Assembly (NCBI GenBank): GCA_001931905.2
Contig: MSJI02000011.1
Span: 42,182 to 106,181, forward strand
Length of the DNA: 64,000 bases
Source: Cladosporium sp. IMV 00045
Taxonomy: Eukaryota; Ascomycota; Dothideomycetes; Cladosporiales; Cladosporiaceae
Direction of reading: 5' to 3'
Of the stretch, positions 1-64,000 are shown piece by piece. Made by a program: the position numbers and the translations under genes. The notes beneath the pieces are model-generated. The model ran no database searches and was not told the DNA's origin. It worked only from the letters and a program-made list of their open reading frames with translations. Position 1 is the first letter of the stretch. Each line of letters opens with the position of its first letter.

Positions 1-1
1 C

Positions 2-3000
2 AGCTTCAGGAAGCTGTTGCAAGATGACGGACACCTCTCCCAACCAGAAGACCTATCGTCTTTCGATCTCGCGCTGTCTATGCATTCTACTGCGCCTAGA
101 TTAGAAGCCCACTTTCAATACTACAACACTGCCGTTCGGCCAACTTTTGAGCAAGAGGAGGAACGAGGCTGCGAGACATGGGTACATGTACCGTGGAGTG
201 GGCAGAGATTCTGTTCGCCGGAGTTGAGCGAATCGAGTGCACAAACGCCGGGCAAAGAGGGAGATGAGGTGTCCAACTTGCCATTCGACCGCATCTTGGG
301 ATGTACGACTTGCGGTAAGCAGTCAGTGCTGTATGCCGACATCACCTCTCCATCTTTCCGCGATTTCCACAAGACCATCAGCAAGACCGCAAAGGATGAC
401 AGGTCCTCATACCGTGTACGATACAAGCCCAACAAGGAGGCGGGCCAACAATCCCTGCTGGTCAGTGGTTACGGTGTGGAAATGGCGTTGAAGCGGACCG
501 ATTACATTGTCATCGATGACCGCAAAAAGGACGAGGCTGCAGACGAGGGCACTGTCAAGCCGGAGGATGCTACATTGAACGAAGAGGAAGTGTCAGATCT
601 CCGACCCCTTGCTGCCAGGGAACTTCGACGTCTTGGTGTCAAGGCTGCAAGCTTCGTGCTTGCACACGATGCTCCTTTCGATACTTTGATGAAACTCTCC
701 CGCGATTTCCCCAAGCATTCGAGCGCAATCGCGGCGACAGATGTGTCTGAAGAATTCCTGCAGGAACACCATGAAAACAGAGACGCTCTCCTCTCGCCAG
801 GCTTCAACGTCCTATGGATCAACGGTGTTCAAATCATGGGCAGAGACGTCGATGCATACACCTTACTGGAGCATCTCCGACGCGAGCGCAAGACCATCAA
901 CAGTGTCCGCGAACTCGGCTTGAGCGGCCCTCAGGCTATCGAGCTGCTCTCTCACGAGGCCATCACTGCGTCTCAGGCCAATCAGGAACCGCAGCGTTAC
1001 GACTGGCGAGACGAGCACGAGGGTGGCAATGTCATCATGTGGCTCAATGATATCGAAAAGGACAAGCGTTACGAGAAGTGGCCTACTTCCAATTCCGCCT
1101 TCCTTCAACGCACGTACCCTGGCCAGCTTCCTAATGTGCGTCGAGACTTGCACAACCTGGTCATCCCGGTTGACTTCTCGGATCACGCCGATGTTCGCAT
1201 GATTACCGAGGGACTTCAGAGCTATGTCAAACGCCTGATTCCAATCCGTTTTGGCTTGGTCCCTACTGGCACTTCTGAGGCTGCTCAGAAACAGGCTCGG
1301 GTTGTGTATCATCTCCTTGACACGTACGGTATTGCTGCTATGTTGAATTACTTGGAAACGTCCCTCGAAGGTGCTGGCCGTAAGCTCAGCGAGCCCGAAG
1401 AGAAATACTTCGTCGCTGCAATCGAAGGCCGTAAGCTTAGGCGCGACCGCACACAGCTTGCTCTGCCGGAAATCGAAGAAGACCAGCAGTTAGGCGTACG
1501 TCTTGTCGCTGCACGTGATTACATCGCTCGTCTCGGCGCGCAAGACGCCTCGCCACCGGTCTTTATCAATGGTATTGCCATTCCGAAGTCGGACGAGTGG
1601 TTGCCGCTCATGAGCCAGCGCGTGGGCATTGACGTGAGAACCGTACAGAATGCCATTTTCGAGCAAATGGTGGCCGAGGATGAATGGTTGCCTCTGCAGT
1701 TCCTCGAGAAATCGAGCCTGAGGCGGAACCCGGCAGTTATTCCTGAAGATGACAAGGACGTCCGACACATCAATGTCGGAGACTTCCCTCTTCACAAATT
1801 GCCCAGCTCGCCGGCCAAGGCAGATACTATCGAAGACGAGCTTGTCCACATTACTGTAATTGCGGATTTCAACACTGTTGGTGGCCTGCAGCTGCTCATG
1901 GAAGCTCTGTTGTTCCAGAAAGAGCATACCGCTGGAGGCATCGAGATAGCTATCCTTCACAACCCACTTTCTGCGACTGATGCATCTTCCACTGCCCTCG
2001 CAGAAGGATATGCATCAAACATCGTGCAACATGTGCAAGAAGTTTACCATACTATAATTGCCAAATTCTCCGATGATGGAACCCAGCCGGACTTCAATCA
2101 AAGACAGACCATCTACTCTACGCTTCACGAGGTCGTATTGGATGAATTCAAGTCGCAGGCCCAAGAGGACAAGAAATCATCATTTTGGGCACCTTTCAGT
2201 GACATCGCCCATGCAACTGGCTTTACCGCAGGTCAGAAGGGCCTGCTCTTGAACGGCCGGATCGTGGGTCCTGTGGATGATTCCGCGAACATCAGCTTCG
2301 ACGACCTTGAAGCACTTTTGGCATATGAGCGAAAGCAAAGGTTGGCGCCTGCGGCTCATGCGATCAAGTCCATGGGTCTTCAGAACAAAGCATCTACGCC
2401 TCTTTCCTTTGCCAGGATTTCTAATTTGATCGCGCTATCCATGGTTTCAGACATTCCCGAAGGGATCTTTGAGGCAGCCCCTACAATCCGAACCGACATG
2501 TTCGACAAGTGGAACTCTACACACACCGCGATCAAAGTTGGCGACCGCGAGACTGCAACCATTCAAATCGTTGCTTCCGTCGACCCCACCTCTGAGCTTG
2601 CGCAGAGATGGATCCCCATCATCAAGACTCTGTCCGAACTCGATGGTGTGTATACTTGCTTGTATCTCAACCCAAAAGAGCGCCTGGATGAACTGCCCAT
2701 TAAGCGATTCTACCGCTACGTCCTCGACTCGAAGCCGACCTTCAGCGAAAACGGCTCGCTGCAAGGTCTGAGCGCGCATTTCGCTGGCCTTCCCGCAGAA
2801 GCACTTCTCAACATGGGAATGGACCTGCCTCCTTCATGGCTGGTCGCTCCCGAAGAAAGTGTATATGACTTGGACAACATCAAACTAAGCGCTGTCAAAG
2901 GCGAGACGAGCATCGAGGCCACGTACGAGCTGGAGCACATTCTTATTGAGGGCCATTCAAGAGATATCACCTTCGGACCGCCGCCCAGAGGCGCTCAGCT

Positions 3001-4402
3001 CGTGCTTGGTACCAAATTGGACCCTCATTTCGCAGACACCATTGTGATGGCCAACCTGGGCTATTTCCAATTCAAAGCCAACCCGGGTATCTACAGCCTG
3101 GCTCTGCAGAAGGGCCGTAGCGAGGATATCTTCAACATCGACAACGTTGGCACGAACGGTTACAAACCTCTTGTGAGTGATCAGAGCTCAGAGATTGCGC
3201 TCATGTCTTTCAGAGGCGCCACGCTCTTCCCTACGCTCTCGCGCAAGCCAGGCATGGAGGATGAAGATGTCTTGGATGCTCCCAAGACTACTGTCGAGAG
3301 CCTCGTCGATCAGGCAGACAAGCTACTTTCACAAGCCGGCGTGGCAGGCGCGCAGGCGAGCAAGTACCTATCGAAGGCCACCAAATTCGGCTCAAGCCTC
3401 ATCCCCGGAAGCAGCAAGTCCGCAGACGGGCACGCCGAGATCAACATCTTCTCCGTCGCCTCGGGCCACCTGTACGAGCGCATGCTGAACATCATGATGG
3501 TCTCGGTGATGAAAAACACCAAACACACGGTTAAATTCTGGTTCGTGGAGCAATTCCTCTCGCCCTCCTTCAAGACCTTCCTGCCCCACCTGGCGGCCGA
3601 GTACGGCTTCAAATACGAAATGGTGACCTACAAGTGGCCGCACTGGCTGCGCGGGCAGAAAGAGAAGCAGCGCGAAATCTGGGGCTACAAGATCCTCTTC
3701 CTCGACGTCCTCTTCCCCCTCGACCTCGACAAGGTCATCTTCGTCGACGCCGACCAGATCGTGCGCACAGACATGCACTCCCTGGTCCAGCACGACCTGC
3801 ACGGCGCGCCCTACGGTTTCACGCCCATGTGCGACTCGCGCACGGAGATGGAGGGCTTCCGCTTCTGGAAGCAGGGCTACTGGAAGAGCTTCCTGCGCGG
3901 CAAACCCTACCACATCAGCGCGCTGTACGTGGTGGATCTGAAGCGCTTCCGCCAGCTGGCTGCGGGCGACCGCTTGCGTCAGCAGTACCATCAGCTCTCC
4001 GCCGACCCGGCCAGTCTGAGCAATCTCGACCAGGACCTGCCGAATCACATGCAGATGATGATCCCCATCCACAGCCTGCCGCAGGAGTGGCTTTGGTGCG
4101 AGACGTGGTGCTCCGACGAGGCGTTGAAAGAAGCAAAGACGATCGATCTGTGCAATAATCCGCAGACGAAGGAGCCGAAGCTTGATCGCGCTAGGAGGCA
4201 GGTGCCGGAGTGGACGGTGTATGATGATGAGATTGCCGCGGTTGCTAGGAAGGTGAAGATGGGTTCTGGCGCAGGCGGCAGGCCGGTTGCGGGCAGTGCT
4301 GGGGATGCGGGTGTGCAGGGTGAGGAGGAGGAGAGTGTGCAGGAGAGGTTGCAGAGGGAGGATGCGGAGAGGGAGAGGAAGAAGGCGCATGATGAGTTGT
4401 AG
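2..4402 (+). CDS. UDP-glucose:glycoprotein glucosyltransferase (UGGT), 5' partial
   Basis: ER-lumen folding sensor that re-glucosylates N-glycans of misfolded glycoproteins so that they re-enter the calnexin cycle. The frame is open from base 2 and no start codon precedes it, so the gene begins outside the window; about 1,465 residues are visible against roughly 1,450-1,550 for the whole family, so little more than the signal peptide and first segment is missing. The long middle part matches the thioredoxin-like folding-sensor region. The C-terminal GT24 catalytic domain starts near visible residue 1140 (IFSVASGHLYERM), with the metal-binding DAD in VIFVDADQIVRTDM near 1245 and a second acidic site in NLDQDLPNHM. 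The protein ends in HDEL, the classical ER-retrieval signal. A TTG at base 17 is not a start. Confidence in the family is very high. Confidence 0.97.
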   Translation, partial: SFRKLLQDDGHLSQPEDLSSFDLALSMHSTAPRLEAHFQYYNTAVRPTFEQEEERGCETWVHVPWSGQRFCSPELSESSAQTPGKEGDEVSNLPFDRILGCTTCGKQSVLYADITSPSFRDFHKTISKTAKDDRSSYRVRYKPNKEAGQQSLLVSGYGVEMALKRTDYIVIDDRKKDEAADEGTVKPEDATLNEEEVSDLRPLAARELRRLGVKAASFVLAHDAPFDTLMKLSRDFPKHSSAIAATDVSEEFLQEHHENRDALLSPGFNVLWINGVQIMGRDVDAYTLLEHLRRERKTINSVRELGLSGPQAIELLSHEAITASQANQEPQRYDWRDEHEGGNVIMWLNDIEKDKRYEKWPTSNSAFLQRTYPGQLPNVRRDLHNLVIPVDFSDHADVRMITEGLQSYVKRLIPIRFGLVPTGTSEAAQKQARVVYHLLDTYGIAAMLNYLETSLEGAGRKLSEPEEKYFVAAIEGRKLRRDRTQLALPEIEEDQQLGVRLVAARDYIARLGAQDASPPVFINGIAIPKSDEWLPLMSQRVGIDVRTVQNAIFEQMVAEDEWLPLQFLEKSSLRRNPAVIPEDDKDVRHINVGDFPLHKLPSSPAKADTIEDELVHITVIADFNTVGGLQLLMEALLFQKEHTAGGIEIAILHNPLSATDASSTALAEGYASNIVQHVQEVYHTIIAKFSDDGTQPDFNQRQTIYSTLHEVVLDEFKSQAQEDKKSSFWAPFSDIAHATGFTAGQKGLLLNGRIVGPVDDSANISFDDLEALLAYERKQRLAPAAHAIKSMGLQNKASTPLSFARISNLIALSMVSDIPEGIFEAAPTIRTDMFDKWNSTHTAIKVGDRETATIQIVASVDPTSELAQRWIPIIKTLSELDGVYTCLYLNPKERLDELPIKRFYRYVLDSKPTFSENGSLQGLSAHFAGLPAEALLNMGMDLPPSWLVAPEESVYDLDNIKLSAVKGETSIEATYELEHILIEGHSRDITFGPPPRGAQLVLGTKLDPHFADTIVMANLGYFQFKANPGIYSLALQKGRSEDIFNIDNVGTNGYKPLVSDQSSEIALMSFRGATLFPTLSRKPGMEDEDVLDAPKTTVESLVDQADKLLSQAGVAGAQASKYLSKATKFGSSLIPGSSKSADGHAEINIFSVASGHLYERMLNIMMVSVMKNTKHTVKFWFVEQFLSPSFKTFLPHLAAEYGFKYEMVTYKWPHWLRGQKEKQREIWGYKILFLDVLFPLDLDKVIFVDADQIVRTDMHSLVQHDLHGAPYGFTPMCDSRTEMEGFRFWKQGYWKSFLRGKPYHISALYVVDLKRFRQLAAGDRLRQQYHQLSADPASLSNLDQDLPNHMQMMIPIHSLPQEWLWCETWCSDEALKEAKTIDLCNNPQTKEPKLDRARRQVPEWTVYDDEIAAVARKVKMGSGAGGRPVAGSAGDAGVQGEEEESVQERLQREDAERERKKAHDEL

Positions 4403-4782
4403 TTGTAGATGTAGTTTGTGGGAGTGTGTGATCGCACTTGAAATGAAAATGAATCGTCCAATTTTGTCTACATCACTGCAAGAAGGCGATTTATGGAGAT
4501 CCTGAGTGGAATCCTGATGAGGAGGTGACATTCATGACCACAGAAAAATGCGGCAAGGAGAGATGAAGATGATTCCTGATTCACGTCGAAAGCATGTAAT
4601 TCATAAAGTTCAGGCGCTCATCAATACAGACAAACTGTTTTGGAAGCCATTTCTTGAAAACTCTCGTATCTATACAAGTGTTGTTTGATTAATGTCATTA
4701 CGTCCGATCGGTATTTGCCATTTTCATATTTTCAAGATCGTTTCCAATCACTCAAGTCACAACTCAAGCCACAACTAAATCC
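4403..4782. other. Intergenic region between convergent genes
   Basis: This 380-base stretch separates the 3' ends of the glucosyltransferase and the royal-jelly-like gene. It must hold both 3' UTRs. No conserved open frame or repeat was seen. Confidence 0.6.
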
Positions 4783-6130
4783 TTATAGCAAGGAAATTTT
4801 GGTGCCGTTGTTCGGCAGCGGCGCGCGGAATAGAGCCCACGGTTTCACGCGGCGGTCGGTGCCTGGGTACGTGAGAGCCGAGAAAACCAGTTGATTGACT
4901 GTGAAATAGATATATCCATCTTCAGCAACCGCGAACTGGCAAGTGAAAGTGTTAGTCGACGTTTTCATGTTACTTCTGGCGACTTCAAAAACCTTACCGT
5001 ATCGATCCAGTTCAATCTCGGGTCGCGAACAAACGTGCTGACCGTTCCATTGGCCGGGTTGTAAACGGAAACAGCATTCTGCTCCATATTGCCGTGGTAG
5101 ATGAAGCCGTTAGTATCAGTCTCCATGCCATCGGAGATACCAGATTGGCCGTGATTCTGGATAGCGCTTTGGGCCTGCACCTCACTGGTAGTGCTGCGGT
5201 CGCGCAGACGCTCCGTAGCGATTGAAAACAGATATCTGTCCGCGACAGCCTTCCAGAAAAGACGGCTTCCATCCGCTGAAATCGCGATGCCGTCCGAGCC
5301 GAAGTTCAAGTACGTGAATGGCAGGCCAGGTTGGTAGGCGTAGATGGCTTCGCCCCAGAGGTATTGCACGTGCTGCTTCTCGATGCGCACGTCTGCACTG
5401 CCGTCCAAGTGGCGCCAGGTCTCGCCGGAGCCGAGGTCAGCCATGACGATACCGTTGCGGCCTTCGACGGACGAATCGGTGATGTAGGCGATGCCTTCGC
5501 CAGTGGAGTCGGAGAGGTCAGCCCGGAGGTCTATGCGAACATCGTTGAGATAGGAGTCTGGGTAGGCGACGGTGGGTGGGAAAACAATGGTTTTGAATAC
5601 TGTGTTGTTTGTGAGATCGACTCCGATTAGCTTGGGGCCTCCGTAGGATGAGGCGACGAGGGTTCCGTTGGGAGTTGCTACTCGGCCGGTATCGAGAAGC
5701 CAGGCACGGTCTTTGGAATCGATGACGACTGACTGACAACCGATCAGATAGTCGCGGTAGTTTGCTCCAGTGGGTGGGTAGGTGGTGTAGTTGATGGCTC
5801 CACCTGGAGGTGAGTTCATCTCAACACTGGGGAATGCTCGTTCCGTGTTGTTAGGGAAAAGTTCCGCGATGGTGTACTTCGGCGTATCACCTCTGTAGGC
5901 ATTTTGAGGATCCAAAGCTCCAGGGTAGTTGGAGAATCGGCGGCCTTCTCTTGAGACAGCAATGCCTGTGGGAAATTGATCATAGTAAAGGTGTACGAGC
6001 TCTAGCTCTGGGCCGTAGACTCCTGGATCCCTCAGAAGCACTTCGCTTCCGTTGACAACTCCAGCGCCAGCTTGAGCATTGCTCAGGCCGAATAGTACGC
6101 TTCCAGTCGTGAAAAAGAAGTTCCCAACAT
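4783..6130 (-). CDS. Secreted major royal jelly protein/Yellow-like protein (apparent frameshift near start)
   Basis: Predicted secreted six-bladed beta-propeller of the MRJP/Yellow family; substrate unknown. The main exon, 4998-~6130, carries the family core: LIGCQSVVIDSKDRAWLLDTG, then LIGVDL, then a VAYPDSYLNDVRIDL block, and later the ISDGMETDTNGFIYHGN blade. An intron at 4936-4997 (GTAAGG..CAG, 62 nt) joins IDT to FAVAEDGYIYFTV and the final exon 4783-4935. No in-frame ATG opens the main exon. The frame runs upstream into a hydrophobic stretch ending SNAQA, typical of a signal-peptide cleavage site. An ATG at 6130 lies in the adjacent frame; one extra A in the A5 run at 6112-6116 would link it to that stretch, so a one-base homopolymer error or true frameshift is likely. 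A missed upstream exon is the alternative. Confidence 0.75.
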
Positions 6131-7102
6131 TCTTGCAAGTGGGATGGTATATGTTGTGAGTGCAAATGGGAGGGGAACGTGAGGGAACGCCCTCACCTTT
6201 ATTAGTTCTGAGGCTATGACCTTAATCTTACGTCATCAGTCTGCTTGGCCATTGGGTTGCGCATAGTCAGGCACGTCTTGTATCCGGACCGGGTCTAATG
6301 ATGGCAGATGATGGCATTTGTATTGGCGAAGCTCCAGTTCCTTGCAGCCATCGAAGGTTTGTGGAGCCGCCATCCTTTGACAAATGCGCGACAACCCATG
6401 TTTAGTGTAGAGCCAAGAGTGGCAGATCGACTATCAGCTCGCTTCACAGTCGTGCCGTCTCTAATTCAGGAGGGTGAGCACCACGCTATCGCTAGACTCA
6501 ATCGTGCTTAGTGATGTATGAATTTCTGATCAGTTTGCAGACTTGTTCAAAGGTCGGGCAAGACTGTCGACGTGCGATGATCATCGATGGAAGCTTGTGA
6601 GGAGGGAGGTTGGAGATGTGGAAGTGAGAGCTGCAAGTGCCGGGAGGAAGGAGCCGATGCGGGGTGATGTTGGTGCAAAGTGAAGTGATCGGAGATGAAC
6701 GACGACATCACGCTTGACTTGGCGAAGCGATAACCACCAGCATCTCTTCCTCGGCCGTCTCATCCTCTCATCACGTGTCAGCCTTTCAGCACCTCTATCG
6801 TGATGCCTTGTGCTGCGGGTGGATACTCCGCGGCTTGTCCAAGTGATCGTCAGCAGCACTCGAGCTCCTCCTCTGGCGCAAACATTCCGGCATAGCTCGT
6901 CATTGGTTGCTGAGACACAGCTTCCTCCTGCCCTTGTCATGTGCTATGCACAACCGATGAGTCGAGTATATCGCACACTGCTGCCCGCCGCCATGTCGTA
7001 GCCTCTCTGTGCTTCGTCGCCGCTGGTTCCTCGCGCCCATCGAGGCGCATCTTTGATATACACAGCCAACACCGATAAGATCGCAATCACTCACTTACAA
7101 CG
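6131..7102. other. Intergenic region between divergent genes
   Basis: About 970 bases containing the promoters of the royal-jelly-like gene (minus) and the Yippee-type gene (plus). Short open frames, such as one at 6308-6511, lack family features. The last 80 bases are C-rich and pyrimidine-rich on the plus strand, as is common just upstream of fungal starts. Confidence 0.5.
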
Positions 7103-7888
7103 ATGCCACCCTTCCCCATCCACATCCCAACCCCAGCACCACCCTTCCCAACCTACCTCGTCCCCTCCCTCCCCTTCCGCAGACGCCAAAGCAGCACATC
7201 AACAGCCAGCAGCGGCCGCTCCAACTCCGTCTCAACCTCCTCGCCACCCTCAGACCCGGACGCCTTCCTGACAGGCGCCACATCCCACCTCCGCTGCGCA
7301 CGCTGTCTATCAGACCTCGCCTTGTCCTCCCAAATCATAAGCAAAGGCTTCACCGGCCGACACGGGCGCGCATACCTCGTCGCCCCCTCCGCGAGCTCCA
7401 TCAGCCCAAATCCCATCACATTACGGACCGCGAAGCAGAAAAATGACGCTTTGCCAAACTTGCCCAACACGTTCACGCACAAGCCCGTGCCCAGACAGCT
7501 AGTGACAGGCGCCCACACGGTCAGCGACATCAGCTGCGCACAGTGCGGCAGCGTGCTCGGATGGAAGTACGTAGCGGCCGAGGACGAAGGGCAGCGCTAC
7601 AAGGTTGGCAAGTTCATTCTCGAGACTAAGAAAGTCTGTCGGAGCAGTACGTGGGAGAACGAGGATGGGGAGGAGGAGGTCGAGGTGAGGGGTGGGAATG
7701 CCGGGGCGGGGGCGAGGAGGAAAAGCTCGCTCGCTTTGCCGCCTGAGGGAATTCCTAAGGTTGAGGAGGAGGCGGAGTTTGATAGCCAGGATGAGGATGA
7801 GTGTGAGGATTTGTTCATGGGGGTTTGGACGCCGCAGTTGGCGCAGAGGAGGAGGAGGGCGAAGATCGTGGAGGGGCTTGATGAGTAG
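7103..7888 (+). CDS. Yippee/Mis18-type zinc-binding protein
   Basis: A single-exon protein of 261 residues. The central part (about residues 60-180) has the Yippee/Mis18 fold signature: CARC at residues 65-68 and CAQC at 145-148, which would form one zinc site, followed by GWKYVAAEDEGQRYKVGKFIL, the typical aromatic strand after the second pair. An N-terminal Pro/Ser-rich stretch of about 50 residues and an acidic, low-complexity C-terminal tail (about 190-261, rich in Glu and Arg) flank it. Yeast Moh1 and animal Yippee proteins act with CTLH/GID-type ubiquitin ligases; whether this one does is unknown. The ATG at 7103 is the first in frame. Overlapping frames in the same stretch are shadows. 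Confidence 0.88.
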   Translation: MPPFPIHIPTPAPPFPTYLVPSLPFRRRQSSTSTASSGRSNSVSTSSPPSDPDAFLTGATSHLRCARCLSDLALSSQIISKGFTGRHGRAYLVAPSASSISPNPITLRTAKQKNDALPNLPNTFTHKPVPRQLVTGAHTVSDISCAQCGSVLGWKYVAAEDEGQRYKVGKFILETKKVCRSSTWENEDGEEEVEVRGGNAGAGARRKSSLALPPEGIPKVEEEAEFDSQDEDECEDLFMGVWTPQLAQRRRRAKIVEGLDE

Positions 7889-8526
7889 AGGTTCTCTAAG
7901 TTCTGGCGTTTATGGTTGCTTGGTGGTGGGTTTTATGCAGGATTTTGATGGGTAAGAGTAGGGATGTGGCAGGCGTTCAGGTTGATGGTGGCGGTCTTTA
8001 AGTGATACCCTTTTTGCTACGGATGGGAACAATATGGTAATTGACAAGTGATGAGTAGAAGTGAATAATCGACTTGATTCAACAAACCTTCGATTGAGCT
8101 TTATGACTGGATGTTTATCAGAAATGTCGCTGTTCGTTAAGCTTAACCATCGACCCATCCGCGCGAGAATCCATTTCATGTCTGGCGGATTGTGAACGGT
8201 GAAATACATTGATGATGTGATAGAGTGTTCGGTGCGAAATTCACCCAAGAACGGTAGATAGTTCCAAGCGGTCGAAATGCATAAAAATGATATGCAATAC
8301 CATGCAGTGACCAGTGAAACAGTGATACATGTAGTTTAATAATCATTGCGAAAGTGAAGAACATCGAGGCGTGGGGACTGAGGCTGCCCAAGCAAACGCC
8401 CCGCTCACGTCACTTCGGCCTTCGAGATCATCAATCAGCAAAGGCACCACCCTTCATCACCGAGCACTCGTTTGCCCTTACCACCGCAACAACACACCAG
8501 AACCACACCACAATACTGTTACCAAC
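7889..8526. other. Intergenic region upstream of NEDD8
   Basis: About 640 bases with the 3' UTR of the Yippee-type gene and the promoter of the NEDD8 gene. CA-rich sequence precedes the start codon at 8527. Nothing else was recognised. Confidence 0.5.
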
Positions 8527-9115
8527 ATGCAGATCAAGTAAGCCCCCTCCTCACAACAGCGAAGAAACACCCAAATCTAACCCTCTCCAACCACAGAGTC
8601 CGCACCCTCACCGGCAAAGAGATCGAGCTCGACATTGAGCCTGACTACAAGGTATGCCCGCAAAACACACCCAAGTCGCTCCTCGCCACCACAAAAACAC
8701 AGCAAAAGACAAAGCGAAAGAGAAAGAGAAGGACACACCACACGCACAACACAGCAACCACCCCCACCAGCCGACACGATCTAACACCTCTCCCCACCCA
8801 ACAGGTCCAGCGCATAAAGGAGCGCGTCGAAGAGAAGGAAGGCATCCCTCCCCAGCAGCAGCGTCTCATCTACGGCGGCAAGCAAATGTGAGTAGTAACC
8901 GCCGAAGCCCTCCACCCAAACCCCGCATCACCCGAAGACAGCACGGGTCTGCCCAGCGCGCGACAAATGCAGCAAGAGCGGAGTGAGGACGAGCGCTGAC
9001 ATGGACATTTCCTTCTTGCGAATATAGGGCCGACGACAAGACCGCCGAAGAATACAACCTCGAGGGCGGCGCGACGCTGCATTTGGTCCTGGCGCTGCGT
9101 GGCGGGAGCTTTTGA
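8527..9115 (+). CDS. rub1: NEDD8/Rub1 ubiquitin-like modifier
   Basis: Ubiquitin-like protein that is conjugated to cullins and activates cullin-RING ligases. The gene is split into four short exons, 8527-8537, 8597-8651, 8805-8887 and 9028-9115; every intron is GT..AG and the phases join cleanly to give 78 residues. The protein starts [20 protein letters not shown] and continues through the NEDD8-type segment [20 protein letters not shown] and [17 protein letters not shown]. It ends LALRGG-SF, so the diglycine at residues 75-76 is followed by a two-residue tail that a processing protease must remove before activation. Glu residues in place of the ubiquitin-type central helix, and Ala72 instead of Arg72 before LRGG, separate it from ubiquitin. 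The first exon is only 11 bases. Confidence 0.95.
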
Positions 9116-9699
9116 GCTGGCGGGCGACTTGGATGAGACAGAATCGAAGAAATAGCATGGTATGTGAGGCAGGGGATGGAGAAAGGAAAATTGCACACGA
9201 CTGCGGAGGATCAGACCTGCGAGGTGTGCAGCTTGGAGAAGTGAAGGCCCGATGAGATGATCCCTTCCGGGGTCTGCCTGAGAGGCCAGGATCGAGAAGT
9301 CAGGCCTGGTCAGGTCAGGTCAGGTCAGCATTTGACATGGCGTTTGATTAGGGAAAATACCATACCATACCTCTTACAGCATTATATGAGGGTTTCTTTG
9401 AGAGAACGTGCTCTACATCGGCTCAATTTGAATGATACCCACGTTGGAGTTGGGATTAGCGAGAGTGCTACGATTCATCCGCGCAAGAACGAGTTCGATA
9501 GGATCTTCGGAGGAAGTTGATTTCCAACGAAAAGAAAAATTGCAAAAAACCATTATCAAGACAATACGCTACTTCCAAAGGTATCTTATCCCATCATCAT
9601 CATGCCTCCGAGCCCTTCGTGCAACCTTCAAAACGCCGTGAAGACGCCATACGCCACCTTAGCCAAACATCATTATAGACAGCTCGACATCAACCCACC
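9116..9699. other. Intergenic region between convergent genes, with a pentamer repeat
   Basis: About 580 bases between the 3' ends of NEDD8 and MCM4. At 9308-9327 GGTCA is repeated four times in tandem. No coding sequence was recognised. Confidence 0.6.
9308..9327. repeat. Pentanucleotide microsatellite (GGTCA)x4
   Basis: Four perfect tandem copies of GGTCA within the MCM4/NEDD8 3' intergenic region. It is short and most likely replication slippage. Confidence 0.8.
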
Positions 9700-12600
9700 T
9701 CAAGCAGAGCCCGTAACCCTACGAATACTCCTCCTAGCCCCCTCACCCAAAACCTGCACCTTGCCCTCCTGCTCCAAACTCTTCACCGCATCAGCGAACT
9801 CCTGCCCCTCAACAGGAACAGAGCTCTGCTCGCTAAGCGTGCGCACAACATCGCCATACCTCGCACTCGCGCCACCAGAGCGAAGCATCTCATCAAGCAC
9901 GCCGAGCACGCCGTTCTTGAGATCTTCGCGACGCTTGCGCTCGCTGGCGCTGGTGCCTTCAGTCAGAAGACCCATGTCGATCAGACCGGTGCGAGCGTCC
10001 GTGGCGGCTTGTTTGAGCGCGGACTGGATGAGGCGGACGGCTTCGTTGACGTCGTCTTCGGTCACGGTCGTGGAGAGGCGCATTTTGGCGTGCGCTTCTG
10101 AGAGGCGGATCATGCTCTCTAGCTGACGGGTCGTGGCTGTGATGCGGCGCTCGGAGGCGCGGATGTCTTCTCCTAGCTTGCGCATGGCGACGTAGGCGCT
10201 TACGAGCGCTTCGGCGGCCGGGGCGGAGATTGTGGGTTGAATGTTGGAGCGGGCGTATGAGATGTAGGAGGTGAGGAACTCGACGGGCTGGGAGGATGTT
10301 AGTAAGAAGGTCTTATGGGAGAGCTCGGTATGGAGGACTTACCAAGATCTCGTCTTTGCTTGCGTTTTCAGGAGTGTCTTCCAGGTACATGCCGACCAAG
10401 TGGCGAGCGAGCTTTCTGTCAGCGGACTCCTCGATACGATCAAGCACCAGGTAGACCAAATCGAATCTACTGAGCAGAGTAGGAGGCAGGTCGATGTTCT
10501 GGGGCACCGGCAAGTTGGGATTATATTTGCTGCCGATGGGGTTGGCGGAAGCGAGAATCGATGTCCTAGCATTGAGGGTGGTGATAATGCCGGCCTTTGC
10601 AATCGAAACAGTCTGCTGCTCCATGACTTCGTGGAGCACAGATCTTGTGGACTCGGACATCTTGTCGAACTCGTCAATGCAGCACACACCGCCGTCACTC
10701 AACACCAATGCACCTGATTCAAGGACGAGAGAGCGAGTCTCTGGGTCCCTGGTCACGTACGCGGTAAGACCGACAGCGGAGGAGCCCTTTCCTGAAGTGT
10801 ACACACCACGTGGCGCAATCTTGTGAATGTACTCAAGCATCTTTGACTTCGACGTGGAAGGGTCACCGCAGAGCAGAACGTTGATGTCTCCGCGGTATTT
10901 GGGCGAGCCACCCTTTTCGAAGCTCTTGTTCGTGCCGCCGAAGAGTTGCAGGAGGATACCCTTCTTGACGTCGTCCATTTCGTAGATTGATGGTGCCAGT
11001 GAGCGAGAGAGCAGCTCATATACATCTGGCCTAGAGGCAACCTCTAGAATCTTCGCCTCTTCTTCTTCACTGACCTTACGAGTCTCCTCGATGTTGCCAG
11101 CGACTTGATCCGAGAGCTCTTCTTCGATGGTTGTTGGGTCAATGCCCATACGCTTCTTATCGACCTTTTGGATGTGAAGGCAGTCGACGTACGTCTTGAA
11201 AACGTTCTTGACTGATCTTTGTCTGGGATTGACGCGGACCTGGTTGGCCTTGAAGATACCAGTAATCTCCACTCTGTCACCAGCCTTGCACATATCCACA
11301 AGCTCGTCGTACGCGCACAGAGAGACCGAATGAGGTGTCTGACCGTCGGGCACGGAATCTGGCGTCTCTTGCAGCTTGATGACTTGCTTGTCCGCGAAGC
11401 CGGAACGGTTGTGCACGATCTGCATGCTGTTCGCAGAATTACAGATTTCTCTGGGGCATCTGGTGGGCTCGGCGATCTTGCCACGGTCGATGTCGACCTT
11501 AACAGTATGATGACAAACGGAGCAGCGGAAAAAGGCGTCTTTCATGTCGGGAATAACAGGGGTTGTGCGAATGACAAGACCCTTCACGGAAACCATTCTG
11601 TCCATGTCGCCGGGGTTCAGGTCGCGCAAATTGATGGTATTGTCCAAGCCGAACGGTCGTACGCGGTAAATCCTCTGTTCAGCTTCGGTCGCCAGATCAG
11701 GAATGTCCTCGGGCCCTTGAGCAGGAACGGGCGTTTGACCGCCGATGTTGTTGTCAACATCCGAGCTAGGCATAGGAGGCGCAGAGCTGAGATCCCTCGT
11801 TCTGTTCGCCTCGTTTTGTCTTTGTTGCGTCTGCGCTGAACGCATGGTGTCCATCTTCTTTTCAGCCAGCTCAACGATCACCTCCTTGACGACGGTGTCC
11901 ATCAAGGGGACAATTTCACTTGGGAAAGACTGCAACTGGTGCCAAAGCTTCCTGGTGGGAGGGTAGGCCTTCAGGTTTCTGACGTCGAGGTAGAGGAAGC
12001 GGACACCGAGATCCAGCATGGTCTCCAGCATTGTAACGTACTCCTTCTCACGTCCGGGATGGCTAGCGTCAAGTGTCGTGCCTTCTTCAAGCTCTCCGTC
12101 TGCGATCATGCGGTATTTCTTCTCGAAGTTGAGCAAAAAGTCCCTCATCGCTCTGAAAGAATGCTGAATGACAATATTGGTACCCCAAATGACGGCGCCA
12201 GTGCCTCCACCCATCTGATCAGCATCTGAAGTGTTGGGATTGAGGTTAGAGAAAGTTGCCGCATCTGATGGGCCATCGGCAATGGGCATGCCGTTCTCGT
12301 CGATGAACATTCTCCTTCTCCGGCTACTGCTGGGGTTCATGATATCGGAATCAATATCGTGGCGTCTGTTCATTGCGTTCGTTTGGCTCCTGAGGGGAGA
12401 GCGGACGAACAAACCGCTCGAGCTAGTTCTATCGGGACCGCGTGCATCGCTCATAGGACCAGCGGAATCGGAGCTGGAGGCATAGTGGATGGGAGATGAG
12501 TCTGTGGTATGTTAGCTCCCGCTTGTAACTCGATTATACAATAAATGCAACGTACCACCACCCATACCGCCGCTCGCTCTTGGAGTCCTTCCTCCTTCGC

Positions 12601-12964
12601 TACTCGGCGGGCCCATCTGCCTCTTCAGAGGCGAGCTGGCACCAGCCGCCGCAGCGCCTTGACGTCCAGATTGGCTCTGACTCTGGCTTCCGTTCGGGCT
12701 GGATCTGAAAAACAGGGGACTCGACGTGGGAGGTGCTTGGCTCTGAGAGATGTTCTGGGAAGACCGCGCATTTCCACGGGGCGTAGCATCTTGCATGTTT
12801 GCATCGGACGCTTCTGAGCGCAGTTGTTCGTCGGCGGCGGCATTTTCCCTGCCATTGTTGGGGAGCGAGGGGCTCGAAGCGGGTGCTTGTGAAGATCGTG
12901 CAGAGCGACGAGGTGTGCCGTTCGTCGAGCTGCGGTTCGAGCGACGCTGCTCTGGCGAAGACAT
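9700..12964 (-). CDS. mcm4: MCM4, replicative helicase subunit (complete copy)
   Basis: Subunit of the MCM2-7 helicase that is loaded at replication origins and unwinds DNA. Exons are 12556-12964, 10343-12501 and 9700-10287, with introns of 54 and 55 nt; the spliced frame gives 1,051 residues. The N-terminus is a long Ser/Pro/Gln-rich tail, the usual target of DDK and CDK kinases. It is followed by the OB/zinc region (CSVC..CPREIC), Walker A GDPSTSKSK, Walker B CCIDEFDKM and the arginine finger LLSRFDL. The C-terminal winged-helix part lies in the last exon. MCM4 is preferred over other MCMs by the N-terminal GTNIVIQHSFRAMRDFL region. The gene spans the start of the duplicated block at 11448, so its 3' part exists only here. 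Its divergent partner upstream is TBCA. Confidence 0.96.
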
Positions 12965-13267
12965 GGTGGGTGTTTTGTATTTGCGACAGAAAGACGCTGT
13001 CGGTGTGGGCAGAGAGAGTGAGTATGTGCAGTGTTTAGACTTGAGGGGCTTGCGCTGTTTCGCAGCAACGGTGAAAACGCGTTGCGCGAAGCTCTCGCGA
13101 GGCAGGCGCGACGCAGCCACTTAAACCTCTTTTGAGCTCTAGCGCCGAATTTCGTGGATGGCCAGCGAGAGACTCCAAACCGACCCCTCCACAGATCGAG
13201 AGGAATATCAAAAGTCACTTCTGAAACAAGAATATAACACAAGACCAGCGAAACCAATTCACAGATA
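12965..13267. promoter_or_regulatory. Divergent promoter, MCM4 (minus) and TBCA (plus)
   Basis: About 300 bases between two divergent start codons. It contains ACGCGT at 13077-13082 and a TCTCGCGAGG element shortly after. Both are discussed under the separate MCB entry and in the findings. Confidence 0.7.
13077..13082. promoter_or_regulatory. Putative MluI cell-cycle box (ACGCGT) upstream of MCM4
   Basis: Perfect ACGCGT about 115 bases upstream of the MCM4 start codon. In yeasts and filamentous fungi this is the core binding site of MBF, which drives G1/S expression of DNA-replication genes, so its place here fits. The equivalent segment of copy B carries a small deletion and lacks it. Function is inferred from the motif and its position only. 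Confidence 0.55.
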
Positions 13268-13731
13268 ATGCCTGCCCCTTCTCAGCTCGCAATTGCCACT
13301 TCGGCACTCAACCGCCTGGTCAAGGAGGAGGCCAGCTATCACAGCGAACTTGAGGAGCAAAGTGCACGCATCGCTAAGCTCGAGGCCGGCGAGGGTGCCG
13401 ACGATGAGAACGCCGAGTACATTCTGAGACAAAACGTGAGCATCTAATCGCTCGGTAGGGTTTGGTGGTCATCCACTTACAGCCGTTACAGAAGCAAGCA
13501 CTCGAACAGACTAAGGCTGTCTTCCCTCCCCTCAAACAGAAGATCGAGGATGCGTTGAGCAAGCTCGAGCAGCAGATCGTAAGGCTACTAATCTCTCGTG
13601 ATATTGTTCGTACATGATACTAACTTTACGATGTATAGGAGCAGGACAAGGACCAGGCTTCACCTGAAGAGCTCACTAAAGCCAAGGAGGCTGTCACTGC
13701 TGGACAGAACGCTGTCAAGGAAGCCTCTTAA
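13268..13731 (+). CDS. Tubulin-specific chaperone A (cofactor A), copy A
   Basis: Small chaperone that holds beta-tubulin during assembly of the alpha/beta dimer (yeast Rbl2, human TBCA). Three exons, 13268-13435, 13492-13578 and 13639-13731, with introns GTGAGC..CAG and GTAAGG..TAG; 115 residues. The whole protein is a helical bundle, as in the family: LAIATSALNRLVKEEASYHSEL, a second helix with KQALEQTKAVFPPLKQKIEDAL, and a third with EELTKAKEAVTAGQNAVKEAS. Length and helix order fit TBCA well. It shares a promoter region with MCM4 and is followed by THOC7 in a tail-to-tail arrangement 74 bases away. Confidence 0.9.
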
Positions 13732-13805
13732 TCGGAGAAAAACTTCACTCTCGGCATAGCTGTACAGACATAGATACCCATTTGAACACCCGCGAAGTTG
13801 CTGCA

Positions 13806-14909
13806 CTACGACTCGTCCATTTCCATCGTCATGCCTTCTGCTGGCTCCTTCACCTGCTCATCTTTCGCCTCGAGACCTGTAGACGCCTTCGGCTGTTCCT
13901 GAGAGTCCGCAGCCGACGGAGCCGGCGTGGCATCATCGCCCATTTCCACATCTGCAGCAACATTGGGAGTTTGCGCTCCTGGGCTGGCGGCGCGTGAAGA
14001 ATTGACAGTCCCGCCCTCGACTTCGAGAAACTTGTTCCTGGGACGTTCCTCGCCTTCATCAGTGCCCTCAGGCATTGGCGTTGCACCTCCGGGCAGAGGC
14101 GTCGATCCTTCAGGCATTGGTGTTCTTCCACCAGACTCGTGCCTAGGCGTCCTTCCATCTTCGATACCAGGCGTTCCCATTCGGCTGCGATCATCCTTCT
14201 CTCCGTCGCCGTCCTCCATAGCATCATCCTCCGCCTGCTCATCTTCTTCTGGCTCCTTGATCCCTTTAATCACCCTGCGCATGACTTCACCCTCGTGCAC
14301 CACGCGCTCAAACTGCTCCCTCCGACCATCCCAAAGACCTTCAATCTCGACACCTTCCTGCTCAAGCTCCTCGATCTCCTTCTCAAGAGTCGCGATGTCT
14401 GCCCTACACTCATCGCGAGGCTTAAGCTTCTTATCGTCGAGAATTTTTGAAGCAAGCGTGTCGTAGCCCTTTCTCAGCTCGAGCACCTTCTGCGCTTCCG
14501 CAAGCTGCTCTCGTAGCAGTAAAGTATTGTCCCTCACGGCCTGCGCGGTCGCTAAGATCTTAGCTTTCTCGGCCGCATAGCGCTCGCGTTCCCGGGCATT
14601 GGAGCTTTGGATGAGCTGGATTCGCGTGATCGAGCTTTCCAGAGCGGCAAAGTCGAGCAGGATTTCTTCTCTGAATTTCTGTCGCACGTTTGGATCGGAC
14701 GCTGGCTCTTCCTGGGTCTCTTCCGAAGCTTCTTCGCCGTCGGGGGGAGGTGAGGGTAGTTGTTTGGGTGTAGAGCGAAGAAGCGAGTCGCGGTCGAGCA
14801 GGCGTTTGGTTACACGTTGGAAAGGTCTCTCTTCAATTCCGAGCAGGCGCGTGGAATGCAATGCATCCTCGGCAGGCTGCGCCAGGATGCCATAGTTGTG
14901 CGCAGACAT
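13806..14909 (-). CDS. THO complex subunit 7-like protein, copy A
   Basis: Probable nuclear mRNA-export factor of the THO/TREX complex. The 367-residue protein has a start conserved in both copies (MSAHNYGILAQPAEDALHST). Residues about 30-240 are mostly coiled coil, with the THOC7-family segment RKGYDTLASKIL, then ECRADIATLEKEIEELEQE and a WDGRREQFERVVHEGEVMRR helix. The last third is low-complexity and acidic, with a short TPMPEGSTPLPGG-type repeat. The family call rests on the spacing of the coiled-coil motifs and is moderately sure; other THO-type coiled-coil proteins cannot be excluded. It is divergent from elongin A across about 500 bases. Confidence 0.75.
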   Translation of the reverse strand: MSAHNYGILAQPAEDALHSTRLLGIEERPFQRVTKRLLDRDSLLRSTPKQLPSPPPDGEEASEETQEEPASDPNVRQKFREEILLDFAALESSITRIQLIQSSNARERERYAAEKAKILATAQAVRDNTLLLREQLAEAQKVLELRKGYDTLASKILDDKKLKPRDECRADIATLEKEIEELEQEGVEIEGLWDGRREQFERVVHEGEVMRRVIKGIKEPEEDEQAEDDAMEDGDGEKDDRSRMGTPGIEDGRTPRHESGGRTPMPEGSTPLPGGATPMPEGTDEGEERPRNKFLEVEGGTVNSSRAASPGAQTPNVAADVEMGDDATPAPSAADSQEQPKASTGLEAKDEQVKEPAEGMTMEMDES

Positions 14910-15410
14910 GTTGCAGACGTCTCAGTGAAGCTTGTCAGTAATTGCCGCGCGCTGGTCGCGAGGTATTGAAAGGAAGATCGCTGGCGTTGGTGGTGAAGCG
15001 GAGTCGGCGGTCCGTTGCCGTCGAGGCTTATCTGATTGCTGCTCCTGGGGATGACGGCACTTGTTATAACTCCAGATGAGGACTCGCGAACCTCATGAAC
15101 TGTGTTTACACACTTCTGACATTCACTTGGGTCGCTTCCATTTGTACGGTTCCTGGACTCTTATAATGCTGCTGTCGAATCCAATACACACATCAACGCC
15201 CGATCCCCTTCCTCAGCCCTGAAGCACTGCTTCGTCGACGACCTTCGAGAACAGCTTAGTTTACACGAGCCGATTCAGGCTTGCTCTGATTTCGTAACGG
15301 ATTTGGTTTCTCGGATTGCACTGGAAACGACCGCATAGAAGTATCTTGGACATCGCATACGTTAATCGATCAACGCCGTTCCACTCGAGCCAGGAGCGAC
15401 CGTCGTCAAT
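14910..15410. promoter_or_regulatory. Divergent promoter region, THOC7 and elongin A (copy A)
   Basis: About 500 bases between two divergent starts. The central part is well conserved in copy B, but the stretch just before the elongin A start differs more. No specific factor site was recognised. Confidence 0.5.
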
Positions 15411-16484
15411 ATGCCGGCTCCTTCCCTTTCAGCCATGGCGCAAAATGCCGCCATACGCAACATCTCCAGTATCACAGACATATCGGACCTACCCTATCAC
15501 GCTGTTGAGCCCATCCTCCGGCGCATCGACAATCCACAACAACTGCGCGAGGTCGAAGTCAACTGCCCCCACATCGCCGAGAGCTCCGGTCCTTTATGGA
15601 ATGCGTTTATTAAACGTGACGTGTCGAACTCCGACCGAAAAATGATCTACCCGAAAGATCCCAGGTCGTGGTGGAAAGTCTATCGAAAGATGGTCAGGCA
15701 AGAGGAGGCGGAGAAAGCTGAGGCCGAAGAGGGACTGAAGAGGGCTATGATGGGGTTGCAAGAAGCTAAGGGCTCTAACGAAACGAAGATTGTGAATAAG
15801 GTCATGACGCAGGGACAGAAGAAGAAGACAGGGTTCTTTGACGGTGTGATGCATAGTGGCGGTGGTGGTGGGAGTAAGGCCATGCTCTGGAACGCGAAGA
15901 ATGGGCGGGATGCCTTTGGTGCGATGCAACGAGCAACTGCCAGTAAGCAAAGCGTCTTCAAACCAGTCACCAGACATACCATCCCGGACGCAAAGAGTCA
16001 AATCCGAGTGGCTCCCAAAAGCATGGCCATGGAGTATTCAAATCCCGGAAATGAGGCTGTCCTCAAGGCCGCAGCGGAGCAGAAAAAAGCCGCGGGCCTA
16101 CAACCACAAAGACAGAGAATCTTCACACCGAAGAGCAGTCTGGGCAAGACCGAAATGGCTTTCAGAAACGAAGAAATGAAGGAACAGCTAGAGAAAGAGA
16201 GGAGGCTACGCGCACTCACAAACCCTGCCGCAAGATCAGCCATGTATCCTGCTGCGGCATCGTCAACGACACAGACAGCATCTAGCTCTTCGAAACGGCC
16301 TTCAGCTGCGGCAAGTCGGCCTACAGGTGCTCAAGCCAAACGCGCAACAGAGGCCAGCTTGTCTCCCTCGCCTCCAAGATCGAACAGCCCAGCGAAGCAG
16401 CCTACACAGCAAAAGCCTGCACCGGTCAAACGAAAGCGACCGGCAGTTGACCCTTTCTTATCGGCCAAGAGAAGCCGTCCTTGA
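15411..16484 (+). CDS. Elongin A-like protein, copy A
   Basis: Single-exon protein of 357 residues belonging to the elongin A (transcription factor SIII p110) family. The N-terminal domain, about residues 20-110, has the F-box/BC-box-like stretch ISDLPYHAVEPILRRIDNP, then QQLREVEVNCPHIAESSGPLWN and RKMIYPKDPRSWWKVYRKM, which is the typical elongin A signature. The C-terminal 200 residues are basic and low-complexity, ending in a KRKRP..SAKRSRP nuclear-localisation cluster. In animals elongin A binds elongin B/C and acts in transcription elongation and Pol II ubiquitination. The start MPAPSLSAM is chosen because it is conserved in copy B, where an additional upstream ATG is not matched in copy A. 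Confidence 0.88.
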   Translation: MPAPSLSAMAQNAAIRNISSITDISDLPYHAVEPILRRIDNPQQLREVEVNCPHIAESSGPLWNAFIKRDVSNSDRKMIYPKDPRSWWKVYRKMVRQEEAEKAEAEEGLKRAMMGLQEAKGSNETKIVNKVMTQGQKKKTGFFDGVMHSGGGGGSKAMLWNAKNGRDAFGAMQRATASKQSVFKPVTRHTIPDAKSQIRVAPKSMAMEYSNPGNEAVLKAAAEQKKAAGLQPQRQRIFTPKSSLGKTEMAFRNEEMKEQLEKERRLRALTNPAARSAMYPAAASSTTQTASSSSKRPSAAASRPTGAQAKRATEASLSPSPPRSNSPAKQPTQQKPAPVKRKRPAVDPFLSAKRSRP

Positions 16485-17652
16485 ACATACGCAAATAGAT
16501 ATACCTAATTCGCACTTTGATACACCAAAATCGAGGCTCACAAAAGTTTCGCTATGAGCGCATGCCGAATAGAACATCCTCGACTCAGCTTCGACGTAAC
16601 ACAAGCAGAGTGTATCGCGTGGCTGCAGGAACATGTATTGGATATCGCAGCAATTCTACGCTGATTGTTACACCGGCGCTTTGGATCAGCTGCGCTTCGA
16701 GGGTGCTAGTCTGGCCACGAGGTGCCACGTGGATTGTAATAAATTATACCTACTGTTGCGAAAGGTACATAACGGTACATGTACATAGAAAATGCACATA
16801 GCCGCATTTGTTCGTCTCGAAAGCGGAGACGCACCAAAGATTGTATACGTCCTGTCCAAGGCCGACCTATGGAGTTGAGAGAAACCTCGGTACTGCTTTA
16901 GAGATGCATATGGCCATGTCTGATATTACCACCGTGTCTTTCCAGATAATGCTACTCAAGAACTTTGTTTTTTCTCGAACTGCATTCATACTAGTCTCTC
17001 TCTACAGAGAAATTGCTATCGATCTGAAAAGAAGCCGAGGCAGAGCCTCGGCCTCTTTGCACTTAGTGTATGCATGAGTTGAGGAACTCATATCAGCAAA
17101 TGCGTACCCAAGTCATGCCTTGCATACTTTGATCGGTTGCACCTGGTACTTGGCTGAGTTATTTCATCTCTATTGTCCATGATGGTCGAGCCTTTCATAT
17201 ATTATTCGATGTTCTCATCTGGATCACCCTATGACGGTTGCCTCGCCCGTTTCGCCCAGCCAACCAACAACGTCCGCTGGAGACTGAAACACTGACACGT
17301 AGCCAGCCACTCGTCACTCATGTTGGTCCATCACAATCCCTGCCAGTGTCGACGCGACCACGGAGCCATCGAATATAGCATTTGCCATGTCATGTAACGA
17401 TCTCATGACAACGCCATCATTAAAATAGGCTACTGCCCATGAAGCAGCCGCATCCTTGAGTTGTCCAGCTGATCAGCCAGGATAAGCCTCGCGGCTTGAC
17501 GCTATCCATGGCGTACGCCATAACCTAGATGATCGACTCCTCCGCAATTTCTTCCGTTCATCTGAGACTCTTTTCGATATCCCTAGCCTTCCACCGCATA
17601 TTCTCCATTCTCGCCTCGCAGGCTGGCTACTGGGGGGCTTGCATCTTTCTCC
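16485..17652. other. Intergenic region with E-box, between elongin A and GH76 (copy A)
   Basis: About 1.17 kb of non-coding sequence carrying the 3' UTR of elongin A and the GH76 promoter. A palindromic CCACGTGG lies at 16725-16732. The short frame around 16555-16660 is broken relative to copy B. The last 400 bases are more conserved between the copies than the middle. Confidence 0.5.
16725..16732. promoter_or_regulatory. Palindromic CCACGTGG (E-box)
   Basis: Eight-base palindrome containing CACGTG, the core site of basic helix-loop-helix regulators such as Cbf1/Pho4-type factors. It is kept in copy B at 36323-36330 within a stretch that otherwise differs. A role is not established. Confidence 0.3.
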
Positions 17653-19488
17653 ATGTCTGAGACATCCAGGCTTTTGCCTCCGCCGAGGGCTAGGGAGGCA
17701 GGATGGCAATCTACCAGTCGATATATAGCAGCCTCTGACAGGCTGGCGCGAAGGAGGAGGGTTTTCTTGCTTTGTGTGATTACATTTACGCTGCTTTACA
17801 GCATGATATCTTTCAGATCAACCGCAGCACTCGTTTCAAGCATTTCTCTCACATTCGCACTTCCTCGACCTGCTGGACAAGAAGCTGTTCAACCAGACGG
17901 GCTATCACAACAGTCGAATGGACCCGACAATAGTCCTGGGCATTGGTATTACGAATTTCAAAATGCATTGGCTACGATGCAAGGCACATCCTTTTGGGCT
18001 GGTTACGACTGGCCAGACTCAATAGACTGGATTGCGGCATTTCTGGACACACTACTCGGCGCAACCGATCGTTCATTCACAGAAATACTCGTCGAATATG
18101 ACGGCAATCTACCAGGATCATACATCGCATCAAAACCTACGATAGAAGGCGAGATCTCAAGATACCTCACGCAAATCGAATCTTTCTACGACTCGGAGAA
18201 TATTGTAGATATTTTCGGGACGGCTTTCGACGATGCTCAATGGGTTGTGCTGGAGTGGCTAGAAGTCATCAGGTTCAGCAACGAATACAAAGCATACAGC
18301 GGCAACGACACTGGGCCTAGCCAGGAGGATATCATGCATTACGCTCATCGCGCACACATCTTCTACAACCGCGTTCAGAACGAGTTCGACACATCACTAT
18401 GCGATGGCGGGCTCACGTGGAACCCTGCACTGGAACCATACAAGAACGCCATCACCAACGAGCTTTTCCTGGCCAGCTCCATGGCCATGTACTTCTACTT
18501 CCCTGGAGACTACAATACCGATCCTTATCCCAGCGCCAATTATTCATCGGAATACAACGTTACGTTGCCACCCATGCAGTTTCTCCAACCGCATGATCCA
18601 GTCTTTCTCGATAACGCACTTAAAGAATACGAATGGTTCAAATCGCAGAACTTCACGAACGAACAAGGCCTCATTGTTGACGGCTTCCACATCTCCGACA
18701 ATCAGACCACATGCGACCAGCGTAATGAGATGGTCTACACTTACAACCAAGGTGTAATCCTTTCAGGCCTGAGGGGCCTTTGGGAAGCTACTGGCGACCC
18801 GAAGTACCTTCAAGATGGATACGATCTAATCAACACAATAGTCGACGCCACAGGCTGGAACACGCGAAACACATCCGAAGCTAGCGAATGGGCAGGTCTC
18901 GGTCGCAACGGGATCATGGAAGACTATTGCGATGCATCCGCCAACTGCTCTCAAGACGCGCAGATCTTCAAAGGAATCTATTTCCACCATCTAGGAATCT
19001 TCTGTGAACCGCTACCCACAAGCGAGCCGCTCGTCGCAGGCCTGACGTCGCTTGCAGATGACGATCTAGCCGCTGCCCACAGTGGAAACTGCAATGGTTA
19101 CACGCCCTGGGTGACACACAACGCCGACGCGGCTCTCTCCACGCGCAATCAGGATAATGTCATCGGCGGTTGGTGGGGAGCCAGCAGCAACAACCGTACG
19201 CAAGCGGCAGCTTTGGACATGACTGTACCACTTCCACAAGGCAGTTCTGATGAGCGCAATGATCCTACGGTGCTTGATCAAGCACCTTGGGCTTGCCGTG
19301 GGCAACGAGGTTGTCAGCAGAATGGACGAGTCGCGAGTTCTCGGACCCCAGGCTGGTTGCCCCCGCGATCTAATAAGAAGCGCGATGTGAATGATGGCGG
19401 GCGAGGAAGGACCGTGGAGACGCAAGCCAGTGGTGTGGGCGTGATAAAGGCGGCGAGCGATTTTACGAGGGAACGACCATCTGCATGA
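17653..19488 (+). CDS. GH76-family alpha-1,6-mannanase-like protein, copy A
   Basis: Predicted cell-surface enzyme of glycoside hydrolase family 76, related to the fungal Dfg5/Dcw1 group that links GPI mannoproteins to the wall and to secreted alpha-1,6-mannanases. Single exon, 611 residues. Residues about 37-60 form a hydrophobic stretch (RRRVFLLCVITFTLLYSMIS) after a basic cytosolic tail, so it is likely a type II membrane anchor rather than a cleaved signal peptide. The catalytic Asp pair is D193-D194 in TAFDDAQWVVLEW. The family continues with DGGLTWNPALEPYKNAITNELFL, YNQGVILSGLRGLWEATGD and several N-glycosylation sites. The C-terminal 70 residues are low-complexity and basic. No GPI signal is visible. 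Neighbouring GH128, GT31 and membrane-protein genes suggest a cell-wall role. Confidence 0.9.
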   Translation: MSETSRLLPPPRAREAGWQSTSRYIAASDRLARRRRVFLLCVITFTLLYSMISFRSTAALVSSISLTFALPRPAGQEAVQPDGLSQQSNGPDNSPGHWYYEFQNALATMQGTSFWAGYDWPDSIDWIAAFLDTLLGATDRSFTEILVEYDGNLPGSYIASKPTIEGEISRYLTQIESFYDSENIVDIFGTAFDDAQWVVLEWLEVIRFSNEYKAYSGNDTGPSQEDIMHYAHRAHIFYNRVQNEFDTSLCDGGLTWNPALEPYKNAITNELFLASSMAMYFYFPGDYNTDPYPSANYSSEYNVTLPPMQFLQPHDPVFLDNALKEYEWFKSQNFTNEQGLIVDGFHISDNQTTCDQRNEMVYTYNQGVILSGLRGLWEATGDPKYLQDGYDLINTIVDATGWNTRNTSEASEWAGLGRNGIMEDYCDASANCSQDAQIFKGIYFHHLGIFCEPLPTSEPLVAGLTSLADDDLAAAHSGNCNGYTPWVTHNADAALSTRNQDNVIGGWWGASSNNRTQAAALDMTVPLPQGSSDERNDPTVLDQAPWACRGQRGCQQNGRVASSRTPGWLPPRSNKKRDVNDGGRGRTVETQASGVGVIKAASDFTRERPSA

Positions 19489-20059
19489 GTGGTTTCATGA
19501 ACTTAATGATGATAGCATATATTTTAATGATCAGTTGTTTACAACACATCCGTTCATCTCAACAACGAAAAACGAAAGTCAAGATCTCACGTCATCTTCA
19601 ACTCATGTCAAAACATGCGTCCTTGGATCTGGCTGCGGTCCGTGTGCCAAGTGGATTCCTCCATCTTGAATTCTCCATCTCCGCTCAAGCTTCATCTTTG
19701 TGTTCCGTCATTCTCCAAGCATCAGAATTGCCTTTGGAATTTTGAATAGCTCCGCGATGGATAGGAAGCTTCCTCAAAGTCTATCGCGCAGCTCTGATGA
19801 CCAACATCAGAACTGCCGTCTCGCCACGGCCAAGTATAAGTATCCGTTGGTTATCTAGCCAAGTCTTTCCTCACCCGTCTTCATCTCTAAAGCCTTGCTC
19901 GTTCGCTCGCTTTAAATCCGGTTTCGCCAAGTTGAAGATTGGCCTGCGTCATCCCATATCCATAATGCACGGGTCCGTTCATTGTTAAAAATAATGCCTG
20001 CCCGCCGGCCTATTCACTCGGTCAGGTCCAGTGAGAAAAAGACACAACTGCCGGCAAAC
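19489..20059. promoter_or_regulatory. Upstream region of GH128 (copy A)
   Basis: About 570 bases between GH76 and GH128, both on the plus strand. A TATA-like AAGTATAAGTAT lies near 19832, some 225 bases before the GH128 start. The stretch is well conserved in copy B. Confidence 0.4.
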
Positions 20060-21107
20060 ATGAGAATCCCACGTACAATCGCCCTGGTCCCGGCGATACT
20101 TCCAATATGGTTCGCTACGATGGTCGCCGGCGACGATAACGATAACAACAACAATGATGATGATTACGCCGGTAACGACACCGACCCAATCGAAGCGACT
20201 TCGCCCAAGCGCGGCCTATGCTACGTCTCAGGCGAAGATCCCGAAGACGACCGCACATGGGACCACTCCGACTCCGACCTGAGCTGGTACTACAACTTTC
20301 AAGCGCACCATATACGTGGGATGGACGACAAACTGCAATACGTGCCCATGCTCTGGGGAGAAGATTCCGCAGACGACCTCGATGGCAGTTTCTTTGACGT
20401 GGTGAAAGGCCACATCGACTCCGGACTCGACATCGAGTACGTGCTTGGTTTCAACGAGCCCGACGGTTGCGAGGGCGGAGGATCTTGCATCGACCCCGAC
20501 AAGGCCGCGGAAGTCTGGATCGATCAAATCGAGCCGCTGAAAGACTTGGGTCTCAATCTCGGCGCACCGGCGGTGACTGGCTCCCCACGCGGTTTGAGAT
20601 GGTTGCAGGATTTCTACACCGAGTGCGATGGCGGCTGCACGACTGATTTCTTGCCTATCCACTGGTACGGCAACTTTGAGGGTATGGCCGCATACATCGG
20701 TCAGGTTAACGAGACGTACCAGAACATGTCCATGTGGGTCACGGAGTTCAATTACCCGGAGCAGGATCTCGAGGAAACGCAAGCGTTCTTCAATCAGAGT
20801 ATCAACCACTTGGACGAGTTGAGGTGAGTTACACGCTTATATTACCCTTGACTGAGATGCATCGTACTGACGATCGATCCACAGCTTTGTCACTCACTAC
20901 TCGTGGTTTGGCGCTTTCCGCTCAGACGAAAGTAATGTCGGACCAAATGGCGCTCTTCTGGATCCGGACGGCGAGCTTACCGATATGGGCTCTTATTACA
21001 TGGGAGGGTCTTCCACCGGCAAAGTGCCCTCTAGCGCAACTGTAAACGCCGCATTTGCTGGTGCGTCAGTATTTGTCGTCGCTGCGGTCTTCTGGAGCTT
21101 TGGGTGA
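20060..21107 (+). CDS. GH128 beta-glucanase-like, GPI-type protein, copy A
   Basis: Secreted enzyme of glycoside hydrolase family 128 (fungal Asl1-type beta-1,3-glucanases). Exons 20060-20823 and 20885-21107; intron 61 nt, GTGAGT..CAG; 328 residues. The start is set at MRIPRTIALVP, which opens a clear signal peptide; an in-frame ATG at 19994 lies upstream. A short Asp/Asn-rich linker follows. Family motifs are KRGLCYV, the acid/base Glu in LGFNEPDG (E133), DFLPIHWYGNF, and the nucleophile Glu in WVTEFNYPE (E229), then THYSWFGAF. The C-terminus has a Ser/Gly segment followed by a hydrophobic tail (AAFAGASVFVVAAVFWSFG), which looks like a GPI-anchor signal. The enzyme probably acts at the wall or plasma membrane. 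Confidence 0.9.
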
Positions 21108-21564
21108 TGTACTCTGAGAATCCCGGGATGTATGCCCCAGTCGTGCCGAGCCATACGACGGTCTTTGATTTGGATTGCGAGAGTTAAGCGTTGTCGTTAG
21201 GTGTTTTACGTTGACGATACCACGGATTTTGATTTTTTGTTTTCTTTCTTCGGCGATATACCTAGGTCACCGCCGAGGCCTTACATTTAGAATACGATAT
21301 AGATGAAGATACGATGAATACAGCGCACATATATATGGCGTAGTCAATATGTAAGATTGAGCACGCCTCCGTCACGTCGCACGCTAATATACATGTAATC
21401 ACACTCAGGGCACAATAGACAAACAGACGGTATTAAAGCATTTGCATGTCCTTGCGTTGGTTCGTGGATAGGACCACCTCCTAATCAACTATATGTGCTG
21501 GGGAAGCACGCGTTCTGGTTGTTGTGGGGACCCCTCTGCTAGCCTTGAGTATTTTCGCAATTGC
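21108..21564. other. Intergenic region between convergent genes (copy A)
   Basis: About 460 bases with the 3' ends of GH128 and the membrane-protein gene. Copy B is shorter here (334 bases), so indels are present. Nothing else was recognised. Confidence 0.5.
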
Positions 21565-22431
21565 TCAGACACGCCCAGGAGATCTCTTTTCCTTCCCACA
21601 GACTGAACAAGTACAAGCTGGTGCAGCCGTCACACGCTTAGACCCCTGTGCCGCTTTACGATTCTCATCGGGGTCAAGAGCATCAATTAGATCAAGTAGC
21701 AGGTGCTGCAACCGACGAAGTCGATTTACCACAGTATGGTCTCCCCTTCGTCGAGCTTGATCAACTTGATAAAGCCCACGCTCGAAAGTGGCGAACCAAG
21801 ATCGGAAGCACTTCTCATCGTCGACCTGAGAGCTGTCAGACTTCTCAATATCGCCCTCGCCATCGCAAGCCGGTCGACCAGCCTTCCACTTCCTCGTAAA
21901 TTCCGCAAAACCCATGCAATACATCTGCGAAGTCCCGCCAGCATCCTGGCCAGCGACAGTCATCAGCTCTCCAATCGCATTCTGCTGGCCTTTCCAAAGC
22001 AGAAACGCTTCTCCCGCGACTGCATCGGTGTTCAGACACCTCTGCACGCTCCCCAAAACTTGCACGACTTTCTTCGTCCTGCCCTTCTCATTGGTCGCGA
22101 AACACGCGAACTGCGCTTGCTGCCGAAGCACATGCGTCCATGACAAATACTGTCCAAGAAGATACGCCGTGTAGATTATCAAGCAATCCTGTTGTTCCGG
22201 TGTGCCGTGTAGATAGGATATGATGTTGAGTTCGACGATGTTGTAGAGTCGAGCTTGCAAGTCTTGCGATGCGAGAAGTAGCGGGTCTCGATATTTCCGG
22301 AGAAGGCGTTCAGTTTCTTTCTCGGCCTTGCGGTCATCTGTGTAGATATTTAGAAGACCGGTGAAGACGGCGACGATTATTGAGGTGGCGAGGGAGAGGA
22401 CTGCGATGGTTATGGAGGCTGCGTCGACCAT
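21565..22431 (-). CDS. Small fungal membrane protein of unknown function, copy A
   Basis: Not recognised beyond being a fungal-type hypothetical. The 288-residue protein is taken to start at MVDAASITIAVLSLATS, because upstream sequence in the same frame differs strongly between the copies while the sequence from this Met is nearly identical. The N-terminal ~25 residues form one transmembrane segment (ITIAVLSLATSIIVAVFTGLL); a charged, helical cytosolic part follows (DDRKAEKETERLLRKYRDPLLLASQDLQARLYNI), a pattern seen in fungal proteins of unknown function with one N-terminal anchor. Three Cys lie near the C-terminus in CTCSVCGKE. It is convergent with GH128, and the GT31 gene lies upstream on the same strand. 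Confidence 0.8.
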   Translation of the reverse strand: MVDAASITIAVLSLATSIIVAVFTGLLNIYTDDRKAEKETERLLRKYRDPLLLASQDLQARLYNIVELNIISYLHGTPEQQDCLIIYTAYLLGQYLSWTHVLRQQAQFACFATNEKGRTKKVVQVLGSVQRCLNTDAVAGEAFLLWKGQQNAIGELMTVAGQDAGGTSQMYCMGFAEFTRKWKAGRPACDGEGDIEKSDSSQVDDEKCFRSWFATFERGLYQVDQARRRGDHTVVNRLRRLQHLLLDLIDALDPDENRKAAQGSKRVTAAPACTCSVCGKEKRSPGRV

Positions 22432-22706
22432 TGCTAGAGCACGGATGCGCGGGTTGATCACTTCCTTGGTAGATATGTCGGCATGTGAAGAAATACTGTT
22501 AGACCAGATCTGCGGATGAGATATTTTTGTTGTGGTATTCAGAAAGCTGCATGTTTGGGTGTGATGCACTCCTTATCGATTGCTTCATGCAGCTAGTAAA
22601 AAGCGCGATGGATCAAGTTAAATATAGCTTTGGGCTGAAACGAGCCGACAGGGCGAAAAAGGCGATGGCGTTCGATAAAATGAAAACATGATACATCGAA
22701 ACATAT

Positions 22707-24199
22707 TTAGAAAATGCGCTCCGTACTGGGACGTACCCATTGTACCTCTTTACAGGGTCTCTTCTCCATGAACTTCTGAATATTCTCTGTATCCCAGCCG
22801 GACATATAGCGCTGATCGGACTTCGACCAAACCTTAGGATCGTTGCCTTCTTCAAGATGAGGCTCTCTTGAGCGGCCTAGTCGGAATGATCTGACGAACC
22901 AACATTTGCGCAAGTGATACGTCCACTGGAAGCAAGCCTCGGCGTTCAAGCAGGCGGAGTTGCAGGAATCGGTGGACTCGTCCGGATTCCAAGGGTCGTC
23001 GTCTGCCGGACGATACGCGTCCCATTCGCCGTTGTCCCAATCGTCTCTTCTCTGAACAGTAAAGTTGAAATATTCCTGCGCGATGTCGCGGTATAAGATA
23101 GGCCTGAACGGCGCGTGCCTTTCCCACTGCCAACGCCAAAGATGATCCAGATCTTCCTCCGAAGACTTGTGCAGCGACATCACCGGCTGGCACCAGTAAC
23201 GATCGTGGAATGGGATGCCCTTCAACGGGTGCGGATTGGTCTCAGGCCAGATTCCTTTGAGGTCCACGCCTACTTCGTGTAGCGCCCACCCGACCAAACT
23301 GTCACCGCAGCAGTCGCGAAGAGAATCCACCCAGTATTTCTCCGCAAGCTTACTTCCCTGCCACTCTCCCGTCTTTTTATCCCAATCTTCTGCGACCAGC
23401 AAGCGCATCGCGCCTCGGCTGATGATGTACCCAGGTCCTCCGTTTGCAAACCAAGTGCCGTCGCGTCCGGGCGAAGGGGATCCAAAGTAATGTGGGACGT
23501 CAGCGTCAAAATTGGCCAACATGCGAAAGGCGGTATCCCACACGATGTGCGTGTCGCCTTCGTAGAACACGTACCACCTCTTCTCGGGCGCCATCCTCCA
23601 GGCGCGAGAAATTGATGGCAGAAACTTGAACTTGTCCGTTTTCCAGCCTTCCACGCCGGTCATTGTCTCGTCGTTCAATTTCCCGCTTGACTGCAGCGCC
23701 ATGAGATGTCGGTAGGGCTTTGTTTGGTCATCGCTCTTTATGAGCTTCTTCGGAATATCTGCGATGACGTTGGTGACGGCGTGTCCATCGATTTCTTCCT
23801 CAAGGTCAGAAAAATGAGGATATTATCCAGGCATGCTGATGTACTGTTTAGGGAGTGGCGCGCACGGTTGATGACACCATGACCGGTCTTCAGCACCGGC
23901 TGTATCTCATGGAGTTTATCTTTTGGGAAATAGCGGCAGAGCTCCTCCACTGTCGCATTGTTTGCTGTGTCGTGGTCGACTGGAAGGAAAGAAGATACCG
24001 TTGTCCACGGATAAAACTCCGGCAGGGGATCGGGCGCCGGCTCGAGATCTGAAGTGAGTTTGGAGACGTGCTGAGGGCTCAGTTGATATGTCGATAAGAA
24101 AAGAAAGTATAGCGTAAGGCTGAGCACGACGGCGACACCAAGTATCGTCCGCCAGATAGAGTGTGTCAGCATCCGCTTGCTGTACGTTGTATACCGCAA
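22707..24199 (-). pseudogene. GT31/fringe-like glycosyltransferase, frameshifted in copy A
   Basis: The same gene is intact in copy B (42195-43688, 497 residues); its description is given there. Here it is split: an N-terminal part at about 23810-24199 carrying the membrane anchor runs into a frame ending at 23738, and the remainder, including the catalytic core, continues in another frame down to 22707. The break is a one-base deletion around 23808-23814, where copy A reads GTCAGAAAAATG against GTCGGAGAAAATG in copy B. Everything else aligns and no other stop is present. It may be a sequencing error, a real null allele, or a very young pseudogene. Confidence 0.85.
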
Positions 24200-25715
24200 T
24201 CACGAAGTTGTTTTTGAAAGCCTAGACGAAGCCACACCGTCAACAACAACTCGAGCCAATCTCAGCAAATCGGACATTCAAATGTATTTAGTGAGAGAAT
24301 TAGTAGTGTCCCCGCGGGATACAAGTAGTCCACATGTGTGGACATCTCCAAGATAACTTCGGCACAGGGTGGCCGCCACCATTGTTGAAGTAGGGCGGTG
24401 CTAACAATTACGAGCCTTAACCAACCTATGGCAATCTCGAAACCAGCGAACAGGGCGCCGGCTGATCGTGATGATTCTCGTCCAAGTCCAGAAAAAGACA
24501 CGAAGGATGTGTGATGAGTCGCATTCTCGAATCCTTGTGGATCTCTGAATTCCGAGGTTCTTGCAGAAGTCATGGAGTCCCGCGATGGAAGCAAGCGTCA
24601 GGTTTCAAGGAGGTTAGCACATATTAGCATAAACGGCGACGAAAGTTCTGCGTTGGCCCAGGAAAGAGGCGGTTCTGGTTCTTGTTGACAGGCATGACAG
24701 CCCTGCGGTTCCCTTCCACATATGGCTCGTTAGGGTCGGCAACTTCCTTGGAGATTCATCTAAACAGCGCGATACTTATAGCAACATCGTCTAATGGCTT
24801 CCCATTAGGGGCCAGTACCTCCTATTGCGTCCAGCGCCGCAATTCGGCAGTGGTCTTCATCAAATGAGAGCTTGGCGAAAGGCTAGGAAGAGCAGTGACG
24901 AACGTCAGGAAATGTTTCCAGCTCGTGAGAGGACACCGCTCTGCCACGGCGCATAATGTACGGGGCCACGGAAGCTTTCATCCAGGGTACCGGGTGTCAT
25001 ATGACGAGTCATCATATAATAATGATGGTGGGACAAATAAGTAGAAGATATTCGATACATCACATGAGGTTTGGCAGAAAGCAAGATGATGTCTATAAGG
25101 CAGCTCAGGGCAGATAGGAGCAAGAGCAGAGGGATGGGATTTTGGGGCTTTGCAAAGAAGTGTTGTGGCGCACGTGGCTTCTCAGCGTCATCTACCTTCG
25201 ACTTCTTCCATCGATACAAAGCGCTGCCTCGTCGCTAACATATCAATGACAAGAGAGTTGTCTCAGCTTGCGAAATACCGTAGATGGCAGAGCAGATATC
25301 ACCCTTACCGGCGGCAGTTTTTCTCGAGGGCCACACAGCCTACCTACTTTACTGGTTCAGTCTCTTTGGGAAGCAGTCGTAGACTTGACTCGATCAACGA
25401 TGCCACCATCGCGGCGCTTACTGGTCCAATGTACGTCTCACAGGAAGAGATGAGGCTTGTCCTGCACTGTGCCTCACCGGGCGAAGTACATGCAGATGCA
25501 TGGTAAAAGCCGCGCCAGAACGGCGGCCTCAGCCTCAGCCTCAGCCCTGGTTCGCTTAATATGGCAGCATAGGTAGCATTTCGCTGGAATGGCCCATCCA
25601 ACAATCATCGGCTATAGCTGAGATATTCCACTGCATATATGACACTGGCGGGAGCACATTACGATAGCATCTCACAAAGACAATACTGTTGTCTCATTAT
25701 CAGCTCAAGCTTGCG
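24200..25715. other. Gene-poor stretch between GT31 and the CorA-like gene (copy A)
   Basis: About 1.5 kb with no supported coding sequence. It carries the promoters of the divergent GT31 and CorA-like genes. A triplicated CAGCCT-type hexamer lies around 25527-25545 and is shared with copy B. Copy A and copy B align but have more indels and substitutions than the coding parts. Confidence 0.5.
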
Positions 25716-27284
25716 ATGAACCAACTCTCACCAGACGAAGACTTTGGGAAACGCGTCAGACTCGCAGCCGCCGAGTTTGGCAGTACTGACAATCTACCTC
25801 TCCTGCGATCTTATCTTTCTCTTTCTGGCAATCCAGTCGCATCTTGGTTCAATGGCACCATCCAAGAAATACACAATCTTGATCAGGTTCTTGCCTGTGC
25901 TAAGCGAGACGCAGATACTTCTCAGCGGGCGATATGCGTCATTGAGAATATCAGCTGGGACTGGCTATGCACCATAGGAAACACTTGGGATATAGAGCCG
26001 ATCTTCTTCGCAGGACATGGTGTCAACCCAACGGGCGATGATGCCTGGTTGACGTTGTTCCCCAAGCACCGTGAATCTCCAACTGTTCAGCCAGCTCCTT
26101 CTAGGCACAAACATGTGGACGGAGTGTTCGAATATCACTATCTTGCTAAAGACTCTATGGCTGAGGAGGAGATTCGGCGCGGAAATTTTCGCTCGTCATA
26201 CCGGCGGAGATGCTGGGTCCCTAAATCTCTTTATTCACCGTCCTGCTCTACGCGTATGTCGTATTGTCGGGTTAACGCTAACCTCTGTATGTATTCAAAA
26301 TTAACCTTTCACAGGCCGGCTGACTCACAAGCAATAGATCTATTTCTGGTTGATCCGCCGCTATATCCAGCTTCATACGATACTCGAACTTGGGACGATA
26401 AGACTACTGCTAGTTCGCAGGAGGACCGTATGAAGACTGCATTGCAGCTACAATGCGATACAACTGGAGATGGCATCGCAATTCCACAGCTCCTTAAGAG
26501 GAAGGTGTTCAGCTTACGCCAAGCGTTGCAAAAGGTGTTCAGACATAACTGGCATTCCCACATTTTGTTCGATCAATGTGATCACGCAATCAGCCGTGGC
26601 GAGCTCTTACACCTTATGACGGCTTCTTTGCACCAAAGCAACTTCACCGCAATACATGAAGAGGTCAAATCGATAAGCTTTCACGAACTTCGCAAGCCCA
26701 ACATGTCCACAAACACCAAGCTTCTGAACCTACGAGAAGCCTTGGCCAATCTCTCGGCATCAACAGGAGTGACAAGCAAATACGTGCCTCGTCATGTCCG
26801 CGTGTTCTACAAAGACCTCTACAATCGCAATCCGGGTCTCAAGGACCACCTCGGCTTTCAGTCGCCAGTGGACAGACTCATTACCATCAAGCGTGAAGCT
26901 CGCGACCTCGAGAGTTTCCTTATGGACAGCTTCCAGCTTCTCATGAGTTCTATCAGTGTTCTGGAGACGCAGCGGGGCGCCGAGCAAGCCCTCATCAGCA
27001 TCGAACAGGCAGCGCGAACTACGCGCCTCACGCAGCTTGCGTTTGTTTATGTGCCACTTACCTTCGTCACGAGCATCTTCGGAATGAACGTGAAGGAGAT
27101 TAGCGAGCCGCTGCCGCCTCTCTGGGTCTGTTCTGTCACGCTTGCCGTTGTTGCTGCAGGTACGGCGGCCTTGTTGGGAGGTATTGAGCTTTTCATCATC
27201 AAGAACACTACAGGCGACAACTGGGCGGCGAAGGGCAATCTGATGCTATCTCCTCAGTACCAGACGAGTGCTGCATGGTCTTGA
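25716..27284 (+). CDS. CorA-like metal ion transporter-type protein, copy A (intact)
   Basis: Fungal member of the CorA/Mrs2-like superfamily; a magnesium or related cation channel role is inferred from the fold only. Exons 25716-26286 and 26338-27284; the 51-nt intron (GTATGT..TAG, branch-like CTGAC) is in frame, so an unspliced reading would add residues but no stop. Spliced length 505 residues. The N-terminal two-thirds is a soluble domain with LLVDPP-like FLVDPPLYPAS and a long helical part; the C-terminus has two membrane helices, the first ending with the family GMN motif in TSIFGMNVKEI, the second LWVCSVTLAVVAAGTAALLGG. The start MNQLSPDEDFG is the one shared with copy B. This copy is intact; copy B is broken. 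Confidence 0.82.
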   Translation: MNQLSPDEDFGKRVRLAAAEFGSTDNLPLLRSYLSLSGNPVASWFNGTIQEIHNLDQVLACAKRDADTSQRAICVIENISWDWLCTIGNTWDIEPIFFAGHGVNPTGDDAWLTLFPKHRESPTVQPAPSRHKHVDGVFEYHYLAKDSMAEEEIRRGNFRSSYRRRCWVPKSLYSPSCSTRMSYCRVNANLCMYSKLTFHRPADSQAIDLFLVDPPLYPASYDTRTWDDKTTASSQEDRMKTALQLQCDTTGDGIAIPQLLKRKVFSLRQALQKVFRHNWHSHILFDQCDHAISRGELLHLMTASLHQSNFTAIHEEVKSISFHELRKPNMSTNTKLLNLREALANLSASTGVTSKYVPRHVRVFYKDLYNRNPGLKDHLGFQSPVDRLITIKREARDLESFLMDSFQLLMSSISVLETQRGAEQALISIEQAARTTRLTQLAFVYVPLTFVTSIFGMNVKEISEPLPPLWVCSVTLAVVAAGTAALLGGIELFIIKNTTGDNWAAKGNLMLSPQYQTSAAWS

Positions 27285-27643
27285 TCACAAGAGCTTGATA
27301 TTGAGTGCCGAACTGAGCAACTCCTAGAAGCTTGCAGATTCTGAATATTGAAAGTACACTCGTAGGCAATACTTTATGACCTTGTTCTTAGCCTCCTGCA
27401 GCCAAGTGCGCGCCGTAGCAACGAAGGGAGTTGATTTGCGAATCCTCTTCTTAAGATAGAACGACCTAGCGCAGGCTGAGCAGACCGGCGCGTACTGTAA
27501 TCCCGGCGTCCACAGGCGAGACTTAACGACATTGGCGGCCAAGACAATACATCTCAACCCGAACACAACAAGTTGCTGAACTAAGTGTTGCAACATGGCT
27601 TCAGCGATACGGAACACCAAGTCGAACATCATCCATCCCGTAG
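27285..27643. other. Intergenic region between CorA-like and HET genes (copy A)
   Basis: About 360 bases. The corresponding stretch in copy B is about 700 bases because of an extra ~280-base segment there. No gene was seen. Confidence 0.6.
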
Positions 27644-29327
27644 ATGCGTCTACTGAATACCAGATCTTATCAACGTGGCGTCAGGCTGGAGATAGTTGAG
27701 AAATGGGGAAACGACATTCCACAGTATGCAATCTTCTCGCATACCTGGTCTGACTCCGAAGTACTCTTTGCCGACATTCTCAATGGAACTTTTGGCGGCC
27801 GGGCTGGCTTCTTTAAGCTGGAAGCGGCTCTGTTGCAAGCAAAGAATGACGGATGGGAATGGCTGTGGGCTGACAACTGCTGCATCGACAAAACCAACTC
27901 GGTTGAGCTGAGTGAGGCGATCAACTCTATGTTCAAGTACTACAAGGACGCGGAGATCTGCTATGCCTATCTTGCTGATGTATCTACCACCGCGTGGAAA
28001 GACGAGATTCGAAAAGCTCGATGGTGGAAGCGAGGCTGGACACTTCAAGAACTGATCGCTCCATCCTCTCTGCAATTCTTTTCTCGGAGCTGGGACTCCT
28101 TAGGCACCAGGGACGATCTTCGCGAAATGACAAAAGGCATCACTGGCATCGAGGACGAGTACTTGACCGGCTATCCCATCGAGCACGCCAGTATTGCAAA
28201 ACGCATGGCTTGGGCAGCGTCTCGAGAAACCACACGAGATGAAGACATAGCCTACTGCCTGATCGGGATTTTTGACGTAAATATGCCGATGCTTTATGGT
28301 GAGGGTGCACAGCGTGCGTTCGTCAGACTACAGGAAGAAATCATGAAAAATAGCGAGGACCACTCGCTGTTCGCCTGGACCAAATTCCAAGACGATAACG
28401 TACAACACGGTCTCCTTGCGGACTGCCCAAAGGACTTCCAGAGAACGGCTTTCACAACAGCATACAATGGCAATGCAGATTACAGTCCGCCCGTCATGAC
28501 AGCCAAAGGCCTTCGTATAAGTTTGCCGTTGATCCCAAAAGCGGATGGTACGTTTGTGGCGGCTCTGCTATGTCATGGAGTCGGGTACGACAGTCGACTT
28601 GCCGTCTGCCTCACAAAACTGCCCACCGGGGATAATCAGTACGCCAGAGTCAAGTGCCGGGACATGGCTTCGATAGCCTGGGTTGGACAACCGCGAGAGA
28701 TTTATATTCGCCAACGCTTCATTTCTATCGACGCACGATTCGATCGCCCGCATGGGTTTCAAATTCAAGGATTGCATTGTTCAGCTGCAGATCCTGGATT
28801 CGCAGGCTATAGAATCATCGAACAGCAATCCTTGTATTCCGACATGTCTTCCACTTTATCGCTTCGGAGGCCAACCCCATTGCGACGGGACTGGAGTAGC
28901 GTACCCCTCGTTTATCGAATCCAGAAAAGTCCGAGAGTTCTGGCCGTAGCGCTTCTAATTCGACGCACTCGACAGCAAGGGCTTCGTACTCATGCTGGGA
29001 GCTCATTCAGATTTCTCCGTTGGTTTCTGTGTCGAAGAGATTGGCAACCAAGAATCTTTGCCCCATTACGACGACCTACAGAAAAGTTTTGTACCACAGC
29101 CTCCAGAGACGCGTATGGCACTCGGTCTTCAAACAGTACTAGTGAACGTCCAAGAACGAGTGGAAGAGAGCGCACACCCGCCTGTCAAGATCTACCATAT
29201 CGATATTGAGGTCGAAGCTAGGCCGAAGCCTCCGAGAGACGATGCTCTCGACGACGCTGTTGTCGCAGGGGACAACCGAGCCAGAAAAACTGGAGTTCGT
29301 GACAGGATTAAGCGTATTTGTGCTTGA
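27644..29327 (+). pseudogene. HET-domain protein, frameshifted near its 3' end in copy A
   Basis: The intact form is in copy B (47498-49186). Copy A has the full HET domain and most of the C-terminal part, then loses two bases near 28967 (GACGCACTCGAC against GACGCACGCTCGAC). Reading shifts and the first frame stops at 29209; the original frame continues from about 28990 to 29327. If real, the change replaces roughly the last 115 residues. The HET domain itself stays intact, so a truncated but domain-bearing protein could still be made. A two-base loss is less typical of sequencing error than a single homopolymer miscall. Confidence 0.85.
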
Positions 29328-29463
29328 CAAATTGCAAAGCAATATAGCGAGCTTAAACCTGACCAGTTTACATTTATCGCATCTAAACATCTATCATTCC
29401 CACAGTAACGCATCATATCATACAGTAAACCATCTTCCCATTCCCAAAACGCCTTCCAGTCAT

Positions 29464-30873
29464 CTAGCATGCAAACGGCGTGTTGCCGTCTCCGTTGGCG
29501 TAAATAATGTCCTGAACACTGGCATAAGTGCCACTGCCCAGCACCAGCAAGCCAATAAGGAAAATGGCGCCGTTCAGCACCGAGAGGCCAATGTTGCGCC
29601 AGGTGCCATACCATTTGCCCTCCTTCAGCAGGTAGAACCAGAACAAAGGCGGGAAGTACAACGTAAAACCGCTAATGAACAGACTCGAGATAAGGCCGAG
29701 CAGGGCATTGAAGACGGGAATTGCCTCAGCGATGACCCAGGCCACGATTGTGATGGCAGCTACGAGGCCAATCCAGACAGCCCAGCCCTTCTTGGTGTTC
29801 GTGTATTTGATTACCGAGTTCGGGAAGGCGCGGTTGATGATATAGCGACCGACGACGGTTGTGTTGATCGAGCCAGAAATGAAGACGACCGGAATGGCGA
29901 TTCCGAAGGCAATGCGGGAAACGACGCTGCTAGCGGAAAGGAGCGCAGGGCTTTGCACTTCAGAACCCACGAAAACGTAGATAAGAGAGCCGGTCAGGGT
30001 GTAGATTGTGATCTCAATCAGACCGAGGGAAAGCGACGACTTGACGTAGTCTCTAGGAGTGTGCATTTCGTCCATAAAACTGAACTGACACATAGCGAAC
30101 GAATATGCGAACAGAATGTTCGTGATCGCGAGGAAGGCAGAGTAGTAGGTAGTATCCTCAGGGGGGAAAGCTTGCCAGTCTACGGCTGCGAGACCGCCCG
30201 CAGCGTTGGTCGAACCCACACCAGTGGCAATGATCGTGATGCCGATGGCGAGCAAGATCGATGCGAAGTCGATGTAGCCCAGGACAGCAAACTCAGCGAA
30301 AGAAGGTGGAAGTGCGAGGAAGAATAGAACGATCGCGGAGACGATCGACCAGACCAGGGTACAGGTGCCTGTGCCAGAGATCGTGTCCAGAGTGATGGCG
30401 CCAGTCAGCGCATGCGATCCAGTCGACAGAATTAAAAGCGCGGCGAACATAAATCCAGCGAGTTCTTTTCCAAAGCGTCCCCAGATGAGCCCAACAGCAT
30501 CGGCATAGTGGGCGATTTCAGGAAACTTGAGCTTCACCTGACCAATCAGGTAGCTGGTGTAGATTGCAATCACACCGAGTCCAACAGTGATCAGGACGCC
30601 AGGAACGAGGCCGAGTTTCGCATAGGCCGAAGGGATCGAAAGGGAGCCCAAGGCCACGGCCTCCACAATCATCATAATCGTAAGTCGCTTCCATCCTAGC
30701 CGGCTGTACTTGTGCTCGCCCCTCTCGATGGTCGTATTGATGGCGAGTTCATTGTCGTCCAGCAGCTTCGGATCATGACCACCCTGCTTCTTGCTTGCAC
30801 CAGAATCCGAAGATGGCTTTCTAGAGGCAAAATCGTCCCCGCAGGCTTCGATGGGCTGGTGTGGAGTGGTCAT
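29464..30873 (-). CDS. AAAP-family amino-acid transporter (Mtr-like), copy A
   Basis: Plasma-membrane amino-acid permease of the amino acid/auxin permease family, similar in layout to Neurospora Mtr (neutral and aromatic amino acids); the substrate is not determined. Single exon, 469 residues. A soluble N-terminus of about 60 residues is followed by 11 predicted membrane segments, starting in KRLTIMMIVEAVALGSLSIPSAYAKLGLVPG, the usual first-helix motif, with further helices such as LVWSIVSAIVLFFLALPP and FISGFTLYFPPLFWFYLLKEG. It differs from copy B at only five residues. It is convergent with the HET gene. The open plus-strand frame across the same DNA is a shadow; it is broken in copy B. 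Confidence 0.92.
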   Translation of the reverse strand: MTTPHQPIEACGDDFASRKPSSDSGASKKQGGHDPKLLDDNELAINTTIERGEHKYSRLGWKRLTIMMIVEAVALGSLSIPSAYAKLGLVPGVLITVGLGVIAIYTSYLIGQVKLKFPEIAHYADAVGLIWGRFGKELAGFMFAALLILSTGSHALTGAITLDTISGTGTCTLVWSIVSAIVLFFLALPPSFAEFAVLGYIDFASILLAIGITIIATGVGSTNAAGGLAAVDWQAFPPEDTTYYSAFLAITNILFAYSFAMCQFSFMDEMHTPRDYVKSSLSLGLIEITIYTLTGSLIYVFVGSEVQSPALLSASSVVSRIAFGIAIPVVFISGSINTTVVGRYIINRAFPNSVIKYTNTKKGWAVWIGLVAAITIVAWVIAEAIPVFNALLGLISSLFISGFTLYFPPLFWFYLLKEGKWYGTWRNIGLSVLNGAIFLIGLLVLGSGTYASVQDIIYANGDGNTPFAC

Positions 30874-31047
30874 CGTTGCTCTTTGTCAGACTGCAGGATG
30901 CAAATGAGACTAAACAGCAGGAAGTGAAGACACAGACACGCGATTTGTAGAAATGCTGCGTGGACATGTATATTTAGACCAAGACATGACAAACCTAGAC
31001 AGACTTGTGGGGGCCTTGGAAGGGATTTTTACGGCGCAAACACACGG
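30874..31047. promoter_or_regulatory. Upstream region of the transporter, cut by the gap (copy A)
   Basis: 174 bases upstream of the transporter start, ending at the assembly gap. It matches 50731-50904 in copy B apart from a few substitutions. Confidence 0.6.
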
Positions 31048-31067
31048 NNNNNNNNNNNNNNNNNNNN
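31048..31067. other. Assembly gap of 20 N
   Basis: Exactly twenty undetermined bases. The last base before is the right end of copy A and the first base after is the left end of copy B, so the gap marks the joint between two overlapping, diverged sequences rather than a missing interval within unique DNA. Confidence 0.99.
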
Positions 31068-32584
31068 TCTCTGGGGCATCTGGTGGGCTCGGCGATCTTG
31101 CCACGGTCGATGTCGACCTTAACAGTATGATGACAAACGGAGCAGCGGAAAAAGGCGTCTTTCATGTCGGGAATGACAGGGGTTGTGCGAATGACAAGAC
31201 CCTTCACGGAAACCATTCTGTCCATGTCGCCGGGGTTCAGGTCGCGCAAATTGATCGTTTTGTCCAAGCCAAATGGCCGTACGCGGTAAATCCTCTGTTC
31301 GGCTTCGGTCGCCAGATCAGGAATGTCTTCGAGCCCTTGAGCAGGAACGGGCGTTTGGCCGCCGATGTTGTTGTCAACATCCGAGCTAGGCATAGGAGGC
31401 GCAGAGCTGAGATCCCTCGTTCTGTTCGCCTCGTTTTGTCTTTGTTGCGTTTGTGCTGAACGCATGGTGTCCATCTTCTTTTCAGCCAGCTCAACAATCA
31501 CCTCCTTGACGACGGTGTCCATCAAGGGGACAATCTCACTTGGGAAAGACTGCAATTGATGCCAAAGCTTCCTGGTGGGAGGATAGGCCTTCAGATTTCT
31601 GACGTCGAGGTAGAGGAAGCGAACACCAAGATCCAGCATGGTCTCCAGCATTGTAACGTACTCCTTCTCACGTCCAGGATGGCTAGCGTCAAGTGTCGTG
31701 CCTTCTTCAAGCTCTCCGTCTGCGATCAAGCGATATTTCTTCTCGAAGTTGAGCAAAAAATCTCTCATCGCTCTGAACGAATGCTGAATGACAATGTTCG
31801 TACCCCAAATGACGGCGCCAGTGCCTCCACCCATCTGATCAGCATCTGAAGTGTTGGGATTGAGGTTAGAGAAAGTTGCTGCATCTGATGGGCCATCGGC
31901 AATGGGCATGCCGTTCTCGTCGACGAACATTCTTCTCCTCCGGCTACTGCTGGGGTTCATGATATCGGAATCAATGTCATGGCGTCTGTTCATTGCGTTC
32001 GTTTGGCTCCTCAGGGGAGAGCGGACGAACAAACCGCTCGAGCTGGTTCTATCGGGACCGCGTGCATCGCTCATAGGACCAGCGGGATCGGAGCTGGAGG
32101 CATAGTGGATGGGAGACGAGTCTGTGGTATGTTAGCTCCCGCTTGTAACTCGATTATACAATCAATGCAACGTACCACCACCCATACCGCCACTCGCTCT
32201 TGGAGTCCTTCCCCCTTCACTACTCGGCGGGCCCATCTGCCTCTTCAGAGGCGAGCTGGCACCAGCCGCCGCAGCGCCTTGACGTCCAGACTGGCTCTGA
32301 CTCTGGCTTCCGTTCGGGCTGGATCTGAAAAACAGGGGACTCGACGTGGGAGGTGCTTGGCTCTGAGAGATGTTTTGGGAAGACGGCGCATTTCCACGGG
32401 GAGTAGCATCTTGCATGTTTGCATCGGACGCTTCTGAGCGCAGTTGTTCGTCGGCGGCAGCATTCTCCCTGCCATTGTTGGGGAGCGAAGGGCTCGAAGC
32501 GGGTGCTTGTGAAGATCGCGCAGAGCGACGAGGAGTGCCGTTCGTCGAGCTGCGGTTCGAGCGGCGCTGCTCTGGCGACGACAT
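31068..32584 (-). CDS. mcm4: MCM4, 5' fragment only (copy B, truncated by the gap)
   Basis: N-terminal part of MCM4 encoded by exon 1 (32176-32584) and part of exon 2 (31068-32121), joined across a 54-nt intron at the same sites as copy A; about 487 residues. It ends at the gap inside the zinc-binding region, at the Arg-Cys-Pro-Arg preceding the last zinc Cys. There are only a few substitutions from copy A and no stop. The missing ATPase domain is best explained by the gap and not by gene decay. The promoter lacks the ACGCGT box of copy A. Confidence 0.93.
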
Positions 32585-32861
32585 GGTGGGTGTTGTGTCT
32601 TTGCGACAGAAAGACAGTGTCGGTGTGTGGAAAGTGGGAGTATGTTTACTAAAGGCTTGAGGGGCTTGCGCTGTTTCGCAGACAACGCGAAGGTCTCGCG
32701 AGGCAGGCGCGACGCAGCCACTTAAAGCTCTTTTGAGCTCTAGCGCCGAAATTAGCCAGCGAGAGACTCCAAACCGACCCCTCCACAGATCAAGATTAAT
32801 ATTAAAAGTCACTTCTGAAACAAGAATACAATACAAGACAAGCAAAACCAATTCACACATA
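32585..32861. promoter_or_regulatory. Divergent promoter, MCM4 and TBCA (copy B)
   Basis: About 280 bases, shorter than in copy A. The stretch around 32680-32700 reads GACAACGCGAAGGTCTCGCGA where copy A has extra bases including ACGCGT; the TCTCGCGAGG element remains. Confidence 0.65.
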
Positions 32862-33330
32862 ATGCCCGCCCCTTCTCAGCTCGCAATCGCCACTTCGGCT
32901 CTCAACCGTCTGGTCAAGGAAGAGGCCAGCTATCATAGCGAACTCGAGGAGCAAAGTGCACGCATTGCTAAGCTCGAGGCCGGCGAGGGTGCCGACGATG
33001 AGAACGCCGAATACATTCTGAGACAGAACGTGAGCATCTAATCGCTCGGGGAGTGCTTGGTGGTCATCCACTTACAATCATTACAGAAGCAAGCACTCGA
33101 GCAGACTAAGGCTGTTTTCCCTCCCCTCAAACAAAAGATCGAGGATGCGTTGAGCAAGCTCGAGCAGCAGATTGTGAGGCTACAAATTTCTCGTGATACT
33201 ATTAGTAGCTACATGATACTAACTTTACGATTCCTAGGAGCAGGACAAGGACCAGGCTTCTCCTGAAGAGGTCACTAAAGCCAAGGAGGCCGTCACTGCT
33301 GGACAAAATGCTGTCAAGGAGGCGTCTTAA
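32862..33330 (+). CDS. Tubulin-specific chaperone A (cofactor A), copy B
   Basis: Exons 32862-33029, 33087-33173 and 33238-33330; 115 residues. Splice phases are the same as in copy A, though the second intron starts GTGAGG rather than GTAAGG and the intron bodies differ by indels. The protein differs from copy A at almost no positions (for example Val for Leu in the EEVTKAKEAV helix), so both would be functional. Function as described for 13268-13731. Confidence 0.9.
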
Positions 33331-33404
33331 TTGGAGAAAAAGTTCACTTTCAGCATATCTGTACAGTCATAGATACCCATCCAAACACCCACGAAGGTGC
33401 TACA

Positions 33405-34508
33405 CTACGAATCGTCCATCTCCATCGTCATGCCTTCTGCTGGCTCCTTCACCTGCTCATCTTTCGCCTCGAGACCTGTAGACGCCTTCGGCTGTTCCTG
33501 AGAGTCTGCAGCCGACGGAGCTGGCGTGGCATCGTCGCCCATCTCAACGTCTGCAGCAACATTTTGAGTTTGCGCTCCTGGGCTGACGGCTCGTGAAGAA
33601 TTGACAGTTCCGCCCTCGACTTCGAGAAACTTGTTCCTGGGACGTTCCTCGCCTTCCTCAATGCCTTCGGGCATTGGTGTCGCACCTCCAGGCAGAGGAG
33701 TTGATCCTTCGGGCATTGGTGTTCTTCCACCAGACTCGTGCCTAGGCGTCCTTCCATCTTCGATACCAGGCGTTCCCATTCGGCTGCGGTCATCCTTCTC
33801 TCCGTCACCGTCCTCCATAGCATCATCCTCCGCCTGCTCATCTTCTTCCGGCTCCTTGATTCCTTTAATCACCCTGCGCATGACTTCACCCTCGTGCACC
33901 ACGCGCTCAAACTGCTCCCTCCGACCATCCCAAAGACCTTCAATCTCCACACCTTCCTGCTCAAGCTCCTCAATCTCCTTCTCAAGCGTCGCGATGTCTG
34001 CCCTACACTCATCGCGAGGCTTGAGCTTCTTGTCGTCGAGAATTTTCGAAGCAAGCGTGTCATAGCCCTTTCTTAGCTCGAGCACCTTTTGTGCTTCCGC
34101 AAGCTGCTCTCGTAGCAGCAGAGTATTATCCCTCACGGCCTGCGCGGTCGCTAAGATCTTAGCTTTCTCGGCCGCATAGCGCTCGCGTTCCCTGGCATTG
34201 GAGCTTTGGATGAGCTGGATTCGCGTGATCGAGCTCTCTAGGGCAGCAAAGTCAAGCAAGACTTCTTCCCTGAATTTCTGTCGCACGTTTGGATCGGACG
34301 CTGGCTCTTCCTGAGTCTCTTCCGAAGCTTCTTCGCCGTCGGGAGGGGGCGAGGGTAGTTGTTTGGGCGTAGAGCGAAGAAGCGAGTCGCGGTCCAGCAG
34401 GCGTTTGGTCACACGTTGGAAAGGTCTCTCTTCGATTCCAAGCAGGCGCGTGGAGTGCAGTGCATCCTCGGCAGGCTGCGCCAGGATGCCATAGTTGTGC
34501 GCAGACAT
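33405..34508 (-). CDS. THO complex subunit 7-like protein, copy B
   Basis: Same length (367 residues) and coiled-coil layout as the copy at 13806-14909. I see about half a dozen substitutions, most in the low-complexity tail (such as IEEGEER for TDEGEER, and QTQN for QTPN). No lesion. Confidence 0.75.
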   Translation of the reverse strand: MSAHNYGILAQPAEDALHSTRLLGIEERPFQRVTKRLLDRDSLLRSTPKQLPSPPPDGEEASEETQEEPASDPNVRQKFREEVLLDFAALESSITRIQLIQSSNARERERYAAEKAKILATAQAVRDNTLLLREQLAEAQKVLELRKGYDTLASKILDDKKLKPRDECRADIATLEKEIEELEQEGVEIEGLWDGRREQFERVVHEGEVMRRVIKGIKEPEEDEQAEDDAMEDGDGEKDDRSRMGTPGIEDGRTPRHESGGRTPMPEGSTPLPGGATPMPEGIEEGEERPRNKFLEVEGGTVNSSRAVSPGAQTQNVAADVEMGDDATPAPSAADSQEQPKASTGLEAKDEQVKEPAEGMTMEMDDS

Positions 34509-35013
34509 GTTGCAGACGTCTCAGTGAAGCTTGTCAGTAATTGTCGCGTGCTGGTAGTGAGGTATTGAAAGGAAGATCGCTGGCGCTGGTCGTGAAGCGG
34601 AGTCGGCGGTCCGCTGCCGTCGAGGCTTATCTGATTGCTGCTCCTGGGGATGACGGCACTATTTATAACTCCAGATGAAGACTCGCGAACCTCATGAACT
34701 GTGTTTACACACTTCTGACATTCACTTGGGTCGCTCCTCTTTGTACGGTCCCCTGGCCTCTTATGATGCTGCTGCCGAGTCCAATACACACTTCAACGCC
34801 CGATCCCCTTCCTCAGCCCTGAAGCACTGCTTCATCGACGACCTTCGAGAACAGCTTAGTTTACACGAGTTCGTTCAGGATTGCTCTGTTTTATGTCTAC
34901 CAGTTTCGTTCTTGAAGTACTGAAGACTGTAACATACAAAGCTTTTGAACATCGCGAACATATCTAAATCGATCAACGCCGTCCCATTCGAGCCAGGAGC
35001 GACCTTCATCAAT
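34509..35013. promoter_or_regulatory. Divergent promoter region, THOC7 and elongin A (copy B)
   Basis: About 505 bases, collinear with 14910-15410. The last ~120 bases before the elongin A start are clearly more different from copy A than the rest and create an extra in-frame ATG at 34945. Confidence 0.5.
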
Positions 35014-36081
35014 ATGCCGGCTCCTTCCCTTTCAGCCATGGCGCAAAATGCGGCCATACGCAACATATCCAGCATTACAGACATCTCGGACCTACCCTAC
35101 CATGCTGTTGAGCCAATCCTCCGACGCATCGACAACCCACAACAACTGCGTGAGGTCGAAGTCAACTGCCCCCACATTGCCGAGAGCTCCGGTCCTTTAT
35201 GGAATGCGTTTATCAAACGTGACGTGTCGAACGCCGACCGAAAAATGATCTACCCCAAAGATCCTAGATCATGGTGGAAAGTCTATCGAAAGATGTTGAG
35301 GCAAGAGGAGGCGGAGAAAGCTGAGGCCGAAGAGGGGCTGAAGAGGGCCATGATGGGGTTGCAAGAAGCTAAGGGCTCTAACGAAACGAAGATTGTGAAT
35401 AAGGTCATGACGCAGGGACAGAAGAAGAAGACAGGGTTCTTTGACGGTGTGATGCATAGTGGCAGTGGTGGTGGGAGTAAGGCGATGCTCTGGAACGCGA
35501 AGAATGGGCGGGATGCTTTTGGTGCAATGCAACGAGCAACGGCAAGTAAGCAAAGCGTCTTCAAGCCTGTCACCAGACATACCATCCCGGACGCAAAGAG
35601 TCAAATCCGAGTCGCCCCAAAAAGCATGGCCATGGAGTATTCAAATCCCGGCAATGAGGCTGTCCTCAAGGCCGCAGCGGAGCAGAAAAAAGCCGCGGGC
35701 CTACAACCACAAAGACAGCGAATCTTCACGCCGAAGAGCAGTCTGGGTAAAACCGAGATGGCATTCAGGAACGAAGAAATGAAGGAACAGCTGGAAAAAG
35801 AGAGGAGGTTACGCGCGCTCACAAATCCTGCCGCAAGATCAGCCATGTATCCCGCATCAGCAACGACGCAGACAGCCTCCAGCTCTTCGCAACGCCCATC
35901 AGCTACTACAAGTCGACCTGCAGGTGGTCAAGCAAAACGCGCAATAGAGGCCAGCTTGTCTCCCTCGCCTCCAAGATCGAACAGCCCAGCGAAGCAGCCT
36001 ACACAGCAAAAGCCTGCACCTGTTAAACGAAAGCGACCGGCAGTTGACCCCTTCCTGTCGGCTAAGCGGAGCCGTCCTTGA
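35014..36081 (+). CDS. Elongin A-like protein, copy B
   Basis: 355 residues from the conserved MPAPSLSAM start; an in-frame ATG at 34945 would add 23 residues but is absent from copy A. The N-terminal elongin A domain is nearly identical to the copy at 15411-16484. The variable part is the Ser/Ala/Thr-rich stretch near residue 285, where copy B is two residues shorter. The C-terminal basic cluster is kept. Confidence 0.87.
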   Translation: MPAPSLSAMAQNAAIRNISSITDISDLPYHAVEPILRRIDNPQQLREVEVNCPHIAESSGPLWNAFIKRDVSNADRKMIYPKDPRSWWKVYRKMLRQEEAEKAEAEEGLKRAMMGLQEAKGSNETKIVNKVMTQGQKKKTGFFDGVMHSGSGGGSKAMLWNAKNGRDAFGAMQRATASKQSVFKPVTRHTIPDAKSQIRVAPKSMAMEYSNPGNEAVLKAAAEQKKAAGLQPQRQRIFTPKSSLGKTEMAFRNEEMKEQLEKERRLRALTNPAARSAMYPASATTQTASSSSQRPSATTSRPAGGQAKRAIEASLSPSPPRSNSPAKQPTQQKPAPVKRKRPAVDPFLSAKRSRP

Positions 36082-37254
36082 ATAAGTGCATGAAATGATA
36101 TCAACCTCGCATTTTGATACAACAAGATCGACACACACACAAGGTCGCTATGAGCGCATGCCTAATAGAGGTTACTCGACTCGGCCTCGACATGAGACAA
36201 TTAGAGTATACCGCGTGGCTGCAGGAACATGTATTGGATATCGCAACAAAAGTCTACGCTGATTGTTACACCGGCGCTTGGGATCAGCTGCGCTCGGAAG
36301 GTGTTAGTCTGGCCACGAGGTGCCACGTGGATTGTAAATGATACTGCTCTCAGTGCTCTGAAAGGTACATAAGGATACATGCACATAGAAAATGCACATA
36401 GCCGCATCTGGTCGTCCCGAAAGTGGAGACGCACCAAAGATTGTATACGTCCTCGTCCAATCCCGGCGTATGGAGTTGAGAGAAACCCCGGTCCTGCATT
36501 TGAGATGCATATGGCCATGTCAGATCTTACCACCGTCCCTTTCCAGATAATCCTACAAGATGGATCGAGGAATCTGTTTTGTCTCGAGATTACACTCTCG
36601 ATGAAGATAGTCCTAGGTATCGACCTAGAAAGTAGTTGAGGCAGAGCCTCGGTCTCTCAAAGCCTGTGGAATGCATGAATAAGGTAAATTCGTTCCCAAG
36701 TCATGCCTGCCTTGCATCTAGGCACTTTGATCAGCTGCACTTGGTAGTTGGTATATCTATTCAATCTTTTTTACCTTACACACAATGTTGGAGCTTTCAA
36801 TCTGTTATTATTCGATGTCCCCTTCTGGATCACCTATGACGGTTGCCTCGCCCGTTTCGCCCAGCCAACCAACAACGTCCGCTGGAGACTGAAACACTGA
36901 CACGAAGCCAGCCACTCGCTGCTCCATCACAGACCTTGCCGTTATCGACATTCCCTCGGTGCCATCGAACATAGCATTATCCATATCATGCATCGAACTC
37001 ATGACAGCGATATCACCAAAAAAGGCTACTGCCCGTGAAGCTGCCGGCATCCTCTAATGTAGTTGTCCAGCTGATCAGCCAGAATAAGCCTGTCGGCTTG
37101 ACGCTATCCATGGCGTACGCCATAACCTAGATGATCGACTCCTCCGCATTTTCTTCCGTTCATCTGAGACTCTTTTCGATATCCCTAGCCTTCCAAAGCA
37201 TATTTTCCATTCTCGCCTCGCAGGCTGGCTACTGGGGGGCTTGCATCTTTCTCC
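36082..37254. other. Intergenic region between elongin A and GH76 (copy B)
   Basis: About 1.17 kb, collinear with 16485-17652 but among the most diverged stretches of the block. It keeps CCACGTGG at 36323-36330. A 63-codon frame starting at the ATG at 36150 ends at 36341; it is shifted in copy A and is not accepted as a gene. Confidence 0.5.
36323..36330. promoter_or_regulatory. Palindromic CCACGTGG (E-box), copy B
   Basis: Counterpart of the site at 16725-16732, kept within a diverged stretch. Confidence 0.3.
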
Positions 37255-39090
37255 ATGTCTGAGACATCCAGGCTCTTGCCTCCGCCGAGGGCTAGGGAGG
37301 CAGGATGGCATTCTACCAGTCGATATATAGCAGCCTCTGAACGGCTGGCGCGAAGAAGGAGGGTGTTTCTGCTTTGTGTGATTACATTTACGCTACTTTA
37401 CAGCATGATATCTCTCAGATCAACCGCGGCAATCATTTCCAGCATTTCTCTCACATTCGCACTTCCTCGACCCACTGGGAACGAAGCGGCCCACGCAAAC
37501 ACATTATCACAGCAATCGACTGGATCTGACGACAGTCCCGGTCATTGGTATTACGAATTTCAAAATGCATTGGCTTCGATGCAAAGCACATCCTTCTGGT
37601 CTGGTTACGACTGGCCAGACTCAATAGACTGGATTGCGGCATTTCTGGACACATTACTCGGTGCCACCGATCGTTCTTTTACCGAAATACTCGTCGAATA
37701 TGACGGCAATCTACCAGGATCATACATCGCATCAAAGCCTACGATAGAAGGCGAGATCTCAAGATACCTCACGCAAATCGAATCTTTCTACGACTCGGAG
37801 AATATTGTAGATATTTTCGGGACGGCTTTCGACGATGCTCAATGGGTTGTGCTGGAGTGGCTGGAAGTCATCAGATTCAGCAACGAATACGAAGCATACA
37901 GCGGCAACGACACCGGGCCTAGCCAGGAGGATATCATGCATTACGCTCATCGCGCACACATCTTCTACAATCGCGTTCAAAACGAGTTTGACACATCACT
38001 ATGCGACGGAGGCCTCACTTGGAATCCTGCACTGGAACCATACAAGAACGCCATCACCAACGAGCTTTTCCTGGCCAGCTCTATGGCCATGTATCTTTAC
38101 TTCCCTGGAGACTACAACACCGATCCGTATCCCAGCGTGAATTATTCTACCGAATACAACGTCACGTTGCCGCCCATGCAATTTCTCCAACCGCATGATC
38201 CAGTCTTTCTCGACAACGCTCTTAAGGAATACGAGTGGTTCAAATCGCAAAACTTCACGAATGAGCAAGGCCTCATTGTTGACGGCTTCCACATCTCCGA
38301 CAATCAGACCACATGCGACCAGCGCAATGAGATGGTCTACACTTACAATCAAGGAGTCATCCTTTCAGGCCTGAGGGGCCTCTGGGAAGCCACTGGTGAC
38401 CCGAAATACCTCCAAGACGGGTACGATCTCATCAACACAGTAGTCGACGCCACAGGCTGGAACACGCGAAACACATCCGAGGCCAGCGAATGGGCAGGTC
38501 TTGGCCGCAACGGGATTATGGAAGACTATTGCGATGCGCCCGCGAACTGCTCTCAAGACGCGCAGATCTTTAAAGGCATCTATTTCCACCACCTAGGAAT
38601 CTTCTGTGAGCCGCTACCCACAAGCGAGCCGCTCGTAGAAGGCCTGACGTCGCTTGCGGATGACGATCTGGCTGCTGCCCACAGTGGAAACTGCAATGGT
38701 TATACGCCTTGGGTTACACACAACGCCGACGCGGCTGTCTCCACGCGCAACCAGGACAATGTCATCGGTGGTTGGTGGGGAGCCAGCAGCAACGACCGTA
38801 CGCAAGCGGCAGCATTGGACATGACTGTACCGCTTCCACAAGGCAGTTCTGATGAGCGCAATGATCCTACAGTGCTTGATCAAGCACCATGGGCTTGCCG
38901 TGGGCAACGAGGTTGTCAACAGAATGGACGAGTCGCGAGTTCTCGGACCCCAGGCTGGTTGCCCCCGCGATCTAATAAGAAGCGCGATGTGAATGATGGC
39001 GGGCGAGGAAGGACCGTGGAGACGCAAGCCAGTGGTGTGAGCGTGATAAAGGCGGCGAGCGATTTTACGAGGAAACGACCAGCGGCATGA
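37255..39090 (+). CDS. GH76-family alpha-1,6-mannanase-like protein, copy B
   Basis: 611 residues, the same length as copy A with no indels. The catalytic Asp pair in TAFDDAQWVVLEW and the whole GH76 core are unchanged. Most substitutions are in the segment just after the membrane anchor (about residues 60-95), where copy B reads TGNEAAHANTLSQQSTGSD against AGQEAVQPDGLSQQSNGPD. Features as described for 17653-19488. Confidence 0.9.
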   Translation: MSETSRLLPPPRAREAGWHSTSRYIAASERLARRRRVFLLCVITFTLLYSMISLRSTAAIISSISLTFALPRPTGNEAAHANTLSQQSTGSDDSPGHWYYEFQNALASMQSTSFWSGYDWPDSIDWIAAFLDTLLGATDRSFTEILVEYDGNLPGSYIASKPTIEGEISRYLTQIESFYDSENIVDIFGTAFDDAQWVVLEWLEVIRFSNEYEAYSGNDTGPSQEDIMHYAHRAHIFYNRVQNEFDTSLCDGGLTWNPALEPYKNAITNELFLASSMAMYLYFPGDYNTDPYPSVNYSTEYNVTLPPMQFLQPHDPVFLDNALKEYEWFKSQNFTNEQGLIVDGFHISDNQTTCDQRNEMVYTYNQGVILSGLRGLWEATGDPKYLQDGYDLINTVVDATGWNTRNTSEASEWAGLGRNGIMEDYCDAPANCSQDAQIFKGIYFHHLGIFCEPLPTSEPLVEGLTSLADDDLAAAHSGNCNGYTPWVTHNADAAVSTRNQDNVIGGWWGASSNDRTQAAALDMTVPLPQGSSDERNDPTVLDQAPWACRGQRGCQQNGRVASSRTPGWLPPRSNKKRDVNDGGRGRTVETQASGVSVIKAASDFTRKRPAA

Positions 39091-39664
39091 GTGGATTCAA
39101 GACTTTTATGATGTTAGCATATATATTAATGATCAGTGGTTTACAACACATCCATTTATCTCAACAACGAAAAACAAAAGTCAAGATCTCACGTCATATT
39201 CAACCCATGTCAGAACATGCGTCCTTGGGTCTGGCTGCGGTCCGTGTGCCAAGTGGATTCCTCCATCTTGAATTCTCCATCTCCGCTCAAGCTTCATCTT
39301 TGTGTTCCGTCCTCTCCAAGCATCAGAATTGCCTTTGGAACTTTGAACAGCTCCGCGACGGATAGGAAGCTTTCTCACAGTCTATCGCATAGCTCTGATG
39401 ACCAACATCAGAGCTGGCGTCTCGCCACGGCCAAGTATAAGTATTCCCGCGCGTCGTTATCTAGCCAAGTCTTTCCTCACACGTCCCCATCTCTAAAGCC
39501 TTGCTCGTTCGCTCGCTTAAAATCCGGTTTCGCCAAGTTGAGGTTTGGCCTGCGTCATCCCATATCCATAATGCACGGGTCCGTTCATTATTAAAATAAT
39601 GCCTGCTCGCCGACCGATTCACTCGGTCAGGTCCAGTGAGAGAAAGACACAACTGCCGGCAAAC
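39091..39664. promoter_or_regulatory. Upstream region of GH128 (copy B)
   Basis: About 575 bases, collinear with 19489-20059. The TATA-like AAGTATAAGTAT is kept near 39432. Confidence 0.4.
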
Positions 39665-40718
39665 ATGAGAATACCACGTACGATCGCCCTGGTCCCGGCG
39701 ATATTTCCAATATGGTTCGCCACGATGGTCGCCGGCGACGATAACGATAACAACAACAATAACAATAACAATGATTACGCCAGTAACGACGCCGACCCAA
39801 TCGAAGCGACTTCGCCCAAGCGCGGCCTATGCTACGTCTCAGGCGAGGATCCCGAAGACGACCGCACGTGGGACCACTCCGACTCCGACCTAAGCTGGTA
39901 CTACAACTTCCAAGCACATCCTATACGCGGGATGGACGACAAGCTGCAATACGTGCCCATGCTCTGGGGAGAAGATTCCGCAGACGACCTCGATGGCAGT
40001 TTCTTTGACGTGGTGAAAGGCCACATCAACTCCGGACGCGACATCGAGTACGTGCTTGGTTTCAACGAGCCCGACGGTTGCGAGGGCGGAGGTTCTTGCA
40101 TCGATCCCGACAGGGCCGCGGAAGTCTGGATCGATCAAATCGAGCCGCTGAAAGACTTGGGTCTCAATCTCGGCGCACCGGCGGTGACTGGCTCTCCGCG
40201 TGGTTTGAGATGGTTGCAGGATTTCTACACCGAGTGCGATGGCGGCTGCACGACTGATTTTTTGCCTATTCACTGGTATGGCAACTTTGAGGGTATGGCC
40301 GCATACATCGGTCAGGTCAATGAGACATACCAGAACATGTCCATGTGGGTCACGGAGTTCAATTACCCCGAGCAGGATCTCGAGGAGACGCAGGCGTTCT
40401 TCAATCAGAGTATCAACCATTTGGACGAGCTGAGGTGAGTTACACGCTCATACTCCTCTCGACTACGATATATCGTGCTAACGATATATCCACAGCTTCG
40501 TCACTCACTACTCATGGTTTGGCGCTTTCCGCTCAGACGAAAGTAATGTCGGCCCAAATGGCGCCCTTTTGGATTCGGACGGCGAGCTTACCGATATGGG
40601 CTCTTATTACATGGGAGGGTCCTCCACCGGCAAGGTGCCCTCCAGCGCGACTGTAAACGCCGCTTTCGCTGGTGCGTCGGTGTTTGTCGTCGCTGCGGTC
40701 TTCTGGAGCTTCGGGTGA
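39665..40718 (+). CDS. GH128 beta-glucanase-like, GPI-type protein, copy B
   Basis: Exons 39665-40434 and 40496-40718 with a 61-nt intron; 330 residues, two more than copy A because the Asp/Asn-rich linker after the signal peptide is longer (a run of Asn codons AAC/AAT replaces the Asp codons of copy A). Catalytic motifs LGFNEPDG and WVTEFNYPE and the hydrophobic C-terminal tail are kept. See 20060-21107 for function. Confidence 0.9.
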
Positions 40719-41052
40719 TGTACACCGGGGATCCTCGGATGTGTCTTCCAACGGCACGGAAGTCATGAGACGATCTTTGGTCTGTATTGCGAACTTTCAG
40801 CGTTGTCGTTGGTAGTTTTACGTTGACGATACCACGGATTTTGAATTTTGTTTTCGTTCTTCGGCGATATACCTGGGTCACCGCCGAGGCCTTACATTTA
40901 GAATACGATATATATGAAGATATGATTAATACAGCGCATACCTGCGTTGATTCGTAAATTGGGACGCCTCTTAGTCTATCATTTGCGCTACAAAAGTGCA
41001 CGTATAGGTCGGTGTGCGTATCCCTTTTCTAGCTAAAAGTTTTCGCAATTGC
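40719..41052. other. Intergenic region between convergent genes (copy B)
   Basis: 334 bases, about 120 shorter than in copy A. No gene was seen. Confidence 0.5.
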
Positions 41053-41919
41053 TCAGACACGTTCAAGAGCTTTTGTCTCCTTCCCACAGACTGAACAAGT
41101 GCAAGCTGGTGCAGCCGCCACACGTTTCGCCCCCTGCGCCGCTTTGCGACTCTCATCGGGATCAAGAGCATCGACAAGATCAAGCAGCAGGTGCTGCAAC
41201 CGACGAAGTCGATTGACCACAGTTTGATCTCCCCGTGGACGAGCTTGGTCGACTTGATATATGCCACGCTCGAAAGTAGCGAACCAAGATCGAAAGAACT
41301 TCTCATCATCGACCTGAGAGCTGTCAGACTTCTCGATATCGCACGCGCCATCACGAGCCGGTCGACCAGCCTTCCACTTCCTCGTAAATTCCGCAAAACC
41401 CATGCAATACATCTGCGAAGTCCCGCCGGCATCCTGGCCAGCGACAGTCATCAGCTCTCCAATCGCATTTTGCTGGCCTTTCCAAAGCAGAAACGCTTCT
41501 CCCGCGACTGCATCGGTGTTCAGACACCTCTGCACGCTCCCCAAAACTTGCACGACTTTCTTCGTCTTGCCTTTCTCGTTGGTCGCGAAACACACGAACT
41601 GCGCTTGCTGCCGCAGCACGTGCGTCCAGGAAAGATACTGTCCGAGAAGGTAGGCCGTGTAGATTATCAAGCAATCCTGTTGTTCCGGTGTGCCGTGCAG
41701 ATAGGATATGATGTTGAGTTCGACGATGTTGTAGAGTCGAGCTTGCAAGTCTTGCGATGCGAGAAGTAGCGGGTCGCGATACTTTCTGAGAAGACGTTCG
41801 GTTTCTTTCTCGGCCTTGCGGTCGTCTGTGTAGATGTTCAGAAGACCGGTGAAGACGGCGACGATTATTGAGGTGGCGAGGGAGAGGACTGCGATTGTGA
41901 TGGAGGCTGCGTCGACCAT
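41053..41919 (-). CDS. Small fungal membrane protein of unknown function, copy B
   Basis: 288 residues from MVDAASITIAVLS, equal in length to copy A. The membrane segment and helical part are unchanged; substitutions gather in the last third (for example SSQVDDEKFFRSWFATFERGIYQVDQ). An upstream in-frame ATG at 42075 starts a stretch unlike that of copy A and is not used. See 21565-22431. Confidence 0.8.
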   Translation of the reverse strand: MVDAASITIAVLSLATSIIVAVFTGLLNIYTDDRKAEKETERLLRKYRDPLLLASQDLQARLYNIVELNIISYLHGTPEQQDCLIIYTAYLLGQYLSWTHVLRQQAQFVCFATNEKGKTKKVVQVLGSVQRCLNTDAVAGEAFLLWKGQQNAIGELMTVAGQDAGGTSQMYCMGFAEFTRKWKAGRPARDGACDIEKSDSSQVDDEKFFRSWFATFERGIYQVDQARPRGDQTVVNRLRRLQHLLLDLVDALDPDESRKAAQGAKRVAAAPACTCSVCGKETKALERV

Positions 41920-42194
41920 TGCTAGAGCACGGATGCGCAAGTTGACCACTGCCTTGGTAGCTTTGTCGGCATGTGAAGAAATACTATTAGACCGGATCTG
42001 CGGATTAGATATTTTTGTTGTGGTATTCAGAAAGCTGCATGTTCGGTGTGATGCACTCCTTATCGATTGCTTCATGCAGCTAGTAAAAAGCGCGATGGAT
42101 CAAGTTAAATATAGCTTTGGGCTGAAACGAGCCGAAAAGGCGAAAAAGACGATTGCGTTCGATAAAACGGGAAACATAATACATCGAAGTATAC

Positions 42195-43688
42195 TTAGAA
42201 AATGCGCTCCGTACTGGGACGTACCCATTGCACCTCTTTGCAGGGCCTCTTATCCATGAACTTCTGAATCTTTTTCGTATCCCAGCCCGACATATAGCGC
42301 TGATCGGACTTCGACCAATCCTTAGGATCGTTGCCTTCTTCGAGATGAGGCTCTCTTGATCGACCCAGTCGGAAGGATCTGACGAACCAACATTTGCGCA
42401 AGTGATACGTCCACTGGAAGCAAGCCTCGGCATTCAAGCAGGCGGTGTTGCAGGAATCGGTGGATTCGTCCGGATTCCAAGGGTCGTCGTCTGCTGGACG
42501 ATACGCGTCCCATTCGCCGTTGTCCCAATTGTCTCTTCTCTGAACAGTAAAGTTGAAATATTCCTGGGCAATGTCGCGGTATAAGATAGGCCTGAACGGC
42601 GTGTGCCTTTCCCACTGCCATCGCCAAAGATGATCCAGATCTTCCTCCGAAGACTTATGCAGCGACATGACTGGCTGGCACCAGTAACGATCGTGGAACG
42701 GGATGCCCTTTAACGGATGCGGATTGGTCTCTGGCCAGATTCCTTTGAGGTTCACGCCTACTTCGTGTAAAGCCCATCCGACCAAACTGTCACCGCAGCA
42801 GTCGCGAAGAGAATCCACCCAGTATTTCTCCGCAAGCTTACTTCCCTGCCACTCTCCAGTCTTTTTATCCCAATCTTCTGCGACCAGCAAGCGCATCGCG
42901 CCTCGGCTGATGATATACCCTGGTCCACCGTTTGCAAACCAAGTGCCGTCGCGCCCAGGGGAAGGAGATCCAAAGTAATGTGGGACGTCAGCGTCGAAAT
43001 TTGCCAACAAGCGAAAAGCAGTATCCCACACGATGTGCGTGTCGCCTTCGTAGAACACGTACCACCTCTTCTCGGGTGCCATCCTCCAGGCGCGAGAGAT
43101 TGATGGCAGAAATTTGAACTTGTCCGTCTTCCAGCCTTCCACGCCGGTCATTGTCTCGTCGTTTAGTTTCCTGCTTGACTGCAGCGCCATGAGATGTCGG
43201 TAAGGCTTTGTCTGGTCATCGCTCTTTATGAGCTTTTTCGGAATGTCTGCAATGACATTGGTGACGGCGTGTCCATCAATCTCTTCCTCAAGGTCGGAGA
43301 AAATGAGAACATTATCCAGGCATGCTGATGTACTGTTCAGGGAGTGGCGAGCACGGTTGATGACACCATGGCCGGTCTTCAGCACCGGCTGTATCTCCAG
43401 AAGTTTGTCTCTTGGGAAATAGCGGCAAAGCTCCTCCACTCTCGCGTTGTTTGCTGTGTCGTGGTCGACTGGAGGGAAAGAAGATACCGTTTTCCACGGA
43501 TAAAACTCCGGCAGGGGATCGGGCGCCGGCTCGAGATCTGAAGTGAGATTGGAGACGTGCTGAGGGCTCAGTTGGTATGTCGATAAGGAAAAAAAATATA
43601 TCGTAAGGCTGAGCACGACGGCGACACCAAGTATCGTCCGCCAGATAGAGTTTGTCAGCATTTGCTTGCTGTACGTTGTATACCGCAA
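42195..43688 (-). CDS. GT31/fringe-like glycosyltransferase, intact (copy B)
   Basis: Type II Golgi-type membrane glycosyltransferase of the fungal fringe-like group; acceptor and sugar unknown. 497 residues, single exon. Residues about 12-35 (SIWRTILGVAVVLSLTIYFF) form the anchor. The catalytic domain has KRWYVFYEGDTHIVW, in which EGDT occupies the place of the metal-binding DxD; then PHYFGSPSPGRDGTWFANGGPGYIISRGAMRLL, a fringe-type block, and DCCGDSLVGWALHEVGV. The C-terminal ~100 residues carry Cys pairs (CNTACLNAEACFQWTY..KCWF) resembling a PAN/apple-like or carbohydrate-binding cap. Its copy A partner is frameshifted. It lies divergent from the CorA-like gene and next to two cell-wall hydrolases. 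Confidence 0.85.
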   Translation of the reverse strand: MRYTTYSKQMLTNSIWRTILGVAVVLSLTIYFFSLSTYQLSPQHVSNLTSDLEPAPDPLPEFYPWKTVSSFPPVDHDTANNARVEELCRYFPRDKLLEIQPVLKTGHGVINRARHSLNSTSACLDNVLIFSDLEEEIDGHAVTNVIADIPKKLIKSDDQTKPYRHLMALQSSRKLNDETMTGVEGWKTDKFKFLPSISRAWRMAPEKRWYVFYEGDTHIVWDTAFRLLANFDADVPHYFGSPSPGRDGTWFANGGPGYIISRGAMRLLVAEDWDKKTGEWQGSKLAEKYWVDSLRDCCGDSLVGWALHEVGVNLKGIWPETNPHPLKGIPFHDRYWCQPVMSLHKSSEEDLDHLWRWQWERHTPFRPILYRDIAQEYFNFTVQRRDNWDNGEWDAYRPADDDPWNPDESTDSCNTACLNAEACFQWTYHLRKCWFVRSFRLGRSREPHLEEGNDPKDWSKSDQRYMSGWDTKKIQKFMDKRPCKEVQWVRPSTERIF

Positions 43689-45200
43689 TCACGAAGTTGT
43701 GTTTGAAAGCCTAGGCGAAGCCACACTGTCAACAACTCGAGCCAATCTCAGTAAATCAGATATTTAGACGAGTTTGATGAGAGAATGAGTAGTATCCTCT
43801 GCGGGATACAAGTAGTCCACATGTTTAGACATCTCCAAGATATCTTCGGCACAGTGTGGACACCATCATTGTAAAAATAGGGCGGTGCTAATACAATCAC
43901 GAGCCTTTACCAACCTATGACAGCCCCGAAACCGGTGAACAGGGCGCTGTCTGATCGCGATGATTCTCGTCCAAGTCCAGGAAAAGACACGAAGGATGTG
44001 TGATGAGTCGCATTCTTGAATCCTTGTGGATCTCAGAATTCCGAAATTCTTGCAGCAGTCGTCAAGTCGCGCGATGGAAGCAAGCGTCAGATTCCAAAGA
44101 AGTTAGCACAGACTAGCACTGACGGCGACGAAAGTTCCTGCCTTGGCCGAGGAAAGAGGCGATTCTGGTTCTTGTTGACAGGTATGACAGCCCTGCAGTT
44201 TCTATCCACGTATGGTTCATCAGGTTCGGCAAATTCCTTGGAGATCCATCTAGGTAAACAGCACGATTCTTACAGCAACTCGTCTAGTGCCTTCACATGA
44301 GGGACCAGTGTTGCGTCCAGCGCCGCAATTCGGCATTGGTCTCCATCAAATCAGATCTTGGCGAAAGGCTAGGAAGAGCAGTGACGAACGTTAGAAATGG
44401 TTTCTAGTTCGTGACAGGACACCGCTCTGCCATGGTGCATACGGGGCCCGCGGGTGCTTTCATCCAAGTTAGCGGATATCATATGACGAGTCATCATATA
44501 AAGATGACGGGACGAATAAGTAAAGGAGATTCGATGCATCACATGAGGTTTAGCAGAAAACAAGATGATGTCTACACGGCAGATAGGAAAAAACAAGGGG
44601 ATGGAATTTTGGGGCTTTGCAAAGAAGCGCTGTGGCGCACGTGGCTTCTCAGCATCATCTACCTACATGTACCTTCTACTTCATCCCATTGACGCAAAGT
44701 GCTGCCTCGTTACTAACATATCATCAGTGGCATGAGAGGTATTCCAGCTGGCGAAATACCATAATGGGTAGAGCAATTATTACCCTTACCGGCGGCAGTT
44801 TCTCTCGAGGGCCACTCAGCCTACCTAACCTACTGTACTGGTTCAGCTTCTTTGGGAAGCAGTCGTAGACTTGAGTTAATCAACCAGGCCATAACGCAGC
44901 GGTAGCTGGCCCAATGTACGTCTCATAGGACGAGATGAGGCTTCTCCTGTACTGTGCCTCGCGGGGCGAAGTACATGCAGATGCATGGTAAGTGCCGCGC
45001 CAAAACGGCGGCCTCAGCCTCAGCCTCAGCCCTGGTTCGCTTAATATGGCAGCACAGGTAGCATTTCGCTGGAGTGGTTCGACCAACAATTCCTGGCTAT
45101 GGCTGAGATATCATATTGCATATATGGAACTGGCAGGAGCACATTGCGATAGCATCTCGCACAGTTAGTACTCTTATCTCATTATCAGCTCAAGTTTGCG
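43689..45200. other. Gene-poor stretch between GT31 and the CorA-like gene (copy B)
   Basis: About 1.5 kb, collinear with 24200-25715 but with many small indels. The triple hexamer (CAGCCT) is kept around 45013-45031. No coding sequence is supported. Confidence 0.5.
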
Positions 45201-46800
45201 ATGAACCAACTCTCAGACGAAGACTTCGGGAAGCGCGTCAGGCTTGCAGCCGCCGAGTCGGGCAGTACGGATAATCTACCTCCTCTGCGATCTTATCTTT
45301 CTCTTTCTGGCAGGCCTGTCGCATCTTGGTTCAATGGCTCAATTCAAGAAATACACAATCTTGACCAGGTTCTTGCCTGTGCTAAGCGAGACGCAGATAC
45401 TTCTCAGCGGGCGATATGCGTCATTGAGAATATCAGCTGGGACTGGCTATGCAGCATAGGAAACGCTTGGGATATAGAGCCGGTGTTCTTCGCAGGACAT
45501 GGTGTCAACCCAACGGGCGACGATGCTTGGTTGACGTTGTTCCCCAAGCACCGTGAATCTCCAACCGTTCAGCCAGCTCCTTCTAGGCACAAACATGTGG
45601 ACGGAGTTTTCGAACATCACTATCTTGCTAAAGATTCTATGGCGGAGGAGGAGATTCGGCGCGGACTTCTTCGCTCGTCATACCGGCGGAGATGCTGGAT
45701 CCCTAAATCTCCTTATTCACCTTCCTGCTCTACGCGTATGTCGTACTGTAGGGTTAACGCTAATCTCTGTGTGTATTCAACATGAACCCTTCATAAGACA
45801 CTTGACTCACAAGTAATAGATCTATTTCTGGTTGATCCGCCGCTATATCCAGCTTCATACGACACTCGGACTTGGGACGATAAGACTACTGCTAGTTCGC
45901 AGGAGGACCGCAAGAAGACTGCTTTACAGCTATAATGTGATACAACTGGAGATGGCATCGCAATTCCACAGCTTCTCAAAAGAAAGGTGTATAGCCTACG
46001 CCAAGCGTTGCAAAAGGTGTTCAGACACAACTGGCACTCCCACATTTTGTTCGACCAATGTGACCATGCAATCAGCCACGGCGAGCTGTTACACCTCATG
46101 ACGGCCTCTTTGCACCAAAGCAACTCCACAGCAATCCATGAGGAGGTCAAGTCGATAAGTTTTCACGAACTCCGCAAACCCAACATGTCCACAAACACCA
46201 AGCTTCTGAGATCTACGAGAAGCCTTGGCCGATCTCTCGGCATCAACAGGAGTGACAAGCAAATACGTGCCTCGTCATGTCCGTGTATTCTACAAAGACC
46301 TCTACAATCGCAATCCGGGACTCAAGGACCACCTCGGCTTTCAGTCACCAGTGGACAGACTCATTACCATCAAGCGTGAAGCCCGCGATCTCGAGCGTTT
46401 CCTTATGGACAGCTTCCAGCTTCTCATGAGTTCTATCAGTGTACAGGAGACGCAAAGGGGCGCCGAGAAAGCCCTAATCAGTATCGAACAGGCAGCGCGA
46501 ACTACGCGCCTCACGCAGCTTGCTTTTGTTTATGCGCCACTCACCTTTGTTACGAGCGTCTTCGGCATGAATGTGAAGGAGATCAGCGAGCCCTTGCCCC
46601 CTTTGTGGGTCTGCTTTGTCACACTCGCTGTTGTTGCTGCAGGTACGGCGGCGTTGTTAGGTGGTATCGAGCTTTTCATCGTCAAGAAGAAGACTACAGG
46701 CGACAATTGGGCTGCGAAGGGCAATTTAATGCTGTCGCCTAACAGCTCTGTGAATCAGGTTGGAGATCTGCAGCAGGCACGCGGCAAGATTGAGTATTAA
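45201..46800 (+). pseudogene. CorA-like protein, broken in copy B
   Basis: Same gene as 25716-27284. The 51-nt intron at 45769-45819 (GTGTGT..TAG) is kept. Two independent lesions follow: a CAA-to-TAA stop at 45933-45935, and one extra base near 46210 (CTGAGATCTACG against CTGAACCTACG in copy A) that shifts the frame. The membrane part, with FGMNVKEI, continues as an open frame to 46800. The C-terminus after LMLSP differs completely from copy A and runs about ten residues longer. A functional full-length product is unlikely; C-to-T in a CpA context is compatible with RIP but a single change proves nothing. Confidence 0.85.
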
Positions 46801-47497
46801 TGCGAACCTGCCCACTGCCTCGCTGGGCAAGCATTATTCGACGCGTGCTGCACGGCCTCGGACACAAGATCTGGACATTGATTGACATTTCGAGCCTCCA
46901 AAAAGTTTGCAGATTCTGAAGACGGAGGGTACATTCGCAGACGATACTGTACTTCTTGTTTGACCCATTCACAAGCATGCTGTTGCCCGAAGGAACCGAC
47001 TCACAGCGCTCATAGCCATCAACGCACGCGGGCAAATGCACCGCAAGATCCGTACGCGCAGGAATGTCTTGCTATTCCGGTCTGCCAATTTCTGTCAGCT
47101 TTTCTTCGCTTTCAGCCGTTGATTGACTCGAGCTCTGGCGCCGTAGCTTTGAGATATCCCAAATGTATCACTATGAAAGCCAACAAACAGGACGATCGCC
47201 CAACCTTGTGGTTGGGTGGAGCCTCACAATAATTTTGGTATTAGCCTCCTGCAACCAAATACGCGCCGTAGCAACGAAGAGAGTTGATTTGCAGATCCCC
47301 TTCCAAAGATAGAACAACCTAGCGCAGGCTGAGCAGTCCGGCGCGTACTGTGACCGCGGCGTCCAAAGGCGAGATTTAACGACATTGGCGGCCAAGACAA
47401 TACATCGCAACCCGAACACAACAAATTGCTGAACTTAAGTGTTGCAACATGTCTTCAGCGATGCGAAGCACGAATTCGAACATCATCCATCCCGTAG
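46801..47497. other. Intergenic region with extra ~280-base segment (copy B)
   Basis: About 700 bases against 360 in copy A. Bases ~46955-47235 have no counterpart in copy A. No open frame or terminal repeat stands out inside them. Confidence 0.55.
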
Positions 47498-49186
47498 ATG
47501 CGTCTACTGAACACGAAATCTTATCAACGCGGCGTCAGGAAGCTGGAGATAATTGAGAAATGGGGAGACGACATTCCACAATATGCAATCTTCTCGCATA
47601 CCTGGTCTGACTCCGAAGTACTCTTTGCCGACATTCTCAGCGGAACTTTTCGCAGCCGGGTTGGCTTCTTTAAGCTGGAAAAGGCTCTATTGCAAGCCAA
47701 GAATGACGGATGGGACTGGCTGTGGGCTGACAACTGCTGCATCGACAAAACCAACTCAGTCGAACTGAGTGAAGCGATCAACTCCATGTTCAAGTACTAC
47801 AAGGACGCCGAGATCTGCTACGCCTATCTTGCTGATGTATCTACCACCGCGTGGAAAGGCGAGATCCGAAAAGCTCGATGGTGGAAGCGTGGCTGGACAC
47901 TCCAAGAACTGATCGCTCCATCTTCTCTGCAATTCTTCTCTCGAACCTGGGACTCCTTAGGCAGCAGGAACGATCTTCGCGAAATGATCCAAGGCATCAC
48001 TGGCATCGAGGACGAGTACTTGATGGGCTATCCGATCGAGCACGCCAGTATTGCAAAACGCATGGCTTGGGCAGCGTCCCGAGAAACCACACGAGATGAA
48101 GACATAGCCTACTGCTTGATCGGCATCTTTGACGTGAACATGCCGATGCTTTACGGTGAGGGCGGGCAGCGCGCGTTCGTCAGACTACAAGAAGAAATCA
48201 TGAGAAATAGCGAGGACCACTCACTGTTCGCATGGACCAAATTGCAGGATGATAACGTACAGCACGGTCTCCTTGCAGACTGCCCAAAAGACTTTCAGAG
48301 AACGGCTTTCACGACAGCATATAAGGGCAATGCAGATTACAGTCCGCCCATCATGACAGCGAAAGGGCTTCGTATGAGTTTGCCGTTGATCCAAAAAGCG
48401 GATGGTACTTTTGTGGCGGCTCTGCTATGTCATGGAGTCGGGTACGACAGTCGACTTGCCGTCTACCTCACGAAATTGCCCACCGGAGATAATCAGTACG
48501 CCAGAGTCAAGTGCCAGGACATGGCTTCGATAGCCTGGGTTGGACAACCGCGAGAGATTTATATTCGCCAACGCTTCATTTCTATCGACGCAAGATTCGA
48601 TCGCCCGCATGGGTTTCAAATTGAAGAATTACATTGTTCAGCTGCAGATCCTGAATTGGCAGGCTATAGAATCATCGAACAGCAATCCTTGTATTCCGAC
48701 ATTTCTTCCACTCTATCGCTTAGGAGGCCAACCCCATTGCTACGGGACTGGAGTAGCGTACCCCTCGTTTATCGGATCCAAAAAAGTCCAAGAGTCCTGG
48801 CCGTAGCGCTTTTGATTCGACGCACGCTCGACAGCGAGGGCTTCGTACTCATGCTGGGAGCTCATTCAGATTTCTCCGTTGGCTTTTGTGTCGAAGAGAT
48901 TGGTAACGAAGAATCTTTGCCCCAATTCAACGACCTGCAGAAAAGTTTTGTACCACAGCCTCCAGCAACACATATGACACTCGGTCTTCACACAGTACTA
49001 GTGAACGTCCAAGAACGAGTGGAAGAGAGCGTACATACGCCTGTCAAGATCTACCATATCGGAATTGAGGTCCAAGCTAGGCCGAAACCTTCGAGAGATG
49101 ATGCTCTCGACGATGTTGTTGTCACAGTGGACAATCGAGCCAGGAAAGCTGGAGTTCGTGACAGGTTCAAGCGTTTTTGGACGTGA
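47498..49186 (+). CDS. HET-domain protein, intact (copy B)
   Basis: Protein with an N-terminal heterokaryon-incompatibility (HET) domain, the family whose members trigger cell death when incompatible fungal hyphae fuse; other members have unknown roles. 562 residues, single exon. HET motifs in order: YAIFSHTWSDSEVLFADI (about 30-47), WLWADNCCIDKTNSVELSEAI, MFKYYKDAEICYAYLADV, and KARWWKRGWTLQELIAPSSL; then the region after LGSRNDLREM with ITGIEDEYLMGY and RDEDIAYCLIGIFDVNMPMLYGEG, also typical. The C-terminal half has no recognised repeat or NACHT/WD40 domain. Relative to copy A there are many substitutions in the C-terminal half. Convergent with the transporter, about 130 bases apart. Confidence 0.9.
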   Translation: MRLLNTKSYQRGVRKLEIIEKWGDDIPQYAIFSHTWSDSEVLFADILSGTFRSRVGFFKLEKALLQAKNDGWDWLWADNCCIDKTNSVELSEAINSMFKYYKDAEICYAYLADVSTTAWKGEIRKARWWKRGWTLQELIAPSSLQFFSRTWDSLGSRNDLREMIQGITGIEDEYLMGYPIEHASIAKRMAWAASRETTRDEDIAYCLIGIFDVNMPMLYGEGGQRAFVRLQEEIMRNSEDHSLFAWTKLQDDNVQHGLLADCPKDFQRTAFTTAYKGNADYSPPIMTAKGLRMSLPLIQKADGTFVAALLCHGVGYDSRLAVYLTKLPTGDNQYARVKCQDMASIAWVGQPREIYIRQRFISIDARFDRPHGFQIEELHCSAADPELAGYRIIEQQSLYSDISSTLSLRRPTPLLRDWSSVPLVYRIQKSPRVLAVALLIRRTLDSEGFVLMLGAHSDFSVGFCVEEIGNEESLPQFNDLQKSFVPQPPATHMTLGLHTVLVNVQERVEESVHTPVKIYHIGIEVQARPKPSRDDALDDVVVTVDNRARKAGVRDRFKRFWT

Positions 49187-49320
49187 CAAATTGTGAAGCA
49201 GTATAGCGAGGTTGAACCTGGCCAGTATACATTTATCGCATCTAAACATCTATCATTCCCAGTAACGCATCGTATCATACAGTAAACCGTTTCCCCATTC
49301 CCAAAACACCTTCGAGTCAT

Positions 49321-50730
49321 CTAGCATGCAAACGGCGTGTTGCCATCTCCGTTCGCGTAGATGATATCCTGAACACTGGCATAAGTGCCACTGCCAAGCA
49401 CCAGCAACCCAATAAGGAAAATGGCGCCGTTCAGCACCGAAAGACCAATATTATGCCAGGTTCCATACCACTTGCCCTCTTTCAGCAGGTAGAACCAGAA
49501 CAAAGGCGGGAAATACAACGTAAAGCCACTGATGAACAGACTCGAGATCAGCCCGAGCAGGGCGTTAAAGACGGGAATCGCCTCAGCGATAATCCAGGCC
49601 ACGATCGTGATTGCAGCGACGAGACCGATCCAAACGGCCCAGCCCTTCTTGGTGTTCGTGTATTTGATCACCGAGTTCGGGAAGGCGCGGTTGATGATAT
49701 AGCGACCGACGACGGTTGTGTTGATCGAGCCGGAAATAAAGACGACCGGAATGGCGATACCGAAGGCGATGCGGGAAACGACGCTGCTAGCGGAAAGGAG
49801 TGCAGGGCTTTGCACCTCCGAACCGACGAACACGTAGATAAGCGAGCCGGTCAGGGTGTAAATCGTGATCTCAATCAGACCGAGGGAAAGTGACGACTTG
49901 ACGTAGTCTCTAGGAGTGTGCATCTCGTCCATGAAACTGAACTGGCACATGGCGAACGAATATGCGAACAGAATGTTGGTGATAGCGAGGAAGGCAGAGT
50001 AGAAGGTGGTGTCCTCAGGGGGAAAGGCTTGCCAGTCTACGGCTGCGAGACCGCCCGCAGCGTTGGTCGAATCAACACCAGTGGCGATAATTGTAATGCC
50101 GATGGCGAGCAAAATCGATGCGAAGTCGATATAGCCCAGAACAGCAAACTCGGCGAAAGAAGGCGGGAGTGCGAGGAAGAACAGAACGATCGCGGAAACG
50201 ATCGACCAGACCAGGGTACAGGTGCCTGTACCAGAGATCGTGTCCAGAGTGATGGCGCCAGTCAGAGCATGCGAACCAGTCGAAAGAATCAAAAGCGCAG
50301 CGAACATGAATCCAGCAAGTTCCTTTCCAAAGCGTCCCCAGATGAGACCAACAGCATCGGCATAGTGGGCGATTTCAGGAAACTTGAGCTTCACCTGACC
50401 GATAAGGTAGCTGGTGTAGATTGCAATCACACCTAGTCCAACAGTGATAAGGACGCCAGGAACGAGGCCGAGTTTCGCGTAGGCTGAAGGGATTGAAAGG
50501 GAGCCCAAGGCCACGGCCTCCACAATCATCATAATCGTAAGTCGCTTCCATCCTAGCCGGCTGTACTTGTGCTCGCCTCTCTCGATGGTCGTGTTGATGG
50601 CGAGTTCATTATCGTCGAGCAGCTTGGGATCATGACCACCCTGTTTCTTGCTTGCACCAGAATCCGAAGATGGCTTTCTGGAGGCAAACTCGTCCCCGCA
50701 GGCTTCGATGGGCTGGTGTGGAGTGGTCAT
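49321..50730 (-). CDS. AAAP-family amino-acid transporter (Mtr-like), copy B
   Basis: 469 residues with five substitutions from copy A (Asp/Glu at 14, Gly/Asp in ATGV[GD]STN, Tyr/Phe in TT[YF]YS, Val/Ile in AW[VI]IAE, Arg/His in GTW[RH]NI), although the DNA differs at many third positions. Topology as described for 29464-30873. Strong constraint on protein sequence indicates that both forms are or recently were functional. Confidence 0.92.
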   Translation of the reverse strand: MTTPHQPIEACGDEFASRKPSSDSGASKKQGGHDPKLLDDNELAINTTIERGEHKYSRLGWKRLTIMMIVEAVALGSLSIPSAYAKLGLVPGVLITVGLGVIAIYTSYLIGQVKLKFPEIAHYADAVGLIWGRFGKELAGFMFAALLILSTGSHALTGAITLDTISGTGTCTLVWSIVSAIVLFFLALPPSFAEFAVLGYIDFASILLAIGITIIATGVDSTNAAGGLAAVDWQAFPPEDTTFYSAFLAITNILFAYSFAMCQFSFMDEMHTPRDYVKSSLSLGLIEITIYTLTGSLIYVFVGSEVQSPALLSASSVVSRIAFGIAIPVVFISGSINTTVVGRYIINRAFPNSVIKYTNTKKGWAVWIGLVAAITIVAWIIAEAIPVFNALLGLISSLFISGFTLYFPPLFWFYLLKEGKWYGTWHNIGLSVLNGAIFLIGLLVLGSGTYASVQDIIYANGDGNTPFAC

Positions 50731-52136
50731 CGTTGCTCTTTGTCAGACTGCAGGATGCAAATGAGACTAAACAGCAGGAAGTGAAGACACAGACACGCGA
50801 TTAATAGAAATGCTGCGTGGACATGTATATTTAGACCAAGACATGACAAACCTAAACAGACTTGTGGGGGCCTTGGAAGGGATTTTTACGGCGCAAACAC
50901 ACGGACTGGTGTTGTGCCTGTACCTACCCGGAAGGTGGTAGCCGGAGTATGCCAGGCTGATCGCACCCGCCATAGTTCCAGAGGTTCGTCGACGATGCTG
51001 TGAATCTGAAGTTGCTATATTCTGATAGCTTTGTAGTCGAGACCATACACCCATTTTTTGCCCATCACGTCGTCCACATGGCTCTGTACGCCCTAAGAGC
51101 GCCTTGTTGCGGTCACAATAAAATGTCTGAGGCAAGCCTTAAAGCGTTGCTTAGCCTTCAAACTTTCACGCCCGGCCCGGAAAGCTTGCGCTTGAAGCAT
51201 TTTCTTTCGCACCAAGCAGGGAAGGGTCCGTTTGCCGAACTTTCAACCACATCCAGGGTTTCTTGTATGTAAAAGTTACAAATCTCATGGCTGGGGATTG
51301 GTGATGTTACTGCTTTATTTTTGCCATGTGGACTGCCGTTTCGTTTGGGTGAATCTCCGAGTCTGAATTGTCTTTTTTGTCCCCATATGTCCCCCGGGGA
51401 CTGCGCAAGTTTGTACGCTATGGCTAAACGTAAGTTGATGGGTTTATCTTTGCTATCATGAGCCCAGACAAGTTGGCGTAGTGAACAATTTTATCCAGTA
51501 TAGCATGATTCAACCATTTGACGAGAGCAAATTGTTTGCTTCAGGTTCGGCCCGGGCAGGAGTCGGAGCTCGCATCTCGTTTGCTGCAGAAAGTATGTAA
51601 GAGTCGATACCACGCGGTAGAGTATTTCCCGAAACGGTCCACATGAAGAACATCGAAATGGACGCGTCGGAGGATCTGGCTGTAGAGATCGGTATACCGC
51701 AACGTCTCAGAGATGCGTGCGCTCCAACCAGAGAAGAAGTGTGGTTGTGCACCCTTGGCAAGACGGCAAGACGCCATGATGCCGGTTCGTAAGGCATCAA
51801 GGCCACAATCTGAAGATAAGAGATAAGGCGAGCATATCTGGCAGGCGTGATTATGACTTGCCGAGGTCGGTAAGTGAAATCTTGCCGAGTGATCCCCCAC
51901 TCCAGATGAACTCCCGGTGGGGCATTCGTCAACATGGCCAGTTATGACCGCATATAAGATATGCTGCAACTGATACGCAATAGAGATAGCACATTTCCCG
52001 GTCATCGCCGTTGTTTTGCTGGGGAGCATTGATCTTACTTTTCGCGACTTTCGCATGCCGATTCTCTGATACTCATCTCATCTTTGACACTTCTACTCGC
52101 CCGCGTACATCCCTCCTTCACTCACATCGATTCGAG
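50731..52136. other. Intergenic region crossing the right border of copy B
   Basis: About 1.4 kb. The first 174 bases belong to the repeat; from 50905 the sequence is unique. It must hold the promoters of the transporter (minus) and 5-oxoprolinase (plus). Short open frames such as 51510-51935 (minus) have no family features. Confidence 0.5.
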
Positions 52137-55100
52137 ATGGCGGCACCACAGAAGAGCGAACGCGGCATCCGCATTGCCATTGACCGCGGCGGTACCTTCA
52201 CCGATTGCGTAGGCAACCCAGGCACTGGCAAAATGGAGGATGACGTACTCATCAAACTGCTCTCCGTGGATCCCCAAAATTACGACGACGCGCCATTAGA
52301 AGGCATCAGAAGGCTACTGTCAAGATTTCAAGGCAGAGAGATCCCGCGAGGAGAGCCTTTAGACACGAGCAAGATCGAGAGCATCAGGATGGGCACTACA
52401 GTAGCAACAAACGCCTTGTTGGAAAGAAAGGGAGAGGATATTGCGATGGTGGTGACGAAGGGCTTTAAAGACTGTTTGGAGATTGGAAACCAGAGCAGAC
52501 CCAATATATTTGATCTTGCGATCAGGAAACCGGAGGTGCTATACAAGAAGGTGGTGGAAATTGACGAGAGAGTAACACTGGAAGATTACGCAGAGGATCC
52601 CACACGAAACCAAACACCAGCACCTACTATCCAGGAAGCAGACGCAGATGCAGAGATCGTAAGGGGCTTGTCTGGCGAGGCAGTCAGAGTGTTAAAGAGA
52701 CCGGATCATGAACAAATCAGGAAGCAGCTGCAAGAAGTATTTGATTCGGGATTGAAGAGCATTGCTGTGTGTCTCATGCACGGATACACGTTCCCCGAGC
52801 ATGAGGCCGCGGTGGGCAAGATTGCGAAGGAGATTGGATTCACACATGTGTCATTATCACATGAGCTCATGCCCATGATCAAGCTCGTTCCTCGAGCAAC
52901 TTCGGCGTGTGCTGATGCATACTTGACACCTGCTATTCGGAAATACATTGACGGCTTTCAAAAGGGATTTGCTGGCGGTCTCGGATCCGAGTCAGTGAAG
53001 AACGAGGAGGGTTCGAAGGGAGCGAGATGTGAGTTCATGCAGTCTGACGGTGGACTCGTGGATGTCGATGGATTCTCTGGGCTGAAGGCGATTCTCTCTG
53101 GACCCGCTGGTGGTGTTGTAGGCTACGCTTTGACTAGCTATGATCCTGCTACGAAGACTCCTGTCATTGGGTTCGACATGGGAGGCACAAGTACGGATGT
53201 CAGTCGATACGGAAGCGGCAAGTATGATCACGTCTTCGAGACTACCACTGCAGGTGTCACGATTCAAAGTCCTCAGCTGGATATCAACACCGTCGCCGCT
53301 GGCGGTGGCAGCAGGCTTTTCTGGAGAAACGGCCTTTTCGTTGTCGGCCCAGAGAGTGCTAGTGCTCATCCAGGACCAGCTTGTTACCGCAAAGGAGGCC
53401 CTTTGACCATCACAGATGCAAATCTGTTCTTAGGCAGATTGCTCCCAGACTTTTTCCCCAAGATCTTCGGCAAGAACGAAGATGAAGGTCTCGATGAAAA
53501 CGCAAGTAAGGCTCTGTTCGAGGAGTTGACCCAGCAGATCAACCAAGACATTGCTGGCAGCAAGGACAAATCCATGAGCTTGGACGAAGTCGCATACGGC
53601 TTCATCAAGATCGCCAACGAAACTATGACCCGCCCGATTCGCAGTCTGACGGAAGCCAGAGGCCACGACACTTCCAAGCACCGCCTTGCGACATTTGGTG
53701 GTGCGGGTGGACAGCATGCCGTCGCTATCGCAGAAGCCCTCGGTATCAGCCAGATTCTTGTGCACAGGTACTCGTCTGTTCTGTCTGCGTACGGCATGGC
53801 GCTGGCAGACGTGGTCGACGAAAGGCAGGAGCCCGAATCGCAGGTGTGGTCTGAAAAGGACCAAGAGGCAAAGAAATACCTGCAAGGCAAGATGGAGGAA
53901 CTCAAGAAGAAGTCTGCCGCTACCTTGAAAGAGCAGGGCTTCGATGAGGGTCAGCTGCAATTCGAGGAATATCTCAACATGCGCTACCGAGGCACCGAGT
54001 CCGCACTCATGATTCTCAAGCCTAACAGTGAAGAGACAGCGAAAGAGTACGATGGACAAGATTGGGCTTTCGGCAGTGCTTTCGTCAAGCAGCATGACCA
54101 GGAGTTCGGTTTCACTCTCCCTGATCGTGACATTATCATTGACGACGTCCGTGTTCGTGGAATTGGCAAGACGTTTGAAGGTCTTGAGAAGACCGTCGAC
54201 CAGCAGCTCAAGGACATCAAGCCGAGAGATATCGGCAAAGGAGAGAAGGTCTACGGTAGCCGGTCCGTGTACTTCGATGGTGGCAGGCAGGAAACTGCTG
54301 TCTACAAGCTGGAAGATCTGGCGGTCGGTGATCGCATTAAAGGCCCTGCCATCATTGCTGATGGAACGCAAACCATTGTTGTGACGCCGAACGCCACCGC
54401 GTTGCTCATCGATACCCACGTTGTCATCAATGTTGGTGAAAGTGAGAGTAACGAAAAGCAGCTCACTACCAAAGAGGTCGACCCCATCATGCTCAGCATC
54501 TTCTCGCACCGCTTCATGGCCATCGCCGAGCAGATGGGTAGAGCTCTGCAAAAGACCAGTGTCAGTACTAACGTCAAGGAACGGCTGGACTACTCCTGCG
54601 CTCTCTTCGATGCGGATGGTGGTCTTGTTGCAAATGCACCTCATCTACCTGTTCACTTGGGCAGCATGTCGACGTGTGTACAAAAACAGTCGGCACTCTG
54701 GCGTGGCAAGCTGAAGAAGGGCGACGTTCTCGTTTCAAATCACCCGATGTTCGGCGGTACCCATTTGCCAGATATCACCGTCATCACTCCTGCTTTCAGT
54801 GGCGACGAGATTGTCTTCTACGTCGCCTCTCGCGCTCACCATGCCGATATCGGTGGCATCTTGCCCGGGTCAATGCCTCCTTACTCCCGCGAGCTTTTCC
54901 AAGAAGGCGCTGCCATTAAGAGCGAAAAGCTTGTATCTGAGGGCAGATTCAATGAGGGACGTATTACGGAGATCTTGCTCAAAGAGCCCGCACAGTACCC
55001 CGGCTGCTCCGGGACGCGTTGCCTTGCAGACAACATCAACGATCTGAAGGCTCAGGTGGCTGCCAACCAGAAGGGCATTAATCTGATCAGCTCTTTGATC

Positions 55101-56249
55101 GAAGATTACGGCGAGGAAGTCGTGCAATTCTACATGCACAACATCCAATACAATGCTGAGCTCAGTGTGCGTAATCTCTTGAAAGACGTGAGCAAGCGCT
55201 TTGAGGGTCAAGATCTTTCTGCGATGGATCATATGGACGACGGCAGTCCCATCAAGCTCAAAGTCACCATCGACGCCGAAAAAGGTGAAGCGATCTTCGA
55301 CTTTACCGGCACTGGCCCTGAGGTCTATGGCAACATCAACGCGCCTCAAGCTGTCACATACAGCGCCATCATCTACTGCCTCCGCTGCTTGATCAAGGAA
55401 GACATTCCTCTGAATCAAGGCTGCCTGAGCCCCGTCAAAGTCATCATCCCACCCCGGTCTTTCCTCTCGCCCTCCGGCTCCGCAGCAGTCGTCGGTGGCA
55501 ATGTGCTCACCTCCCAGCGCATTACCGACGTCGTTCTCAAAGCCTTCCAAGCCTGCGCCGCCAGCCAAGGCGACTGCAACAACCTGACATTCGGCTTCGG
55601 CGGCAACATCTCCGGCGAAGAGGAAATCAAAGGCTTCGGCTACTACGAGACCATCGCCGGTGGCTCCGGTGCCGGCAGCGACTGGGATGGCACTTCCGGC
55701 GTGCACACGCACATGACCAACACGCGCATCACGGACTCGGAGGTCTTCGAGCGTCGCTACCCCGTTCTGCTACGCGAGTTCAGCCTTCGCGAGGGCAGCC
55801 ACGGCGTGGGGCAACACCGCGGTGGCGACGGCGTCGTTCGCGACATTGAATTCCGCATCCCCGTTCAAGTCAGCATTCTCAGCGAACGACGTGTCTACCA
55901 CCCATACGGCATGGCGGGCGGCGGAGATGCCCAGTGCGGGCAGAACATCTGGGTGCGCAATGTACCCAAGCTGAAGGGAAGTGATGCGGACGTGAATGGT
56001 GAGAACAAAGAGGCGAAGAGTGTTGCGCAAGATAAACAGGTTGAGGAGAGACTCATCAATCTTGGAGCGAAGAACACCGCTAGCATGCAAGCTGGTGATA
56101 GGATCATCATCAACACGCCTGGTGGTGGCGGATGGGGTCCGGTTGGTAAGGAAAGCCAGTCGAAGCAGAACGAGAGGTCGGATCCTAGGAGTGCTTGGAG
56201 AGGAGGAAGTATCGCGAGTAGACAGGCGGAGGCGGAGGCTTCTGCCTAA
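52137..56249 (+). CDS. oxp1: 5-oxoprolinase (ATP-hydrolysing)
   Basis: Cytosolic enzyme of the gamma-glutamyl cycle that opens 5-oxoproline to glutamate at the cost of ATP. Single exon; the start MAAPQKSERG at 52137 precedes the conserved RIAIDRGGTFTDC, and an upstream in-frame ATG at 52011 is less likely. 1,370 residues against about 1,290 for yeast Oxp1. The N-terminal half is HyuA-like (hydantoinase/oxoprolinase N-terminal and ATPase domains) with GTTVATNALLERKG, MQSDGGL and VIGFDMGGTSTDVSRY. The C-terminal half is HyuB-like from about residue 785, with HRFMAIAEQMGRALQKTS, SNHPMFGGTHLPDI and GGGGWGP near the end. Extra length lies in a Lys/Glu-rich insertion and a charged C-terminal tail. 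Neighbours give no operon-like clue. Confidence 0.96.
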   Translation: MAAPQKSERGIRIAIDRGGTFTDCVGNPGTGKMEDDVLIKLLSVDPQNYDDAPLEGIRRLLSRFQGREIPRGEPLDTSKIESIRMGTTVATNALLERKGEDIAMVVTKGFKDCLEIGNQSRPNIFDLAIRKPEVLYKKVVEIDERVTLEDYAEDPTRNQTPAPTIQEADADAEIVRGLSGEAVRVLKRPDHEQIRKQLQEVFDSGLKSIAVCLMHGYTFPEHEAAVGKIAKEIGFTHVSLSHELMPMIKLVPRATSACADAYLTPAIRKYIDGFQKGFAGGLGSESVKNEEGSKGARCEFMQSDGGLVDVDGFSGLKAILSGPAGGVVGYALTSYDPATKTPVIGFDMGGTSTDVSRYGSGKYDHVFETTTAGVTIQSPQLDINTVAAGGGSRLFWRNGLFVVGPESASAHPGPACYRKGGPLTITDANLFLGRLLPDFFPKIFGKNEDEGLDENASKALFEELTQQINQDIAGSKDKSMSLDEVAYGFIKIANETMTRPIRSLTEARGHDTSKHRLATFGGAGGQHAVAIAEALGISQILVHRYSSVLSAYGMALADVVDERQEPESQVWSEKDQEAKKYLQGKMEELKKKSAATLKEQGFDEGQLQFEEYLNMRYRGTESALMILKPNSEETAKEYDGQDWAFGSAFVKQHDQEFGFTLPDRDIIIDDVRVRGIGKTFEGLEKTVDQQLKDIKPRDIGKGEKVYGSRSVYFDGGRQETAVYKLEDLAVGDRIKGPAIIADGTQTIVVTPNATALLIDTHVVINVGESESNEKQLTTKEVDPIMLSIFSHRFMAIAEQMGRALQKTSVSTNVKERLDYSCALFDADGGLVANAPHLPVHLGSMSTCVQKQSALWRGKLKKGDVLVSNHPMFGGTHLPDITVITPAFSGDEIVFYVASRAHHADIGGILPGSMPPYSRELFQEGAAIKSEKLVSEGRFNEGRITEILLKEPAQYPGCSGTRCLADNINDLKAQVAANQKGINLISSLIEDYGEEVVQFYMHNIQYNAELSVRNLLKDVSKRFEGQDLSAMDHMDDGSPIKLKVTIDAEKGEAIFDFTGTGPEVYGNINAPQAVTYSAIIYCLRCLIKEDIPLNQGCLSPVKVIIPPRSFLSPSGSAAVVGGNVLTSQRITDVVLKAFQACAASQGDCNNLTFGFGGNISGEEEIKGFGYYETIAGGSGAGSDWDGTSGVHTHMTNTRITDSEVFERRYPVLLREFSLREGSHGVGQHRGGDGVVRDIEFRIPVQVSILSERRVYHPYGMAGGGDAQCGQNIWVRNVPKLKGSDADVNGENKEAKSVAQDKQVEERLINLGAKNTASMQAGDRIIINTPGGGGWGPVGKESQSKQNERSDPRSAWRGGSIASRQAEAEASA

Positions 56250-56381
56250 GTGAGGTGGATGTACTTCACATATCTCCATGCTTTCTCAATATATATAGCC
56301 AACTTCATGACATGAACATACCATCGAAAACACGTGCCATCTCGTGCGAGATCTCAGAATCCAGCATAGGAGGTGGCCCAA

Positions 56382-57976
56382 TCAATACTCCGGCCACCCA
56401 GAATCGACCTGCTCCCTCCAAGCCCTAAACCCACCCTCAATATGCTTCACACCAAGTAACGTGGCCGCAAGATCCGCACGCCCCATGAGCGCCTTCGCAG
56501 CCAGCTGCGAATCATTACCCAACCTACAAACAACATAACACGCTTTGCCAGCACCACCACTGCCATTGATCGCATCGCAAGACGCAGCCGCTTCCGCCCA
56601 AGACTCCGCACTCCCCGTCCAAGGGATATTAACGCTCCCGCGCAGTGCGCACATGGCGTATTGCGTCTCGTCACGGACGTCGATGAGCGTGTTCGAGCCG
56701 TCGCGCGGAAGGCGAGCAAAATCCGCGGCGTTCACTCGTGCATGAGGTGGGAGGATGTTGACGGGCGAAGACACGCCGCAGAAAGCTATGTAGTCGAGCG
56801 AGCCGCTCGTGAGGCTCTGAGACGTGATGCTTCCGTGGGATGAGCAGGCCGCGCAGTCTGCGCGGCGAGTGCGGAGGCGTACGCTGCGGAAGGGTGGATG
56901 GCTGTAGGCGGAGAACATTAGGAGAGTTGGTTTGGCGGGTTCTGTTGGTGTGGTGGTGGGAGGTTTGGCGGTGAGGAGCTTGATCGCTTCGAGAGCTTGC
57001 AGGACGCCCATGAGGCCTACGACGGGCCCGAGAATGCCGCCTTCGCCGCAGCTGAGAACGCTGTCTGCGGGTGGCGGCTTGGGGAACACGCAGCGATAGC
57101 ATGGCCCGCCTGAAGGGTTACCGGGGGCGAGTGGTGGGTTGTTCAGGACAATTAGTTGGCCTTCGGTTTTGAGAGCTGAAGCGGACACCAAGGGTTTGCA
57201 AGTCATCACGCAGGCGTCGGAAATCAGGTAACGTGAGGTTGGGTGATCGGTGCAATCCAAGACGAGATCGTATTGTTCGAAGACAGAGATGGCGGTTTGG
57301 GGTGATAGATGATAGGGGTGGCGGTTGTATGTTGTGAGGGGATTGAGACTGTATCATTTTTGTCAGACAGAACGGACTTTATGCGAGAAGGATGCAGCAG
57401 CTGCAATAGACAATGAACTACAGATACATACGACGTCAAATATTCCGCAGCGCTGTCCACCTTGCTCATGCCGACTCTGTCCGTGCCATGAGCCACCTGG
57501 CGATGCAGATTGGATATTTCCACAGTATCACCATCCATGAGCCCAAGGGTGCCTACTCCTGCGCCGGCAAGATACGCCGCCGCCGGACATCCCAGACCTC
57601 CCACACCGACAATGAGCACTTTGGCTTTTTTCATCCTCAGTTGGCCGTGCAAGCCAACCTCCGGCAAAATCATCTGCCGCCCGTATCTCTTGTACTCGTC
57701 TGTTTCTAATGGCCATCTGCCGTGTGTGGAGTTGGGTTTGGCATCTTGTCCGGCGGCTTGCTGTGCTTCAGGCGAGAGCGCGGCCAATGTCTCGTCTATC
57801 CAGTCCTGTGGAAGTCCCCCTGCCCATGCATGTTCCAGTTGACGAGATGCTTCGCATTGCTGTTCGGCTTGGTGAAGTTGGATCTTAAGGTTACGCAGTT
57901 GTGTCTCGGTCGACTCGACTTGCTGGCGGAGGGAGCGGACTTGGCTCTCTAGCAATGAGAAAGGCTCCATTGCCAT
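56382..57976 (-). CDS. uba4: Uba4/MOCS3-type adenylyltransferase-sulfurtransferase
   Basis: E1-like enzyme that adenylates and thiocarboxylates Urm1 (tRNA wobble-uridine thiolation, protein urmylation) and possibly MoaD. Exons 57432-57976 and 56382-57348; intron 83 nt (GTATGT..CAG); 503 residues. An N-terminal coiled coil is followed by the E1 nucleotide-binding block VLIVGVGGLGCPAAAYLAGAG. Zinc Cys pairs are CYRC and CAAC, and the E1 Cys lies in SCGEGGILGPVVG. The C-terminal rhodanese domain has LIDVRDETQYAMCAL and the active-site Cys in VVCRLGNDSQ. All key residues are present. The start could also be the Met two codons later. Confidence 0.94.
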
Positions 57977-58405
57977 CCTGTGAATAGAGGTTGTGTCTTG
58001 TCAGGCAAAGAGTCACGAATGTTGGGACAAATGTTCGTGGAGGGGGTTTTTGACGTGGTGAACTTCAACTGCGGGGTGCTCTCAGATCGGCGGTTGGGAA
58101 TCATCAACGGCATGTCAAGACGGGTATTCTTTGAATAAAGCACAACATCAATTTTTTGTGACAGCACGACCAGTTCACCATTTGTCGCTGATCATGACAA
58201 AAGAGACTATCATCTACGTGATTGCAAAGGATACTGACGATGCGACCTGAAAAGCTCGCCATGTCGCACACGCATTTGACAGCCGTTTCCTGAAACAACT
58301 CGACGCAAAATAACAAACACACGAGCCGGAATACACTCATCGATGGCCTCGTCTGCTCACCGATCATGCCACTTCTACACCCCGTACTTCGATTCCCGAC
58401 CTCGA
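57977..58405. other. Intergenic region upstream of Uba4
   Basis: About 430 bases with the Uba4 promoter and the 3' UTR of the secreted protein gene. Nothing else was recognised. Confidence 0.5.
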
Positions 58406-59328
58406 TCAACCGCACATTCCAGCAACCGTATCGTGCGGATTCGTGGCTTGCCCATAGTTCCAGCTCGGATCAATATTGTCGATGTGTCTCAAATTCGACG
58501 ACGCCCAGAACTGGAAGTCGTTCGCCCTGAATTCAGGCTCGATACAGGTGTTCTTATTGCGGCTCTCCATGTCCCAATGGACTGAGTGGTGGCGCTTGCC
58601 GAAGTAGAATTTGGGATGGTCGCGGCCCTGGTTACCATCCTCGAACTGGTCGCTCGATCCGTCGAAGGTGTTGGAAATGTCACCGTAGGCGCCACCACCT
58701 CTTCCACCATCGACTTCCAAAGAAACAGAGTCTCGCACCCAGTTGCCGGAGCCGTCTTGGGTCCATCTCAAGATGGCGTATTCCCAATCGGACTTGTGGC
58801 TGACGTCTTTTTTGAAGTACATGCCATAGTAAGTTTTCTAAATTATCATGTATCAGCTTGGAAGTCCGGATAGAAGGATCGCTCGCAAGTCACAGCATAC
58901 CCAGGAAGCGTCACCGCACTTCCTTGTCGCAAAGTACGTCGGAACAACATCAAACGGCTCGCCCGCAGCTCCGTGATAGAAGGTGTTAAAGCCCTGGAAG
59001 GATGAATCTCCCCGACATCCTGCATCCTGTTTCTGGTTGATACCACACAACACGACTGGGACATCGACGCCGTCTGTCTGGTGACCTTGGCCATCTTCGG
59101 CTGCGCTGGAGAGGCAGGAGCCGCTGGCAAAGTGCCACATTCTTTGAAGGTCGGTCAGTCGTGTGCTCTGCAAAAGCTGATGGGATGATGGGAATATTGG
59201 ACATACGGAGAACCAGCATCGGCAGCGAGTTCGCCGTTGTTGTCGGTGAAGTAGTTCTCTGGGATGGCGTTGTTTGCCAGAACTCCAGAGAGCGTGCACA
59301 AGCCAAAGACGATGATGGACCTCAACAT
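58406..59328 (-). CDS. Small secreted protein with an NLP-like core layout
   Basis: Three exons, 59207-59328, 58901-59141 and 58406-58837, with introns of 65 and 63 nt (GTATGT..AAG and GTATGC..TAG); phases join to 264 residues. The first 18 residues are a clear signal peptide (MLRSIIVFGLCTLSGVLA). The mature part has Cys residues paired around residues 50-120, then WKTYYGMYFKKD followed by a HKSDWEYAILRW block, and later PKFYFGKRHHSVH. The order aromatic-rich strand, acidic/His-x-DWE, then strand resembles the necrosis- and ethylene-inducing-like (NLP) fold, but the canonical GHRHDWE heptapeptide is not kept, so toxic activity should not be assumed. No closer family was recognised. The gene model is firmer than the family call. 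Confidence 0.7.
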
Positions 59329-60432
59329 CTTGTCGGATCGAAAAAAAATTTCCTTGCTGAACTTCTAGTGTACTGAGTCTTGCAGGATTTCCCATGACTG
59401 ACGGACATGGCTACTCTTTTTATACACCGAGTTCGGATCAATTTGAGGTTTGAGATTTGTAAGATTGCCATGTTCACATACTCAGTGATACCATAAAGCT
59501 GCATGTCATCTTAGGCTCGTACAACACAGCTGAGGCTCTCCAAGCAAGGCTGAGGGTGTTTCCAGTGGCTTGCACAAGCTGTTTCGAGCCGGCTGTGAGC
59601 TTTGTCTCCGCCAATAACGAGGAAGTGACCACCGATAATAATCCTCCAGGCAAACGCAAGCTCACGAATGCCCTCCGAATGCGAGGCTCGCGCTGTATCG
59701 ACGGTGCACGATGGAGCCATGACCACACACACAGGTTACACCAGTAATGTGGCGAGCCACTCGAGTCTTGCCTTGCTCGCTTTGTTAGGGATACGAAAAA
59801 TGATGCGCTACGTTACTCGGCTGAGCAAAGGCGATCTGACCGGAGTACAAGTGCGTCCGCTGAAACCACACAAGGCTGAAAGGAACCCTACGCACAACTT
59901 GTGATGAGCGGCCTCAGCTTGTTGCCGTTTGCCAGCTTGCAATCGATCTCAAAGGTCGGCAGAGTTCAACAGAATCTCTACAGTTTTGTTCGACAGCAGA
60001 TCTCGGTCGAGCGAATTTTTAGTTCACCGCACGTTGTCCTCTTAGACCAAGCTGTTACTGCATCCAGGAGGTGGAGATGCTTTGAATCGGGCCAGCTTTG
60101 GATGGCTGTCATGCGCATTTTCCCAACTTTGAAGCCCGGGTGGATCGTGACATGACCTGTACGAAGCTCCTAGCTACCTATTTACTTTCATTGAAAGGCA
60201 GTCACGAAGGCAACACCTGTGCGCTTAGCGTGGATTTTTTTTTGTCACCAATTTTCAGCAATCGACAACACGTTTCCTACGAACTCCAGAACTCTCTTCC
60301 TTGTCAACGCAGTGTTTCTATCAAGAGATTGGTGGGCAACAGAAGAAGTGTCGTCGCGAGTAGTACTCGGTAGCGGATTGCCTTGAACTCACGAAGAGCA
60401 TTGCCGTCTCAGGGCAAGACTCTTAGCATCTC
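59329..60432. other. Intergenic region, ~1.1 kb
   Basis: Holds the promoter of the secreted protein gene and the 3' UTR of the GDPD gene. Short plus-strand frames (such as 59901-60155 and 60098-60373) lack any family feature. Nothing else was recognised. Confidence 0.5.
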
Positions 60433-63157
60433 TCACGCTTCACAACTCATGACAACTTCCCTGACTCGATCCACAATAATCCCTTCGACTTTGTTCTTCT
60501 TCTGCAGTCTTACCGCTTCGACCTCGTTGTTCCTCGCTCCGTAGGTTGCAATTCCCAAGCCCCTCTTTTTCGCCAAAGACACCAAGCGCGGGCAATTGAT
60601 GAGGGGTGTCGATTCGAGGACAATGCCGTCCAGTCCCCACCTTGAAGCGAAATGCAGTGCCGACTGGAGGGACGATGCTCTCGAATCTGGAGTCGGGGCG
60701 CGAGCATCGTTGAGGAAGTAGATGGGGTAGGGAGCCTTTTTGAGGGTGAGGGCGATGCAGATATCAGGGCTGAAGGCGGAGAGGAAGATTGGTCGGGAAG
60801 AAAATTTAGGGGGCACATTAGCCAGGGTGGCGAGGATCGCGTCGAGGTATGAATTCAATGACAACCAGTGAGGGGATGTTTGCCAGTCAATGGTCTCGGA
60901 CAGCATCGGATATTCTGCGTATTGATTAGGCTCTGTAAGCGACATGGGAAGGAAGAGAGGGAAACGCACTTAGCTCGATGTTGAAGGGAACACTTGGGTT
61001 CAGACAGGTGCAAGCTTGCTCAAGGGTTGTGAATGGTGCTTGTATAAAGGTGCCGCGGGTGTTCGGTTTGAAACCCATAATACGACCTTCAGTCGTTTCA
61101 AGGATGCGTTGCTGAAGCTGATGCATTCGTGCAGTCTCCGTAGAAGTTGGTGGAGAGCGGGACCGTGTCCTCCTATGGCTGAACTCGTGATCGCAGTACG
61201 AGTCATTTGAGCTCCGAAACTGCGTGATGGTCAGTTAGTGCTTCACGACTCCACGCCTGAAGTAAGGAACGGCTTTGACTCATTTGACTGTAGCTCAAAG
61301 TATGCACAGGAGCGTCTGTACCGGTCTCACTTACGAGAAAGTCGTGGTAGATCACAGGTACAAGGTCTTTGGTGACTTGGACGTCAAACTCGACGAATTC
61401 GTCCCCAATTCGAATAGCCGCTTCGAACGCTTCGATGGTGTTCTCGCCAATTTGCAAGAACGGCCATTTGGGATTGTTTTGACCAAGGCCTGTATGTTTG
61501 GTCAGCTTCGTGACAAATACTTGACAGCAGGTAAAGGGTTACCTCGGTGGCCACCGACTCCCTTGCCAAAATTCCAAGGCTTGCTAAGATTGGGCTCTGC
61601 CATCTTGGGAGCTGGTGTCACGATCAGTAGAGTGTAGACAACTACAGCCACGGGCCTTCCATGATGCTCAGCGAGTATCGGAACTTTTCTCATCTCGCCA
61701 ACAGCTTCAAGCTCAAACCCCTTGGCTCCATTTGTGAGTTCAATGAGACTACTCCCTGTGCCCTCGAGAATCTTCACGTTCCTCTGCCATCTGAAAAGCT
61801 TGATCTGTAATACAGTACTTTTGAGGGCAGGGTCAACGACATACACACAAGGCTTGTTGCTAAGATCTTCCATAATGGGCAAGTTGACCACAGAAGGTTC
61901 GCTGGCGGCGTCACAAACCGACAGTTCTAATGATAGTGAGCCGACGGCGTCTGCCAAAGAAGGAACGATGTAGTCCGTTGCTGAACGATTCGAGGCCGAG
62001 TGTGGTGAGCCGGGATTGACAATGATAGAAGTCGAAACGGGTTCGTTGGTGCTACGGATGGCGGAGACCTTGGTGTCCGACACATTTGGATCCTCTTCGC
62101 AGTGATTGAGCCGAGGATTCGCGACAGACAGTGTGCTATTGTCATTCTGAGTTTCCTTGTTCGCTGTCAGAAGCATGTCTATCACCTCATGGTGGCCGCG
62201 ATAAGCCGCATGCTCTGCGATAGTCAAGCCGGAACGATCTATGGATTCTGGATCGGCGCCGGCATCGAGAAGCAACCTGACCATGGACGAATCTCCATTT
62301 ATGCTTGCGTAGCAAAGTGGTGTCCGACCCATGACAGCCTCAAAGGTTTCAAGTGGCACATCGATCTCAATCGCAGACCGAACCTTCTCCTCATCTCCGC
62401 TTGCAGCTGCACATATCAACTGCTCTTCCTGTGACAACCCGAAAATTGTTGATCCGACTGCGCTAACAGATGATTCGTAGTGGTCGGAAGCGCTTGTTCG
62501 TTGTTTGTAGTTGGACATAGGACTTGGGAGATGGAGGCAGCCGGGGAGGAGCTTTGAAAATACCCCGACCGTGTATGCAATGGCTGTCGGGAGAGTTGAT
62601 GAAGTCATAGATGTCTCTGAATGGCACTGCAATTTGCCCAAGATGTCCCACAAGCCGGGGCGCTGTGAAATGATCGAGGCCAAAATCGTCTGCCGTTGCA
62701 GTAGAAGTGCCTCATGCGGCACGATATTTATACGGTCGAGCTTATCAAACAGACGGAGAAAGGCTGCTGTGTTCACTACTCCAAATTGTTGCAGATGAGA
62801 TATCCTCGCCTTCAGCTCGAGCTGTTCTTGGTCTGCAGCTGCTTCGGAGTCTGGTTTGGGGTTCATCACGTATTGCTGGGCGCGTTGGGTCACGTCAATG
62901 TCGAGCTCTGCATAAAAGCTAGTGACTAGCTGGAAATCGTCTTGCAGAGCGGACACAAGACCTGGTAGAGGTCAACACAGTCACATGCGAGTGCGCTCGA
63001 CCATTCTTGCCCTCTCACTTGCACTGTATCCATGATGAGAATCGGTCTGGGCCTTGTTTGCTAAGGCTTTGATAAGTGCCTTGAACGAGTCGTAGAGCAC
63101 GTAAGCGTGCAGCCAGGCGGAGTTTTGCCGCGCACGGAACTCGCGGCTGAACTTCAT
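60433..63157 (-). CDS. gde1: Gde1-type SPX-ankyrin-glycerophosphodiester phosphodiesterase
   Basis: Cytosolic enzyme splitting glycerophosphocholine and related diesters; the SPX domain links it to phosphate status. Five exons: 63019-63157, 61543-62961, 61284-61489, 60970-61219, 60433-60932; total 837 residues with all phases consistent. N-terminal SPX starts MKFSREFRARQNSAWLHAYV; ankyrin-like repeats follow (GRTPLCYASINGDSSMVRLLLDAGADPE, GLTIAEHAAYRGHHEVIDMLL). The GDPD domain has GHRGLGQNN across an exon joint, GENTIEAFEAAIRIGDEFVEFDVQ, VPVIYHDFLVSETGTDAPVHTL and FNIELKPNQYAEYP. Two introns are odd: 61220-61283 begins ATGAGT instead of GTGAGT, and 60933-60969 is only 37 nt. Shorter than yeast Gde1 (1,223 residues), chiefly in the ankyrin and linker region. 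Confidence 0.9.
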
Positions 63158-63696
63158 GTCTGCCCGCAGCGTAGGCGTGGTGAAGGTAGTGTAGTAGCGA
63201 AGGAAGGGGTGAAGAGCATGGGGAGTTTGTGAGGAATCTGGTGAGTGGTTAAGGGACCCGGCGAGTGCGTGAGTAAGCAAATTCCACAGCGTACAAGCCA
63301 GCTGTGGTCAGCGGCAAATGTTGCGTGTTCTGAATGTCTGGCAGCTCGGTGAATAGCACTCAATCATGGAGACATAGAAATCAAACAGCAATATCCGGAA
63401 TCATCACGACCATCACGACAGTGCATGTTCTTGATACCTGGCACAGAGGCATGTCAGACGCCTCCGCGACCGGGTGGGAGACATTTTGGAATCTCATTGG
63501 CAGGAGGAACGAAGTCGCGGCTGTGTGTGTCTCGTTAACACCTTCAGCGACTTCTTTGCTCGATGGGTGCACTCACTTGTACGCGCACGGCCTCTCAAGC
63601 CGGCAACCGACAATCACGCGGGCTGCGTCGACGGTCGGCCATACCTACAAAAGTGCCAAAAATATGAAAAATACTAAAGTGCCAAAATCCAAACTT
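63158..63696. other. Upstream region of the GDPD gene
   Basis: About 540 bases of normal base composition before the AT-rich tail. No gene was seen. Confidence 0.5.
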
Positions 63697-64000
63697 CATT
63701 TAATATAGTTATTACTTAATTAATCGTTTAATCGTCGCCTATAATATATAATAATAACCCATTTTTACTCTATTATTATACCGATTCGCTACCTAGTTAT
63801 ACTCTTACGTAGCCTATTAATTAATTAGAAATCCTTCTATATAATAGTTACGCGCTTTACGTAGATAGTAGCTAGGTTCACTACTAAGAAATCTAGATTA
63901 GTATTAATCGCTATATAAATCGTTAATTATTTCACTTACTTTTAAATTAGGAGACTAGAAACGCCTCGGCTACCTCCTAGATCGCACCTAACGTAGTCGT
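63697..64000. mobile_element. AT-rich, RIP-like relic (likely decayed repeat)
   Basis: From about 63697 the composition changes abruptly to AT-rich DNA with many TpA steps (TATATAATAG, TTAATTAATTAG). I find no TpG in this stretch and only a handful of CpA, while CpG remains frequent (ACGTAG, ATCGTCG). Loss of CpA/TpG with gain of TpA is the classical trace of repeat-induced point mutation, so this is probably the edge of a mutated transposon continuing outside the window. The element type cannot be told. Confidence 0.7.

Follow-up and report, generated by a model that had tools for sequence, protein, structure and literature searches.

A block of 19.7 kb occurs twice, in the same orientation, on one scaffold of this Cladosporium assembly. 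The two occurrences (copies A and B, Table 1) are very probably two diverged homologous copies that were split by the assembly and laid head to tail, and the reading of A and B as a tandem duplication is almost certainly false. The kind of artefact is already known; the possible hybrid genome behind it is the interesting part.

Two versions of a 19.7-kb block around a gap

The window, i.e. the whole stretch of 64 kb that was analysed, was compared with itself by BLAST (word size 20, E 1e-10). Four collinear pieces paired 11448-31047 with 31068-50904, and no further self-match was obtained with these settings. The initial annotation had described a block present twice within these limits, with copies meeting at a 20-N gap; both points were confirmed to the base, and the gap is the sole run of N in the window. 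Copy A measures 19,600 bases and copy B 19,837. Their alignment (19,367 aligned columns, 34 and 29 gap runs) is 91.6% identical, which means that 8.4% of the aligned sites differ. The left border does lie within MCM4, as had been proposed, since it cuts the corresponding ORF on the minus strand, and the conservation of gene order was verified on ten ORFs of copy A, which were compared codon by codon with copy B and found collinear. Gene content was read as ORFs from copy A, without intron-aware gene models. Over the ten ORFs, dS between A and B ranged from 0.159 to 0.323 (median 0.255), and reading frames were mostly open in both copies. No RNA family was detected in the window at gathering scores.

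Table 1. Features of the window (positions in bases; dS and dN/dS are for copy A versus copy B)
Feature	Position	Position in copy B	Strand	Remarks
End of a member of the second pair	1..3818		+	End of C11:38978-45999
Left flank	3819..11447		.	No second diverged copy found
MCM4 ORF	10313..12454		-	Reading frame continues through copy A's left border
Copy A	11448..31047		+	Terminates the left contig; one of the two versions
THOC7-like ORF	13806..14909	33405-34508	-	dS 0.244, dN/dS 0.032
Elongin-A-like ORF	15411..16484	35014-36081	+	dS 0.302, dN/dS 0.043
GH76 glycosidase ORF	17653..19488	37255-39090	+	dS 0.279, dN/dS 0.082
Glycosyl hydrolase catalytic-core ORF	19982..20827	39588-40438	+	
ORF without Pfam match	21565..22569	41053-42056	-	
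ORF with a below-cutoff Fringe-like match	22707..23702	42195-43190	-	
CorA-type transporter ORF	25689..27284	about 45174-46861	+	
HET-domain ORF	27644..29209	47498-49186	+	Frame of A diverges from B near the end
Amino acid transporter ORF	29464..30873	49321-50730	-	dS 0.323, dN/dS 0.015
Scaffold gap, 20 N	31048..31067		.	Sole N run of the window
Copy B	31068..50904		+	Opens the right contig; the other of the two versions
MCM4 N-terminal part of copy B, 335 codons		31068..32074	-	Contig end cuts before the ATPase domain
Right flank	50905..63628		.	No second diverged copy found
AT-rich dispersed repeat, scaffold end	63629..64000		.	RIP-like composition

Continuous sequence across the A/B junction, expected of a true tandem, is absent, and 20 N are found there instead. 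Runs of 20 N are a scaffolder convention for overlapping (negative-distance) contigs, and we read the gap as a placeholder of this kind; no published statement of the convention was found in literature searches. The situation resembles false heterotype duplication, in which divergent haplotypes appear side by side on one scaffold, as paralogues separated by a gap (PMC9516828): here too, adjacent divergent copies surround a gap that lies exactly between them, and gene counts are inflated. The criteria of that source also comprise a read depth of about one half over either copy, discordant read pairs linking the copies, and single-copy (heterozygous) k-mers in each. The cases described in that source are however vertebrate assemblies, whereas the present one concerns a mould, with a divergence of about 8% and a rearrangement. 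Wherever such splits occur, gene counts, family expansions and gene models at contig ends (MCM4 and a glucosyltransferase in our case) are unreliable.

Outside the block, no second diverged copy was found for the left flank (5 of 6 candidate matches scored) nor for the right flank (34 of 36 scored). The other matches of the left flank, 66-75% identical, fell on MCM genes, and the weak matches of the right flank (65-74%) on five other scaffolds. We propose that the source, fungus or culture, holds a sizeable part of its genome in two diverged versions. At this locus their divergence is about 8% across 19.7 kb, and they seem to be identical on either side, which would be due to loss of heterozygosity or to recent shared ancestry. 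The assembler would have met a bubble made of a common left flank, arms A and B, and a common right flank; the left flank would have received arm A and the right flank arm B, the arms being left unmerged. Read pairs placing the end of A near the right flank may then have led to contigs ordered head to tail, with the 20-N placeholder standing for their overlap.

A second pair and partners on other scaffolds

Both gaps of the scaffold (C11) are 20 N long. At gap 1, the segment C11:38978-45999, which ends in the window, was found to match C11:22302-29314, where the preceding contig ends, with 92.0% identity and a dS of 0.240 in the large ORF. Its border, at position 3818, falls within an ORF for a UDP-glucose:glycoprotein glucosyltransferase (17-4402). 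The second member of this pair begins 9.6 kb past the gap, and the anatomy is similar to that of gap 2, between A and B, without being the same. At both gaps, the last base of the left contig is the end of homology to the other copy. The first base after gap 2 is the start of copy B, and the first base after gap 1 is the end of a match to another scaffold, C638. Since nothing would make a duplication stop at contig ends, the positions of the gaps count for a split made by the assembly. Other scaffolds with candidate pairs meeting at 20-N gaps are C603, C761 and C910.

On the right-hand side of both homologies, exactly 49 bases separate the last difference from the contig end; the exact shared runs on the left-hand side are of 107 bases for A/B and 158 bases for the other pair. 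Assembly graphs are known to leave a surplus of variants at contig-end distances that depend on the k-mer or the read length (PMC5368935). Against this explanation stand the unequal left-hand runs and the fact that runs of 49 bases do not equal k-1 for k=70, the value stated for the published assembly of C. sphaerospermum IMV 00045, an isolate from a Chernobyl reactor wall, which is presumably the same assembly.

Diverged partners exist elsewhere, on C638 (pieces of 89-96% identity) and on C847 (90 and 93%). These divergences are similar to those of A/B and of the gap-1 pair, and were therefore counted in favour of an assembly holding two versions. C847 carries the partner foreseen for C638:28500-33584 under a rearrangement, a prediction made before the result. 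The four junctions, together with the predicted four-way match, indicate a rearrangement between the two versions. The proposal of the initial annotation, that two haplotypes or homoeologues had been scaffolded end to end, is thus supported by the similar second gap and the partners on other scaffolds, to which the gene pairs found in four of five families, the constrained MCM4 of copy B and the lack of RIP-like composition (see below) must be added. Its expectation of noticeable heterozygosity was right as to presence and too weak as to degree: dS is about 0.25, the distance between A and B is like that of separate related sequences (judged on one protein), and the versions are rearranged.

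Extent of the doubling and its origin

Pairs of nearly equal score were found in 4 of 5 families of usually single-copy genes. About 41 genes are expected in these five families; 12 of them gave clear pairs (one being a trio), and the number rises up to about 20 if every extra or partial locus is counted. The MCM family yielded six matches in the assembly and no pair. This means that much of the genome lacks a second diverged version; the undoubled parts must be identical in both versions, have been lost from one of them, or be absent from the assembly. Three versions were found of one adaptin gene (C98, C257 and C900). Triploidy is not claimed from this gene, as C98 resembles a mixed consensus of the two others: among 26 variable sites in 401 bases, none is private to C98, 17 are private to C257 and 9 to C900, in an interleaved arrangement.

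The assembly amounts to 49.87 Mb. As the genome of C. sphaerospermum UM 843 measures 26.89 Mb, and that of an isolate whose ITS resembles C. sphaerospermum 30.68 Mb, it is well above the haploid size of its close relatives, provided that it belongs to the same species complex, as this comparison assumes. Hybrid diploids of Hortaea werneckii have been described with a mean of 48.5 Mb, against 25.2-25.3 Mb for haploids, more than 60% of conserved genes duplicated, and subgenomes 88.3-91.9% identical (PMC5952469). Our assembly, also from a Dothideomycete, has a similar size, and its two pairs aligned end to end (91.6 and 92.0%) are in the range of about 88-92% identity. Each subgenome of such a hybrid would be expected to match a different haploid relative. 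In GH76, the one protein compared, A was nearer than B to a related sequence, P0001 (19 differences for A and 25 for B over 611 positions), and the two were equally far from another one (P0002, 25 of 503 aligned). Our assembly differs by its genus: among the 120 GH76 matches listed, identity was 76-85% with Cladosporium (85% with Cladosporium fusiforme) and at most 57% with Hortaea, and H. werneckii, which the size had suggested as the source, was rejected on these figures. It also differs by a sizeable share of genes without a pair, such as the MCM genes. Moreover, large-scale loss of heterozygosity is reported as relatively scarce in H. werneckii (PMC9535773), whereas identical stretches would seem to be common here. 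In the yeast Candida orthopsilosis, diploid hybrids are described as issued from two unknown parents about 5% divergent (PMC5091853); in contrast, we deal with a filamentous mould, whose versions are more divergent and structurally different. Further sources on hybrid ascomycetes and Cladosporium draft genomes are PMC9535773, PMC5391430 and PMC8949958.

We give about an even chance to what seems the likeliest origin, a stable hybrid. The sequenced Cladosporium would then be diploid or partly diploid, with parental genomes about 8% apart and distinguished by at least one chromosome rearrangement, and stretches that differ between the parents would alternate with others where heterozygosity was lost. 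Both versions would lie within one nucleus of a hybrid diploid. No report of a stable hybrid was found for Cladosporium in literature searches. If the versions do share a nucleus, a common and much-studied mould joins the stress-tolerant hybrid-diploid Dothideomycetes, and a link between hybridity and extreme tolerance becomes directly testable in Cladosporium.

A mixed sample, with a version contributed by each of two strains or sister species present in one culture or library, has a clearly smaller probability; it overlaps with the preferred reading, as the split at the locus would still be an artefact. Diverged partners and a rearrangement are also expected from a mixture, and the MCM genes and flanks seen singly could reflect a second strain that was only partly covered. 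The proteins of one gene, GH76, are in keeping with it as well: the identity of about 95% between A and B resembles that of the separate sequences P0001 and P0002. However, single flanks and contigs ending 49 bases past the last difference suggest long shared stretches, which are not expected between independent lineages at 8% divergence. If the culture was mixed, the assembly is unfit as a single-strain reference.

The improbable tandem duplication and the truncated MCM4

In a hybrid, unequal recombination between homologues that had already diverged could produce a real tandem of recent origin, with the versions now in series; this is very improbable. Such an event would preserve the copies, the MCM4 fragment included, free of new mutations, and other stretches do coexist as two versions in the assembly; yet the gap must still hit the novel junction exactly, next to another gap at which a diverged copy ends, and one more event is called for with no gain in explanation.

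For a tandem of old origin, the gene at the border is informative. Copy B holds MCM4 without its ATPase half, and no second copy of the ATPase part above 75% identity was found in a search of the assembly. Were the duplication old, this fragment should be a pseudogene free of selection. Instead, of the changes that separate B from A 32 are synonymous and 4 nonsynonymous, with no stop and a dN/dS of 0.032, whereas neutral drift since the split predicts about 61 nonsynonymous changes on the B branch alone. MCM4 relatives were also compared, to see which copy has the odder residues. On these counts, selection has continued to act on the MCM4 fragment of copy B since A and B separated, which argues against an old tandem; more generally, the codon comparisons show purifying selection on both arms, this fragment included.

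An old and real 19.7-kb tandem on one chromosome, with an assembly failure at its junction, is hardly credible, even if the copies are co-oriented on one scaffold, in the same order and with frames mostly open: the failure would have to coincide with the junction, although the other gap, too, ends a diverged copy, it does not fit the strong selection on the truncated MCM4, it leaves the diverged partners on other scaffolds unexplained, and neither copy has RIP-like composition, though a dispersed repeat of the same genome does. That repeat, at the right end of the window, was found at 22 other places with 93-99% identity and at 6 with 77-80%.

The repeated block and its MCM4 border

A scan of the whole window for N runs found a single gap, of 20 N, and the single long self-match of the window, in four collinear pieces, lies on either side of it. 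The block borders of the initial annotation, as well as the junction of the copies at the gap, were exact to the base in the self-match and in an end-to-end alignment (19,600 bases for A, 19,837 for B). Identity was 91.6% over 19,367 columns (93.4% in the ORFs compared, 87.8% outside), with ∼2 transitions per transversion. Among the ORFs, hmmscan recognised MCM4, THOC7, Elongin A, GH76, a glycosyl hydrolase, CorA, HET and an amino acid transporter, a set read as that of a filamentous ascomycete. The HET-domain ORF of A (521 aa) parts in frame from that of B near the ORF end; the B form, of 562 aa, is near the 565-566 aa of its four closest relatives.

The doubling of the block at this locus is very probably an assembly artefact. 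The proposal that two haplotypes or homoeologues had been scaffolded end to end is favoured, on the evidence of a second gap, of the constraint on MCM4 and of partners elsewhere in the assembly.

The left border does fall inside MCM4, as had been proposed: B opens within this ORF, with the first 335 codons present and the ATPase domain absent. No second copy of the ATPase-domain DNA above 75% identity was found among the candidates scored (5 of 6) in a search of the assembly. Over the 335 codons, A and B differ by 32 synonymous and 4 nonsynonymous changes (dS 0.159, dN/dS 0.032), with zero stops and zero indels. At one of the four differing residues, A has I, unlike 10 of 10 aligned relatives, while B has their V; the odder copy is not B. 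Taken by itself, the constraint on this fragment is also compatible with two diverged homologues having fused recently. An old tandem duplication is argued against by the few nonsynonymous changes between A and B, as a rough calculation predicts ∼61 on the B branch alone for a stub dead since the split. The MCM4 of B was whole until very recently, or is still whole.

In nine other ORFs, dS ranged from 0.207 to 0.323 and dN/dS from 0.015 to 0.195; this codon comparison excludes row eleven, which covers just 17 codons where A ends. The MCM4 part is free of stops in either copy, and seven ORFs have a single one each, read as the ORF end; HET has 2 and CorA 3, the A and B frames diverging in these two.

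Repeat-induced point mutation (RIP) is indicated by TpA/ApT above 0.89 and (CpA+TpG)/(ApC+GpT) below 1.03. At the end of the scaffold, a repeat of 372 bases shows this composition (1.49 and 0.33), which is the RIP pattern. It is AT-rich and dispersed, with 22 other places at 93-99%, 9 of them starting less than 1 kb from the contig's first base. Values for A (0.61/1.28) and B (0.60/1.29) are close to those of the flanks (0.53/1.31 and 0.53/1.32), and no CpA excess was found among the C/T differences of A vs B. In a RIP-active genome, RIP should have reached a 20-kb tandem that had passed through any cross; with no crosses, this argument loses force.

A second diverged pair and a probable rearrangement

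Scaffold C11, whose right end, bases 42182-106181, is the window, has exactly two gaps, each of 20 N. At gap 1, the last 7.0 kb of the left contig match, at 92.0%, a segment beginning 9.6 kb past the gap, meaning that the case in the window is not isolated. The match ends at window 3818, inside the UDP-glucose:glycoprotein glucosyltransferase ORF, so that this gene is truncated in the left contig. Its frame gave dS 0.240 and dN/dS 0.064 over 1,325 aligned codons. One in-frame stop, with codon index 11, sits in the open frame of the left contig's copy; as no ATG occurs in the first 60 codons, this stop may fall outside the exon.

The sequence starting just past gap 1 pairs with scaffold C638 (pieces at 89-96%), save for ∼0.4 kb of which little aligned, and a segment before the second pair matches C847 at 90% (Table). 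Contigs 1 (X-A′) and 2 (Y-B′) would stem from versions differing by a translocation or inversion; the portion of C638 past the match (Y′-W) would then pair with C847 just beyond 49.35 kb, on the minus strand. This partner, forecast before the result was seen, was found at 93% over 4,669 of 5,085 query bases. Four junctions fit an inversion as well as a reciprocal translocation, indicating that the two versions would differ by one or the other. The C11 and C638 junctions are free of N.

Exactly 49 bases separate the last difference between the copies from each right-hand contig end, and the left-hand ends carry identical runs of 107 and 158. Contig ends would be bubble arms extending into sequence common to both versions. 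An excess of variants at set distances from contig ends (k-mer or read length) is described in PMC5368935 as a known assembly-graph trace from the handling of repeated sequence. The 49-base run does not match the k=70 published for IMV 00045 (MaSuRCA, Illumina pairs; PMC5391430).

Searches with the flanks gave weak matches (65-75%), and no second version was found of window 3819-11447 (5 of 6 candidates scored) or of 50905-63628 (34 of 36), the query's own place being absent from both results.

Coordinates of the features, in the window or in scaffolds (C numbers) of the same assembly
Feature	Position	Partner
Copy A	window 11448-31047	copy B, window 31068-50904
Gap 2	window 31048-31067	
Gap 1	C11:29315-29334	
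HET-domain ORF of A	window 27644-29209	ORF of B, window 47498-49186
Scaffold-end repeat	window 63629-64000	
Second pair	C11:22302-29314	C11:38978-45999
Segment past gap 1	C11:29335-38831	C638:33585-43195 (minus)
Little aligned to C638	C11:35671-36063	
Segment before second pair	C11:20301-22301	C847:47511-49348
C638 portion past match		C847:49627-54340 (minus)
Rearrangement junctions	C11:22.1-22.3 kb; C11:38.83-38.98 kb; C638:33.6 kb; C847:49.35-49.63 kb	
PF00118 near-equal pairs	C592; C878; C228	C408; C862; C459
PF00227 pairs	C132; C603; C881; C835	C231; C603; C483; C901
Proteasome genes on one scaffold	C603:27960-28424	C603:33110-33574
PF01602 pairs	C732; C181; C692	C705; C646; C349
PF01602 trio	C98:7975-8375	C257:2829-3229; C900:212582-212982
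PF00562 pair	C618	C116
Fifth PF00562 match	C815:63885-65087	

Two proposed versions across the assembly

The genes expected are 9 for chaperonin, 14 for proteasome, ∼8 for adaptin, 3 for RNA polymerase second subunit and 6 for MCM. Chaperonin (PF00118) gave 18 rows, 16 of chaperonin type (some partial) and 2 from one long gene, probably a Fab1-type kinase; proteasome (PF00227), 34 rows at 19 loci; adaptin (PF01602), 20 rows at 14 loci, one weak; and RNA polymerase second subunit (PF00562), 5 rows. The fifth of these has in-frame stops and may be an intron-bearing allele. MCM (PF00493) gave 6 rows and no pair in the assembly-wide profile search. Clear pairs or trios thus number 12 for ∼41 expected genes, and up to ∼20 counting all extra or partial loci; they were called diverged from near-equal scores, mostly on separate scaffolds, and bases were compared over 401 positions of the adaptin trio. 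There, C98-C257 share 384, C98-C900 392 and C257-C900 375. With zero private sites, C98 could represent a mixed consensus, and the trio may also reflect a third haplotype. Two near-equal-scoring proteasome genes, 5 kb apart on C603, are a candidate further false tandem.

The assembly totals 49,867,185 bases in 954 contigs, near but not identical to the 50,156,125 bp in 959 contigs reported for C. sphaerospermum isolate IMV 00045, collected at Chernobyl from a wall of unit 4 (PMC5391430). The present assembly is 1.6-1.9 times as large as those of two probable relatives, given 26.89 Mb for C. sphaerospermum UM 843 (PMC13232491) and 30.68 Mb for an isolate with ITS 99.63% similar to that species (PMC8949958). 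No published report of a hybrid or diploid Cladosporium genome was found among the papers listed in our search, which is weak evidence, subscription journals being mostly outside it; PMC6529585, which also names IMV 00045, does not use the word 'diploid' in its main text.

Among the matches listed, the nearest named relatives of GH76 are from Cladosporium fusiforme (85%) and C. halotolerans (76%), and two further sequences stand at 95 and 97%. A and B are separated by 30 differences over 611 residues. Compared with two protein relatives, A and B show 19 and 25 differences from P0001 and 25 each, of 503 aligned, from P0002, P0001 and P0002 differing by 23. The A-B distance is about that between separate related sequences, with C. 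fusiforme outside at 85%. GH76, as a single gene, favours two lineages joined (hybrid or mixture) over ordinary allelic variation in one population; that both versions sit in one hybrid nucleus, as against a mixed culture, is about as likely as not overall.

Two known systems resemble this case. False heterotype duplication, as described in PMC9516828, has a gap between the pair, as here, this being the criterion compared. Hortaea werneckii hybrids average 48.5 vs 25 Mb, with subgenomes 88.3-91.9% identical (PMC5952469), and the present assembly is alike; unlike in those hybrids, a sizeable share of genes here is without a pair.
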